Of a stretch of 64,000 nt of DNA, positions 1 through 64,000 are shown in pieces; positions within the stretch are counted from its first letter, which is position 1; every line of letters begins with the position of its first letter. The stretch lies in NCBI RefSeq assembly GCF_041146795.1, contig NC_135168.1, forward strand, positions 37,340,370 through 37,404,369. Direction: 5' to 3'. The translations under genes were made by a program, and so were the position numbers. The notes beneath the pieces were generated by a model, which was not told where the DNA came from, did not search any database, and was given only the letters and a program-made list of their open reading frames with translations. Source of the stretch: Maylandia zebra (lineage: Eukaryota > Chordata > Actinopteri > Cichliformes > Cichlidae).

Positions 1-1013
1 TGTCACACAAACAGTCTGAAACTGCCTCTCTTTGAGCCACTACTGTTCTTGTGGTTACAAAATATTTATTGGTCACAAGGAAAAAGGAAGTTGGGAAGTA
101 GTCATCAGTTAATGAGTTAACGGTAAAAGATCAGGAGATTTATTTCCATTGACCTTTGAATGCTTAAAATGCTAAAATACTATATTTGCAGTTTGGTATG
201 TACGTAAAATGTTTCTCAGGAATTCATTTTTTTACCACGACTGGCCTCGAATCTCTCGGACACGATGGGAAACGGTGTGTAGCAAACTAGGTTGTCAAAT
301 TAATTTCCTTAGTGTTAATAAAAGACAGCTTAGCCTGACTAAGAGGAACATAATTAACAAAAATCCTTTAATTTACTTGATTGTCCCTTGGATGAACTTG
401 TGATTTACTAATTAACCTGTTGCAGCCAATTTCCCTCAGTCCCAGTAATGAGCAGACTGGTGAATGCAATCAGCCTGACTCTGTCATTATGCGTTATGAA
501 TAAATGTATGCATTACCATTATTATCAATTACATGTCCTACAATACATAATCATGCATAAATTATGCATATCTATTCAGCTCCTCACCTATTAGCTCTTT
601 TCTGAATTGCTTATTCAGAAACAGCTCAGCTAACGGGCATGCAGTCCCCAACACTGACCCACATGCACAGACTCACACAATCGACACTAACTGGAGTTTC
701 CCAAATTCTCCAAATGATCTAAACCAAAAAGGCCAACTGAGAAAACATTTGAATAATGTGTGGTCACATGTGGGGGGTTACAATACTTTCAACAGCTAAA
801 GTACGGTGGGACAGACCCTCCTCAGCAAAGAGCTGGAACAGCTTGTCACTTCCTATTCGTTGCATCATGTGGCTCATGGTCTCGGCTACTTCCTCTTTTC
901 ACTACGTATCAATACTAGACGACAGTATTTACTTTCCACCACACGCGCCGGGGAGGCTGTATGAAGAACAACTAGTTTGAGGACTTCATGACGATTTACA
1001 TATTCGATTTATA
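1..1013. other. 5' flank of the TNIP-like gene, no gene seen
   Basis: AT-rich DNA with only short, unsupported open frames. The last 250 bases probably hold the promoter and 5' UTR of the gene starting at 1014. ETS-like TTCCT elements (ACTTCCT near 848 and 888) are visible, but there is no clear TATA box at a sensible distance. Confidence 0.4.
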
Positions 1014-4000
1014 ATGGATGGAGATCTGCTGTCTTTGTCATCTTCCTCCTCGTTATCATCTTCAGCAGCAGAAGGAGAACCAACAGGAGGACAGAAAGAT
1101 GCTTCACCTAAAAGTGACAGCAGCCTTCCTCAGAGCCAACAGGAACCCAAATCAGCTGAAGAAGAGTTATGGTGAGTGTGTAAGTGTGTGTGAGTGCGTG
1201 TGTGTGTATTTCTACGTATGAAATAGAAACAAAAACAGGAAAATATGCGGTAAATCATAATCAACAAATTTCCCACATGTGGGACTAATAAAGGTTATCT
1301 TATCTTATCTTATCAATCACAGCCTCAAATCCACTCATGGTAAGATTTATGTAGGCAGGATTGCATAGATGGCTACCTATAGTGTCCAAGGGGTGCTGAG
1401 TTTCTGTCCACCTAAAAAAAGTACATAGTTTCAGACCCCGAGGTATACAATAAATTTTAGAAATGCTTTAAAAAGACTCAAAGTCCCATTGTAGATAAAA
1501 ACCTTTTAAGTGACATGTTTTTAAAGATATTTGTGTAGTTTTATGAGGAAGTTCCCCTCAGCGAGAGGAGGAATAAAGAGTAACTGCGGAGTTTCCCATG
1601 AGATCACCAAAAAAACGTAGGCTTCAGTTCACTGTTTCGCAAGACTTGGTTTAAATAGAAATACCACCAAAATGTCATTTCTTGCTTAATGTCAAGAAAT
1701 CAAACTTTAAAAAAGTATCATTTAAGTGTCTTTTATGTTTCTTACACTTATTTCATGGTACATATAAAACATATGCGTGTGACTAATATTCTTTCTTCTC
1801 AATGGGGGGTGGGTACACTTTATCACAGTATTTACCCATATGATGAGTCTTAAAATCAGCCTCGTCCGCCTCCTCCTGTGGGGCTTTAACTGTGGCCACC
1901 CCACGCACAAGTAGAGTGATATTTGTCAGGGTTACCAGCAAGAAGGAAAGATTTTTTTCTGTCTACCTCTTTATTATATGCCATGACAGTAAATTACCAT
2001 ATTGCCGCAGAAGGCAGTAGCATTTTGGTGTCCTTCCGAGATGGCATATGATTGAAAACTTAGTGAAACTGGGTCACGGAGTGTGTATCGACTGTCAAAG
2101 CTGGAAGAGAAAAAGCTCTGTATCAGGGAGACATGGAGCATAGTTGCTTCAGTGGGATGGCTGAATACACAGTGTTAGCTTGCCAAGACAGGGTTTTTGG
2201 CATGGGTGCATTTGTATTTAATGCCGCAGTGGCCACTAAAGTTAGGCTCTGTTTCATTTCATTGTGTTTCTTTACAGCTTCTGCCCTCATACTGCACCTC
2301 CCAAACTGCAGAGCAGAGGGTTCATTGTAGCTGATTTCCCTATTAGTGACCATAAACAGTCTGTGCTAAAGCCCTTTGTGCTCTCGTTGAGCCCAGAAAT
2401 ATGACAGATGGCACAGTGTAAAATTAGACAAGCAGTTTTAACCATGGATACACTTGCTTTTTGTATAATAACCGTTTCAAATCTCAGAACAGGCTTTGAG
2501 CATTTTAAACATACCAAAGGAACTTTTGCAGAATTTCCTCAATGTTTTTTGAAAATATCACCTTTTCAGAGAACAAGGGAAAAGTCACTGTTCTGAGTGT
2601 TGTTAACAACATTTATTTTGTTATCCAGAGCTTTCAGCAGTTCTTAGAAAAGCATAGTTTTTAAATGAACTTTGGTTACTAAGAGAGGTTATACAGGGCA
2701 CTGGTGTATTTGGAGGAACTTTTGAGGTTTGTTTTGTCGTTGCTAAGCTAAACTAAAATGTTGCTGGTGCCCAAAATTAGTAACACTGGACATAGAATGA
2801 AAATAATAAAAAAAAAAAAAAACTTCCCTTAATACTGTTCCTATAATCACGAGAGGACACAGAATGTATAGTCCCATTAGAGAAGCTGATTTACCTGACA
2901 GCAAAGTTATCTATTTAAATAAAGGTTAGTAGTAGGTCCAAGTAGGGTTTGAATCTGGTAGCTGGGGCCTTTTTACATGTACTTTGACTTCCTGGTAGCC
3001 AGGTTTGGGGGGATTCCCACTGTCCTATCTCTATCAGCCCTGACTACGCCCTCTCAACCTCTGACAGCTGAGATAGGCTTCAGCTAGAGGTGGGCAGATC
3101 GAACCAGATAATCATTTTTTGGAAATTAAAAGAAATATACCACAAACATAACACATGTTATTTATGGCCTATAGCAGATTTACAGCTTTAAACAAGAGAA
3201 GCCAACCCAAAGTGCTTTAGAGAAAGGTACATTTGCATTCCAGATCACCAAAATCTCCAGAAATCCCAGTTTCTGTCACCCAAATGCAGAACTAGGAAGA
3301 CAAAAGTAAAGTAAAAATCACAGCTTTACTCAACACTTAAAAAACAACAGAGAACAACGACTAACTAAACTACTGTAGGGATGTACGCATGGATGTAAAC
3401 TCATACATCATGAGGGAGAACACGGCAAAGAACAAAGGGAGACAGTACACAGGCAGGGGGCTACCAAAGTAAAACAGGAAACAGCATGCTCGATCAAGAC
3501 CGAGACACATGAATTTCACATAGTATTGGACCACAGATGAATAAACATGAAAGCAGAGGGAAATCAGACAAACACGGGGACATGACCAGGGAGATAAAGG
3601 ATAACAAAACTCGGAGACAGACGAAAACAAGAGGCACTGATGACAAGGCAGAGACGAAACCAAGGAACAGACTAGACACGAGAAGAGAACTACACTGCTC
3701 TCTCCTGCATACGCCGTCTTCACAGGTATCAGTACTGTATCAGCAACACTGGCCCTGTATTTACTTGGTATCAGATTGATACCATGTGTGCAGTATTGCA
3801 CAGCACTAGCTTCAGCAACCCTGAAATGGATAATGGAAGAAAATGGATGTATGGTTTATTTATTTTAACAGATTACATCACATTTATATATAAAAAGAGT
3901 CTTTGTAGCAATAGTAATAATAGTAATAGCTTCAAAAGTTAACCCATTGTGCCATTTTGCTCATGTTTAGACTTCCATGTTCCTATTTGTGGCTATTGCC

Positions 4001-4544
4001 TTGCTGCTTTCTGAAATTGTGTAACACAGATTTTCACATAGCAGGACACTGAACATAAGTGGATGAAAGCATGTGTTTGCGGAGGAGTTTAGCCTTGAGG
4101 GGAATGAGGTATGATCGCAAATTGTTATTCTTTGTAGTACTTAGCTCTGTGAGGTTGCGGCAGTATTTTTGTGTTAAGAAGCCCTGCGGCCTGCGTTCAC
4201 TGTTTTGTGTGTTCCTCTGTGAGCAGATACCCCACCTCCCCACCCTTCTCCCCCTTTTGACTGCTTAGCTGTTTCTTTTTAAGTAGAGCTCCTATCAGAG
4301 CTGGTAGAAAGGAAGCTAGTTTGACTAATTAGACCTTGCAAATATTTTTCGTTCCTGCGTGCAGTTCAATAGAAAAGTGCATTTTCCAGGGATCATCACC
4401 CACGTTGTTTCCATGGGCTATCAATGCGCAGATACATCGGATAGTAAACAAACTTTGATATGCCAGGAGAGACACTGAGAAGAACATCGCTCTGTGTGTG
4501 TGTGTGTGTGCCTGAGTATTTTGAGTACATAATGTGACTATGCA

Positions 4545-4584
<40 letters not shown>

Positions 4585-7163
4585 GGTGTGCATAATGGCT
4601 CCTATTCGATTCCCTGTAAGTGCACTCTACGGGAGTGGGCGTTCAAAAGTACCTTGACTTTTTTTTAAGTGTACATGTGCTGGCTTATTAATGGAAATCC
4701 TTTTCTGATGTTCTTGATCGTGATTTTATTTAAGGCAAACTCCATATCCTCCTCTGGTATGTATGCATGTGTAAACAGCATCTGTGTGTCGGTGTGCAGG
4801 GTGCAGGAGGAGAGTCCCGTGGCTGACAGGCTGCTGTCCACAGAGGAGCAGGTGACTCTGATCACAGAGAGTCTGACAGTCACCTCGACTGACCAGGAAA
4901 AGCTGCTGCTGCTCAACAAGAACACTGAGCTCCGCAGAGTCAACAAGGAGGTACAGCATCGCATTAAAACCGGCACATATTCTCCACTGGCCCGCATTTT
5001 ATTGCTGATGTTGGCAATTACATTTAGTTCTCTCTGAAAACCAGAGGAGAACTGTGGGTGTTGTGTGAAAATTGCTGCAAAGCTGTGAAGAACCATCATT
5101 TGAGTTCAATTTTTCACTATTATACAACCAGGGCTTCCTGATTTTAATTAGTTGCTTCTTAATAAAAAAAAGGAAACCGAGGGGGGGGGGGGTAACTAAT
5201 GCATTTAGAGTAAGAATGAAGTGCCCGGCTTCAGTTTGTGATGCCAGCATTGTTGTGACGACAGACAGAGTGACGGCAGTAAAGATTAAATGAACGAAGC
5301 TATTGATTACTGCAGTGGAGGCCTTGGCAGTAATGACTGTTGTGTGATGATGATGGTCATGATGATGTGTCACAGCTGATGAAGCTGAACGAGGACTGGG
5401 ACCAGGTGTACCGCAGTGCCACGCTGCGTCTACAGCACAGGCTGGAGGCTTTGGAGCTGGAGAACAGCGCAATCAAACAGCTAAACAACAGACTGCTCCT
5501 CAAAGTTGAACATCAGCAGGTAAATGCAAGCGCTAACACACCACCACCGCACAACTTATTCCGGGCATTTGCTTATATACTGAGAAGTGGGTGTCGTAGA
5601 CGAGGGGATTCCTAAACAGTTATCTTGCAGCTGTTTTAAATAGCCATCGATAATAGATGTGGTTTGCATGTGTGATATTTATTGCTATATTTGGGATTGC
5701 AGAGTGCAAAGGAGTACTATGAGCAAGCATTGATGCAGGAGCTAAAGAAGAACCAAGAGCTGCAAGAATATATCAGGCTGCTGGAGAGCAGGTTGCACCA
5801 CCCAGGGAGAGACTTCACACCTGCCAAACCGGTATTGCTCCTGTCAGAGGGTCTCACCTGTACCTGATCGCATTGTGCATTTTCTTTTCTTTTTTTCAGT
5901 TGTATGATCACAGTGTTGCTCATCTCTTTGTCTTTTTTTTTTCCATCAAAGGGAAGCTTTACTACTGTGATGCGAGGTCCAGCTCTGGGCCCCGGAAGTC
6001 ATCCTGACCTGTCTTGCGGCTCTGCGCAAAACCCTTCACCCTCCTTTTTCCCAGCTTCTACCAGCCCAGAGGCTGAGTATCAGCGAAAAGGCCAGGCCAG
6101 CAGTTCCCCACTGGGAGTGCTGGAAAACTCCAAGCAAGAAGTGCATGATTTAAAAGAGCAGCTGGAGGCACTGAGATGTCAGGTGGGCTGCTCTCTTCTG
6201 CACAGCTTCCAGAAATGTGTCTGTTTCTAATGAGAGGAGAGCAGAATTGATGTCGACTCACTGTTGCCAGGGAAAGATTTGCTTAATGCTGAAAGAGACT
6301 TCAATGAAGCGGTGAACGGCACCACCAAGTGGTGGCTCTGTGCCGCGCAGACATTCATAATAATAAGCGTCCGCAGATTGCAAAATACGGCTTTAACGAT
6401 GGCTCGCTGCCGTGTTTTTGTCTTGTGTCAGCAGACTGAGATATATGAGGCAGAATATCAGACAGAGCACAACGACCACAAGCACACGCTGCAGGAGAAC
6501 CGAAGGCTGAGGAAGAAGAGAGAGGAGATGCGCCAACAGGTGGCACTACTGCAAGAACAGGTAGTGTTTTTGTCTATGCACAAGAGTACACACTCACACA
6601 GGCGAACACACCCACATTCATACTTAAATCCCTTAAGCAAAGATTATGAAACCTGCCTGCTGTCTGATCTTGATGCAAACCTTGCAAAATAAATGTGAAC
6701 AAACAGAAAATTCATGCAGTGACTGGTTATTTCTTTTGGCTTATAGTGTCAAACTAGAGACTTTAATGCCATATTTTTATTTATGTAATATGTTTAAACA
6801 TATTGTAGTAGGCATATATGATTAATCCACAGCTGCTCCAAATAAAACAATATACGGATTAAACCCCTTTCAGCTTCAACCTGAATGTCTTAAAGATGTG
6901 TTTGTCACTGGAATCTCGTGTGTTTTTCTCATCAGCTTAAGATATATGAGGATGACTTCAGACGGGAGCGGTCGGACAAACAGATGCTGCAGAGGCTGCT
7001 GTTACAGAAGACGTCTGAAAACAAAAACCCTGTGCTCATCCACCGCTGTAATAATGAGCAGCAGCTGCTAGGGGGCGACAAGAGACCACAAAATGGAGAG
7101 AAAAGGAAACAGCACCACCCACTCTGCCCAAAGCACCCAAACAGGGACAAAGAGTCAGTGTGA
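1014..7163 (+). CDS. TNFAIP3-interacting protein (TNIP/ABIN) family member, seven coding exons
   Basis: Exons 1014-1171, 4800-4950, 5376-5519, 5703-5831, 5952-6182, 6435-6560 and 6936-7163 join in phase with GT/AG borders to give about 388 residues. The N terminus is Ser-rich. Coiled coil follows: a NEDWDQVYRSATLRL segment resembling the NQQWDQQFRSM region of TNIP1/3, then KEYYEQALMQELKKNQELQ. The last exon carries DDFRRERSDKQ, the signature of the UBAN ubiquitin-binding coiled coil shared by TNIPs, optineurin and NEMO. Family members bind linear ubiquitin and the A20 deubiquitinase and restrain NF-kB. The preceding exon has a similar module (IYEAEYQTEHNDHK). The protein ends in a short Cys/His stretch (HHPLCPKH). 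I cannot decide which TNIP paralogue this is. The first ATG at 1014 was chosen because it keeps phase with exon 2. Confidence 0.72.
1275..1312 (+). repeat. TTATC microsatellite, probable LINE 3' tail
   Basis: GGGACTAATAAAGG followed by repeated TTATC lies in intron 1 of the TNIP-like gene. The same motif occurs in reverse near 23658-23730. This form is common at the 3' ends of teleost LINE copies. Confidence 0.5.
4493..4580 (+). repeat. Two (TG)n microsatellite tracts
   Basis: Tracts at about 4493-4510 and 4547-4580 lie in the first intron of the TNIP-like gene, about 220 bases before exon 2. Confidence 0.9.
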
Positions 7164-8975
7164 CACTTAGAGGGAAAGTGAGCCATGTTTACAGAAAATG
7201 AGTGCCTGGTAACATCAGACTCACTAAATGTGTCAGCAGCTCGCAAAGGATCTTGAGTACTAAGTCTCGTCTGGAAAAGCATCATTAGACAAAGTAAAAC
7301 TCTTCATGTAATTTTTTAAGCACTTCAGCACAAACATTTGCCAGTGTGTACATAACTCTCACTGCTGCAAGTTTGAAGTTTCCTTATAGTGTAAAAAGAA
7401 CAACCTTATGAAATATTCCCTTCACAGCCGAAGAGAAACTGAAACAAAAAGAACAGAAAGAGAAGTAGGAGACCAGAACTGAGCGAGAAGATGAGTGAAC
7501 CAAAAACTGTAGTTTGAGCTAAACAAACACCTCACAGATCCTCAGCTGACAGCTTCACTGTTTGTGCACGAATGTGCTGGTTTGTGAAAGGAAGTAGCTA
7601 CACACTGCTGTACATATGACATCATCACTTAGAACAAACATAACCAGACAAGTTTCAGAAGAAGGTTCTTTCTTTTATTTTTAAGGAATATTTTGAAACT
7701 ATAATGACGTTGTTACTTAACATGACAGTTTTCAGCTGTGCTAACTCGATCACTTACCCACATAACTTAACTTATAACTTAATAATTTAGCAATGCGGGA
7801 CTGATATTGATTGAAGATGTGCCTGTATAGATAGTTTAGTCAAAATCAGGCATGATTTATGAGTGTAGTTCATCACACTTGCATCGTTTCATGTTTCCGA
7901 TAAAGTGTAAATATGCTTTTATTAGGATTAACATATTTAAGTTGCCTTTTGAATCTTTCACTTCATTGCAGCACTTTTGTGTAACCCTTTTTTGTAAAAG
8001 GTCATTTAATATCTATAATGTTTAATTAAAGATACAGATAATTAATATCACTAACAATTATATTTTTATTAGTTTGTGTAATTAAAGATTGTTTAAATGG
8101 CATATATTGCATATACCATGGTGTTGGTGGTTTTGTAGTACATTCATGCTTTTACTGATCAATGATCATTCCTGACATCTCACAAACACAGACAAGGTGT
8201 TATGTTATGTTATTAACATAAGGTTTAGCGTCATACTAGTCATCATAATAATGCTTATATATGCATTACAAATTATTTATTCTCATATGGATTCATAAAT
8301 GACAGTTGTGGCTTTATTAAGCTATCTGTGTAATGTTCATAGATACTAATTGGCTAATATACAAAGCAGTTATTAGCCAATTAGTAAACATTATAAAATA
8401 AAGCATGATTTGATGATCAATTTTAATACATGTATTCGCATTGATTCAGAATACCAACACAGCTGTGCCGTTTATGTGGTTCTTCAGTGGACGCATTGCA
8501 CTGAACCATCAAACCTATTTGCAATTTCAGAAAGTTGTACAAGGAAGGTTGAGTGGGTTTTTTTCCTCAGAGATTAATATCTTTGCAGTCTGAAGGAAGC
8601 AGTTAGGGCTGCTGCACGTTTTTACTGCTAAGTGGTCTTTGTCGTCACTGAAACCAGAAAGAGTGACTGGAGGGGTTTTCCTAAACAAGATTTTCCACTG
8701 CATACTTCTAGGTTTTTGTAACAGACTGTGAAAGGTTGCCTGTCTTTGTATTAAAGGGTCGTTACGTTTATTTGGTCACTGATTAATTGATTTTCACAGA
8801 TATATTTAAAAGGACAATTGCTTGTCAGCACCAAAGTGATAGAAGGAAGTCACTGTGGAAGCTGCTCTTTGTCACACTGAAACCGATCTGCATCCTCAAA
8901 CTGATGGGTTGCTTCTACGCTGCTCATTTATCCCTGTTTTCCAGTTTATGAATAAAATATATTGTTATTAATTTT
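7164..8975 (+). other. Probable 3' UTR of the TNIP-like gene
   Basis: AT-rich sequence with no conserved open frame follows the stop codon. An AATAAA at 8951-8956 is a plausible cleavage signal and would give a 3' UTR of about 1.8 kb. AT-rich stretches near 8000-8100 could be regulatory, but nothing specific is recognised. Confidence 0.4.
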
Positions 8976-9084
8976 CCCACAAGACCTTGACTCTAGTTTG
9001 GTCTTTTTATCAGCTTTTATCATTGAAATATAATGACACAAGTTATGGTTATGGTTACAAGGTTATGCTTTTATTGCATTGGCA

Positions 9085-9560
9085 CTGTGTTTGGGATTTT
9101 TTGCCATGGTGAATAATTAAGCCGTTCGCAACCAGGTGCTTTCCAGATGGTGTTTTACGGTGGATCAAAAGAGGTACTGACATCAGTGACATCAATCTGG
9201 ACAAGAGCCCAAACACCAGTGGCTGAAATGCAGCCCCAAACCATGACGGAGCCTTCACCGTGTGTTACAGATTGCTGTAGAAACTCACTGTTTTACGTCT
9301 ATCTTGACCTGCTGCCCACAGATGTGCTCAGAAGTTTACATATGGGCATAGCTGTCAGTCCAGTTCTTATATAATTCGGGATATCTTACCCTTTTCTCCC
9401 TCTTTCCCTTCATTATGAATAGCTTCTTGACAGCCACCCTTCACAGAGACCATTTCTGATGAGGCTTCAGTGAAGAGCAGATGGTTTAACTGAAGCACCA
9501 GATGTATTCTTGAAATCTTGTCTCAAGTCTTTCATGGATTTTTACCTATTGTTTAAGGAC
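9085..9560 (-). mobile_element. Degenerate Tc1-like transposon fragment
   Basis: Antisense transposase-derived sequence. It matches the common teleost Tc1 pattern, with the TGGCTGAAATGCAGCCCCA block and the segments reading (in +) CTTGACAGCCACCCTTCA and GAGACCATTTCTGATGAGG. No open frame of useful length remains and the ends are missing. The same family recurs at 12480-13130. Confidence 0.7.
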
Positions 9561-9970
9561 GGAAGAGGCTTGGTTCAAAACTTTTACACAGCACCACTGA
9601 TATAATAGGAAAGGACAGAGAAAAATAAAACATCTTCACACCATCATTATGCACAATATGAAGTATGTCTTTTTCTCATCGGTTCCTCATTCTGTAAATT
9701 CCTGACAAGGAAAAGAACGTGTTGAACAAAAGGTTGTGATGAGCGAGGGCATTTAGTCAATGAATTCATGTTGCTTGAAAGGTTTTTGTTTCACAACATG
9801 TCACACCTTTAAGATACAATTTCTTTTTCCTGATGGTAAAATCGTTCACTGCTCTGGTATTCACTGACCTCAAAAGGATGGAATGTGACAATCATTGTGT
9901 GGCACAATTTCAAATCAAAGACGTTTTACGATGACACAGAGAGGAGGTCCTTGGAAGGTGGGTTGTACAC

Positions 9971-10056
9971 TATATAAATCTGTGCAGCAGAAGCATTGGA
10001 GAGCATCCAGGATCCAGACTTGGAGAGACACCAACTGAAGACTGAACAGTGCACAG
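9971..10056 (+). promoter_or_regulatory. TATA box and untranslated first exon of the PhyH-family gene
   Basis: TATATAA at 9971-9977 is followed about 30 bases later by a likely transcription start. A noncoding exon of about 55 bases ends at a GT donor after 10056 (CACAG/GTATG). The coding exon begins with the ATG at 10476. Confidence 0.5.
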
Positions 10057-10475
10057 GTATGATGCTATTAACACATTTACTCCAGCAGTTATGGTTAATA
10101 ATAACAGCTGTATTCCCTGTGGTATATTCTCCACATTTCACCAAGTTATACATTTCTTATTTTACTTGTTTTTTACTGTGGTTTTGCCACTCCAGAAAAA
10201 TAAGTCAGTTTTGCATCTCTGTAGGGTGTTTTCTTAATTTGCTTTAGTCCACAGAACAAACATTGTTTATATGGTTTATTTTCACCCATCATGGCAAGTG
10301 GGCAGGACTTTTTTATTTTTATGTCGCTGAAAACACGAAGGAAAACAGGAACTGTTTTGCCTTACCAACTTTTCTATATCTTCTCTACCCCTTAAATACC
10401 ACCTCAACAAACAGCTTCTACATTATAAATTCTGAAAAAGCCTTAGCCATCATCTGTGAGACAAGTCCTGCAGAG

Positions 10476-11871
10476 ATGACTGCATCCACAGAGAAACTGC
10501 GAGAGAGCTACAACCAGCAGGGCTTCCTCTCGGCACTGCCTGTGCTGAATGAGACAGAGCTGAGGGAAGCAAGAGATGCCTTTTCTAAGTTGGAGATGGA
10601 ATTTGGTAAGTAGCACACAGCGATGAAGAGAGATGGGTAACAAGACAATGCTAGTGCAGAAAAGACAGTTGAGGAAAAAGTAGCAACAGATCATTAATGA
10701 GTTGAATTTATCTTCTAAAAGTACGAATATGCATAAAAGTAATTAAAACTAGTAGACTAAATTTTGCCCTGTTTTTTCTAAGGAAAGCTGTGTTATGTTT
10801 ATACATATATCCAGGTACTGAGTACACGCAGTACAGCCTTCACAATGCTCACCTCCAGTATCCATGGGTGATGAACCTGACCAAGCACCCTCACATCCTG
10901 CAAGTGATCACAGCCGTCTTGGGCCCAGATGTGATCCTGCTGGATTCCCGCTTCATCTGCAAATACCCAGCATCGGTCAAACCAGCCAAGGAGGAAACAA
11001 TTGCCCAAAGCAATGGGCACGCTGAAAAAGATGAACTTCCATACGTGGCCTGGCATCAGGACATGAGGTAAATTTTACTCAACAGACAAAGAAGCAAACA
11101 CGTGTTTGTTTTGCTTTCCTATGCCTAACTCTAATTGTTTGTTCAGGTACTGGGGTATCACTGGCGGCCCTGTTCTTTCTGTGTGGCTTGCTTTGGATGA
11201 CTCACTAAAAGAAAACGGTGCCCTGCGGGTTATCCCAGGTATTTCATCTGCTTTAGTGTTTTGTTTTTCTTTTATACAACTTGCTATAAAATGTGCTTTC
11301 TAAAATCAGCAGTCTTACTCACAGTGTTGAGCTTTGCCTCCTGTAGGCAGCCACTGCTCAGGCATGTTGCCCCATCGCCAAGCCCTCCGCCCTGGGAACA
11401 TGCTGTCAGTGAACCAGGAGATCCCAGAGGAGCTGGTGCAGGTGGAGGAAGCTGTGTTATGCCCTCTGTTAGCTGGACAGATGTCTGTGAGTTCGGTTTT
11501 ATTCTTAACTTAAAAGGCTGTAAATGAGGATAAAGACATTGTATGTTGAATGAATGACCTTTTGTTTCTTTAACATATAGATTCATGATGGACTCCTTGT
11601 GCATGCAAGTGATGCCAACACATCACAAAAGAGACGCTGTGGGTTTGTGATCCGTTACGTTCCCACCTGTGCTTACCCCACAGAGGTAAGGCCGACGTTT
11701 TTCCCTGTTTTGAAAGAATCAGAGTTTCCTCTTGTATTTTTCTGTTTTACTGTTTTACTTACTTATTTTACTTCTGTTTCTTAGGATCCTGATCGTCCAA
11801 GGAAGTTTCATGCAACAAAGTTGGTCAGCGGGACAGACGCATTCAATCATTTCTCCAACAAAAGCACATGA
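10476..11871 (+). CDS. PhyH-family Fe(II)/2-oxoglutarate-dependent dioxygenase, six coding exons
   Basis: Exons 10476-10605, 10815-11067, 11147-11238, 11347-11486, 11581-11685 and 11785-11871 join in phase to 268 residues. The double-stranded beta-helix iron motif is visible: His124-x-Asp126 in AWHQDMRYWG, and a distal His near 213 in LLVHASDANTSQKRR, with Arg 223/224 suited to binding 2-oxoglutarate. The ENGALRVIPGSH block is typical of the phytanoyl-CoA dioxygenase superfamily. The sequence does not resemble vertebrate PHYH or PHYHD1. It looks closer to a group that databases label as hypophosphite-dioxygenase-like, but I recall that label and have not tested it. No signal peptide, membrane segment or peroxisomal C-terminal signal is seen (it ends NKST). 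AATAAA lies at 12133-12138. The substrate is unknown. Confidence 0.8.
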
Positions 11872-12479
11872 ATATAAGTATTCATGTGACTACAGTCCAA
11901 TTTGCAAGACCAGGAGTTAATATATGTTACAGAAATATAATGTGTTGTTAAAGCAAATGTTTAAGTTTTATAATCAAATCAAATTTCAGATTATTGATAT
12001 ATTTATCACATTTCTGTCATTTTTTGACATAACTTGCTGTGTTTAAATTCCTTTAACTCTATATCATGAATTAATTAAATAATTGAATGTGTAGAAACTG
12101 TTTTGTGCCATAAACTGGTTTGTAAAATTTGAAATAAATGACAAATTGCATACAAACAAAAGAGACTCACGGCGATTTTGCTTTCCAACTAAAATCTTTA
12201 TATCATATTAATAACGAAAAATCTACAATATGCCAAAAGCCAATTCAGGATGTTTGCTTGGTGTAACAGATTTGTTATAAATTTAGACCGAGTTCAACAG
12301 TAAAAACTTTTCTTTCTTTTTTTTTTACACAAAGCGCTGTTACATTCTTATTTAATGCACAAAGCAGAGTGAAGTCTACTTTGTGAAATTAAACTTATTG
12401 ACTCTTAAATTTTTGCATTTTCCTGTTCAATTCTCATCATAAACAGAGATGCTCATACAGCTGTTATTATAAACAGTAC

Positions 12480-13135
12480 TGTGCAAAATGCTTGAGCCAA
12501 CCCTCGGTTCTGTATATTTTCCTAGCAAAATGGCTAATAGGTAATACAAATGGAATTATATTTTATATTCTAACAAGCTTGAAATTAAATATTTGGTGTG
12601 ATCACCTTTATTCTTCAAAACAGCCTGAACTCTTGTAGGCAGATTTCTTGTAAATTCTTTAAGTAGTTTTCAGGAATAGCTATCTAGATTTCTTGAAGGA
12701 CACTCAAAGCTCTTCTCTGAATGTCGGCTGCCTTTTTGTTCCATTCTCTGTCATTATAATCCCACACTGCTTGTTGAGGTCTGGACTCTGGGGAGGTCAA
12801 TCCATGGCTGATGATAGTGTTGCATAGGGCTTTTCCGGGTACCCTTTTACAGCTGTGTATTTGGGATCATTTTCATACTGAAAAATGAATCAGTGTTTTG
12901 CAAGATCTCCAGCACTACTGGCTGAAATGCAACCCAAACCATGACAGAGCCTCCACCGTGTTTTACAGATGGCTGTAGACTCTCACTGTTGTACCTCTTT
13001 CATAACCTCCTCTGTACACATTACTGACAGCTTTATCCAAAACTTCAAATTTGGACTCATCACTGCACCTGTAGTGGTTGATGCTCAGTCCAGTTCTTGT
13101 GTAATCTGCAGAAGTGCAGTGTTGTTTGTGAGCAG
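12480..13135 (-). mobile_element. Degenerate Tc1-like transposon, terminal and transposase remnants
   Basis: It begins with a diverged terminus (TGTGCAAAATGCTTGAGCC) typical of one fish Tc1 family. Antisense transposase sequence follows, including TTGAGGTCTGGACTCTGGGG and GAAATGCAACCCAAACCATG. Many stops and no intact frame. The opposite terminus type of the same family (GGTGGCTCAAGACTTTTGCA) is seen near 44124-44143. Confidence 0.75.
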
Positions 13136-13745
13136 GTACGGTATGTTTGAGTTTTAATTTGTTTCAAACATTATTTCACTACAGTAGTTCACATTATTAA
13201 CTACAACTGTGCATAAAGTGGTCTATCTGACCATCTTCGTACAATACACCTCACTCCTCCCTGCATGAATCTTTCTTTTTTATTCGTTCCTGTGGGGTGG
13301 AACTCAGCTCTCTCTAAGTCTGACACTGTCTCTCTCTTCTTGGTGAATTCTGTTTTGTAGCGCTTTTCACAGAGTTAATGTCAGAGTTAGAGAAATATCT
13401 GACGCAGGTCCAGCGCAGGATTCATCCAGAATAGTTTTGTTACAAACCATACCACCGTGAAATCTGTGTAACAGTGTAACCGTTGACCTGACCAGTATTT
13501 ACCGTCAGCTCCTGACCCTTCCTCGTATCGAAGTTACGAAGCTTCGGGCAGAGCTGGAAGTACCCGCGCAAGGATACCGATGGTTACACTACACCCTCTT
13601 GTAGTAAAGGGAGGGTATGTTGTGACACAATACAACACAATGACACAATAAACCAGCAGATCGAGTTATTTCTCTGACTCATCTGCACAACGTGATCACT
13701 ACATTTTTCAATTTTCAATTTCAATTTTTTCCCTAATGTGGTCCA
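13136..13745. other. Intergenic, no gene recognised
   Basis: Mixed-composition sequence. A short block at 13520-13570 (TATCGAAGTTACGAAGCTTC) is partly palindromic. I found no coding evidence. Confidence 0.3.
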
Positions 13746-13746
13746 A

Positions 13747-13748
<2 letters not shown>

Positions 13749-13821
<73 letters not shown>
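13749..13821. repeat. (TA)n microsatellite
   Basis: About 36 uninterrupted TA units. Open frames reading Ile-Tyr repeats across it are artefacts. Confidence 0.95.
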
Positions 13822-13822
<1 letters not shown>

Positions 13823-13839
13823 CACTACCTCTTAAGTTA

Positions 13840-14390
13840 CAAAGTTTATTTGTATTGTGTTCAGAAAATGGGGACGGCAGAAGGAAGTTTTATTTTAAGC
13901 ACCGGTTTGCTCGAACCACACAAAGGCAAATGTGTCCAACAGTCATAGGCATAAGAAACTGGAATTCTCTCACTGATCATCTTAAGTGTTGTATAAATGT
14001 TTCTCAATTTAAAATCTGCTATAAGAATAAAATGATAAACCAATATGAAGAAGTTGAAAAGAATAGAATTTAATTGTAGAAAAATGATCCTTTTAGTTTG
14101 ATATTTAGTGGTATTGCTCATTGTTGAGTATATTGTTCTGTTTGCTTTGTTTTGTTTTGTAATGTGCAGAAAATTGTCATAGTGTAATTTTGGTTGCCTA
14201 CTTGTATTATCACAGATAGGGGGCAGGTATCAATAAGAATTTATTCTTCTTCCTGCTCCTTTTCATGCATGGAAACAGTGTTACTTTAATTGAAAGGAAG
14301 GTTATGTATGGGAATGCATTACTGCTGTACCATGTGTGAAACAAACAAAAAAATATATATATATGAGGACATGTTTCCAATAAAAAGTGG
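13840..14390 (+). mobile_element. 3' end of a LINE retrotransposon, 5'-truncated
   Basis: The frame through 13861-14073 ends with residues of the type RFARTTQRQMC...IGIRNWNSL...FKICYKNKMI. This is the usual C-terminal tail of jockey/CR1-group LINE reverse transcriptase ORFs. About 300 bases of 3' UTR follow, ending in an A/T-rich tail near 14350. Only the 3' end is present, which is typical of 5' truncation during target-primed insertion. Confidence 0.6.
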
Positions 14391-14399
14391 GTAACGTGA

Positions 14400-15560
14400 T
14401 GGGTGGATGGCTCGAAGCTGTGAGCGCAGTGCTAAAACCTTGACTCTGTCCTGTAACTCTTCACAGAGTGTTTAGAGTTGAGTCCCTTTCTCAGTATTGA
14501 TACTGTTTTACTACTGCCGAGCACAACTGAACAAAACTAAACATTTGCAGTTTTTCGAGTTGCATGTCCGCTCGGAAATCGGTGCACAATTACAACGTGT
14601 TTGTGCGTCTTTTCTCGATTGTCGTGGTTTCATTTCTACCAGAGCCACACACTAACACCATACTAACATTTCTAAAGCACTTAAATGAATGTGACTTTGT
14701 TAGTGTGTCCGAGTTTAATAAGTACCTGCAACCTCACCGAAAAAACGAACAATGCGCGCATTTACGCAGGTGGCACAGTAATCTTTATTAACACAGGGAG
14801 GGGTTGAGATCTAACAGCAAATAATAATTTGCTGCTCTTACAAAATGCAAGTCACTGTTAAACACAGATTTCAGGTATACAAGGTGAAATAATTTGTAAT
14901 GAAGGATAAATTTGGATAAATTCTGCACTAGCCCTCAGTCCCAAGAAGTTTCTAACAGACGACACGTTGACTCTTCTCCATCCTCCTCTCGTTCATCTGC
15001 CTGATAGAATCACGGGCTTACACTGTATTATTTTAGTTTACATCAATCTCATCCTTTCCCTCCCTCGCTCAGTGCTCGTTTCTGAGCCGCTAATTTGTGC
15101 CGTTCTTGGTAGGTAACTCGAAATGAACCGACTGCATCCTCGTTTATTCATTGGGGCACTGTTAGAGCACCCAAAGAACTTTTAATTCCCATGAGCCCAT
15201 TTTTGCCAACGCATCATCTCGCTAATTTGCCACACAGCTTTCAGTGACAGACAAGACCCCGTGTCTCTCTGGTAAACTCAGAAAGCAGCTCATGCTGGGC
15301 GCAGACCGTTGGCTACTAAATGAGATCACCCTGAGAGATCACGATGACAGTGTAGACCGCTAACTTTGCCTTTATCAACATTCTTGCATGAAATATCCTC
15401 TTCTTAAAATGACAAGAACTGATGCTAATATTGTAAATATTGTAAGGAAGTGTTTAATTGTTTTCCTAAATGTTCCACACAAGTCGTTCTGAGATATTTT
15501 TGGAGATCTGTCAGAATATTTGACACTGCAGTGACAACAACACACAGTTACCAGTTACAG
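14400..15560. other. Intergenic, no gene recognised
   Basis: No splice-consistent coding sequence or recognisable repeat. The open frame at 14564-14791 has no supporting features. Confidence 0.3.
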
Positions 15561-15569
15561 GTAAAACCT

Positions 15570-15905
15570 CATTGCAGATGAAGAGAGTGTGTTGAGAAGA
15601 TCAGAGGAGTGCTCTGAGCAGCTCACGAATGAAGTAAATGATAAAGAGAGGAGGACAAGTGGAAGACAGTGAATCAGGAAGTGCAGAGGACTGATAATGA
15701 GGAATTCTAGCAGCTATGAAGAGGATAAAGAGTGGAAAGGTGGCTGGTCCAGATGATACCTGTGGAGGTAATTGCGTTTTAACCAGACTGTTTTATGCAA
15801 TCTTAGAGAATGAGAAGTCTTTATAGATCTAGAGAAAGCATACGATAGGATATCAAGAGAGGAACTGTGGTTCTGCATGAGGAAGTCAGGGCAGTTTAAA
15901 TAACC
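15570..15905 (+). mobile_element. RTE-type LINE fragment, internally deleted
   Basis: Two degraded reverse-transcriptase pieces lie side by side: KSGKVAGPDDTCG (fingers region) and FIDLEKAYDRISREELW-like sequence (motif A, with the second residue unclear). The order matches RTE-clade reverse transcriptases, but the intervening sequence is shortened and the frame is lost. It is flanked downstream by a SINE-like tail. Confidence 0.65.
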
Positions 15906-15924
15906 ATGTTGACACATGAAGTTT

Positions 15925-16035
15925 CCCCGGCAACCTGTCCAGGGTGCAAACTGTCTTTTGTCACATATCTGCTCACATGAGCTCCAGCTCTTGGAGATGC
16001 AAAGTATAATGAGAGATTAGGAAAATGGATTGAAT
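15925..16035 (+). repeat. SINE/LINE-tail repeat
   Basis: The GGCAACCTGTCCAGGGTG block followed by a GGAAAATGGATTGAATGAA end is a common dispersed teleost tail. Related copies are at about 3005-3100 and 62065-62150. Confidence 0.5.
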
Positions 16036-16690
16036 GAACAATAAATGATAAAAGTCCAGTTAGTTTGCCAGACCCAGAAGCAAATAGACAAGTGTGTAAA
16101 GCAGTCTAACTCACTCTAGGAAAGATGGCAGGTGGCAGTCTACACACCCGCCAGCATTCAACCCATTAAACCTCCTTTCAGTTCCCCAGTGTTTCCCAGC
16201 GACAACAGTTGAACCGGATATTTGACAGGCAGTGAGACAATACTGTTAAAATGTTACTGGTGACAGAGGGCTCCTTTCCATTAACTAAATCATCATTAAA
16301 CAATGCAAGGATTTTGGTAGGTATACATATTTCTTACTCCATGTGTAGTCGTATGAAAAAGGTTGTATGGGGAACCTCGAGCAAACAAGCCAATTGAAAC
16401 AACACAGAAAAAGTGCGTGAATAATTCCAACAAAATAACAAAAAAGGTTTAGCTGGCCACGAAAATAGTTACTTATCTGTTATTTTGCTTAAAGGTACGG
16501 ACAGACTTTTGCCTACAAATGCAAATCTCCAATGTTTTCATCCAGTAAACCCCTTGGTGTAATAAACCAGACAGTTTCTAACACAATAGGTTTGAACATT
16601 ATGGATTATTGTATTATGTGTATGTCAGGACATTATTGAATGACGTATAAATAAGGAAAAACAACTGAATTGTGTTGTCTTTGTTAGATA
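16036..16690. other. Intergenic, no gene recognised
   Basis: No coding evidence. The right end contains the minus-strand polyadenylation signal of the es1 gene (TTTATT at 16695-16700 on the plus strand). Confidence 0.3.
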
Positions 16691-16834
16691 ATCTTTTATT
16701 GAAATTTTATTGCATTCAAAGTTTCACATCAGGTCAAAACAAAAGTAGGAAATAGGTAAAAGAGCTTGATAAGCTTGATAGAAAAAAGGAAAGAAGAAAG
16801 CACCTCATGGATCAATAATGTGATTAAACTCTTG

Positions 16835-17819
16835 TTAAGCCAGTTTCAGCGTTTCTTTAACCATGACACCTATTCCATCATAGACTTTGTGAATGGGAGC
16901 GTTGCACATGAAGGCAGAGGTGGTCACCAGCTTGTTTTTGGCATCAACATGAACTTCTTCCACATCTTTGTTCACGTGTTTGCAGCCCAAATCCTTCAGG
17001 GCGCCTGCTGTCTGAGCATATGGCCACCTGATGACAGGAAGTAAAGGGACTGTCAGAGCGGCTGACTGATGTAGTTTTGCACCCACATTAACATCTGATA
17101 ATAAAATACTTCACCCACTTGTCACACTCTTTGTCCTGCCCCACGGTGAGCTCGCAGCCCGGCAGGATTTTTGCAGCTAGGATGGGCGCGATGCAGCACA
17201 TACCCAGCGGCTTTCCAGCTTTGTGGAAGGCCTTGATGACCTTCTCTACATTTGGCTGGATGGCACAGTCCTTATTCTTCACTGCCCAGTCACTCAGGTT
17301 CTTAGCCACACCGAAGCCCCCTATATGGGTACAAGAGAACATCACAAAAGTGCAACTAGCACAACAGAAAGAAACAGCTTGTGTGTTTTATTCTGTGGTG
17401 TCTCACCTGGGATGATGGCAGCATCAAATGCTGAGACATCTAGCTCTGCCAGATCCGTCACCTCACCCCTGGCGATACGGGCGCTTTCCTGCAGGATGTT
17501 TCTCTTCTCTTCTGTGGGTTTCCCCTCGCAGTGGTTTACAACATGCATCTGATCTGCATTTGGAGCAAACATCTGCACCTGCATACACATGAAATAAGAG
17601 GTTAGCCTCTGCAAGACTGAGGGATGTTGTAGGAGTTCAAATACTTCCAAATGTGACAGGGTTCAGATAAGCACACAGATGAATGTGTAACAAGCCTTTT
17701 CTCGTCCTTACTTTTGCTCCTGCACGACTCAGGTGGACAAGGATGGCAGAGGCCTCGTGGACCTCTGTGCCGTCATACACTCCACAGCCTGACAGAATGA
17801 CTGCAACACGCTTGGCCAT
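16835..17819 (-). CDS. es1: ES1/GATD3-type DJ-1 superfamily protein, four coding exons
   Basis: In transcript order the exons are 17819-17712, 17578-17407, 17320-17119 and 17027-16835, joining in phase to 224 residues. The start [19 protein letters not shown] and the block [16 protein letters not shown] (candidate nucleophile Cys135/136) match the ES1 / ElbB / GATD3 branch of the class-I glutamine-amidotransferase-like fold. ES1 was first described from zebrafish retina and is usually mitochondrial. Here translation starts directly at the domain and the upstream exon (from 18296) has no ATG, so this isoform lacks a mitochondrial presequence and is probably cytosolic. A second start further upstream or another splice form cannot be excluded. 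The biochemical role of vertebrate ES1 is unsettled; the bacterial relative ElbB has been described as a weak glyoxalase. Confidence 0.85.
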
Positions 17820-18295
17820 GATTCCTAAAAAAACACACACAAAACAATCTTCCTTTAACTGAACACCAGTCAGCATGGACTATGGACTATTTCTTTCCCA
17901 GTCTGATATAATAACCAGTTAGTTGGCTAATTACTGCTTCTGTGCCACCTGTTCTGCCTTAACATAAAATATTTACATGAGCAGGTGAGACATAAGTCCC
18001 AGGTGTGCTGCTGCTGCTGCCAGTAAACACTTGTGACACCAGTAAACTGGAGTTACAGAATCGGGTGTTTAATCTGATGAATAATGAAGTTGTATCAAAG
18101 GCTAGTTTCGTCTGTACACAGTTTTTCTTTTTTGCATGTCATGAATGAATGAATTAATTAATGCCTTTGTTGTCTGAAAAGAAAACTGAAAGCAAATGGC
18201 TGACAAAACGAAATCTATCACTTGGAATTATCCTTCATTCATCAATGTTTGTCTCTAAAACGTAACTTAGGCAGTACAAGCAAAGATTTTCTCAC

Positions 18296-18391
18296 CTTGA
18301 ACGGCTCTCGGTCGGCTAGTTCTTCAGCTGTGCGGAGTCGAGTTTTCCAATAGAGGTGTGATGACTGAACTCAGAAGCAGACTCTTTATAA
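18296..18391 (-). promoter_or_regulatory. es1: TATA box and untranslated first exon of es1
   Basis: On the minus strand TATAAA (plus 18385-18390) precedes a probable noncoding exon whose GT donor follows 18296. It faces the promoter of fusion gene A about 560 bases away. Confidence 0.5.
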
Positions 18392-18940
18392 TCCCTCCCG
18401 CTGTCTCCTCCCCCAATAACTCTGTAACCCGACAGACTGACATCATCCGCGTTACCGACAACGAGGAAAACGCCGAGTCATTCCGCGTTGTTATAAAGTT
18501 GTAATAACATGTTGAGCTATGAAAAGAAAACGTTAAGATAAGCCACGAAACTACCGCATTGACATTAAAGTTAACTTCTTTGGCCTAACTTTTGAAAAAA
18601 GTGGCATATTAAAGCCACCGGGAATGGAAGAAGTGTGTGAGTTGTGATAGGAATATCTGTCTTATCCTGATTTGGATTTTTTGCAGCGGGGGAATGGTTA
18701 ATAATTATTAATTTATTAATAATATTCTTTTCGATGATTCAGGTTAACTTATGTATTTATCTGTGTATTTTACATGCGCAAACTTCCAAATAATGACATG
18801 TTTACATTTTTATGCAATGTAACCTAAGTGATTCATTTTAGACACACAACAGATGCCTGTTGGATATTCCATGGACGCTGCCCGTGTTATTTCCCGGTGA
18901 GACACGGTTCGTCCTCTCAAGTGTCTGCTGATGTTACGCC

Positions 18941-18953
18941 CACGTGTATAAAA
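18941..18953 (+). promoter_or_regulatory. E-box plus TATA box of fusion gene A
   Basis: CACGTG at 18941-18946 directly abuts TATAAAA at 18947-18953, about 35 bases before the ATG at 18988. The 5' UTR is therefore very short. Confidence 0.55.
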
Positions 18954-18987
18954 CAGCCTCATGTCGACAGAGGGAGACACTACAGCC

Positions 18988-21900
18988 ATGGCTCTAAGCG
19001 GCTCTCTGCACATATCCGTCGGCATCCTGAGCATCGGCGGTGGTAAGCTTGTGATTTGCTTTCCGAAGTGTTACCAGCTTTGTGTTTGTTTTGTTTTTTT
19101 CATGTAGACTATCATGCGCGCTCATATTAATCATAACTCATATTGTCACATTAACATGAGGTGAAAAGACATTTTAATAAAGTGATTTATTTAAACTGCT
19201 GTAAGTGACCTCGAACAGCCGCCTGTCGTGAACGATATCAAGACATTTTAAGCCAGAAAGAACGGCTGAAAAAGGAGTAGTGTTAGTATAGTGCAGAAGA
19301 CAGAGTAGGTGGGTACAATAATTCAGTCACAAGGATACTTGCAAAGATGTTATGTCTTTATATTCTATGTAACCTCTTTGAGAATCTTGTTGAATACAGC
19401 CTATTTACCAAAGTAAGTAAAAATATTAGATGAAATAACAACTACACACACTTAGAAAAGCTGAAAATCACTTTTAGCATAATTTTTTAAACTATCCAGT
19501 CTGCTGTAAATAAATAAGAGTTCATAATGATAAAAAACGAATTCATTATTAATTATGATTTAATAATTAAAGAATAATATAAATAATAATAAAATAATAT
19601 TTCATGACGATCCTTTTAAGGTTGTTAAGTTAACTTTAAAAAACAAACTAAAAATAGATGTGAAAAAAAAAACACATTTTTGTTAACCAAAAATAAACAG
19701 ATTTTTTTTTAAGCAAAAAATAATAATAATAAAGCGGTAAAGATGAGAAATAAAGATAAAGCCAGTGATTTTATCCTACAGGTTCACTCCTGCTTTTGGT
19801 GAATGGTTATGGCAGCACTCCTGAAAAAGACTTGGTCCCCCACACTGCACTGGGAATTCTGCTTCTCATCACTGCAGCGCTTCTGGCTTACTCAGGTTTG
19901 TTTAGGTTTGAGTTTTATTATTGCATGTTGTCATGTAGCTGTAAGTGTTTCTCCTGACCCTGCCCTGTTTTTTCTTAGGAATCCGTCACAGTCTGTCCCA
20001 CGGCCGCCTGTTTTCCACCCTGTGTCTCACTGTTTCTGCTCTGTGGTGTGGCTCTGGTCTGGTGTATATCCTGGGAGGGCAGAGGGTCATACAGCCCACA
20101 CAGCTGAGATTCGCTTTTGTCCCAGGCCTTGCAGCATTTATATTGGCCTTGCTCATCATAGGCATTGCTGCTGTTGTAGCAAAGAAAGCAGTTCTCTTTC
20201 TCATAGCTGTTGGTATCTCCTTAGCTTCCGCCCATCAGATCGCAGGTCTGACAGCGGTAGGTTTTGGCCTGTATGCCACAGCTGCTAACTACTTCCTTGT
20301 CTGTCTGGTGTGTCTTTACTTTGGTTCTGGACGTCTGCTGTCTGTGATCACTCACGGTAAAGTGGAACTTCCTGGAACAGGTGCGAAGAAGAAAGCTGAG
20401 CTGAAAGCAGAGCAGAACCAGGGGTGTAATGATGCCGTGTCAGTGAGTTTGGCGATGAATTTATTATCTGCGTCTGTATTAGCCTGCCCCCTGCTAGGTG
20501 TGGTCCCTGAGCTCTCTGTCGGTCATGTCCCCTGGCTGTGGACAGCTGGCGTGTTCCAGCTCGGCATGTGTATCCTCTTTTACAGAGGTATGGACATGCT
20601 TGCTGCCACTTTTTATGGCTTCACTTCCCTCTTCGCGTTTGCAGAGGGTTACAGTGCCCTGCTGTCATTTTATTCCATTCGGCCTTACTCACCTGTTCCC
20701 TTTCCTGTTGTCTTCTCAGTTCTTTTCTTCATACTGGCTCTGTTCAGTACTCAGAAGGACCTGCTGGAGGGCTTCTACCAGCTATTCTTTGTCGCCTATT
20801 CTATTGCTCTTGCAGCCCAGCCTCAAGGCTTTTTCCAAGCAGGCACTCAAGGTGTCCAGGCAGCTATATTTGTGGCTTCTGCTTGCATGCTTTTGATTAC
20901 CACCTTTAACATGGCCTCTAGTACCAAGATTCCCACAGGGCAGAGCTGTTTCAAGGCTTTAGTTGGCAGGATGCAGAGCGTTACTCTCAGGGCACATGAC
21001 AAAGAATTGCACACACCTTACCTGGGCTACTCTAAATATGCAGATGCAGAGGTGTTAGGCCATGCATCCAATGTGCTGGCTACTTTCGCAATCACAGCCA
21101 CAGTAGGTAGCCAAAATCCTCTCTTTGTGCTGATTCTACCCTGGGTGGTCATGGCTGGCGGAGCACTGGAGCTGCTGTGCGGCGCAGTAGCCTTTGCTCG
21201 TGGTAAAACCTTTGAGAGCACAGTCTTTATTCTCTATGGGGTGATGTGGACGGTGTGGGGGCTGACACGATATGGCGGCCTGTATGGGGAGACCAGAGGT
21301 CTTAACATTGCTGTTGGGATCATTACCTTCCTTGTGTTCAACATTTTAGTAACAGCTGCAGCGTTGTTTATGAACGTCGCATGGTTTGTCTACGCATTTA
21401 CCTTCCATCTCATACTCATCAGCTTCCTGCTGGACGCCATGGGCTCGCTGCCTTATGGCTATGACATAGGAGTCACAATCATCTTTGGCCTTGTCAGTTT
21501 TTATTTTTTCTTGGCACACATTTTCAACAGCACCTTCAAGTCTCCTCAGATCCCCTTAGGAAACCCTATTATCAAGCTGACTGGAGCAGGGGGAGGGGCA
21601 GCTGTCTGTCCACATTTACCAGCCCGTAAAGCCACATCTGTCCTACAGATTGCAGGTAAGACATAGAATACACTGATGCTGAGTTCTCAAATAAGCAGAT
21701 GTTAGTATGCTGGACGTGGGTTTCATTTTACTATCACCCCCTCTTCTTTCTTCATGCAGAAATCATGAAAAATGGCGGCATATGTGGAATGCCTACTGAC
21801 ACCGTCTATGTGCTGGTGGCTGCTTGCAACAGACCTGATGCTGTAATCAAAGCTTACAAGTGAGTTTCCTATTTCATGTATTTCACTTGTCCCTAAGTGT

Positions 21901-22997
21901 ATTTATAGCTGTCTAATTCCTGTTAAATCTCGCTATTTTGTTTGGCTTCAGGGTGAAGAAGCAGGCAGAGGACCGTCCCATGTCCATGTGGATCTCCTCT
22001 GTCAAGCAGCTGGAGCCGGTGCGACACCTGCTGAGCCCTCTGCTTCTGGACTTCATGGAGGCTGCGTGGCCATCTTCCATTAGCATGGTTATACCAAGAG
22101 GTGAGTGTAAGACTGTGCGTGAGTGTGTCTGTGTGCTGGTGGGATTTTTCTTATTATCATCATTTTTTGTTTCTTGCTTTCTCACACAGGCCCGTGGATG
22201 GAAATCTTTGGTTTGGGAGATGCTGCCAAACACATTGGGACTCCACAAAGCATTGCTATCAGAAACCCCGACTGTTCTGTAGCCACACATCTCATTGGTT
22301 TGGTAAGGGACATCAATATTGATCATTGCATGTCCAAAAATGAACCAAAATCAGTGAATATAAACTTCTAATACTTATTCCTATAGGTGGGGCCCATTGC
22401 AGTAACATCAGCCAACCCCACAGGTGAAGCTGATACAACTCACCACAATCAAGTGTATGCCAAACTGGGAAACAAGGTAATCATGATAATTTAGTTAATG
22501 AAGACTAAACAAGCTGCTGATTCCTAATTTTTTTCAGTTTTATTTTGTTTTTACTGAACTGGACGTGGTTTTGTTTCTTAGGTGGATGGAGTGTTATGTG
22601 ATGGACCCTCCCCAGAGAACATTGCATCTACTGTGGTTGACTGCACCAAGATTGAAACTGGACAAATTGGTTTCTTTAGAGTCGGTCTCATTCCAAAATC
22701 AAAGGTAATATAAAGATGACACAGTCATTCTCTCTGTTGTAGTAATTTGGTGGTTGTTTACTTTGAAACCTGCTATTTCTGTCTGCTTTCAAGGTTCTTC
22801 AAATCTTTGAGGAGGTTCAGAGGCGGCACAGACAAGGGCAGACCAATCCTGCCTTTCAGTATGATATGGAGCTACCACTTACAGAAAGAGACATTTCAGA
22901 AGTGGGAAGCACCGAAGATTCGGGAAGAGAGTCTGAAAACTCAACACCCTGCCCGCCTTCACTTGAAGAAAATCCAGTCCTCGGGAATGGATCGTAG
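18988..22997 (+). CDS. Fusion gene A: triple SatP/AceTr-like membrane protein with C-terminal YrdC/Sua5 domain
   Basis: Exons 18988-19042, 19782-19895, 19979-21655, 21760-21859, 21952-22100, 22190-22302, 22387-22476, 22582-22704 and 22794-22997 join in phase to 874 residues. I count about 18 hydrophobic helices up to residue ~575, in three groups of six. The second and third groups repeat a pattern (PWLWTAGVFQLGMCILFYRG; LPWVVMAGGALELLCGAVAF) like the helix 2-3 region of the GPR1/FUN34/YaaH succinate-acetate permeases. Residues ~618-830 form a YrdC domain: GGICGMPTDTVYVLVAA, then IAIRNPD, AVTSANPTGEAD and STVVDC, which are the ATP/threonine-binding blocks of threonylcarbamoyl-AMP synthases. 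The usual KxR motif is altered (VKKQAEDRP). A short Ser/Glu-rich tail follows. Poly(A) signal at 23034. The predicted role, a transporter with nucleotide-binding partner domain, is inferred. Confidence 0.85.
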
Positions 22998-23039
22998 TTT
23001 CTATGCATTTGCTTAAAATATGCTGCCATTTCTAATAAA

Positions 23040-25220
23040 CCTGATGTGTAAAGCTGTTATTAAATGAGGGAAATCACATTGTGGAACTAACTGGGTGATT
23101 TGTAATGTACTTAATAAAGTGTTATTTATTATGTTTCCCTTTTGTCTGAAAATTACAAAATTACAATAATGCACCTTTTAACTTTTCATGTTGAAATATA
23201 AAACTGCATTTGATTGATTCTAAATGCATATGTCCCTATTCATAAAATACTATATTGAAAAAAGTTGTGTTTTCTTTTATTCTTTGAAAAGTCATAATGT
23301 TCAAAATGACATGTAGGTTTTTGCTCATAATGAAAGTAGCTGATTGTGTCATGAGATTTCATCAATATTCTATTTTTAATGTGCATCATTAAAAATAACA
23401 AAAAGCATAACAATAAGTAATGAAATGAGTAACAAATATCTAATCTTACTATAATGGTGTATATGCCATGTATGCATGTCTGTATGTCCTTAACAGGGCT
23501 AATCTGAATACTGTGGATTTTTATATAAATTCCATGCATTTCACAATTCCCCTGCAAATGCAATGTTACGTTTGTTTGCATTTATTACATCTGCAACGTA
23601 CATAACTTATAACTACATAACGTTTAACAGTCACCAAATGTTTTTTCCAAGGGAGAATTTAAGATAAGATAAAGATAAGATAAGATAAGATAAAACTTTA
23701 TTAATCCCTCGGGTGTGTTCCTCTGGGAAATTCGGTAAGTTGAAGCCATCAGAATTATTAGAGTTTTGAACTTCTAATCAGCTTGAATTTTTATTTCGTT
23801 TTAGCTTTTTGTTTTCAAGTTGGTTTACTATCAGTTTCCAGAGCAGTTTGCTTGTTTCAGTTTAGTTTTTATTGTTTGGAAATGTATAGTTATACTTTTG
23901 TTTTTATTCGTTTCAGTGCTAATTTTAGTCTTTAGCAGGGGACAGTTTTAAATAATTATAATAACCTTGAGAGTCACCAAACACAGAATCACATATATGG
24001 AACGCCACACAAGCCACATTTTTTGTTTGTGATAATAAAATAAGCTTGATACATGTAAAGTTCATTTACATTGCAGTTTTGAAGACTAAAAGTCACAAAG
24101 TAAATTACAAAATAAAATGAAATACAACAAATAAAAATGGCATGAATGGATGAAACTAAACAGAAGCAAGCCTGCACAGGTAGCTCTTCTGTTTAAGCTT
24201 ATCTTTAAAGGTATAAAGAGAGTCCTCAGATCTTAATTTGGTACAACTTGTAGTTAACCTGTAGTTAACTTGCACTTAATATGTCTAAAATCTACCAAAC
24301 AAGCTTTGACTCAAGGCACAGCTTACTTGATTTGTATTTTAAATACAAATTGTGACTTTGCGATTGTGCCTAAAGTTATTCTGCAGCTTCTTTGTTTTAG
24401 CATCCAAATGTATACAGATAAATATATATAATCAGCAAACATCTGGCAAGTTAGAGTAGGTGGACGGATTTCAGACATTCACAAAAAAAGAGGATCCAAC
24501 CATTTGTGAAATTGTTTTCTGTCTGTAAAAGCTGATTTTATCCAGTCAATTAAATGAAGTGAAAACATCAACGTGTTAACTGTTCCAAGTATACCACTGT
24601 TTTTACTCCTTAATTAAAAGCTGGACACAATATTAGAAATATTTAAATATTTTAAAAAGGTATTAAGGGTGCATAGTCACCAGGTTATCAGTCAGGAGAC
24701 AGCAGACTGTGTTCTGCATGAGAAATGTTTGTCTGTTCGCAAACTTGATCAAGTCAAGGCATCAAAATCTACCTGGTTACATTTAGGCACTAAAAACTAC
24801 AAAGATTTTGTAGTTTTGGTTCAAATATTTCCCTTCCCAATACTAATGTTTCACATTAACTTCATGATTTATATATTCAATGCCAAGCAGTCTTTCATAA
24901 GCATAACGTGGTGACAGTAGCTGAAAAACATCACTGACACAAAAGAATGCATTGCATGAAAGAAACAAAACAATACTCATTGTCAACCTGGGAATGGAAA
25001 AAATGTCATGATGCATCTAATATAGTCTTATGAGAAGAAGCGTGAAGAAACGAAACCGTTTTTTGTTTAGAGGTAAACACAGCTCACTCCTGTTTCTAAG
25101 CAAATTCTAAATAAAATCTCTTTTTAAAATACTTTTAGAATAGTGCAATGCAATTCAAGTGATACTTGTGTATTAATAAGCAACTCTTTATACATACTTT
25201 GTCACCATGTAAACAGCCTA
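23040..25220. other. Intergenic, AT-rich with LINE tail
   Basis: Downstream flank of fusion gene A. A reverse-oriented GATAA-repeat LINE tail (GATAAGATAAAGATAAGATA then ACTTTATTAATCCCT) lies at about 23655-23725. A segment at 24655-24760 resembles 26265-26340 and belongs to the repeat mosaic that follows. No gene is seen. Confidence 0.4.
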
Positions 25221-26075
25221 TCCGGTTGTTCAGTCTGACGTCACTAGCCGTGTCTGGGTCTAAACTCCGCTGCAGGTCCATATATCAAACGATCACTGTG
25301 GCATTACTGAGAGTTGAAAAACTGTCTAAAGTCTTTCATCTTTAATAAAATGATCAGCGTTCTGCTCTACCAGGTGTAACAATTGAGTTTAACATCCAGG
25401 CATCCATGAAAACGGAATTTATGACATTTAACGGAGTTAGAAGTTAGCAGGGAGTTAGCTCGCTAGCTTCTATCTAAATACAATATAGCATGTCCTGACT
25501 GCGGGGTTTTGGAAACAAATTAAAACGTACAGCTCTGTTATCACTTCCAGCATAAATGAAGACAGAAAACTAAACAGCAGTAACGTTTGTAGGGTTACTG
25601 AAGTTGGGCTAGCTGGTATATAATGATGTGCTGCGTGACCGCTAGCGACACAGCTACGTTAGCATAATATAAACAAGCTAACTTTTTTTTCCACTCGATA
25701 AAAGTTACCGTGAGTGTTCTCGGTGGTCAGGAACAAATGTAATCGCATGGCAGGATGCTGTAAAAGGACCAAACTTCAGCCAGGAGAACAACTGAGATAA
25801 TCCATCCACAATACGAGGTTAGTCATTCATATACTGCTGCATGGGCTGGGCTGTAGTTACACCCTAAGGTTTTAAAAACTGAGCTTAAATAAATGATTAG
25901 CGGTAATAAAAGCCGAGGGAGGTCAACAGTGATCACTGACTGTTTTAGGAGCTTTTTGAGATCAAATAGAAGAAAATACATAGCATTAAACATGTTAACA
26001 ACACAAAAGCCATATTAAACGCAGACTACTTTAGACCCGGAAGTAGGATTCGTCGCGTCATCACTGAACAACCGG
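25221..26075. mobile_element. Non-autonomous DNA transposon with terminal inverted repeats
   Basis: The left end TCCGGTTGTTCAGT and right end ACTGAACAACCGGA are exact inverted complements. Weaker inverted similarity continues for about 45 bases on each side, up to a shared GGGTCTAAA. The 855-bp interior has no coding frame. Flanking bases (CTA and TTA) hint at a 3-bp target duplication as in PIF/Harbinger elements, but with one mismatch, so the superfamily stays open. Confidence 0.65.
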
Positions 26076-26369
26076 ATTACCTGATACTGGAACCAGGAAA
26101 TATACAGGTCACTTTTTCTGAGCATCAACAGGCACTCTGGATTTATTTGATGATGGACGGCTTTTTAAACACAGTGAGTGGATGGCCCTAAAGTCTCAAA
26201 AAAAAAAAAACCTCAGTGCTATGATGCAGCAGTAATATTGTGACACTAAAAGACACTCATCATATAAAACTGCATTAAGAGTGCATAGATTATCAATCAC
26301 GAGACAGCAGGTTGTGCCCTGCTGGTGAAATTTGTGGAAGGAGGAAGTATTGTGTTTTTGGTTAAATAT

Positions 26370-26990
26370 GTCAGAAACATCCCCACAGCATGGTGCTGCC
26401 ACCATCACTGTCGAGGTGGTATTGGCCAGGTGATGAGTGGTGCCAGGTTTCATCCAGACATGACGCTTGCCTTTTGGGCCAAAGAGTTCAGTCTTTGTTT
26501 CTCATGGTGCCCTTTGACAAAGTCTACGTGGGTTGTCATGTGCTTTTTACTGAGGAGTGGCTTCATCTGGCCACTTTACCATACAGGCCTGAGTGTTCCA
26601 GAAATGGTTGTCCTTCTGGAAGGTTCCCCTTTGTCCACAGAGCAGTGCAGGAGCTGTCAGAGTGACCACTGGGTTCTTGCTTACCTCCCTGACTTAGACC
26701 CTTCTACCCTGATTCCTCAGATTGGTATTTCTGTACCTTTCTCTAGGTCGGTGCCTCAATACAATCCTTACAATCCTGTCTCGGAGGTCTATAGACAATT
26801 CCTCGGATGTCATGGCTTTGTTTGTGCTTTGACATACACTGTCAGCTATGAGAACTTACATAGACAGGTGTGTGCCTTTTCAAATCATGTCGTATCCACT
26901 GAATTTAGCACAAATGGACTCCAGTCCCCCGTAGAAATCTAATAGACGATCAGTGGAAACAGGGTGAACCTGAGCTCAGTTTTGAAGTTA
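26370..26990 (-). mobile_element. Tc1-like transposon fragment with long antisense open frame
   Basis: Contains antisense transposase blocks seen in many fish Tc1 copies: CAGCATGGTGCTGCCACCAT, ACTGAGGAGTGGCTTC, GGTTGTCCTTCTGGAAGG, ACAATCCTGTCTCGGAGGTC and the terminal-region GACAGGTGTGTGCCTTTTCA. The 205-residue frame on the plus strand is a shadow. Internal deletions are evident. A shorter sister fragment is at 28108-28455. Confidence 0.75.
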
Positions 26991-27004
26991 TATAAACATA
27001 AAAT

Positions 27005-28025
27005 ATTGTTTTATAATAATAAAACAATATTTTATGACGATCCTTTTAAGGTTAAGTTAACTTTAAAAAACAAACTAAAAAAATAGATGTGAAAAAAAAA
27101 CATTTTACTTAACCAAAAATAAACAGATTTTTTTTTAAGTAAAAAAATAAATAAATAAAGCGGTAAAGATGAGAAATAAAGATAAAGCCAGTGATTTTAT
27201 CCTACAGGTTCACTCCTGCTTTTGGTGAATGGTTATGGCAGCACTCCTGAAAAAGACTTGGTCCCCCACACTGCACTGGGAATTCTGCTTCTCATCACTG
27301 CAGCGCTTCTGGCTTACTCAGGTTTGTTTAGGTTTGAGTTTTATTATTGCATGTTGTCATGTAGCTGTAAGTGTTTCTCCTGACCCTGTCCTGTTTTTTC
27401 TTAGGAATCCATCACAGTCTGTCCCACGGCCGCCTGTTTTCCACCCTGTGTCTCACTGTTTCTGCTCTGTGGTGTGGCTCTGGTCTGGTGTATATCCTGG
27501 GAGGGCAGAGGGTCATACAGCCCACACAGCTGAGATTCGCTTTTGTTCCAGGCCTTGCAGCATTTATATTGGCCTTGCTCATCATAGGCATTGCTGCTGT
27601 TGTAGCAAAGAAAGCAGTTCTCTTTCTCATAGCTGTTGGTATCTCCTTAGCTTCCGCCCATCAGATCGCAGGTCTGACAGCGGTAGGTTTTGGCCTGTAT
27701 GCCACAGCTGCTAACTACTTCCTTGTCTGTCTGGTGTGTCTTTACATTGGTTCTGGACGTCTGCTGTCTGTGATCACTCACGGTAAAGTGGAACTTCCTG
27801 GAACAGGTGCGAAGAAGAAAGCTGGGCTGAAAGCAGAGCAGAACCAGGGGTGTAATGATGCCGTGTCAGTGAGTTTGGCGATGAATTTATTATCTGCGTC
27901 TGTATTAGCCTGTCCCCTGCTAGGTGTGGTCCCTGAGCTCTCTGTCGGTCATGTCCCCTGGCTGTGGACAGCTGGCGTGTTCCAGCTCGGCATGTGTATC
28001 CTCTTTTACAGAGGTATGGACATGC
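27005..28025 (+). pseudogene. Truncated 5' duplicate of fusion gene A
   Basis: Copies 19580-20600: the end of intron 1, exon 2 (27208-27321), intron 2 and the first ~615 bases of exon 3. The intron is retained, so the duplication was DNA-mediated. I see about five substitutions across the exon 3 part (for example CGT to CAT at its start), so it is roughly 99% identical. The copy stops after residue sequence GMDML where gene A goes on with AATFYG, and runs into repeat DNA that ends the frame three codons later. It has no exon 1, no modules 2-3 and no YrdC part. It is probably non-functional, though a short membrane peptide is possible if transcribed. Confidence 0.85.
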
Positions 28026-28107
28026 TACTTTCAGAATAGTGCAATGCAATTCAAGTGTACTTGTGTATTAATAAGCAACTCTTTATACATACTTTATACA
28101 TACAGGC

Positions 28108-28455
28108 CTGAGTGTTCCAGAAATGGTTGTCCTTCTGGAAGGTTCTCCTTTGTCCCTCCCTGACTTAGACCCTTCTACCCTGATTGCTTAGATTGGTATT
28201 TCTGTACCTTTCTCTAGATCGGTGCCTCAATACAATCCTGTCTTGGACGTCTACAGACAATTCCTTGGACGTCATGGCTTGGTTTGTGCTTTGACATACA
28301 CTGTCAGCTATGAGAACTTACATAGACAGGTGTGTGCCTTTTCAAATCATGTCGTATCCACTGAATTTAGCACAAATGGACTCCAGTCCCCGTAGAAACA
28401 TCTGATAGACGATCAGTGGAAACAGGGTGAACCTGAGCTCAGTTTTGAAGCTCAG
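28108..28455 (-). mobile_element. Tc1-like fragment, sister of 26580-26990
   Basis: Starts with CAGGCCTGAGTGTTCCAG like the copy at 26585 and follows it closely, with an internal deletion, through GACAGGTGTGTGCCTTTTCA to GTGAACCTGAGCTCAG. It directly follows the truncated gene A copy, so that fragment is flanked on both sides by related Tc1 pieces. Confidence 0.75.
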
Positions 28456-28462
28456 GTGCTTC

Positions 28463-29010
28463 AAAACACGGCTGTTTCCTGAATGTTTCTAAGCAATTTA
28501 GATAGTCAGAATTGTTTTAAATACTTCCTTAATTGTGAATAATTAACTAGCACACTAACTCAAGTGATTCTCAGTGATCTAATATTTATGTGAACTTTGT
28601 GACTGAATAATCAACGAGTTACCAAAAAAGAACCAGGAAACGTACAGGTGTCAGCGGGCTTTTCCCTCACTACACTTTCCTCCTAGTTTGAGCAGCAACA
28701 CTCCCCCTGGACTCATTTTATGATGGGAAATTTTGTAGCTCAGAGTGAGCACAAGCTCCCACCCAAAGTCTTAGAAAACTCGAGCTCCAACAGGTGGATG
28801 GGGAGCATAGCTTTTCACCCATTTTCAGATCTTACCAGAGATGTACGATCAGTCTGGCCTCCGGCTTGGACACTCAAAGTCTTTTACTTTGTTAAAAAAA
28901 AAAAAGATGAAGTGATGGCCTTATTTAGTCACTGAAAACTGCTTTGTTAGGTTTAGGAAGTTTTGTGTTTTGTGTTAAATATGTCGTTTTGCAACATAAA
29001 TCTAATGATT
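28463..29010. repeat. Direct block repeat, copy 1 of 2
   Basis: About 548 bases recur at 32405-32954. From about 28535 onward the two look essentially identical, including a 71-codon open frame that is the same in both. The frame has no recognisable domain. It contains Tc1-related words (CTCGAGCTCCAACAGGTGGA) and is best seen as repeat-derived. Confidence 0.85.
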
Positions 29011-29272
29011 TAAATTTAATGCAGTGACTTTATAGTGTTTCTGTATCTGGTGACTAACATCACTGACACAAAAGAAACCAAAGAAACATATTGCATGTAC
29101 GAGAGGAAATAGTAGCCTTTGAGGAGTCTTCTGAGAATGGGTAAAATGTTAAGCTGATTGTCAGGGCTGATGTGGAAAGACAGGACTCGTATGCAGGGCT
29201 CCTTTGAAGAAGACAGTGGATTTATTTACAGTGAAGCAAAGGTAACAACAACAACAACAGTTCAATATATAC

Positions 29273-30630
29273 AGACGTGGACTAAATTGTTGGTACCCTT
29301 CAGTCAGTGAAAGAAAAACTCACAATGGTCACAGAAATAACTTTAATTTGACAAAAGTAATAATAAACAAAAAATTCCAATCTTAACCAATGAAAGTTTG
29401 ACATTGCTTTCCAACCATGCTTCAACTGAATTATTTAAAAAGTAAATGCATGAAACAGGCCTGGACAAAAATGATGGTACCCCTAGAAAAGAATGAAAAT
29501 AATGTGACCAAAGGGACATGTTAATCCAAGGTGTGTCCACTAATCAGCATCACAGGTGTCTGCAATCTTGTAATCAGTCAGTGGGCCTATAGGACTCCAG
29601 GTAGTCACTGTGTTGTTTGGTGACATGGTGTGTACCACACTCAACATGGACCAGAGGAAGCAAATGAAAGAGTTGTCTCAGGAGATTAGAAAGAAAATCA
29701 TAGACAAGCATGTTGAAAGTAAAGGCTATAATATATATCTCCAAGCAGCTAGATGTTCCTGTGACTACAGTTGCACATGTCATTCAGAAATTTAAGATCC
29801 ATGGGACTGTAGCCAACCTCCCTGGATGTGGCTGCAGGAGGAAAATTGACAACAGATCAAAGAGACGGATATTCCGAATGGCAACAAAAGAGCCCAGAAA
29901 GAAATCCAAGCTGAACTTCATGCTCATGGAACATCAGTGTCAGATCGCACCATCCGTCGTTGTTTCAGCCACAGTGGCCTACATGGGAGACGACAAAGGA
30001 CACTATTGTTGAAAACAAATCATAAAAAAGCCAGACTGGAATATGCCAAACTACATGTTGACAAGCCACAAAGCTTCTGGGAAAATGTCCTGTGGACAGA
30101 TGAGACAAAAATTGAACTTTTTGCCAAGGCACATCAGCTCTATGTTCACCGACGGAAAAATGAAGCATATCAAGAAAAGAACACTGTCTTAACTGTGAAA
30201 ATGGGGGAAGCTCGGTTATGTTCTAGGGCTGCTTTGCTGCATCTGGAACAGGGTGTCTTGAATCTGTGCAGGGTACAATGAAATCTCAAGACTATCAAGG
30301 GATTCTAGAGAGAAATGTGCTGGCCAGTGTCAGAAAGCTTGGTCTAAGTCGCAGGTCATGGGTCTTACAAAAGGACAATGACGCAAAACACACAGCGAAA
30401 AAAAACACCGAAGGATGGCTAAGAGGGAAACATTGGACTATTTTAAAGTGGCCTTCTATGAGCCCTGACCTCAATCCTATTGAGCATTTTTGGAAGGAGC
30501 TGAAACATGCAGTCTGGAAAAGGCGCCCCTCAAACCGGAAACAACTGGGCCAGTTTGCTTATGAGGAGTGGGCCAAAATACTTGCTGAGCGGAGCAGAAG
30601 TCTCACTGGCAGTTACAGGAATCGGGGTTT
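29273..30630 (+). mobile_element. Tc1-like element with nearly complete but disrupted transposase
   Basis: The left terminus (GGACTAAATTGTTGGTACCC) is followed by a transposase gene from the ATG at 29646. Recognisable parts are the N-terminal helix-turn-helix region (KELSQEIRKKIIDKHVE) and the DDE catalytic residues in WTDETK (Asp codon 30099), LQKDNDAKHTA and SPDLNPIEHFWKELK. The acidic triad is therefore present, but the reading frame shifts several times: the parts lie in different frames at 29646-29740, 29710-30012, 29937-30281 and 30266-30643. The right end is lost and joins another repeat near 30640. Confidence 0.8.
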
Positions 30631-30644
30631 TTTTTTTTTTTAAT

Positions 30645-30950
30645 GCATTTGAAAGAATGTCAAGCAATCTCTTGTAGAGTTTTGATGTAAAATAATAATA
30701 ATAATAATAATAATACTAAGTCTAATCAGTTTTTCAATAAGGCTGTAACATGATAAAATGTAGAATAAGGGAAGTGTTGCCAATGATTTCTGGATGCTCT
30801 GCAATAACCTTTGATGCCCTTGGAATGAGGAAAATGTTAAGCTAAGGTTTGGCGGGAAATTCGGCAGTTTCGCTATTATGATTAGCAATGCATTTGTTAT
30901 GTCATGTAGATAAAAATATAAATTATGTAACTATGTAACTAACTTGTTTT
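30645..30950. repeat. Tc1-derived terminal block, copy 1 of 2
   Basis: The block with GGCTGTAACATGATAAAATG and GATGCTCTGCAATAACCTTT recurs at about 32045-32335 with a few percent difference. It contains an (AAT)n tract at 30690-30713. The words match the terminal region of Tc1-like elements. Confidence 0.6.
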
Positions 30951-31159
30951 GTTTAGAGGCAATCTGATGTTTTAATACTTCCTGACTTGTGCAATAAGTC
31001 AAGTGATACTCTTCCATGAATAAGCAACCGTGCATACTTTGTCACACTCAGTATGGCAAGCTGAGAGCAGTAGCTGTTGTAAACCATTATTTCCATATCC
31101 TCATGAGTAACACCACTGATGTAAAATGGTGTTACAGCCTTCATCCATAATGCATTACA

Positions 31160-32045
31160 TTCATTTTTTTACACACAATACCCCATAATGACAAAATGAA
31201 AAAAAAAAAACAGTTTGCTTGAAATTCCTCCAAGTTTATTATTTATTATTATAAAATAAAAACATTTATACAAAAACATGTAGTGAAAACATTTACTCAA
31301 TATTTTGAGGGGAACCTTTGGCAGCAATTGCATTTTATTTTCTGAGTATGATGCTACAAGCCTGGCACACATATTTTTGGGCAGTTTCTCCTATTCTTCT
31401 TTGAAGAACCTCTCGAGCTTCAACAGGTGGATGGCGAACGTCCATTTCCTCCCCATTTTCAGATCTCTCCAGAGATGTTCAATCAGGTTCAAGACGGGGT
31501 TCTGGCTGGGACACTCAAAGATATTCACAGTGGTCCTGAAGCCACTCCTTTGTTATCTTGGCTGATTGTTTAGGGGCATCGTCCTTTAGGAAGATAAACC
31601 TTCTCACCAGTCTGAGGTCCAGCGCTTTCTGGTGCAGGTTATCAACAAGGATGTCTCTGTATGTTGCAGTATTTGTCTTTCCCTCGACCCTGACAGGTCT
31701 ACCAGGTCCTTCTGCTAAACAACATCTCCACAGCATGATGGTGCCACCACCATGCTTCATGTATTGTATTGGATGTATTGGCCAGGTGATGAGTGGTGCC
31801 TGGTTTCAGCATGACACTTGCCTTTCGGGCCAAAGAGTTCATATTCCTTGGACTTTCTTGGGCGTTATTCTTTGACATGTACTGTCAACTATGAGACCTA
31901 ACATAGACATGTGTGCCTTTTCAAATCATGTCGTATCCAATGAATTTACCACAGCTGGACTCCAATCCCCTGTAGAAACATCTGATAGATGTTCAGTAGA
32001 AACAGGCTACACCTGAGCTTGGTTCTGAGTGTCATAAGTGTCCTT
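31160..32045 (-). mobile_element. Tc1-like transposon remnant, antisense
   Basis: In minus orientation part of the transposase can be read (MKHGGGTIMLWRCC, RVEGKTNTATYRDIL, FLKDDAPKQSAK). The catalytic Asp block is degraded and the C-terminal third is deleted. Outside it are the usual CACAATACCCCATAATGAC and GACATGTGTGCCTTTTCAA terminal-side words. Confidence 0.8.
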
Positions 32046-32335
32046 TTTTGTTAATGCATTTTAAAAAATGTCAAGCAATCTTTCGTAGAATTTTGATGTA
32101 AAAAAATGAATAATATTATGACTAATCATGTTTTCAAATAAGGCTGTAACATGATAAAATGTAGAATAAGGGACGTGTTGCCAATGATTTCTGGATGCTC
32201 TGCAATAACCTTTGATGCCCTTGGAATGAGGAAAATGTTAAGCTAAGGTTTGGTGGGAAAGTCAGCAGTTTCGCTATTATGATTAGCAATGCATTTGTTA
32301 TGTCATGTAGATAAAAATATAAATTATGTAACTAA
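32045..32335. repeat. Tc1-derived terminal block, copy 2 of 2
   Basis: Matches 30645-30950, without the expanded (AAT)n tract. Confidence 0.6.
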
Positions 32336-32404
32336 GAAAGTGCTCGAAGAAGCACAAAGAAAAAACATGACGAAATGAAACCAGCTGTTGTAGTTGTTTA
32401 GAGG

Positions 32405-32954
32405 AAAACACGGCTGTTTCCTGAATGCTTCTCAGCAATTTAGATCAAATCAGAATTGTTTTAAATACTTCCTTACTTGTAAATAATTACCTAGCACAAT
32501 AACTCAAGTGATTCTCAGTGATCTAATATTTATGTGAACTTTGTGACTGAATAATCAACGAGTTACCAAAAAAGAACCAGGAAACGTACAGGTGTCAGCG
32601 GGCTTTTCCCTCACTACACTTTCCTCCTAGTTTGAGCAGCAACACTCCCCCTGGACTCATTTTATGATGGGAAATTTTGTAGCTCAGAGTGAGCACAAGC
32701 TCCCACCCAAAGTCTTAGAAAACTCGAGCTCCAACAGGTGGATGGGGAGCATAGCTTTTCACCCATTTTCAGATCTTACCAGAGATGTACGATCAGTCTG
32801 GCCTCCGGCTTGGACACTCAAAGTCTTTTACTTTGTTAAAAAAAAAAAAGATGAAGTGATGGCCTTATTTAGTCACTGAAAACTGCTTTGTTAGGTTTAG
32901 GAAGTTTTGTGTTTTGTGTTAAATATGTCGTTTTGCAACATAAATCTAATGATT
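32405..32954. repeat. Direct block repeat, copy 2 of 2
   Basis: Partner of 28463-29010, same orientation, offset about 3.94 kb. Homology stops sharply after TCTAATGATT. Confidence 0.85.
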
Positions 32955-33324
32955 GTCATGTAACAGCCTTATTCCAAATTGGATTAAAATCATTTTTCAC
33001 CTAAAACTACAAACAATCCTGTGCAACGCAATGCAATATAATAATGTATAGGTTATGGGAAAGAATTTGACACAAAAAGACTCATTCTCGTTCACGATTA
33101 TGTAGTATTGTTTGTAGAATGAATTTGATGTCACATTTTTAACAAAAACACAGAAAGCAGAAAAAGTAAGCTTTTTAATGTAACTGCTCCTTCCTGGTAA
33201 GAAATCGTTTATAATCATTTAATACAACAGTTTCTTTTGTTCATTGTGTGTCTGCATTCCTTTTCTGTGTTTGAGATAATGATGGAGGAGATGACTCCTT
33301 ATGAACACTCCTTACAGCAAGCAT

Positions 33325-33585
33325 GACAAGTGTTTCCTCGAAGATACAGAGATGAGATGAGGTTAACTCTTTGACGTGAATAAAAACAAGACTTTACATT
33401 TCTTTCTAAGGAAGGGACACTTGAGAATATTTTCTTATCATATTTTGTGGTTAGCTTTGACTTGCTGTCAAACTCATATCGGGATAATATTTCTTCTTGG
33501 TGTGGTGCTTTTCAATTAAACAGTTTTGGATAAAACTGATATGGTTTTGCTGATAATTGTTGTATATGACACGCTCTCTTATGTA
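33325..33585. repeat. Direct repeat, copy 1 of 2
   Basis: About 260 bases recur at 34080-34346 with few differences (shared TTGTGGTTAGCTTTGACTTG and GTATATGACACGCTCTCTTA). A third, partial copy is near 41310-41440. The family is unknown. Confidence 0.8.
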
Positions 33586-34079
33586 TCTATTTATTTTTTA
33601 AACAAAAAGATGCAGTTTTACTTTTAGCCTGGTTACAATCAAATAAGCTGATTAATTAAAATAAACCAGTTAAAGAAAAACAGGAACATTTAAAACTCGA
33701 CCATAAAACAAAAAATCTGGATCTACTGAATAAAAAAAATAGGCCAACACATAATAATTGTGTTTGTTTAGAAATAATCTGTATTCATATGCATCATGTT
33801 AGTAACAACAATGTTAATATTTGTAACTAAAAAGTTTTTACATTTATTAATCATGTAAACTCCCTGCGTTTGCCAAAGATTTCCACATGAAGTCCAAAAA
33901 AAATGACCCAGTCTAAAGTTCAATTGTTGAACGTCATACTGATGTCCAGATTTAGTCATGGTTGGACGTTTGGACATCGTATAGATGTCCATACTTGGTC
34001 ATGGACCGATGGACTCAATATAGACATGATCAGCATGTCTGTCCGACGTCCAATGTTTAGTGGGTACAGCAAGCTTATT

Positions 34080-34346
34080 GACAGGTGTTCCCTTGTAGAT
34101 ACAGAGATGAGACACGGTATCTGAAAATTTTTTTGACATCAATAAAACAAGACTTTACATTTCTTTCTAAGGAAGGGACACTTGAGGATATTTTCTTATC
34201 ATATTTTGTGGTTAGCTTTGACTTGCTGTCAAACTCGTATCGGGATAATATTTCTTCTTGGTGTGGTGCTTTTCGATTAAACAGTTTTGGATAAAACTGA
34301 TATGGTTTTGCTGATAATTGTTGTATATGACACGCTCTCTTATGTA
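34080..34346. repeat. Direct repeat, copy 2 of 2
   Basis: Partner of 33325-33585. The intervening sequence at 33930-34070 holds an internally repetitive stretch around TTGGACGTTTGGACATCG, itself probably a repeat. Confidence 0.8.
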
Positions 34347-35478
34347 ACCACACTATACTGACCATTTCATGATTGTTATTGCACTGTAGAAAGCCAGTAA
34401 TGTTTCCCTTTTCACGAGTTGTCTTATTGTTTCTGTGTTTTTGTGAAACACGTGAAGTAATTTAAGTGGTGTTTTTTGTTCAGCGAGCCACCCAACATGT
34501 TATCCTACTCAATTCAGTGAAGAAAAGAAGAAAGATAAGGGGAATTCAATCCATAGTGCAATGTTTGGGGAAACTACACGAGGCGCACGGGTTTTTTCTC
34601 AACCAGTTAAAGAAATTTTATTGAAGGATGTTAATAAAAGGCCAATGGTCACTTAGTTAGTTACACCATGCTAGATCCATAATGATAGGAATGATAGGAT
34701 AGTATCACACAGTCGCTGCAGATTTGTTGGTTGCACATCCATGATGTGAATCTGTAATGTGACAAAATGTGGAACAAGTGAAGCGCTGTAAATACTGTTC
34801 GGATGCACTGCAGGCCATGGCGATGTGACAGCTGTGAAAGCTTTTTACTAGGGGTGGGACTCGATTAAAAAATTTTATCCAGTTTCAGTTTCCTGTGCAA
34901 AGCTGCCAGAAGTGGTGACCAGATAAGCCTCTGTACAACATTTGCCACAGGCTTTGCAGATCGCAGTGTATTTTGGGAAATACCTTTTTGACTCTTTCAA
35001 TAAAATTACTCCCTAAATGAGGAAAAATATAGTGTGAGGCGACACGGATATATGTATCATAACATGGCTAAAAAAATAGTCACATATGGCTCAAAAATAA
35101 TGATCTATGAATCTCTCCCTACAATAAAAAATTATGAGACAAAACAGCAGCTGAAGTAACAGCACCATAAAAGAGAATACTGGAATGTATAAAGACTATG
35201 AGGCCATAAAGCCAAACCTCAGCTTCCTGTTATGCTTCTAACATTTAGTCAGTAAGAAAATTGGAAAAGTTGCTTCCAAATCTAATTTATTTCACCTTAA
35301 CCTGCTAAATGTAAATATGGTAGTCTGCACAGTTTATTGTAAATTTGTTTTAAAGTTGGATGTGAAATTTTCAGACAGTCATTATTGCACACAATCACTG
35401 TGCTTGCACCACATTCAGTTTTTTGGGAAGTATCTGGTCACCCTAGAAGCACTTGTGTGGTCATCTGCTGCTTCAAGG

Positions 35479-35480
<2 letters not shown>
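34347..35480. other. Intergenic repeat-derived sequence
   Basis: Includes a Tc1-terminus-like block at 34735-34845 (GACAAAATGTGGAACAAGTG, GTTCGGATGCACTGCAGGCC) that recurs at 41100-41175. No gene is recognised. Confidence 0.4.

Positions 35481-35482
<2 letters not shown>

Positions 35483-35537
<55 letters not shown>
35483..35537. repeat. (TA)n microsatellite at the 3' end of LINE copy 1
   Basis: About 27 AT units abut the 3' terminus of the minus-strand LINE that begins at 35538. Confidence 0.95.
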
Positions 35538-35542
<5 letters not shown>

Positions 35543-37874
35543 CCCAGCACGCCCCTGCGGGCGGTTTATCCTTCAAGCTCGGGTCCTCTACCAGAGGCCT
35601 GGGAGCTTGAGGGTCCTGCGCAGTATCTTAGCTGTTCCCAGGACTGCGCTCTTCTGGACAGAGATCTCCGATGTTGTTCCCGGGATCTGCTGGAGCCACT
35701 CGCCTAGCTTGGGAGTCACCGCACCTAGTGCTCCGATTACCACGGGGACCACCGTTACCTTCACCCTCCACATCCTCTCGAGCTCTTCTCTGAGCCCTTG
35801 GTATTTCTCCAGCTTCTCGTGTTCCTTCTTCCTGATATTGTTGTCATTCGGAACCGCTACATCGATCACTACGGCCGTCTTCTTCTGTTTGTCTACCACC
35901 ACTATGTCCGGTTGGTTAGCCACCACCATTTTGTCCGTCTGTATCTGGAAGTCCCACAGGATCTTAGCTCGGTCATTCTCCACCACCCTTGGGGGCATCT
36001 CCCATTTTGACCTCGGGACTTCCAGGTTATACTCGGCACAGATGTTCCTGTACACTATGCCGGCCACTTGGTTATGGCGTTCCATGTATGCCTTCCCTGC
36101 TAGCATCTTGCACCCTGCTGTTATGTGCTGGATTGTTTCTGGGGCATCTTTACACAGCCTGCACCTGGGGTCTTGCCTGGTGTGATAGACCCCAGCCTCT
36201 ATGGATCTTGTACTCAGAGCTTGTTCTTGTGCTGCCATGATTAGTGCCTCTGTGCTGTCTTTCAGTCCAGCTTTGTCCAGCCACTGGTAGGATTTCTGGA
36301 TATCAGCCACCTCCTCTATCTGCCGGTGGTACATACCGTGCAGGGGCCTGTCCTTCCATGATGGTTCCTCGTCTCCCTCCTCTTTCTTGGGTTTCTGCTG
36401 CCTGAGGTATTCACTGAGCACTCGGTCAGTTGGGGCCATCTTCCCAATGTATTCTTGGATGTTCGTTGTCTCATCCTGGACTGTGGTGCTGACACTCACC
36501 AGTCCCCGGCCCCCTTCCTTCCGCTTAGCGTACAGCCTCAGGGTGCTGGACTTGGGGTGAAACCCTCCATGCATGGTCAGGAGCTTTCTTGTCTTTATGT
36601 CAGTGGCTTCTATCTCCTCCTTTGGCCAGCTTATTACCCCAGCAGGGTACCTGATCACGGGCAGGGCGTATGTGTTGATGGCCCGGATCTTGTTCTTACC
36701 ATTCAGCTGACTCCTCAGGACTTGCCTGACCCTCTGCAGGTACTTGGTGGTTGCAGCCTTTCTAGCGGCCTCTTCATGGTTCCCATTTGCCTGCGGGATA
36801 CCCAGGTACTTGTAACTGTCCTCTATGTCTGCAATGTTGCCTTCTGGTAGTTCAATCCCCTCAGTTCTGACTACCTTCCCTCTCTTTGTTACCATCCGAC
36901 TACACTTCTCCAGTCCGAACGACATTCCAATGTCATTGCTGTATAGCCTGGTAGTGTGGATCAGTGAATCGATGTCTCGTTCACTCTTGGCATACAGCTT
37001 GATGTCATCCATGTACAGGAGGTGGCTGACAACTGCTCCGTTCCGTAGTCGGTATCCGTAGCCAGTCTTGTTAATGATCTCACTGAGGGGGTTCAGGCCT
37101 ATGCAGAACAGCAGTGGGGACAGAGCATCTCCTTGGTAGATCCCGCACTTGATGGTAACTTGTGCTATGGGCTTGGAGTTGGCCTCTAGTGTTGTACGCC
37201 ACATCCCCATTGAGTTCCTGATGAAGGCTCTTAGGGTCCCATTGATCTTGTACAATTCTAGGCATTCCAGTATCCAGCTGTGGGGCATTGAGTCATAGGC
37301 CTTCTTGTAATCAATCCAGGCAGTGCACAGGTTGGTCAGTCTGGTCTTGCAGTCTCGGCTGATTGTTCTGTCTACCAGTAGCTGGTGTTTTGCACCTCTG
37401 GTATTCTTGCCAATTCCTTTCTGTGTCCCGCTCATGTATTGACCCATGTGCCTGTTCATCTTAGCCGATATGATGCCTGACAGGAGCTTCCATGTAGTAC
37501 TGAGGCAGGTTATTGGTCGGTGGTTGGAGGGGACCGGTCCCTTCTTGGGGTCCTTGGGGATCAGGACCGTCCGGCCTTCAGTTAGCCATTCTGGGTGTCT
37601 TTCGTTAACTAGCAGCTGGTTCATTTGTGCTGCCAGACGCTCGTGGAGTGCAGTCAGCTTCTTCAGCCAGTAGGCGTGAACCATGTCGGGCCCTGGTGCT
37701 GTCCAACTCTTCATACTGGAGACCCTTTCTTGGATATCTGCCACTGTGATGGTTACTGGACCCTGTTCAGGGAGGTCGCTGTGGTCTGCCCTCAGATCCT
37801 CTAGCCACTGAGCATTGCCGTTATGGGTTGCATCCTTCTCCCATATGCTCTTCCAGTATTGCTCCGTCTCCAGC

Positions 37875-37877
<3 letters not shown>
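35538..37877 (-). mobile_element. RLE-type LINE (R4/Dong/Rex6-like), copy 1
   Basis: A 718-codon frame (37744-35588) plus upstream in-frame sequence encodes a reverse transcriptase with motif A WIDYKKAYDSM, motif B GIYQGDALSPLLF, the YMDD box in HLLYMDDIKLYA and the thumb-side YKYLGI. Next come a zinc knuckle (CRLCKDAPETIQHITAGC) and a restriction-like endonuclease (PDIVVVDKQKKTAVVIDVAV). This C-terminal endonuclease marks the R2/R4/Dong group, not APE-type LINEs. The 5' end is cut off by the TA tract at 37878. The 3' end is a compact GC-rich sequence next to another TA tract. The enzyme core looks intact, but the N-terminal part is missing. Confidence 0.85.

Positions 37878-37947
<70 letters not shown>
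37878..37947. repeat. (TA)n microsatellite between two divergent LINE copies
   Basis: About 35 TA units separate the 5' ends of LINE copy 1 (minus) and copy 2 (plus). Confidence 0.95.
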
Positions 37948-37949
<2 letters not shown>

Positions 37950-40545
37950 CGGACCTATGGATTCTTCGGATACCCAACATCCACAATGACGGCGAAACAA
38001 CTAGTAGCTCAGTGTTCCAACATTCGAAAGAAGGGACTGCTCTCACAGCTAGAGATTGTCGAGGTACAACACAAATGCTACGGCAAGGAGGAGTCAGGAC
38101 GCCAGGTCAGGGGGGAGATATCATCACCCCCACCCGAGATTGGGTACATAGCCCCAAGTGCGATAAGAGAAGGATCGTTGAGTGCGAGAGGAACTGACCT
38201 GAAAAATAGGATAATGGCCAAGCTTGAAACCTGGATCCCCCGTAGCCGGTTACCAAGATTACGTGAAGTACCCTCAGAAGGTCTGCTAGATGATGTTAAT
38301 GCAGCATTACGGACACAGTGGCAGATATCCAAGAAAGGGTCTCCAGTATGAAGAGTTGGACAGCACCAGGGCCCGACATGGTTCACGCCTACTGGCTAAA
38401 GAAGCTGACTGCACTCCACGAGCGTCTGGCAGCACAAATGAACCAGCTGCTAGTTAACGAGAGACACCCGGAATGGCTAACCGAAGGTCGGACGGTCCTG
38501 ATCCCCAAGGACCCCAAGAAGGGACCAGTCCCCTCCAACTACCGACCAATAACCTGCCTCAGTACTACATGGAAGCTCCTGTCAGGCATCATATCGGCTA
38601 AGATGAACAGGCACATGGGTCAATACATGAGCGGGACACAGAAAGGAATTGGCAAGAATACCAGAGGCGCAAAACACCAGCTACTGGTAGACAGAACAGT
38701 CAGCCGAGACTGCAAGACCAGACTGACCAACCTGTGCACTGCCTGGATTGATTACAAGAAGGCCTATGACTCAATGCCCCACAGCTGGATACTGGAATGC
38801 CTAGAATTGTACAAGATCAATGGGACCCTAAGAGCCTTCATCAGGAACTCAATGGGGATAGAGGCCAACTTCAAGCCCATAGCACAAGTCACCATCAAGT
38901 GCGGGATCTACCAAGGAGATGCTCTGTCCCCACTGCTGTTCTGCATAGGCCTGAACCCCCTCAGTGAGATCATTAACAAGACTGGCTACGGATACCGACT
39001 ACGGAACGGAGCAGTTGTCAGCCACCTCCTGTACATGGATGACATCAAGCTGTATGCCAAGAGTGAACGAGACATCGATTCACTGATCCACACTACCAGG
39101 CTATACAGCAATGACATTGGAATGTCGTTCGGACTGGAGAAGTGTAGTCGGATGGTAACAAAGAGAGGGAAGGTAGTCAGAACTGAGGGGATTGAACTAC
39201 CAGAAGGCAACATTGCAGACATAGAGGACAGTTACAAGTACCTGGGGATCCCGCAGGCAAATGGGAACCATGAAGAGGCCGCTAGAAAGGCTGCAACCAC
39301 CAAGTACCTGCAGAGGGTCAGGCAAGTCCTGAGGATTCAGCTGAATGGTAAGAACAAGATCCGGGCCATCAACACGTACGCCCTGCCCGTGATCAGGTAC
39401 CCTGCTGGGGTAATAGGCTGGCCAAAGGAGGAGATAGAAGCCACTGACATAAAGACAAGAAAGCTCCTTACCATGCATGGAGGGTTTCACCCCAAGTCCA
39501 GCACCCTGAGGCTGTACGCTAAGCGGAAGGAAGGGGGCCGAGGACTGGTGAGTGTCAGCACCACAGTCCAGGATGAGACAAGGAACATCCAAGAATACAT
39601 TGGGAAGATGGCCCCAACTGACCGAGTGCTCAGTGAATACCTCAGGCAGCAGAAACCCAAGAAAGAGGAGGGAGACGAGGAACCATCATGGAAGGACAGG
39701 CCCCTGCACGGTATGTACCACCGGCAGATAGAGGAGGTGGCTGATATCCAGAAATCCTACCAGTGGCTGGACAAAGCTGGACTGAAAGACAGCACAGAGG
39801 CACTAATCATGGCAGCACAAGAACAAGCTCTGAGCACAAGATCCATAGAGGCTGGGGTCTATCACACCAGGCAAGACCCCAGGTGCAGGCTGTGTAAAGA
39901 TGCCCCAGAGACAATCCAGCACATAACAGCAGGGTGCAAGATGCTAGCAGGCAAGGCATACATGGAACGCCATAACCAAGTGGCCGGCATAGTGTACAGG
40001 AACATCTGTGCCGAGTATAACCTGGAAGTCCCGAGATCAAAATGGGAGATGCCCCCAAGGGTGGTGGAGAATGACCGAGCTAAGATCCTGTGGGACTTCC
40101 AGATACAGACGGACAAAATGGTGGTGGCTAACCAACCGGACATAGTGGTGGTAGACGAACAGAAGAAGACGGCCGTAGTGATCGATGTAGCGGTTCCGAA
40201 TGACAGCAATATCAGGAAGAAGGAACACGAGAAGCTGGAGAAATACCAAGGGCTCAGAGAAGAGCTCGAGAGGATGTGGAGGGTGAAGGTAACGGTGGTC
40301 CCCGTGGTAATCGGAGCACTAGGTGCGGTGACTCCCAAGCTCGGCGAGTGGCTCCAGCAGATCCCGGGAATAACATCGGAGATCTCTGTCCAGAAGAGCG
40401 CAGTCCTGGGAACAGCTAAGATACTGCGCAGGACCCTCAAGCTCCCAGGCCTCTGGTAGAGGACCCGAGCTTGGAGGATAAACCGCCCGCAGGGGCGTGC
40501 TGGGTGTTTTTTTTTATTGTTTTTTTTTTTATATATATTAGATTT
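37948..40545 (+). mobile_element. RLE-type LINE (R4/Dong/Rex6-like), copy 2
   Basis: A 713-codon frame (38318-40459) is about 98-99% identical to copy 1, with the same reverse transcriptase, zinc knuckle and endonuclease motifs. It lacks about six codons near the middle of the reverse transcriptase (copy 1 MWRTTL) and differs at scattered residues. It extends further 5': a frame from 37986 (MTAKQLVAQCSNIRKKG) holds part of the N-terminal domain. A deletion shifts frame between ...NAALRT and VADIQER, removing the segment copy 1 retains before that point. The 3' end has the same GC-rich terminus (AAACCGCCCGCAGGGGCGTG) followed by T-rich sequence and a short TA tract. Confidence 0.85.
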
Positions 40546-40554
40546 TCTGTTGCC

Positions 40555-40745
40555 TTCCTATCAGCTCAAAGCAGTTTGGCCATTCTCCTTTAATCTCCGC
40601 TATTAACGAGGCTTTTTCATGCAGAGAACTTTCGCCTCTGGATATTTTTCTTTTTCAGACTGCTCCCTGTTAGCGTTAAAGGTGTCTGTGTAGGAAAATG
40701 CCACTAAATCAGCACTTTCTGAAATACTCAGACCAGCCTATCAGG
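40555..40745 (-). mobile_element. Fragment of a Tc1-like transposase N-terminus
   Basis: The minus strand reads in the pattern of the widespread fish helix-turn-helix segment that begins GLSISE. The plus strand shows CTGAAATACTCAGACCAGCC. Heavily mutated and short. Confidence 0.5.
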
Positions 40746-40784
40746 CGATCGTGGCTCAAGAGTTGGCAATTCGTCTTGTGATGG

Positions 40785-40975
40785 CCTACTGGTGATGGCC
40801 AGAGGGGCCGATGGCGCAATATGGCAGCCTCGCTTCTGTCAGTCTGCCCCAGGGAAGCTGTGGCTACAACTGTAGCTTGCCTTCACCAGTACGTGAGAGT
40901 GAATGAATTGTAAAGCGCTTTGAAGGTCTCGAAAAGCGCTATATAAATGCAATCCATTATTATTATTATTATAAC
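40785..40975 (+). repeat. L2/Maui-like LINE 3' end or derived SINE
   Basis: The words GTCAGTCTGCCCCAGGGAAG, TGTGGCTACAACTGTAGCTT and GCGCTATATAAATGC, followed by (ATT)n, form a very common teleost 3' tail. The 5' part is lost. Confidence 0.65.
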
Positions 40976-42600
40976 TGTACTGGTGTACCTAATGAACTGG
41001 CTGGTGAGTATATGCTGACAACAGGAAATCCGGTGATGTTCTTTACTGTCACTGATATCCCTGTGGCCCAAGGACTTTGAGAAGATGTATAACAAACACA
41101 ACTGACAAGTGAAGTGCTGTGAATACTGTTCAGATGCACTGCAGGCCATGGCGATGTGACAGCTGTGAAAGAATTTCACAGTAACTGTTCCTGGTAAGTT
41201 CCTGGTAACAAATTTACTCATTTAGTAGTGTCTTTGTTCTTTGTGAGTCTGCATTCTTTTTCTAAACAAAAAGATGCTTTGCTCAATGAATGTTTGAGAT
41301 AATGATAGAGGAGATGACATGAGTATGTACACTCCTTCCTTGACAAGTGTTTCCTCGTAGATGCAAAGATGAGACACAGTATCCGAAAGATTATTTGACG
41401 TGAATAAAAACAACACTTTACTTCAACAAAAACAAGGGTCTAAATTTCCTTTAGAGGAAGACTGTGGGACTGCACAATGCACCTTTGTGTTCTTTTAAAG
41501 AGCACAAAGCCAAATATTACATAAATAACTTTTTGATTAAATTAAGAAATTACATGGCGTTTACTGATAATAGGTAAAAGCTATTTTCAGTCACCTACAT
41601 TTAAATTGTTATTCAGCCTTCATTAAGCAACAGGTGAGGAAAATGTAAGTAACGGAGGCTCTTCAACTATACCCGCAAGGAAGTTCGCACAATACAGTGA
41701 AGAAAAGAAGAATTGTGTTGTATAACGAGGTGTGACAGAGGTGTGGTATGCAATCTTCAGCACGCGCATACCTTCAAGGGAATTTCTGAAAGCTGAGCTT
41801 CCACAAAAGACAAGAAAAGTGTACAATGACTGCATGCATGAAGGCATCGCTTACATAACGTGCATCCGAAAATGACTCGATGCCTTTGTTCTCAGCTTAA
41901 ACTCTAGTGAACCTACAGTAAAAGTATAACACACTTCATTAATAAAATAGTGAAGAAAAAAATTTTAAGAAAAAAATAGATTTAAAATGCTTTTCTTTGG
42001 ATTGCTTGGATTTGTGGTGTTAATCACATTTTCTTTGGCGTATTTCGACTTTTAAAACAATCTTTCTTTTATTTTCTTTGCATCTTTAACAAAGATATTG
42101 ACCCTTTATTTGGACAGTGTTGCGTTTCCAACCTGTCATTAAGGTTGGTTTAATGAATTTGTCTTTTCTGGCCTTACATTGTATACAATTATATTATTAT
42201 AATATATAATTTTATACATAATTATATTATATTATGTTTGTGTGGATAGTATACCTTTTTTTTTTTACAGACAAAAAATACATATATCAATCACCTGGAT
42301 CACCTGTTGAAAAAGAAAAAAGAGAAAACAAGCAGGAAAAAAAGAGCAATATAATAAACAACATCATCGCGATGATCTATGTGAATATAACAGTAAATAC
42401 TAAATATTAAACATTATTGTGCAGCACAGGATCAACAGCGCACAGCGTGCTTTGAGGTAGGAGCCAAAAAGAGTGTAGTTTGTGTCTGTGAGCACCCGTG
42501 TGTACACCTGTGAGCATGAACGCGCTTGTACAGTATTTAAAAGGTTCCTTCATATAACGATCTGCTAGAGGGTGTGGGGGGGGGGGGCATAGCCCCATCC
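40976..42600. other. AT-rich intergenic sequence with Tc1 and 33-kb repeat pieces
   Basis: 41100-41175 repeats 34760-34840. 41310-41440 resembles the 33325/34080 direct repeat. The remainder to 42540 is AT-rich and unrecognised. A (G)10 tract lies near 42578. Confidence 0.4.
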
Positions 42601-42884
42601 TACAGGGCATGAAGCAGGTATGGAGGAGATCCAGGCTCCAGACATCCAGAGACCCTCAGAGCACAAGAGACCAAGGAAGACCAACGGAGGGGCAGCCGCG
42701 CCACTATACCGAAAAGAGCTGAGGAGAGCCCCAGATGAGGGGTCACTCAGCAGCCGCAGAGCAGAAGCCAGGGGTGGGCTTTCAGATGTTGTTACATCCT
42801 TAAAAAATAAGAAAGAAAATCCAGCAATGACCTCTAACCTCGGAAAAACCAGGCAAGTTGGAGATCTTTGTCAGTGATCCACAA

Positions 42885-43260
42885 CACACTGCAGTAAAAA
42901 CATACCTGAACAGAACACAGACCACATAACTATTAGTCATAGACTGGCCTCCCCAGTGCCCAGACCCCAGTATTATTGAAGAAGTGTGGGATCATCTTGA
43001 CAGAGAAGGGACAAAAAGACTGCCAACATCCAGAGAAGAGCTTTGAATGTCCTTCAAGAAGCCCAGAGAACTATTCCTAAAGACAACATGAAGATAGCAA
43101 GAAACAAGAGAGCCTGCCTGAGTGAGTTCAGGCTTTGCTGAACAATAAAGATGTTCAAAGCAAATGTTGACTTTCAAGCTTGTTAGAATTTTACAAATTA
43201 TATTTTTGGCTTACATACTACATTTCCATTTATTTTTCAATAAATTGCTGCACCTGCTGA
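42885..43260 (+). mobile_element. 3' part of a Tc1-like transposon
   Basis: The C-terminal transposase region (GACTGGCCTCCCCAGTGCCC, AGTATTATTGAAGAAGTGTG) is followed by the 3' untranslated side with AATAAAGATG. The DDE region upstream is missing. The adjoining block 42600-42875 is an unclassified dispersed repeat. Confidence 0.65.
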
Positions 43261-43339
43261 AAAGAAAAAAGAAAAATAAATGAAGGCTAGTTCATGACAC
43301 AGTAGTACAAACACAAACATGTTTAAAATTGAAACAGTC

Positions 43340-43990
43340 CGACTGGGGTCTGGAATGTGGGGCCTCCCTGCTGCTGTGGCGTCGGGGCGGTCTGCTTCTT
43401 TCCACCCCAGGGAAGAGCGTAACACTACCTGGGTCTGGGTGCAGTTTCCCCTTCCAGGGGCAAGGGTACCTAGACCTGGGGTATAGAGTACGCTTGGGGA
43501 GTGTGATTCTGTGTACAGTGTCTGTTTATGTCTGTCTCCACGTTGGGTGAGTGTTGAGTAATTGCATATGAGAGCATGAGGGTGGGAATGGATGTTTGTA
43601 TCTGTGTGTGCCTGTTTTTCTGTGTCTATATGTCAGGTCGGGTATCAGAGGCCACCTCTCTGGGGACATTTCAGGCCCTCCAAGGTATGGAGGCCTATCT
43701 ACCCCCCCCCCCCCCCCCCCCCCCACTCCCCCTGCCAGTAGCAGACGCCCTCAGACATCGGTGCATTGGTGGTCCTTGGTGTCCGGGGATGGGCGTCCAG
43801 GTACCCACCGGCTCACTCCTGGTGGCTGCTTGTCGGGGCTTGGAGCCTGGGGCTCACTCAGGCAACTTCGGGGGTGGGGTACCCTCAGCCTCTCGGCCTG
43901 GGGCTCGGTCACTCTGGCACAGCTGGCTGCCGGTGGAGCTCACGGGCACGTCACTGCAGCCCACCCCACCCACGTCATTGCAGCCCACCA
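43340..43990. repeat. GC-rich dispersed repeat with poly-C tract
   Basis: A sharp rise in GC content with a C(23) run at 43702-43724. The two overlapping long frames on the plus strand are proline/glycine-rich artefacts of this composition. It looks like a dispersed genomic repeat, class unknown. Confidence 0.45.
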
Positions 43991-44009
43991 ACATCTGAAA
44001 GAAAAACAT

Positions 44010-44150
44010 TGGAAGACCTTCAGACAGCCTGGAGAACTAAAAACTGGTCACTTAGAACCGCTTTAAAAACTGTGGCCGGAAAGCCTTGCTCATTGGAAGC
44101 AAAATAGAAGGAAATGAAGGGTGGCTCAAGACTTTTGCAAAGTGTTCATT
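44010..44150 (+). mobile_element. Terminal fragment of a Tc1-like transposon
   Basis: Ends with GGTGGCTCAAGACTTTTGCA, the right-terminus type of the family whose left terminus appears at 12480. It lies about 600 bases beyond the end of fusion gene B. Confidence 0.6.
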
Positions 44151-44791
44151 TATATTCATGACTATTTCTGAAGTAAAACTTGGTGCATATCGGTTCAGTC
44201 TCTGCTTCAGTAAAGGATCTTTCTAAAAATCTGTTTGTTTTCTCTTAATGCTGAATAATAAAATGCTTTAAATATATATATAATAATATGTGACTATGGA
44301 ATATTAACAACAGCATGAAGACAACATCAGTTTATGTATTTATTTATTTCAGCATAATTAATTAAACATAAAGAACTTAAATACATATACATACCCAAGA
44401 AAATAATATAGTTTAAATACATATATACAGGTTTAAAATTATTAGGCAAACAACAATTTAACATATATGTGTGTTACTATAACTGTAGTTATCATAAAAA
44501 TAATTTTTATAGAGGCACATCCGAGACATGTTATCTTCATGAAGCTGTAGTATCACAGCAGATTCTTCATCCGCATACAATTTCAAGATAAAGTTCCTAC
44601 TACAGCTAATAGATGGTACAGATGGAGTTTTTATTGTAACATATACCCATACATCCACAATTACAATAAAAAAAGCTTGAATAAGAGCATTGAGAGTATT
44701 GAAAAGAAAGAGACAGAATGACAGATAAAGCTGCTGATCCTGAAGGCAACCATTCAAGCATGTGCTCCCTTAAAGAAAAGAATCGTAACAA

Positions 44792-47700
44792 TCACAACAT
44801 TGTGCTTTTTATTCGCTCAAAGATCTGGAAAACTTTAACTGCAGGGACACAGCCTTCTCTCACAATGGTGATGGTGCCTGCAGAAAGAGTGAGATAAGTT
44901 AGATGGTGCTTCATAAAACACCCAAATTTGAATTTTATGTGACTTCTTTTGTGTTCACCTTCATCAATCTTCAAGCAGTTAACCACAGTGGAAGCAACAA
45001 CTTCATTAGAGTCTCCATCACAGAGAACTCCTTGGATCTTGTGTCCGAGTCGACTGTGCCAGAAAAGGGAGGGTAAATGAGCGGTCAGCAATCATCTATT
45101 ACTAATACTCCACATCGTAAAATAAATAATTTGTCACTTTTCTACAGAAACATTTGCTGTAAGGGGGTTACACATACTGTCACAGGTTAGATCAGTCTAC
45201 TACTTTGTAAGCTGTTTGCAAGCTCTTACTCAATGACCATGCTGTGGTGGGTGCTGTCTGCCTCTCCACTTGGATTGGCTGAGGTGATAGCAAGCGGTCC
45301 AGTAATATTACACAAGTGGCCGGTAACTGTGTGGTCAGGGACACGAATCATGATGCTGTCCCGAGTCCCAACACGGTCATAAGCTGGTCCCACTCCTACA
45401 CAGACAGATTGAGCTGAGGTGAGTGCTGATAAATGACACAGATTCCAGTAACACCATATTTACGCTGCACTACAAAGTTTACCGAGTTGGAACAGCCAGT
45501 CTCCTTTCTTGACAATGCAGCTGATGCCTCCGGGATACACATTCCTCATAAACTCCCAGAGCAGAGGACTGAAAGGAGGCTTGGCTGCCACCAGCTGTTC
45601 CACGCTAGAAATGCAAACACATATGGGCTTCTCGGCTGGTCTGTCCTGGAACAGGTTATAGATTGCAGATTAATAAGCTTTATACATCACAGACACGTGA
45701 ATATTGAATTAATTTGCCAATCTTTTAATGACTCTTACTTTAATATTGTATATTTTTTCAATGGCCTGAGGATTTTTGCAGGATGCAGCTAAGGCGTACA
45801 CGGTGTCTGTCGGAATGCCGCATACTCCTCCTTCCTCCAGAATTCCAGCGATCTTCAAGAGACCGCTGGTTAGTCGTGAGCTGGCTATCGGACATGGCAG
45901 CTCTGGCGATGTTTCCTGCTTCTTTACCTCCTAAGACAGGACACAGTGGAAAGGGCATGTTTAAAAAAACTGACTTTGAGAAGGAGCACAAAGTCAGTTT
46001 CATCTCTGCTTACCTTTAGTAAGGGAGGACCCATAGGTATGAGTCTCTCTGAGAAGATGCCGCTCACCAGTGTTGCCAGAATGCCATATACACAAATTAT
46101 TGCCACCAGTGCAAGCATAGCAACTGTAAAAAAGAAAAAAGAAAAAAGAAAAGCCAGTTTTAGAAATAATCAGCTTGAGAGTCTCTATAACATTATTAAT
46201 CATTTTTAATCAAAAGTGAATCCTATGTTTAAAAATGAGGCTTTATCAATACTTACTTTCCAGCCTATATGGCAGTCGCTGGAGGGTGGAGAGCAGGAAA
46301 CAGACAAGAGCAACTTCCATCACAGTCGTCAGAAGCAGCAAAACCAGGTTCTTATAGGCAGCTAACACACACAGACACGTAAAAAAAATCCTTCTTGAAA
46401 CAAATAATCCAATCAACAAATCTTCTATTGAGACTAACAGGGAATTTTAATCTTACCAATCAACATGAGGAAACCATTAATGACCAGGAGGGCAATGGCT
46501 CCTGCTGTGAAAGCATAAGCTGCCCCTGTGGAGAGCTGAAGCAGGGTACCTAGAAAAAAAAAAAACTTGGGTTAAGAATCTTTTCTAAATCAGAAAGAGA
46601 AATGTCCACACTAGTGTTTGTACTGGCATACCTGCGAATCGAAACCAGGTCCATGTCGCCCATACTCCCACATAGATGGACGAGATGACTGACCCAAACC
46701 GACCACCACCTGTGACTTGCAACCTGCTGACGTAAGCCTGGATGATCGCTCCAGAGATCAGGACCCAAGGGATGGTCAGATGAAGGAACGTGGGATTCAT
46801 ACTGGACAACTTAGAATGAATAGCTGACAGAGCTGCGACCCCATTTAAAAAGTAAAACAGAACATCGGAGGTCTGGTCAGTGTGGGGCACCATCTCGCTG
46901 CCTACTTGTTGGGACTTGCCCCACTTCAAAGCCTTCTTCATATTTGCAGTGGAGACCGGCTGCTTCCCTACAGGGATTAGTAACTTTTCTGCTATACTGT
47001 TGATGAGACGTGCAAAGGTGCCATAGATGGAGACTGCGGTAAACAGAGCACAAGCTACACCAAAGAAGATGTAGTAACCCTCAAGTGGAATCTGGGGTAC
47101 TGTTGAAACTGTGACTAGGACAAAAAGCATGTTGTGGATCAGTTCTAGGATGTCCATATTCAGACTTCCCACACACAGAATCAAGCCTGCCACCACAAAG
47201 AACCAGTTTCCCACCATTGCTTCTCTAGCAGAGCCTACTTCGCTCTTATTTCCGATCAGAGTAGACGCCACAAACTCACTCCAAGCCTTAATCAGCCAAT
47301 ATGTGGCATGAAATCCAAACTTTGTAGTGTGGTAGCAGTCTTGGCGCAGATGGGCATAGTAGCTAGAGAACAATTGGGCGAATGAGATGATTGAGACCCA
47401 GGCAGCTCCTAAACCAAATGACTTCATGTACCCGAAGCTGTAGAAAGCAAAGATGAAAGGAGCTACAGAGTCACAGAAGAAACCCAACGCCATGGGTTCA
47501 GCATATTTGGTGTTTTTCTTCTTCTCTTGGCCAATGCTCTGGGCACTTGCTGAGTTTCCGATTCCTAAGAGAAGAACATTAAAGAGGGGGGTCCCAAAGC
47601 CTTTGAGGGCTAGACGTTGGGTCAAACCTTTGAGGAGCAGTACAGCTGAACCGTAGATGGCAAAGATCAAAATGAGCAACTCCAGGACCCCGGATACTAT

Positions 47701-48369
47701 GAGAGCCCAGGAGCTTGCTACTATACCCACTGCTTCAAAGATTAAAGTGGCAGTGATGGCCCCAAAAACAAAAGGCATGATGTAGTTGACTGTGGCAGAG
47801 CAAAATGCCAGGAGAAAGGACAGTAAAATGTAGGGGATCAGACCCGCAATGGCTGACTCTTTTATGGACAGGAAGAAATAGCCACCTGGTATCTCTGCGG
47901 AGCCATTCAGAGATATGTTGGTCATGAGGTCAGTGGACAGAGATAAATTGCTTGTCTGATTTGTTGTTTGATTGTCAGAGACACCAGAGTAGATTCGGGT
48001 CGCCCCATAACTAGCCCAAAGAGCAGCATAGCCAATAAAGGCAGTGCCACTCAGGTGATCGTATTTTCTAAAGGAAAGTAGCCCGGCAATAAGTTGGCAT
48101 ATACCTCCAATCAGGATGAGATGAACACCTGTTAAATAAAATAAAAATGACTTAGCTAACTCTTCTTTTTTTCTTTTTTACATTATTATAGCTGATTGTC
48201 AAAAATATGTACCTGCAAGTATGTTCTCCACCCCATATGCTTCTTTGCCAGTGTGGGCTGTATTGAAATTCTGCAGAAGTACAAGGAATGCACTGATCCC
48301 ATTGGCTAGCATGCCCAGTACTCCTGGTTCCCCATAGAAACTGGCAGGAAACCCTTCTAGTGTTGCCAT
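44792..48369 (-). CDS. Fusion gene B: triple SatP/AceTr-like membrane protein with C-terminal YrdC/Sua5 domain
   Basis: In transcript order the exons are 48369-48213, 48128-46632, 46549-46457, 46361-46257, 46123-46014, 45930-45739, 45645-45483, 45395-45230, 45053-44959 and 44877-44792, in phase, 887 residues. The first module is the clearest match to SatP/YaaH: GEPGVLGMLANGISAF (compare NPAPLGL), then LIAGLLSFRKYDHLSGTAF. Further modules follow at ~190-400 and ~455-650, about 18 helices in all. A loop near residues 100-135 has several N-glycosylation sequons (NQT, NQT, NLS, NIS). The YrdC domain starts near 676: GGVCGIPTDTVYALAAS, KDRPAEKP (canonical KxR kept), IMIRVPD, AITSANPSGEAD and ASTVVNC. 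The catalytic blocks are thus better kept than in gene A. It has an untranslated first exon ending at 49089 and is divergent to acod1. A minus-strand poly(A) signal is at 44629-44634. The transported substrate is not known; itaconate is an inference from context. Confidence 0.85.
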
Positions 48370-49088
48370 GATATTTTTGCTGTCAATCTACAGATGTGCA
48401 ATGAAGCAAATGAGGCAAACAATGCAAATCATTCAAAATACATTTCAGAATCTGTCTTAATCTTCTTTTTATCTGGCTAATGTAATGTAGTGTTAAAACA
48501 ACTTAAACATTGTGGAAAAACACATAAATGAATAAAAATTCTAAATAATTATTAATAGTGAGTCATTTTCACATTTATAATTTATAAAAATAGAAAGAAA
48601 AGTAAATTATAATGATTAGAAATATTCCAAAAATACACTACAAAGCATACTGAATCACACAACTTCACTTACATCTTGTTAATTAACTATAGTTAGGCTA
48701 AAACAATATGTAACTCACTAAACATTTAAGGCTGAGGGACTGTCATTACAAGCTCTCCTAAAGGCAGCAGAGACACACAGAGAACTCGTATTTAACTTTC
48801 CTGCTCCAGTAACTGGAAAATTGTCACTGAGCACTAACGGGGAATTTTATTCATATCTAATGAAAAACATTTACTGAATATTTAACAGAAAACATGGATC
48901 TGTTAGATCAATTAGATAGTGTGATTTTGCTCATATTTAACTTTAAATGGTTACATATTCTTAACCAAGTAAAGCTATTTAGCTCATGTAAAAACGTCAT
49001 CTTAATCAGTACAGCTTTTTAAGTTGTAGCTGGGTTACATGCTCCTCTAAATAATAAAGTAATAAAGAAAGTGAAAATAAAGTCATAC

Positions 49089-49418
49089 CTGGCAGAGAAT
49101 CTTAGAAAGATGAACAGGCAAACTCTTCTGAAGCAGGAATGACAGTTTGACATAAATAAGGCTTTGCTACATGTAGGAGGAGTTGCTGTAATTTCCCCTG
49201 TCCCAAAGCCCTTAGATGTGACATCACCTTTGCACTGTGACAGTAAAGTAAACCTTTCCTCCTCCTCCTGCTGTGACGATGGTGACGTTGAAGACGTTGC
49301 CCACAGTGGAAATTCCTTTTTTTAATGATAAGTCTTTGTTATGGATATGCCCTTCCCTGTTCCTTTGAGTCAGGTATAAGATTAGACTATATAAGGCAGG
49401 TATCGTCTCACACTTAGA
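49089..49418. promoter_or_regulatory. Bidirectional promoter of fusion gene B and acod1
   Basis: The gene B 5' exon (GT donor after 49089 on the minus strand) and the acod1 start region lie about 250 bases apart. The acod1 side has TATATAAG at 49388-49395. Between them are a kB-like TGGAAATTCC at 49317-49326, a CRE/AP-1-like TGACATCA at 49219-49226 and a TGACGT at 49283-49288. The gene B side has no clear TATA box. Transcription starts are estimated, not observed. Confidence 0.5.
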
Positions 49419-49518
49419 AGCATCAGCATCCCTGACAAAGTGCTGCTGGTAAAACTGCTGCATTGAGAAGAAAGAGAAAGAAGGACAGTCAACTTGACAG
49501 AAACACCAGACTGGAACC

Positions 49519-52500
49519 ATGATTTCAACTGTAAAGGTAAAAGTTAAAAGTTATTTTTGTATTACTATTTTTAGTAGAAAACATTATAGTCATAAGTCCA
49601 ATCAACTTAATTTAATTAAGTTAAGTCTTAATTTAAAATTGTCTGGCAGACTTAATTCAGTCTAGTAAATAAGAAAAACATAAATCCTAATGTCATATTT
49701 TTGCAGTGAGTAGTTGTTTCTCTGAGTAGACAGCAGAGTGATACTTAAATGAGCTCTTGGTAAATTTTCAGCAGGTTAGTCATGCTGTCTTACACCTGTT
49801 ACAGCAGCATCGTGTCAGCACAACAGCTCTTTCAAAAAAAAAGTCACACGGGCTGAGTTCTACTCATTGCAGTAATGCCGATGTCCACTGAGACTTTAAC
49901 AAAGCCAGAGTAGAAAATAACTGTCTCTAGAGCGTGTAATAGATCTGAGATGTTTTAAGAAGAAAGTACAATGCGTGTTAATTTCAGCATGGGTTTTGCT
50001 AATAATATTCTGCGCTCTTTGTCCTGTAGAAAGCCATTAGACCTGTGTGGGCTGCCAGAGCAATTCATAAATCTGCAGTGGAAGGTAAAACCTTTGTTGT
50101 GTTTCATTCTGTCAGTTCACCAGGAAACATATTTCTCTGTTTCACATTTTCCTTTTGCTTAGTCCAGACCGTGTTTTTTTTTTTCCCCCATTGCATTCTT
50201 CTTTCATTCATTCATTCCTCTCTGCAGTCTTGAAGCAGCCAGCGCCCGAGGACACAGTCACAGCCAGTTTTGGGAAGTTTATCAGTGAAATTAAGCCCCA
50301 GCATCTATCCCCTGTAGTGCTGCACCGCAGTAAAAGAATGGTGCTGGACAGCATTGGAGTTGGGCTGATCGGAAGCACAACAGATGTGTTTGAACTGGCC
50401 CTCCAGCACTGCCAGGTGAGTTGGGGAAAGGGATTAAAAATAAAGGTTTCTTATTAATGTTTCCTCCCATATAAGGCAGTGAGACAGGTGAAAGCAGAAG
50501 CCTCACCTTTTATTTTATTATTTTTTATTTTCTTTCTGATGATTTTTTTAGTTTAGGTGTTTGTCATATAACTTACAAAGAAACCTGTTGAGGTCCCATC
50601 GTTATTTAAAGCTTTTAAACGTTTAGTTTGTGTGTGTTTGTGTGTGTGACTGTGTACACTGAGAGTGTCAAATGTTGCATTGTGCTTACCTGTCTCCGTC
50701 GCTTCCCCTCAGAACATGTACGCTCCTGGTGACAGCAGCTCTGTGTATGGACACAGGGGCATCAGACTCTCCCCGATACTGGCAGCTTTTGTCAACGGAG
50801 TGGCGGTGAGTATGAATAAGTGGAACAGATGTGTCAGCATGCACCAGACAATTTCACGTGCACAGAAACCCGTACCACTCCTAAAAAGTTGCCTGTGTGT
50901 GAGCTCAGTTTTTGGTCCAATCCTGGACGGTAAACAAAAGCAGGACTTGGTGGAAAATCCCAAAAATTTCCATCATTACATCAGGACATCTGCAAACATT
51001 GCTTTTTAAAGATGCCATCAGGGTGCCAAGCTCATTTCTATAGCCTGTGTTAGTCTCAGACAGTAAAAGATTGTAAAGTGAGAGGATTTTCTAATGAAAA
51101 ACCGCCTGTGACTGAGTTTAGCCAGGAAGAGTATGCGCACTAAAAATAATAATTTGGGTGTAGAGAGCTAATCTACATCATTTAAGCACAAACACGATGC
51201 TTGGTACTGGGTCATATCTCTAACAGCAAGCACCTGTTTTTGCCATCAGCTCAGGAAATGTATCAGTAGCCATCTAATTAATTTTAACATTAAACTAATG
51301 CTGTGCTGGGCTTTGATGTCCTATCATTTGATCATTAAAATCTTTTTGGTTCAGACTCACTCCATGGACTTTGATGATACGTGGCACCCTGCCACTCACC
51401 CCTCCGGAGCTGTCCTTCCTGCTGTGTTAGCTCTCAGTGACATGATGCCAGCTAACAATAAGCCCAGTGGCCTGGACTTCTTACTGGCTTTCAATGTTGG
51501 CATTGAGATTCAAGGCCGACTACTGAGGTTCTCTAATGAGGCCCACAATATCCCCAAGAGGTGAGTGCTTTAGAGCTCTATAGCTACATTACAGTATGCT
51601 ACCCTTAACTGATTGCATCATTGATATTAGGTTAGTTTCTCATTGACGATTCTGCATAAATGACTCTGGCTCTGCTGATCTCTACCCTGCAATTTCCAAG
51701 CAGGCTGCGGAGGTGTAATGCACGCTCTATGAATTGTGTCAACAAGCTCTAAAAGGCGTCTTTTCATGCTCATGCGGGGACAGCTGAGACTCTGTGTGTA
51801 GTTTTAGCACTGCTTAGCCATGTGGAGCAGAATATGACAGAGGACTCTTTTTGCCATGTGCTTACACCCTCAAATGTGTCACCACATTATGTGCTTGTTG
51901 ATGACTAAAATCACTAAAAACCTCTTACCACTCATGAAATGAGCTGAGTTACACAAGTGAGAGGCTGTTTGGAAAAACAAGCTTTCACACAGGAGCTCTA
52001 TTATGACCATTACGATATGTAGCACCCATTTAAAATTTAAAAACATCTAACCAACGTTTCTGTTTCTTTCTGATGAATTTCCCAACAGGTTCCACCCTCC
52101 TAGTGTGGTAGGCACCATGGGAAGTGCTGCTGCGTGTGCACGCCTCTTATCTCTGGACCCCATCCAGAGCAGTCATGCATTGGCTATAGCTGCTTCTCTA
52201 GCAGGAGCCCCAATGGCTAATGCTGCCACTCAGTCCAAACCCCTCCACATTGGCAATGCCTCCCGTTTGGGCCTAGAAGCAGCTCTGCTGGCCTCCAGAG
52301 GCTTAGAGGCAAGTCCTTTGGTCCTAGATGCTGTTGCAGGGGTAGCCGGCTTCAGTGCTTTTTATGAAGATTATGTACCACAGCCTTTACAATCGCCCGG
52401 TAATGACAGCCATATGTTCCTGCTGGAGGAACAGGACATAGGCTTCAAACGCTTCCCTGCTCATCTGGGGATGCACTGGGTGGCAGATGCTGCAGCCTCA

Positions 52501-53016
52501 GTCCATAAGATTCTCGTTGGAGTTGGCCCTGGCACTGTCTCCCCAGCTCAGGTGGAGGACATCCTGCTCAGAGTCCCCAAATCGAAGTACATAAACAGAC
52601 CTTTTCCAGAGTCTGAGCACGAGGCACGCCACTCCTTCCAGTTCAATGCTTGCACTGCTCTCCTGGATGGAGAAGTGACTGTGCAGTCCTTCACCCCCGC
52701 TGCCATGAACCGCCCTGACCTGCACGCTCTGCTGAGCCGTGTTCGCCTGGAGCATCCCAATGACAACCCCGCTAATTTCAACCGCATGTACGGTGAAGTC
52801 CAGCTAACCCTGGTTGGGGGCGACACTGTGAAGGGACGCTGCAACACCTTCTACGGTCACTGGCGCAATCCACTGTCCAACGACAGCCTGAGGAAGAAGT
52901 TCAGGAGCAACGCAGAGGTGGTGCTTCCCTCAGAGAAGGTCGAGCGGCTGATTGAAGTGGTGGAGGACCTGGACCGGCTCAGGGACTGCAGGAACCTTCT
53001 CTCACAACTGCAATAG
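49519..53016 (+). CDS. acod1: Cis-aconitate decarboxylase (itaconate synthase), six coding exons
   Basis: Exons 49519-49536, 50030-50084, 50228-50415, 50713-50805, 51355-51560 and 52089-53016 join in phase to 495 residues (human ACOD1 has 481). It belongs to the MmgE/PrpD family and decarboxylates cis-aconitate to itaconate in mitochondria of activated macrophages. The N terminus (MISTVKKAIRPVWAARAIHK) is basic and hydroxylated like a mitochondrial presequence. Residues matching the human active site are present: Asp123, Thr127 and His133 in MDFDDTWHPATHP (human Asp93, Thr97, His103), His189 in FHPPSVVG (His159) and Lys237 in SKPLHIGN (Lys207). The offset is a constant 30, so nothing is lost in the core. 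TATA at 49388 and poly(A) signals at 53411-53420. It is divergent to fusion gene B. Confidence 0.95.
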
Positions 53017-53032
53017 ACTTTGGTTTTGTTGG

Positions 53033-54883
53033 AGTTACACAGTAGCCTAACAGCAACACAAATATTCTTGCACATAAAAATATTCAAATCAAAATATGAA
53101 AAAATCTACATGTTGAGCCATCTGACAATTTTAATATTGTAATATAGACATATATTGTTATTATCTCGGTTCATGAAAAAATCAGTATTTTGAGATAAGA
53201 AGTTGCATTACAAAGGGAACATTAGGTGGATTCTATATATTGAATGCTTTCCAGTATTGCTGCTGTATATACAATGCATTAAGAGTTGTGCTTTTCCAAA
53301 CAATGGATTCCTAAACGGGGTAAAAGATTGTTGCTTTTAATCTATATGTCTGCTTCTATTGTCATTCAAAGAAGACAATTTCAGTATTTCTATTTGTGTG
53401 TTTTCATCTAAATAAATAAAATTACAAAAAACGCAAAAAGGCATTGTCTGACATGTTCTGTGTTACATATTCCAGAGGTGCTTAAAGAGTCAGCTAGCTA
53501 ATGATGCAATAAAGTAGAGCCTTGCTGGTTTGTCAATAAATGAATCACACCCATTAGATAGTTCAAATACATGTTGTAGTATCTGATTTGATTATAAGAA
53601 GAAATATGCACATATACTTCAAATGAAACCATCAGAACATCTACAGAGTGAAAGAAAAAGTTGATAGCTGGTTTTGTCTTTCAAGTGTGTTTATTTGGAG
53701 TGCAAACATAAAGATATGATAAAATGCAAAATGGTGCTGGGAAATGTAGGCTGGTTTCCTCGTTCCTGCTCCTTGAGCTTATGTGTGTGATGTGTCCACT
53801 TCAGTCTTACACAGTGAACTGGAATAGACAAATGTGTCTGTGTTTGGCTTGTTAATGAATAACATTTGGTGCAATTTCAGTGGTTTCCCCGATCTCATAA
53901 ACCTTTGTCTCTTATTCAACCTCTTATTCATTTATTCATCCATTCTCTTTCACTTATCCAGTTCAGGGTTGTGTTGGGGGGGAGGGGGGGTCCCACCTAT
54001 CTATCATAGGGCAAGAAGGGATACCTGTACAGGTTGTCAGTTCATTAAGTGTCTTATTTCACATGGAAACATTTAACTATATAACTGTGTAAAACTGGAA
54101 AACTATGGTGTATTATCTGATCATAAAAGGTATGTCTTTAATAAGTATTTGATAAAGACACAGTTTTTGTCATTTTCCCTCTGTACCCCAGTGCAATGGA
54201 TTTGAAAGGAACCAATCCAGGTATGACATAAATGTAACTTTGAACCTTAATACACAATCTTTAAGAAACATATTTGATGAACCATTTAAAAATTACAATA
54301 ATTCCAAAAAAATGTCCCTCTATCATCAAGGGCTCAAAAGCAATAATTTAAGGAACTGAAGTAATAAATAGTGTTATGGGCAGATGTGGTCTGCTGTATA
54401 GCAGAAAGAAGAGCATTTTGATTTCAGTTATAATAATAACATTAAAACACAATGTCTGTTCTGTTTTTCGGTTCAATAGGGTCTTATATCGCTGATAAAC
54501 AGTTTCATAACAGACAACTGTGTTTTATTTATGTAAATTTTTCTTTAACTGTGGGTACGCAACAGAATTTTTAACATTTTTGCTTTATAAGATGAAGGCT
54601 GGATAATGCTCTTCTATTTTGTTCCCTTTAGTAGCTATTTTTTCCCTTTAGTAGCTATTAATGTGAGGTCTAAACATGTGTCCAAAAATGTGCTGATGCA
54701 AGCAAATAATTGCCAACAAAAAGAACTATTAGTGAGGTGGGAAAGACTTTGAGATTGGCAGATAAAGACTTACATTCCTAACTGCTGTGTTGGCCTTTCA
54801 CAACTGAAAAAAAAAAAAAAGTTGAGAGTTTGCTAACACTCGTTGGAGCTGATATTGTGAACTGCTGGATACGTTTGTTTTAT
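53033..54883 (+). repeat. Tandem unit A: acod1 3' UTR and flank
   Basis: About 1.85 kb from just after the acod1 stop. It is followed by a second unit (54884-60974, interrupted by the LTR element) and a shortened third one (60975 to about 61790). Shared words include AACACAAATATTCTTGCACA and GCATTGTCTGACATGTTCTG. The acod1 coding exon itself is not repeated. No further gene is seen in the units. Confidence 0.85.
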
Positions 54884-55925
54884 AGTAACACAGAAGCATA
54901 GCAACAACACAAATATTCTTGCACATAAATATATTTAAATCAAAATATGAAAGAAAAATCTACATTTTGCATATTGCAGAGCTCAAATATAGCAAAATAC
55001 ATTTTGACCCATGTCACTATTTTTAATATTTGTAATATAGATGTATGTTAATATTATCTTGATTCATGAAGAAATCAATATTTTGAGATAATAAGTTTCA
55101 TTACAAAGGGAACATAAGTGGGTTCTATCTAACAAATGCTTTCCTGTATTGCTGCTGTATATAGAATGTATTAAGAGTTAACAATGCTTTGTGGTTTTCC
55201 AAACAATGGATTCCTAAACAGCCTAAAAGGTTGTTGCTTTTAATCTTTAAATCTTTAAATCTGTTTCTATTGTCCTTCAAATTCAGTATTTCTGTTTGTG
55301 TGTTTTCATCTAAATAAAATTACAAAAAATGCAAAAAGGCATTGTCTGACATGTTCTGTGTTACATATCCCAGAGGTGCTTAAAGAGTCAGCTAGCTAAT
55401 GATGCAATAAAGTAGAGCCTTGCTGGTTTGTCAATAAATGAATCACACCCATTAGATAGTTCAAATACATGTTGTAGTATCTGATTATTTGATTATAAGA
55501 AGAAATATGCACATATACTTCAACTGAAACCATCAGAACATCTACAGAGTGAAAGAAAAAGTTGATAGCTGGTTTTGTCTTTCAAGTGTGTTTATTTGGA
55601 GTGCAAACATAAAGATGTGATAAAATGCAAAATGGTGCTGGGAAATGCTGTGCTGGTTTCCTCGTTCCTGCTCCTTGAGCTTATATGTGTTTAATGACGC
55701 GTCCACTTCAGTCTCACACAATGAACTGGAATAAACTTGAGTTTGGGTCGTAAATGAATAATTCACAAATTAAAACAAATCAAATTGAGATTAATGAAGA
55801 AGAAAAGAAAAGGCACTTTTAAGTTAATCTTTAAACTTAGCTAACAGTACCAACTTATTACCTTTGGTGCAATTTCAGTGGTTTCCCCTATTTCATAAAC
55901 CTTTGTCTGGTATTCAACCTCTTAT

Positions 55926-56599
55926 TGTCATGGTCCTGAGTCTGAGGACTCAGTGTTTTGTGTTCCTTATGCTTTTGTTCATTCAGAGTGTGTATTCTGT
56001 TGTGATTTTGCCATTTGTTAGGTTTCTGTTCTTTGCCTGCCTGCTTCCACTTCTCTGTGTTCCCTCTGTCTGTCCATGGTGTTATTGTGTCTGCTCATGA
56101 GTCTGCCTGTCAAGTTCAGTGTCCGGTCTGGTTCTCTGTGTCTGTTAGTTTCCTGTTTTATTCTGAAAGTTCATGTCTCATGTCAGTGTGTTCAGTTTTA
56201 CCTCTCCCCTGTCTCGTTAGCCTTATTGCTCCCAGCTGTGTCTCCCTCCTGTGGCCCATTCCCTGATTACTCCCCGTGTATTTAAGCCCTGTGTTTTCCT
56301 GTGCTCTCTGTTGTGTCGTCTGTTTAACTCCATGTCAGTCTGCATTATTCTGTTACCTGGTATTCATTCTGTGTCTCTCTGCCATCTCTCTTTGTGCATT
56401 TCGCTCCTCCTCCCGTGAGTGTCTGGTTTAAGTTTTGTTCTTTAGTTTTCCCAGTTTAGGTTTGTTTACTCCCCGCTCTGCTCCTCCTGTTTTGTCACTT
56501 TATCACCTCTGCAAATAAATTTTCACTCGCACCCCAGTCAGTGCCTGCATCTTGGATCCTTTTCTCAATTCACCACACGACTGCTGTGCAGCCGTGACA
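55926..56599 (+). repeat. 5' LTR
   Basis: Contains a TATA-like GTATTTAAGCC near 56278-56288 and AATAAA near 56515, consistent with U3-R-U5 promoter and polyadenylation functions. Confidence 0.85.
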
Positions 56600-57559
56600 G
56601 TACGACGTGACCACAAGATGGATCCAGCGGTCTTGGCCGGGGAGAGTGACCTCACACGTGCCCTACGCCTGGTGGACTGGGTAACCCACACCTCCAATGC
56701 ACGAGCGAAAGTTGTGGGGATAAATGCCGTTGAGGCAATCCTGGCCGGAAATCCCTATCTCCACCAGGTCCGGGGATTTACAGACTTAATCGCTGAGCTG
56801 CATAAAGCCCAGGAAGCGGTGCAAGCTCGGGAAGTAGCCAATTGTGCCCAGCAACAATGGACTACGACCGCCACAAAGCATCCGTCTCAGATTCACCCAC
56901 CGGAGGTTTCACGGCCCGACCCCCCCAGAGGTTTTTCCCTGCCTGTCGGAGCCGTCAGCGGTGGGGAGGAAACATTCGCGCCACCGACGCTTCACCCCAC
57001 AGCCGGATTCAGGGACTCCTGTGCGACCAGCTGTGGTGAGTTTTAAGGACGCTGGTGCTTCTGGGACTGTGTTTTCTGGGGCCGTTCATGGGGAGGGTAA
57101 AGACAGTACACGGTGTTTACCTACCTTCGTGGTAACTGACCTCTCACAAGTTGGCATTTTCAAAACATCCATAACAGTAGCTGACTGTGTTTCATCCACT
57201 CCACCACCAACTCCAGTCTCACTTCAACCAGTACATCAGCCTTTAGCCAGTTCATTAGCCCAGCCTGCATCTATGCCATTAGCCCGATCACCCGTTCCCT
57301 CCATACTGGAGGCTGTGTCTGTGCCACCCATTTTGAATCTCGTTCCTAGCACCCATTTTGAGCGGAGAGACAAATGCATTAAAACCACTCTAGTTTCTCA
57401 GAAACTGGCTAATTTAGAGACTGTTACTCGCCCCAGGGCCTCCCCAGAGGCTGGGTCTCAGCCCCCAGCAGACTCAGGACCCCTGGCGGTTAAGAAGCCA
57501 GCTGAGGACCACACCCGGCCGTCGCTGCCTGAGCAGACCCAATGCTCTGTGCAGCTGCA

Positions 57560-58800
57560 GTCTGCCATGTGTTTGCCAGAGGCCCGTGCGCCTGCTGGTT
57601 CTGTTGCGTCCCTGCCAGAGGCCCGTGCGCCTGCTGGTTCTGTTGCGTCCCTGCCAGAGGCCCGTGCGCCTGCTGGTTCTGTTGCGTCCCTGCCAGAGGC
57701 CCGTGTGCCTGCTGGTTCTTTTCTGTCTCTGCCAGAGGTCTCCGCACCTGCTGGTTCTGTCCTGTGTGTGCCAGGGGCTTTAGTGCCCACTGGTTCTGAG
57801 ACTGTTTTTGCTGGGGGGCCCGAGGAGCCCGTCCAGCCATCTGCCTCGTCAGCTGGGGGGCCCGAGGAGCCCGTCCGGCCATCTGCCTCGTCAGCTGGGG
57901 GGCCTGAGGAGCCCGTCCAGCCCTCAGCTGCAGTCTCATCACCAGCTGCAGTCTCATCACCAGCTGCAGTCTCATCACCCTCGCCTGGTCCAGCTTCCGC
58001 TTCCTCATCAGCATCGCCTGGTCCAGCCTCAGCATCCTCATCAGCTGCTTCGTCTGGTCCAGCCTCAGCATCCTCATCAGCTGCTTCGTCTGGTCCAGCC
58101 ACTGCTTCATCCTCATCAGCTGCTTCGTCTGGTCCAGCCACTGCTTCATCCTCATCAGCTGCCTCGTCTGGTCCAGCCACTGCTTCATCCTCATCAGCTG
58201 CCTCGTCTGGTCCAGCCACTGCTTCATCCTCATCAGCTGCCTCGTCTGGTCCAGCCACTGCTTCATCCTCATCAGCTGCCTCGTCTGGTCCAGCCACTGC
58301 TTCATCCTCATCAGCTGCCTCGTCTGGTCCAGCCACTGCTTCATCCTCATCAGCTGCCTCGTCTGGTCCAGCCACTGCTTCATCCTCGTCTGGTCCAGCC
58401 ACTGCTTCATCCTCGTCTGGTCCAGCCACTGCTTCATCCTCGTCTGGTCCAGCCACTGCTTCATCCTCGTCTGGTCCAGCCACTGCTTCATCCTCCGCTT
58501 CATCCTCGTCTGGTCCGGCTTCAGCCTCCGCTTCATCCTCGCCTGGTCCGGCTCCAGCATCCTCATCAGCATCGCCTGGTCCGGCTCCAGCATCCTCATC
58601 AGCATCGCCTGGTCCGGCTCCAGCATCCTCATCAGCATCGCCTGGTCCGGCTCCAGCATACTCATCAGCCTCGCCTGGTCCAGCCTCCGCTTCTGCTTCA
58701 GCCTCGCCTGGTCCAGCCTCCGCATCCTCATCATCCTCATCAGCTTCGTCTGGTCCAGCCTCCGCCTCCGCCTCGTCTGGTCCAGCCTCCGCTTCGCCTG
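57560..58800 (+). repeat. Coding-type minisatellite cluster inside the LTR element
   Basis: Successive arrays with periods that are multiples of three: 48-bp units at about 57570-57770, 42-bp units at about 57810-57920, 18-bp units to about 57980, then 39-bp and 24-bp units around TCTGGTCCAGCCACTGCTTC to about 58490. Several frames on both strands stay open because of this periodicity. Confidence 0.9.
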
Positions 58801-59379
58801 GGGCTGCAGGGGCCACGCAGCCTTCAGGTCCCCTACTACCACCTCCACATCGTCGGTCATCTGCCAGGCCGCTTGTTGGGCATCTCCGCCACTGTGGACG
58901 CCCTCCTGGACGCCCTCCTGAACGCCGCCACTACCTTCCACGTGGCCGGCCTCCGGACTTGTTTCCGCACCGCTGTTGCCGTCCGCACGGTCGGCCCCCA
59001 GAGCTGTTTCCACGCCGCTGTTGCCGTCCGCACGGTCGGCCCCCAGAGCTGTTTCCACGCCGCTGTTGCCGTCTGCACGGTCGGCCCCCAGGACTGTTTC
59101 CACACCACTGCCTACTGCGTGGCCGGCCTCCGGACCTGCCCCACTGCTGCTGCCTTTCACACGGTCGGCCCCCGGAACTGAACTGTTTTGGCCTCCGGGT
59201 CGGCCCCCTGACCTTGTCCGTCTGGGCCTTTTCGGACTATGTCCCTCCGTCCTGGACCCCCACCGCCCGCCCTGGTCGGGTCGTTTTCTGTTTTTTGGTT
59301 CGTGGGGGGTTTTTTTGGCTTTGGTCCGTTTTTGTGTTTCTGTTGGGCTGTCTGGTGCCAGCCCTTGAGGGGGGGGTAC

Positions 59380-60053
59380 TGTCATGGTCCTGAGTCTGAG
59401 GACTCAGTGTTTTGTGTTCCTTATGCTTTTGTTCATTCAGAGTGTGTATTCTGTTGTGATTTTGCCATTTGTTAGGTTTCTGTTCTTTGCCTGCCTGCTT
59501 CCACTTCTCTGTGTTCCCTCTGTCTGTCCATGGTGTTATTGTGTCTGCTCATGAGTCTGCCTGTCAAGTTCAGTGTCCGGTCTGGTTCTCTGTGTCTGTT
59601 AGTTTCCTGTTTTATTCTGAAAGTTCATGTCTCATGTCAGTGTGTTCAGTTTTACCTCTCCCCTGTCTCGTTAGCCTTATTGCTCCCAGCTGTGTCTCCC
59701 TCCTGTGGCCCATTCCCTGATTACTCCCCGTGTATTTAAGCCCTGTGTTTTCCTGTGCTCTCTGTCGCGTCGTCTGTTTAACTCCATGTCAGTCTGCATT
59801 ATTCTGTTACCTGGTATTCATTCTGTGTCTCTCTGCCATCTCTCTTTGTGCATTTCGCGCCTCCTCCCGTGAGTGTCTGGTTTAAGTTTTGTTCTTTAGT
59901 TTTCCCAGTTTAGGTTTGTTTACTCCCCGCTCTGCTCCTCCTGTTTTGTCACTTTATCACCTCTGCAAATAAATTTTCACTCGCACCCCAGTCAGTGCCT
60001 GCATCTTGGATCCTTTTCTCAATTCACCACACGACTGCTGTGCAGCCGTGACA
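59380..60053 (+). repeat. 3' LTR
   Basis: Nearly identical to 55926-56599, with about three single-base differences. Confidence 0.85.
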
Positions 60054-60974
60054 CTTATGCATTAATATTCATATTCATCCATGTTCTTTCACCTATTCAG
60101 TTTGGGATTGCAGGGTTACAGGGGTGAGGGGATTTCATCCTTGCATAGAGCAAGAAGGGGTACTTACACCTGAACAGGTTGTCGGTTCAATAGGGTCTTA
60201 TATCACATGGAAACATTTAATTATATAACTGTGTAAAACTGAAAAACGATGGTGTATTATCTGATCATAAAAGGCAAGGACACAGTTTTCCCTCTGTACC
60301 CCAGTGCAATGGATTTGAAAGGAACCAATCCAGGTATGACATAAATGTAAACTTTGAACCTTAATACACAATATTTAAGAAACATATTTGATGAACCATT
60401 TAAAAATTATAATAATTCCAAAAAATGTCCCTCTATCATCAAGGGCTCAAAAGTAATAATTTAAGGAACTGAAGTAATAAATAGTGTTATGGGCAGATGT
60501 GGTCTGCTGTATAGCAGAAAGAAGAGCATTTTGATTTCAGTTATAATAATAACATTAAAACACAATGTCTGTTCTGTTTTTCGGTTCAATAGGGTCTTAT
60601 ATCGCTGATAAACAGTTTCATGACAGACAACTGTGTTTTATTTATGTAAATCTTTCTTTAACTGTGGGTACGCAACAGAATTTTTAACATTTTTGCTTTA
60701 TAAGATGAAGGCTGGATAATGCTCTTCTATTTTTTTTCCTTTAGTAGCTATTAATGTGAGGATTAAACATGTGTCCAAAAATGTGCTGGTGCAAGCAAAT
60801 AATTGCCAACAAAAAGAACTATTAGTGAGGTGGGAAAGACTTTGAGATTGGCAGATAAAGACTTACATTCCTAACTGCTGTGTTGGCCTTTCACAACTGA
60901 AAAAAAAAAAAGTTGAGAGTTTGCTAACACTCGTTGGAGCTGATATTGTGAACTGCTGAATACGTTTGTTTTAT

Positions 60975-61795
60975 AGTAACACAGAAGCATAGCAACAACA
61001 CAAATATTCTTGCACATAAATATATTTAAATCAAAATGTGAAAGAAAAATCTACATTTTGCATATTGCAGAGCTCAAATATAGCAAAATACATTTTGACC
61101 CATGTCACTATTTTTAATATTTGTAATATAGATGTATGTTAATATTATCTTGATTCATGAATAAATCAATATTTTGAGATAATAAGTTTCATTACAAAGG
61201 GAACATAAGTGGGTTCTATCTAACGAATGCTTTCCTGTATTGCTGCTGTATATAGAATGTATTAAGAGTTAACAATGCTTTGTGGTTTTCCAAACAATGG
61301 ATTGCTAAACAGTGTAAAAGTTTGTTGGTTTTAATCTATATATCTGTTTCTATTGTTATTCAAAGAAGACAATTTCAGTATTTCTGTTTGTGTGTTTTCG
61401 TCTAAATAAAATTACAAAAAACGCAAAAAAGCATTGTCTGACATGTTCTGTGTTACATATCCCAGAGGTGCTTAAAGAGTCCGCCAGCTAGTAATGCAAT
61501 AAAGTAGAGCCTAACTGGTTTGTCAATAAATTAATCGCACCCATTAGATAATTTAAAAGCCAAATGCATGTTTTAGTATCTGATTTGATTATAAAAACAA
61601 ATATGCTTGTGTACTTTAACTAACACTATCGGTTGAAGTACAGGTCATAAAATGTGCTGATGCAAACAAATAATTGCCAAAAAAAAAAAAAGAACTATTA
61701 GTGAGATAGGAAAGACTTTTGGATTAACAGATATAGACTTTGTTACATTCTTAACTGCTGTGCTGGCCTTTCGCAACTGAAAAAAAAAAGTTTGT
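60975..61795 (+). repeat. Tandem unit C, shortened
   Basis: 60975-61610 matches the start of unit A, then jumps to sequence matching 54690-54830 (GCAAACAAATAATTGCC, ACTATTAGTGAGATAGG). The middle of the unit is deleted. Confidence 0.75.
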
Positions 61796-63790
61796 TGATG
61801 CATCATTCTTATATAACTACAATCCAGTCTAGCTGGTGAAGTGGATAAAAGACAGACAAAGTTAAAAAACTACACACAAATATTAATAGAGAATTTGTGT
61901 GTTTGAGGGGGTTATCATATGGAATAAATATCATAAAAAGATGTTATAAAACACGAAATAGTGCTGGGAAATATAGTTTTTTTTCCTCATACCTGGTCCT
62001 TGCGCTTATAAAGACAATATTACTGACATGAGCAATAACAATAATAAGGAAATGATAGAAGGAAGGAGCCCTGCGACAGACTGGCAACCTGTCCAGGGTG
62101 TACCCCACCTCTCGCACTATGACAGCTGGGATAGGCTCCATTGTATCACACATCATTCATTATAATTCCATATACACTACACTGTTTCATCATGAAAAGG
62201 ATTACAGCTAAAAATATCATCTACGATGAGGAAAACCCTTAATATGATGCAACATGAATTCTTTTGTATTGGGACACACTGATCAACAAGTCCGAGAACT
62301 CAAACACAATAAGCACGAATACCACAGGTTTAGCTATTATACTTTTTACACCCACATCAAAACAGACAATATAACGGTGATGCAACATCAACCCTCCCCA
62401 TGCTCATCGATACTGCTTCTGTTGTCAGGTAGCAGAGGGGGTGTTTACAAGTGGGTTATCTGTGTCATCAGTGGGCCTTTTCCTTGACAACAAAACAAAA
62501 AAACTAGAACAATGAGCATTCATGCTAAAGGTTTAAAAATCAGTGGAAGACAATAAAAGCAAACGTCACTAGTCAAGAAGATTTTCAGGAACAAGGTGAA
62601 TTACTATAACTAAAGGCAAACTTCCCTGTAAAACTGAAATGTAACACAGCCCTTGTATATTTACTACTCCATGAACTCTAAGCGTGAATTACTGGTGTGC
62701 AGTTTTGGGTTGCAGCAACTGGCGTGTCATCTGCAGTGTCTTGTTACAAACATGAAAAGAAATCACACGTTTAAATGCTTTGAATGGGGGAAAAAATGAG
62801 AATATAAAAGATGATAATAGCTGTGGCACCACTACCAGAACTGAATTTGTATTTATTTGTTAATAAAGTTGTTTTTTTTTAACTTATAACGTCCTTGTGA
62901 TTGTTCTTCACTAAATCATAGAAACGTGTAAAAAAAAAAATAATAATAATAATCTAAACAAAAGCTAAAGAGGCAAAGTGCATGATGTACTTTGTGCCAC
63001 TGCCAAAACTCTTGGCCATAACTGTAGCTCATATGCCATGTTTAAATGGGACATTGTGTATGTCTGAAGCAACAATAAAGAATATAACATATTCTTTATT
63101 GTTATATAACATATGTGAGCCAAAAAATGGTCTCACTGTGGGGTTGAAAAGCTAGAGAAAGGGCTTACCTGTTCATGAAAGGGCTTCAATATTATGTTAT
63201 ATACAGTTCACATATACAGCAGTAATTTTAGCAATTCAATATAAGCTGCCAGAAGAGCTCCAAAACATCAGCACAAACACGGCACTCCGGGAGCTTCATG
63301 GCGTGGATTTCCGTGGCCAAGCAGCTGCAGATGCAACGTGAAAGTGCCACAGTACTTTAGTTCATACAGCGCTTTTTTAGGTAGGGTTTTTCAAATGTTT
63401 TGGCCATTTCAGTGTTTTGGCTCTTCGATAAATCAACACTGACTACATAATGTCGACATCAGACCTTTTTGTAATTTTTCTCCAACAAAATAATCTGATT
63501 AGATGCCTTATGTTAGTGTGCCGTAACTATCGATTTACTGCGATCTCACAGCCTCTACCACAGCACACTTATAAAATGGTTTTAGTACTACTCTTGCATG
63601 TAAATAACTTAAATCCCAGGATTTTATTTTTCACTCTTAAACTAATGTGCAGCTAAACACTGCATTGCTGAGTAATGCAACTGTAGTGCTGCATTAATAA
63701 ATGGCTTAAGAACTCATAGTGACAAAAACAACACAAGAAATGGTAACAGAAGGAGCAGATATTTTTCTTGTTTCCAAACATTTTATTTAA
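61796..63790. other. Intergenic, no gene recognised
   Basis: AT-rich. A teleost SINE/LINE tail lies at 62065-62150 (GGCAACCTGTCCAGGGTGTA, GACAGCTGGGATAGGCTCC). A short inverted repeat is near 63075-63110 around ATAAAGAATATAACATATTC. Otherwise nothing is recognised. Confidence 0.4.
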
Positions 63791-63813
63791 AAAAAAAAAA
63801 AAAAAAAAAAAAA
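63788..63813. repeat. Poly(A) tract
   Basis: About 25 A residues on the plus strand, following TTTTATTT. Confidence 0.9.
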
Positions 63814-63916
63814 GCAGAACTCCAACAGAGCCTTTGGTGCACTTTATAACCTTTTATTTTCCTCTGCAAAGCAATGTCACAGACAGAGTTATATAAAAAC
63901 CGTCACAAGCGCCCAT

Positions 63917-64000
63917 TTAAAACTTGTGGATAAACATCCTCTGGTAGTATTCTTCACTTTTTCTACTAAACTGTGCCTGCACTGCCTTGTCCAAACACAA
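63917..64000 (-). CDS. Possible C-terminal exon of an unidentified gene entering from the right
   Basis: The minus strand is open from the window edge for 27 codons, ending RKSEEYYQRMFIHKF before a TAA at 63919-63917. AATAAA follows on the same strand (plus 63853-63858), as expected for a short 3' UTR. Composition looks protein-like and an AG acceptor could lie inside. I do not recognise the protein. If real, the gene converges tail to tail on acod1. Confidence 0.35.
   Translation of the reverse strand: MCLDKAVQAQFSRKSEEYYQRMFIHKF

Follow-up and report, generated by a model that had tools for sequence, protein, structure and literature searches.

The membrane transporters closest to the proteins described here are those of the SatP/YaaH family (PF01184; E. 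coli 5ZUG and C. koseri 5YS3), with which they share a putative six-helix module that is homologous by HMM; the annotation given to E. coli SatP is acetate/succinate:H+ symporter. On the enzyme side, the nearest system is TsaC/YRDC, the t6A threonylcarbamoyl-AMP synthase. A third comparison is with fungal gene clusters, such as the mttA-cadA-mfsA itaconate cluster of Aspergillus terreus.

The membrane and enzyme parts have already been described in one protein. Ghasemi et al. (iScience, 22 June 2026; PMC13316224) reported a vertebrate family of about 900 aa, absent from mammals and divided into two clades, in which three AceTr modules precede a C-terminal Sua5/YrdC domain. They suggested that a dimer could resemble a hexamer and proposed that the YrdC domain couples import to assimilation; the paper gives the vertebrate ATO-YrdC proteins no substrate or tested role, and its main text makes no mention of itaconate, irg1/ACOD1, aconitate, neighbours or synteny. 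An earlier note on the present locus knew of no described vertebrate protein with such a build; this publication describes such proteins, and we have therefore dropped the novelty of the architecture; the note's idea that each chain supplies half a hexamer is likewise found in PMC13316224. The fusion architecture is thus already known, and what is new here is its ACOD1 neighbourhood.

Two ATO-YrdC genes

The window, by which we mean the whole 64,000-nucleotide stretch of Maylandia zebra DNA analysed, contains two fusion genes:

18988-22997, + strand: gene A, ATO-YrdC fusion, 874 aa, open spliced frame with GT-AG introns; 9 exons (18988-19042, 19782-19895, 19979-21655, 21760-21859, 21952-22100, 22190-22302, 22387-22476, 22582-22704, 22794-22997)
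48369-44792, - strand: gene B, ATO-YrdC fusion, 887 aa, open spliced frame with GT-AG introns; 10 exons (48213-48369, 46632-48128, 46457-46549, 46257-46361, 46014-46123, 45739-45930, 45483-45645, 45230-45395, 44959-45053, 44792-44877)

The exons were picked by eye; in both genes every intron is GT-AG and the whole frame is open, so the two genes of the earlier note, at 18988-22997 and 44792-48369, splice cleanly to 874 and 887 aa. Gene A exon 3, a single exon of 559 codons, covers modules 2-3 and reaches the first part of YrdC: the match to a solved TC-AMP synthase begins at residue 606 and the exon ends at residue 615. Because modules 2-3 and the start of YrdC lie within one exon, the fusion does not depend on any single splice. 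Gene models that wrongly join separate membrane and YrdC genes are hardly credible, even with exons picked by eye, since this exon by itself spans modules 2-3 as well as the beginning of the YrdC match, the order of parts is shared by the two paralogues, and the published family (PMC13316224) is fused.

Over A 302-816 the two proteins share 34% identity. Judged by sequence, both belong, as paralogues, to the vertebrate ATO-YrdC family already published, and their architecture shows no difference from it: they fall in the same length class (874 and 887 aa against about 900), end in a Sua5/YciO/YrdC domain, occur as more than one paralogue and carry three tandem AceTr-homologous modules, the last by pair profiles, with A3, B1 and B2 alone recognised singly.

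Membrane modules

With Pfam PF01184 (Gpr1_Fun34_YaaH), whole protein B scored 33.4 bits and whole protein A 23.3 bits, below the cut-off of 25, while in a genome search gene A exon 3 scored 27.9 bits, above it; the GPR1/FUN34/YaaH match that the earlier note proposed to look for therefore holds for B and for this exon of A, and falls just short for A as a whole protein. We also used our own SatP HMM, for which we took seven sequences, five being close enteric relatives (the loci kept from a SatP profile scan of genome contigs, at least 80, were also close enteric relatives). It scored A3 at 37, B1 at 30 and B2 at 24 bits, and B3, A1 and A2 at 3, -1 and -4; the top score among 1194 scored shuffles was 9.3, so that three of the six modules are recognised singly. 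When A and B were combined into pair profiles, all three modules aligned with SatP (one-to-one hhalign E 1.5e-5, 8e-6 and 1.4e-8). Simple hydropathy found 14 membrane helices in A and 13 in B, where three six-helix modules would have 18; the remaining helices are putative and are placed by alignment with SatP. An AlphaFold model of the two large membrane exons, made from an alignment of just two sequences, had a mean pLDDT of 40, too low for the model to be relied on. With this low-pLDDT model Foldseek returned no match at E <= 0.001 among 234; SatP chains ranked 15, 16, 27 and 50 in the best 50 of the 234, with non-significant E of 1.9-3.9.

The AceTr motifs NPAPLGL, FLY and SYGFW are whole in none of the six modules. 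As aligned, the FLY position F17 is N in A2, A3, B1 and B3, D in B2 and I in A1; the pore-constriction position is polar in five of the six; and Y72 is retained in A3, B1 and B3. A C-terminal (L/I)P-x-G, a further likeness to SatP/YaaH, is present as aligned in A2, A3, B2 and B3, and A1 comes near to it. NPAPLGL also varies in two distant bacterial relatives that we aligned, one of which varies at F17 too, and the motifs are thus no absolute test. Nevertheless, since no module has them whole, carboxylate transport by A and B is uncertain, and their substrate range may differ. Besides these altered motifs, A and B differ from SatP/YaaH in having three modules per chain and a fused enzyme domain.

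Gene B has seven N-glycosylation sequons, five of them at 105-127, in a loop that is presumably outside by SatP topology. This cluster fits a protein of the secretory pathway or plasma membrane with cytosolic N- and C-termini.

YrdC domains

As the earlier note had proposed, both proteins match PF01300 (Sua5_yciO_yrdC) on their C-terminal side (A 616-792, E 7e-31; B 684-868, E 1e-36), which together with the pair profiles upholds the reading of three SatP-like modules followed by YrdC. We checked the KxR/SxN tetrad and T33, S181 and R195 in Pa-Sua5 numbering, with the active-site residues of PMC10321239 as reference. B has all seven (T695, K718, R720, S811, N813, S849 and R866); A has six, the KxR arginine being replaced by Q653. 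The note's idea that the YrdC part could sense a nucleotide or carboxylate, or add an activated carbonyl, would thus meet a full set of checked residues in B and the loss of a key arginine in A. The domains share with TsaC/YRDC the YrdC domain itself and a TsaC-type Thr ahead of SxN, and B its full set of checked residues; unlike TsaC/YRDC, both are fused to a membrane part, and A lacks the KxR Arg. A separate canonical YRDC is present on contig C11. In short blocks, B is 38% and A 30% identical to pieces of this fish YRDC, and 39% and 36% to Pa-Sua5, figures that leave a recent copy of housekeeping YRDC unsupported as the origin of the domain.

The ACOD1 neighbourhood

Further genes lie beside A and B:

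10476-11871, + strand: PhyH-type dioxygenase-like gene, about 268 aa, spliced model
16835-17819, - strand: gene of the ES1/ElbB family, 224 aa, flanked by the PhyH-like gene and gene A, spliced model
27013-28026, + strand: A', shortened recent duplicate of gene A without the YrdC part, 97.6% identity over 1020 aligned columns
49519-53016, + strand: ACOD1/IRG1-like cis-aconitate decarboxylase, 495 aa, open spliced frame with GT-AG introns; exons 49519-49536, 50030-50084, 50228-50415, 50713-50805, 51355-51560, 52089-53016

The ACOD1-like gene is complete. Its best PDB match is mouse cis-aconitate decarboxylase (E 7e-165), the next family scoring 119 bits, and the catalytic His103, His159 and His277 (PMC11814083) are kept as His133, 189 and 312. 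It is divergent from gene B, with start codons 1149 bp apart in this one genome. The ES1 gene matches NCBIfam ElbB at 277 bits (cut-off 180) and PDB ElbB at E 3e-54. In the PhyH-like gene, where we adjusted the end of exon 4 by eye, a shift of one codon that reaches a GT donor (11486), the best PDB match is 6zyk (E 6e-21) and human PHYHD1 matches at E 1.5e-7; its NCBIfam matches are all under cut-off, and one exon searched singly against Pfam gave no match.

The genome's other ACOD1, on contig C16, is 54% identical to the ACOD1-like gene, which lies on C2. Its neighbours are KCTD8/12/16-type, ES1, CLN5 and F-box genes, so that ES1 occurs at both ACOD1 loci. Because each fusion gene's large exon has its matches on C2 only, the ATO genes accompany the C2 copy of ACOD1 alone.

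Co-regulation in zebrafish

We take the zebrafish si:ch211-153b23 genes to be the likely counterparts of the ATO-YrdC genes, and presume their orthology with A and B. In three published zebrafish studies, irg1l changes jointly with these genes. After very low PFOS, irg1l,.4 and.5 are in the top five of the genes that rise (PMC9228135), and irg1l,.3 and.5 are among the five hubs of a single inflammatory module (PMC11140123); one paper labels.4 YrdC domain-containing, and we met no such label for.3 and.5. Joint induction is also explicable by common inflammatory or neighbour regulation. Of six papers naming si:ch211-153b23 genes, two make no mention of irg1l, and our literature search found no functional connection of irg1l/ACOD1 with ATO-YrdC genes. 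Both yrdc and irg1 occur in two papers, PMC6980646, where they are in a shared gene list, and PMC11983764, and a review, PMC7419537, has itaconate together with an AceTr term, the only such case among the 25 matches listed of 35.

Possible functions

The ACOD1-like neighbour, which the earlier note does not mention, suggests itself as the best clue to substrate. We favour the reading, with a probability of roughly 0.4, that A and B are inducible carriers whose cargo is itaconate or a related compound. Itaconate is methylene-succinate, and the succinate annotated for E. coli SatP speaks for such a cargo. Each chain would have three SatP-like six-helix modules and then a cytosolic TsaC-type YrdC domain, and two chains would form a six-module ring as in SatP. 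The proteins would most likely be inducible proton-coupled carboxylate carriers of immune-activated or epithelial cells, with itaconate or a close derivative as cargo, because a paralogue of ACOD1/IRG1 adjoins them and irg1l changes jointly with their likely counterparts in zebrafish. B's YrdC domain probably works as an enzyme that forms an adenylate from ATP, bicarbonate and an amine or carboxylate, and would regulate or trap cargo; that of A is probably a nucleotide-binding pseudo-enzyme. Gene structure, domains, residue states, neighbourhood, genome-wide matches and the published lists of co-regulated genes are observations; transport, cargo, ring, topology, YrdC role and orthology with the zebrafish genes are all inferred here. 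Mammalian itaconate carriers, MCT1/4, are reported in PMC12658120, and a dedicated carrier is thus not required.

A tentative extension, possible though we would not expect it, is that the locus forms an immune metabolic gene cluster in a vertebrate. An inducible second itaconate synthase of irg1l type would have two carriers of its own, the ATO-YrdC proteins, and accessory ES1 and PhyH-type enzymes, for the release, uptake or processing of itaconate or some new derivative; in B, YrdC would convert the acid or its carbamate into an activated adenylate; and this branch would have disappeared from mammals, which retained the other ACOD1. As in fungal itaconate clusters, a cis-aconitate decarboxylase gene adjoins carrier genes, but the carrier families are unrelated and the vertebrate locus adds ES1 and PhyH-type genes.

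It is somewhat unlikely that A and B are general short-chain carboxylate importers (acetate, succinate, lactate) like yeast Ato and bacterial SatP, with YrdC coupling import to assimilation and ACOD1 an incidental neighbour. Their AceTr homology and the discoverers' own proposal (PMC13316224) point that way, whereas no module has the signature motifs whole, and the neighbourhood and the co-regulation indicate a specialised immune pathway. More doubtful is a transport-dead membrane part, a large anchor or receptor for a working YrdC domain whose adenylate, made at the membrane, would serve t6A or some other product. That A1, A2 and B3 are unrecognisable singly, that F17 is Asn, Asp or Ile across the six modules as aligned, and that B has 7/7 checked active-site residues would all agree with this; however, A retains its membrane part yet lacks the KxR arginine, contrary to prediction, and t6A has its own canonical YRDC on C11. 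We consider improbable a carboxylate sensor (transceptor), in which the ring would bind extracellular acid and YrdC signal by ATP/AMP or bicarbonate chemistry; the polar pore-constriction position in five of six modules as aligned and the inflammatory regulation of the likely zebrafish counterparts are consistent with it, as is the fact that mammals have an itaconate receptor, OXGR1.

With ACOD1 next to the fusions, and their likely counterparts in zebrafish co-regulated with irg1l, the carrier reading gives these orphan proteins a hypothesis that can be tested. It predicts that across vertebrates irg1l-type ACOD1 is linked to the ATO-YrdC genes and that they are lost jointly. Non-mammalian vertebrates may have an itaconate carrier of their own, and with it a part of innate immunity that is invisible to work in the mouse.

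Other features of the locus

kappaB-like sites number 9 against 4.2 expected, and at least 9 occurred in 5 of 100 shuffles, so they are uninformative. A scan by eye of open frames of at least 75 codons in the 30 kb on each side of the window noticed no metabolic gene; a RING-finger gene and LINE-like frames were seen there. In genome searches the large exon of gene B matched itself alone, and that of gene A matched itself and the fragment A'. This duplicate copies 19583-20600 (the end of intron 1, exon 2, intron 2 and the 5' part of exon 3) and differs from gene A by 2 synonymous, 3 non-synonymous and 17 non-coding substitutions and 4 gap positions.

Two members of the vertebrate ATO-YrdC family

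Genes A and B were rebuilt from the window, with their exons chosen by eye. The spliced models have GT-AG at every intron and open frames throughout, and the coordinates that an earlier note had given for both genes proved exact.

18988-22997, plus strand: gene A, nine exons, 874 residues
27013-28026: A', a truncated duplicate of A, 97.6% identical to it
48369-44792, minus strand: gene B, ten exons, 887 residues

HMM searches confirmed the YrdC domain that had been claimed for both proteins: Pfam Sua5_yciO_yrdC (PF01300) matched A at 616-792 (E 7e-31) and B at 684-868 (E 1e-36), and the two C-termini matched Sua5/TsaC enzymes in the PDB at E 4e-18 and 6e-18. In NCBIfam, searched with B only, the C-terminus scored 122.3 bits as an L-threonylcarbamoyladenylate synthase (cut-off 123.2) and the N-terminus 29.9 bits as an acetate uptake transporter (cut-off 50), both under threshold. 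The expected Pfam match to the SatP family, Gpr1_Fun34_YaaH, was found in B (11-98, 33.4 bits, above the cut-off of 25) and in exon 3 of A in the genome-wide search (27.9 bits), but A as a whole fell just under the cut-off (409-583, 23.3 bits). Against the PDB, the first module of B matched SatP weakly (E 0.02) and the membrane part of A had no SatP match.

Ghasemi et al. (iScience, 22 June 2026; PMC13316224) describe vertebrate ATO proteins of two clades, present in all major lineages save mammals; these are ~900 aa long, with three Gpr1/Fun34/YaaH domains of six helices each and, in nearly all cases, a Sua5/YciO/YrdC domain at the C-terminus, and a dimer may give a SatP-like ring of six domains. 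The earlier view that no vertebrate protein of such build had been described is thus superseded, and A and B almost certainly belong to this family.

Because the intron-free exon 3 of A (559 codons) carries modules 2 and 3 and the start of the YrdC domain, the predicted exon structure argues that the membrane and YrdC parts of A would form one chain. Similarity to a TC-AMP synthase of known structure in the PDB starts at residue 606, exon 3 ends at 615, and the Pfam YrdC match starts at 616, just past the end of the exon.

A tripled SatP-like module

A SatP profile made from seven bacterial proteins, of which five were close enteric relatives, gave 37 bits for A3 (the third module of A), 30 for B1 and 24 for B2, and 3.3, -1.2 and -4.4 bits for B3, A1 and A2; the best of 1194 scored shuffles reached 9.3. 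Pair profiles combining A and B matched SatP one-to-one in hhalign for modules 1, 2 and 3 (E 1.5e-5, 8e-6 and 1.4e-8), the module 1 profile matching 79 columns with query and template swapped vs 174. The proposed three SatP-like groups are therefore borne out by the pair profiles, but only A3, B1 and B2 are recognized singly. As read from the alignment, a SatP-like (L/I)P-x-G end motif is present in four of the six modules (A2, A3, B2 and B3), and A1 comes near it. Judged by sequence comparison, the tripled SatP module is real, with half of its six copies too diverged for recognition one at a time. The count of about 18 helices per protein was not reproduced by hydropathy, which gave 14 in A, leaving out a fifteenth within the YrdC domain, and 13 in B. 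AlphaFold on the large exons of A and B gave no informative fold.

None of the motifs NPAPLGL, FLY and SYGFW is intact in any module. The FLY phenylalanine, F17 in SatP, is replaced by Asn in four modules (A2, A3, B1 and B3), by Asp in B2 and by Ile in A1; the profile alignment gives the same residues for A3, B1 and B2, and those of A1, A2 and B3 are read only from the multiple alignment. NPAPLGL also varies in two distant bacterial relatives, one of which has Leu at F17. A polar residue at this position may influence transport, as is argued in the text of PMC13316224.

The YrdC domain and predicted topology

The TsaC/Sua5 active-site residues named in the text of PMC10321239 are all kept in B (7/7) and nearly all in A (6/7); the KxR arginine is Gln653 in A, and both proteins have the TsaC-type Thr preceding SxN. 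The canonical YRDC gene is separate, on another contig (C11). Over the blocks compared, the YrdC domain in B shares 38% identity with this YRDC, 39% with archaeal Sua5 and 49% with A, so that it seems not to be a recent copy of YRDC.

Seven N-x-S/T sequons occur in B, and five fall at 105-127, in the module 1 loop that joins helices 3 and 4 and lies outside in the SatP topology. This placement fits a secretory-pathway or plasma-membrane protein whose N-terminus, C-terminus and YrdC domain would all be cytosolic.

An ACOD1-like gene beside gene B

10476-11871: PhyH-type dioxygenase-like gene, left of the ATO genes
16835-17819: ES1/ElbB gene, left of the ATO genes
49519-53016, plus strand: ACOD1/IRG1-like cis-aconitate decarboxylase gene, six exons, 495 aa

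In this one genome, B and the ACOD1-like gene are divergent, with start codons 1149 bp apart. The encoded protein matches mouse cis-aconitate decarboxylase at E 7e-165, with IDS epimerase as the next family at 119 bits. His103 and His277 are essential to cis-aconitate decarboxylase and His159 matters, according to the text of PMC11814083. All three are kept in the window protein, and 58% of the 300 positions compared are identical.

The window is C2:37340370-37404369 of a 962 Mb genome, probably that of a ray-finned fish. Searches of this genome, exon by exon in six frames with the best candidates alone scored, matched the large exon of A to A and A' only, that of B to B only, and ACOD1 to two loci, the window and C16:14266321-14268555. 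In their C-terminal parts the two ACOD1 proteins share 54% identity, and the mouse enzyme is matched at 56% by the window protein and at 55% by the C16 protein. The C16 copy neighbours a KCTD8/12/16-type gene, CLN5 and an F-box gene. Because KCTD12/CLN5-type surroundings are the mammalian ACOD1 setting, the gene on C16 resembles the conventional ACOD1, and the one in the window a second, irg1l-type gene. An ES1 gene also lies about 0.5 kb past the C16 copy (L106:416-3548, on C16), its exon pieces matching ElbB and 58-72% identical to the window ES1; in the window, ES1 is some 32 kb from ACOD1, with the ATO genes between. ES1 is thus near both ACOD1 loci, which suggests an old link with itaconate metabolism, and the ATO-YrdC genes are near the window copy only.

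In zebrafish, the likely orthologues of A and B are the si:ch211-153b23 genes. In the open-access literature searched, six papers name these genes and four of the six name irg1l as well; irg1l and zebrafish occur together in 44 papers. Published lists place irg1l,.4 and.5 among the five genes most raised after very low PFOS (PMC9228135), and irg1l,.3 and.5 belong to the five hub genes of a module with inflammatory-response enrichment (PMC11140123). Entries for si:ch211-153b23 appear in PMC8877790, and PMC11489432 and PMC7083608 (stickleback) name it without irg1l; irg1l is given as 62.1% identical to mouse irg1 (PMC3206475).

A possible carrier of itaconate

A putative inducible carrier adjoining a putatively inducible cis-aconitate decarboxylase suggests itaconate as the cargo. 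Itaconate is a methylene-succinate, and SatP is a succinate-acetate permease. We tentatively propose, with a probability of roughly 0.4 for the statement as a whole, that A and B are inducible carriers of itaconate or a relative of it. In B, the YrdC domain might adenylate the cargo directly or make an adenylate out of ATP, bicarbonate and an amine, and would in this way trap or sense the cargo; the putative role of the A domain is more likely regulatory. The main text of PMC13316224 makes no mention of itaconate, ACOD1/IRG1, aconitate, neighbourhood or synteny.

Other features of the window

As to the PhyH-type gene at 10476-11871, a PHYHD1-like gene of zebrafish, zgc:174917, shares an infection list with irg1l and the YrdC gene. 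Tc1/mariner-like transposase remnants flank A' on both sides (26196-31805), one matching Pfam HTH_Tnp_Tc3_2 and the others recognized by eye. Between A' and B are two closely similar, opposite LINE-type reverse-transcriptase frames (35588-37954, minus; 38300-40459, plus, the one searched in Pfam), with AT repeats nearby. The stretch 56006-59872, whose repeated ends hold matching frames (56006-56285 and 59460-59739) and which encloses an 851-codon open frame packed with short tandem repeats of high GC content, resembles a non-autonomous LTR-type element. Finally, coiled-coil frames at 6234-7163, with weak NEMO CC2-LZ profile matches under the cut-off, may belong to an NF-kappaB regulator of TNIP/ABIN type next to the cluster.
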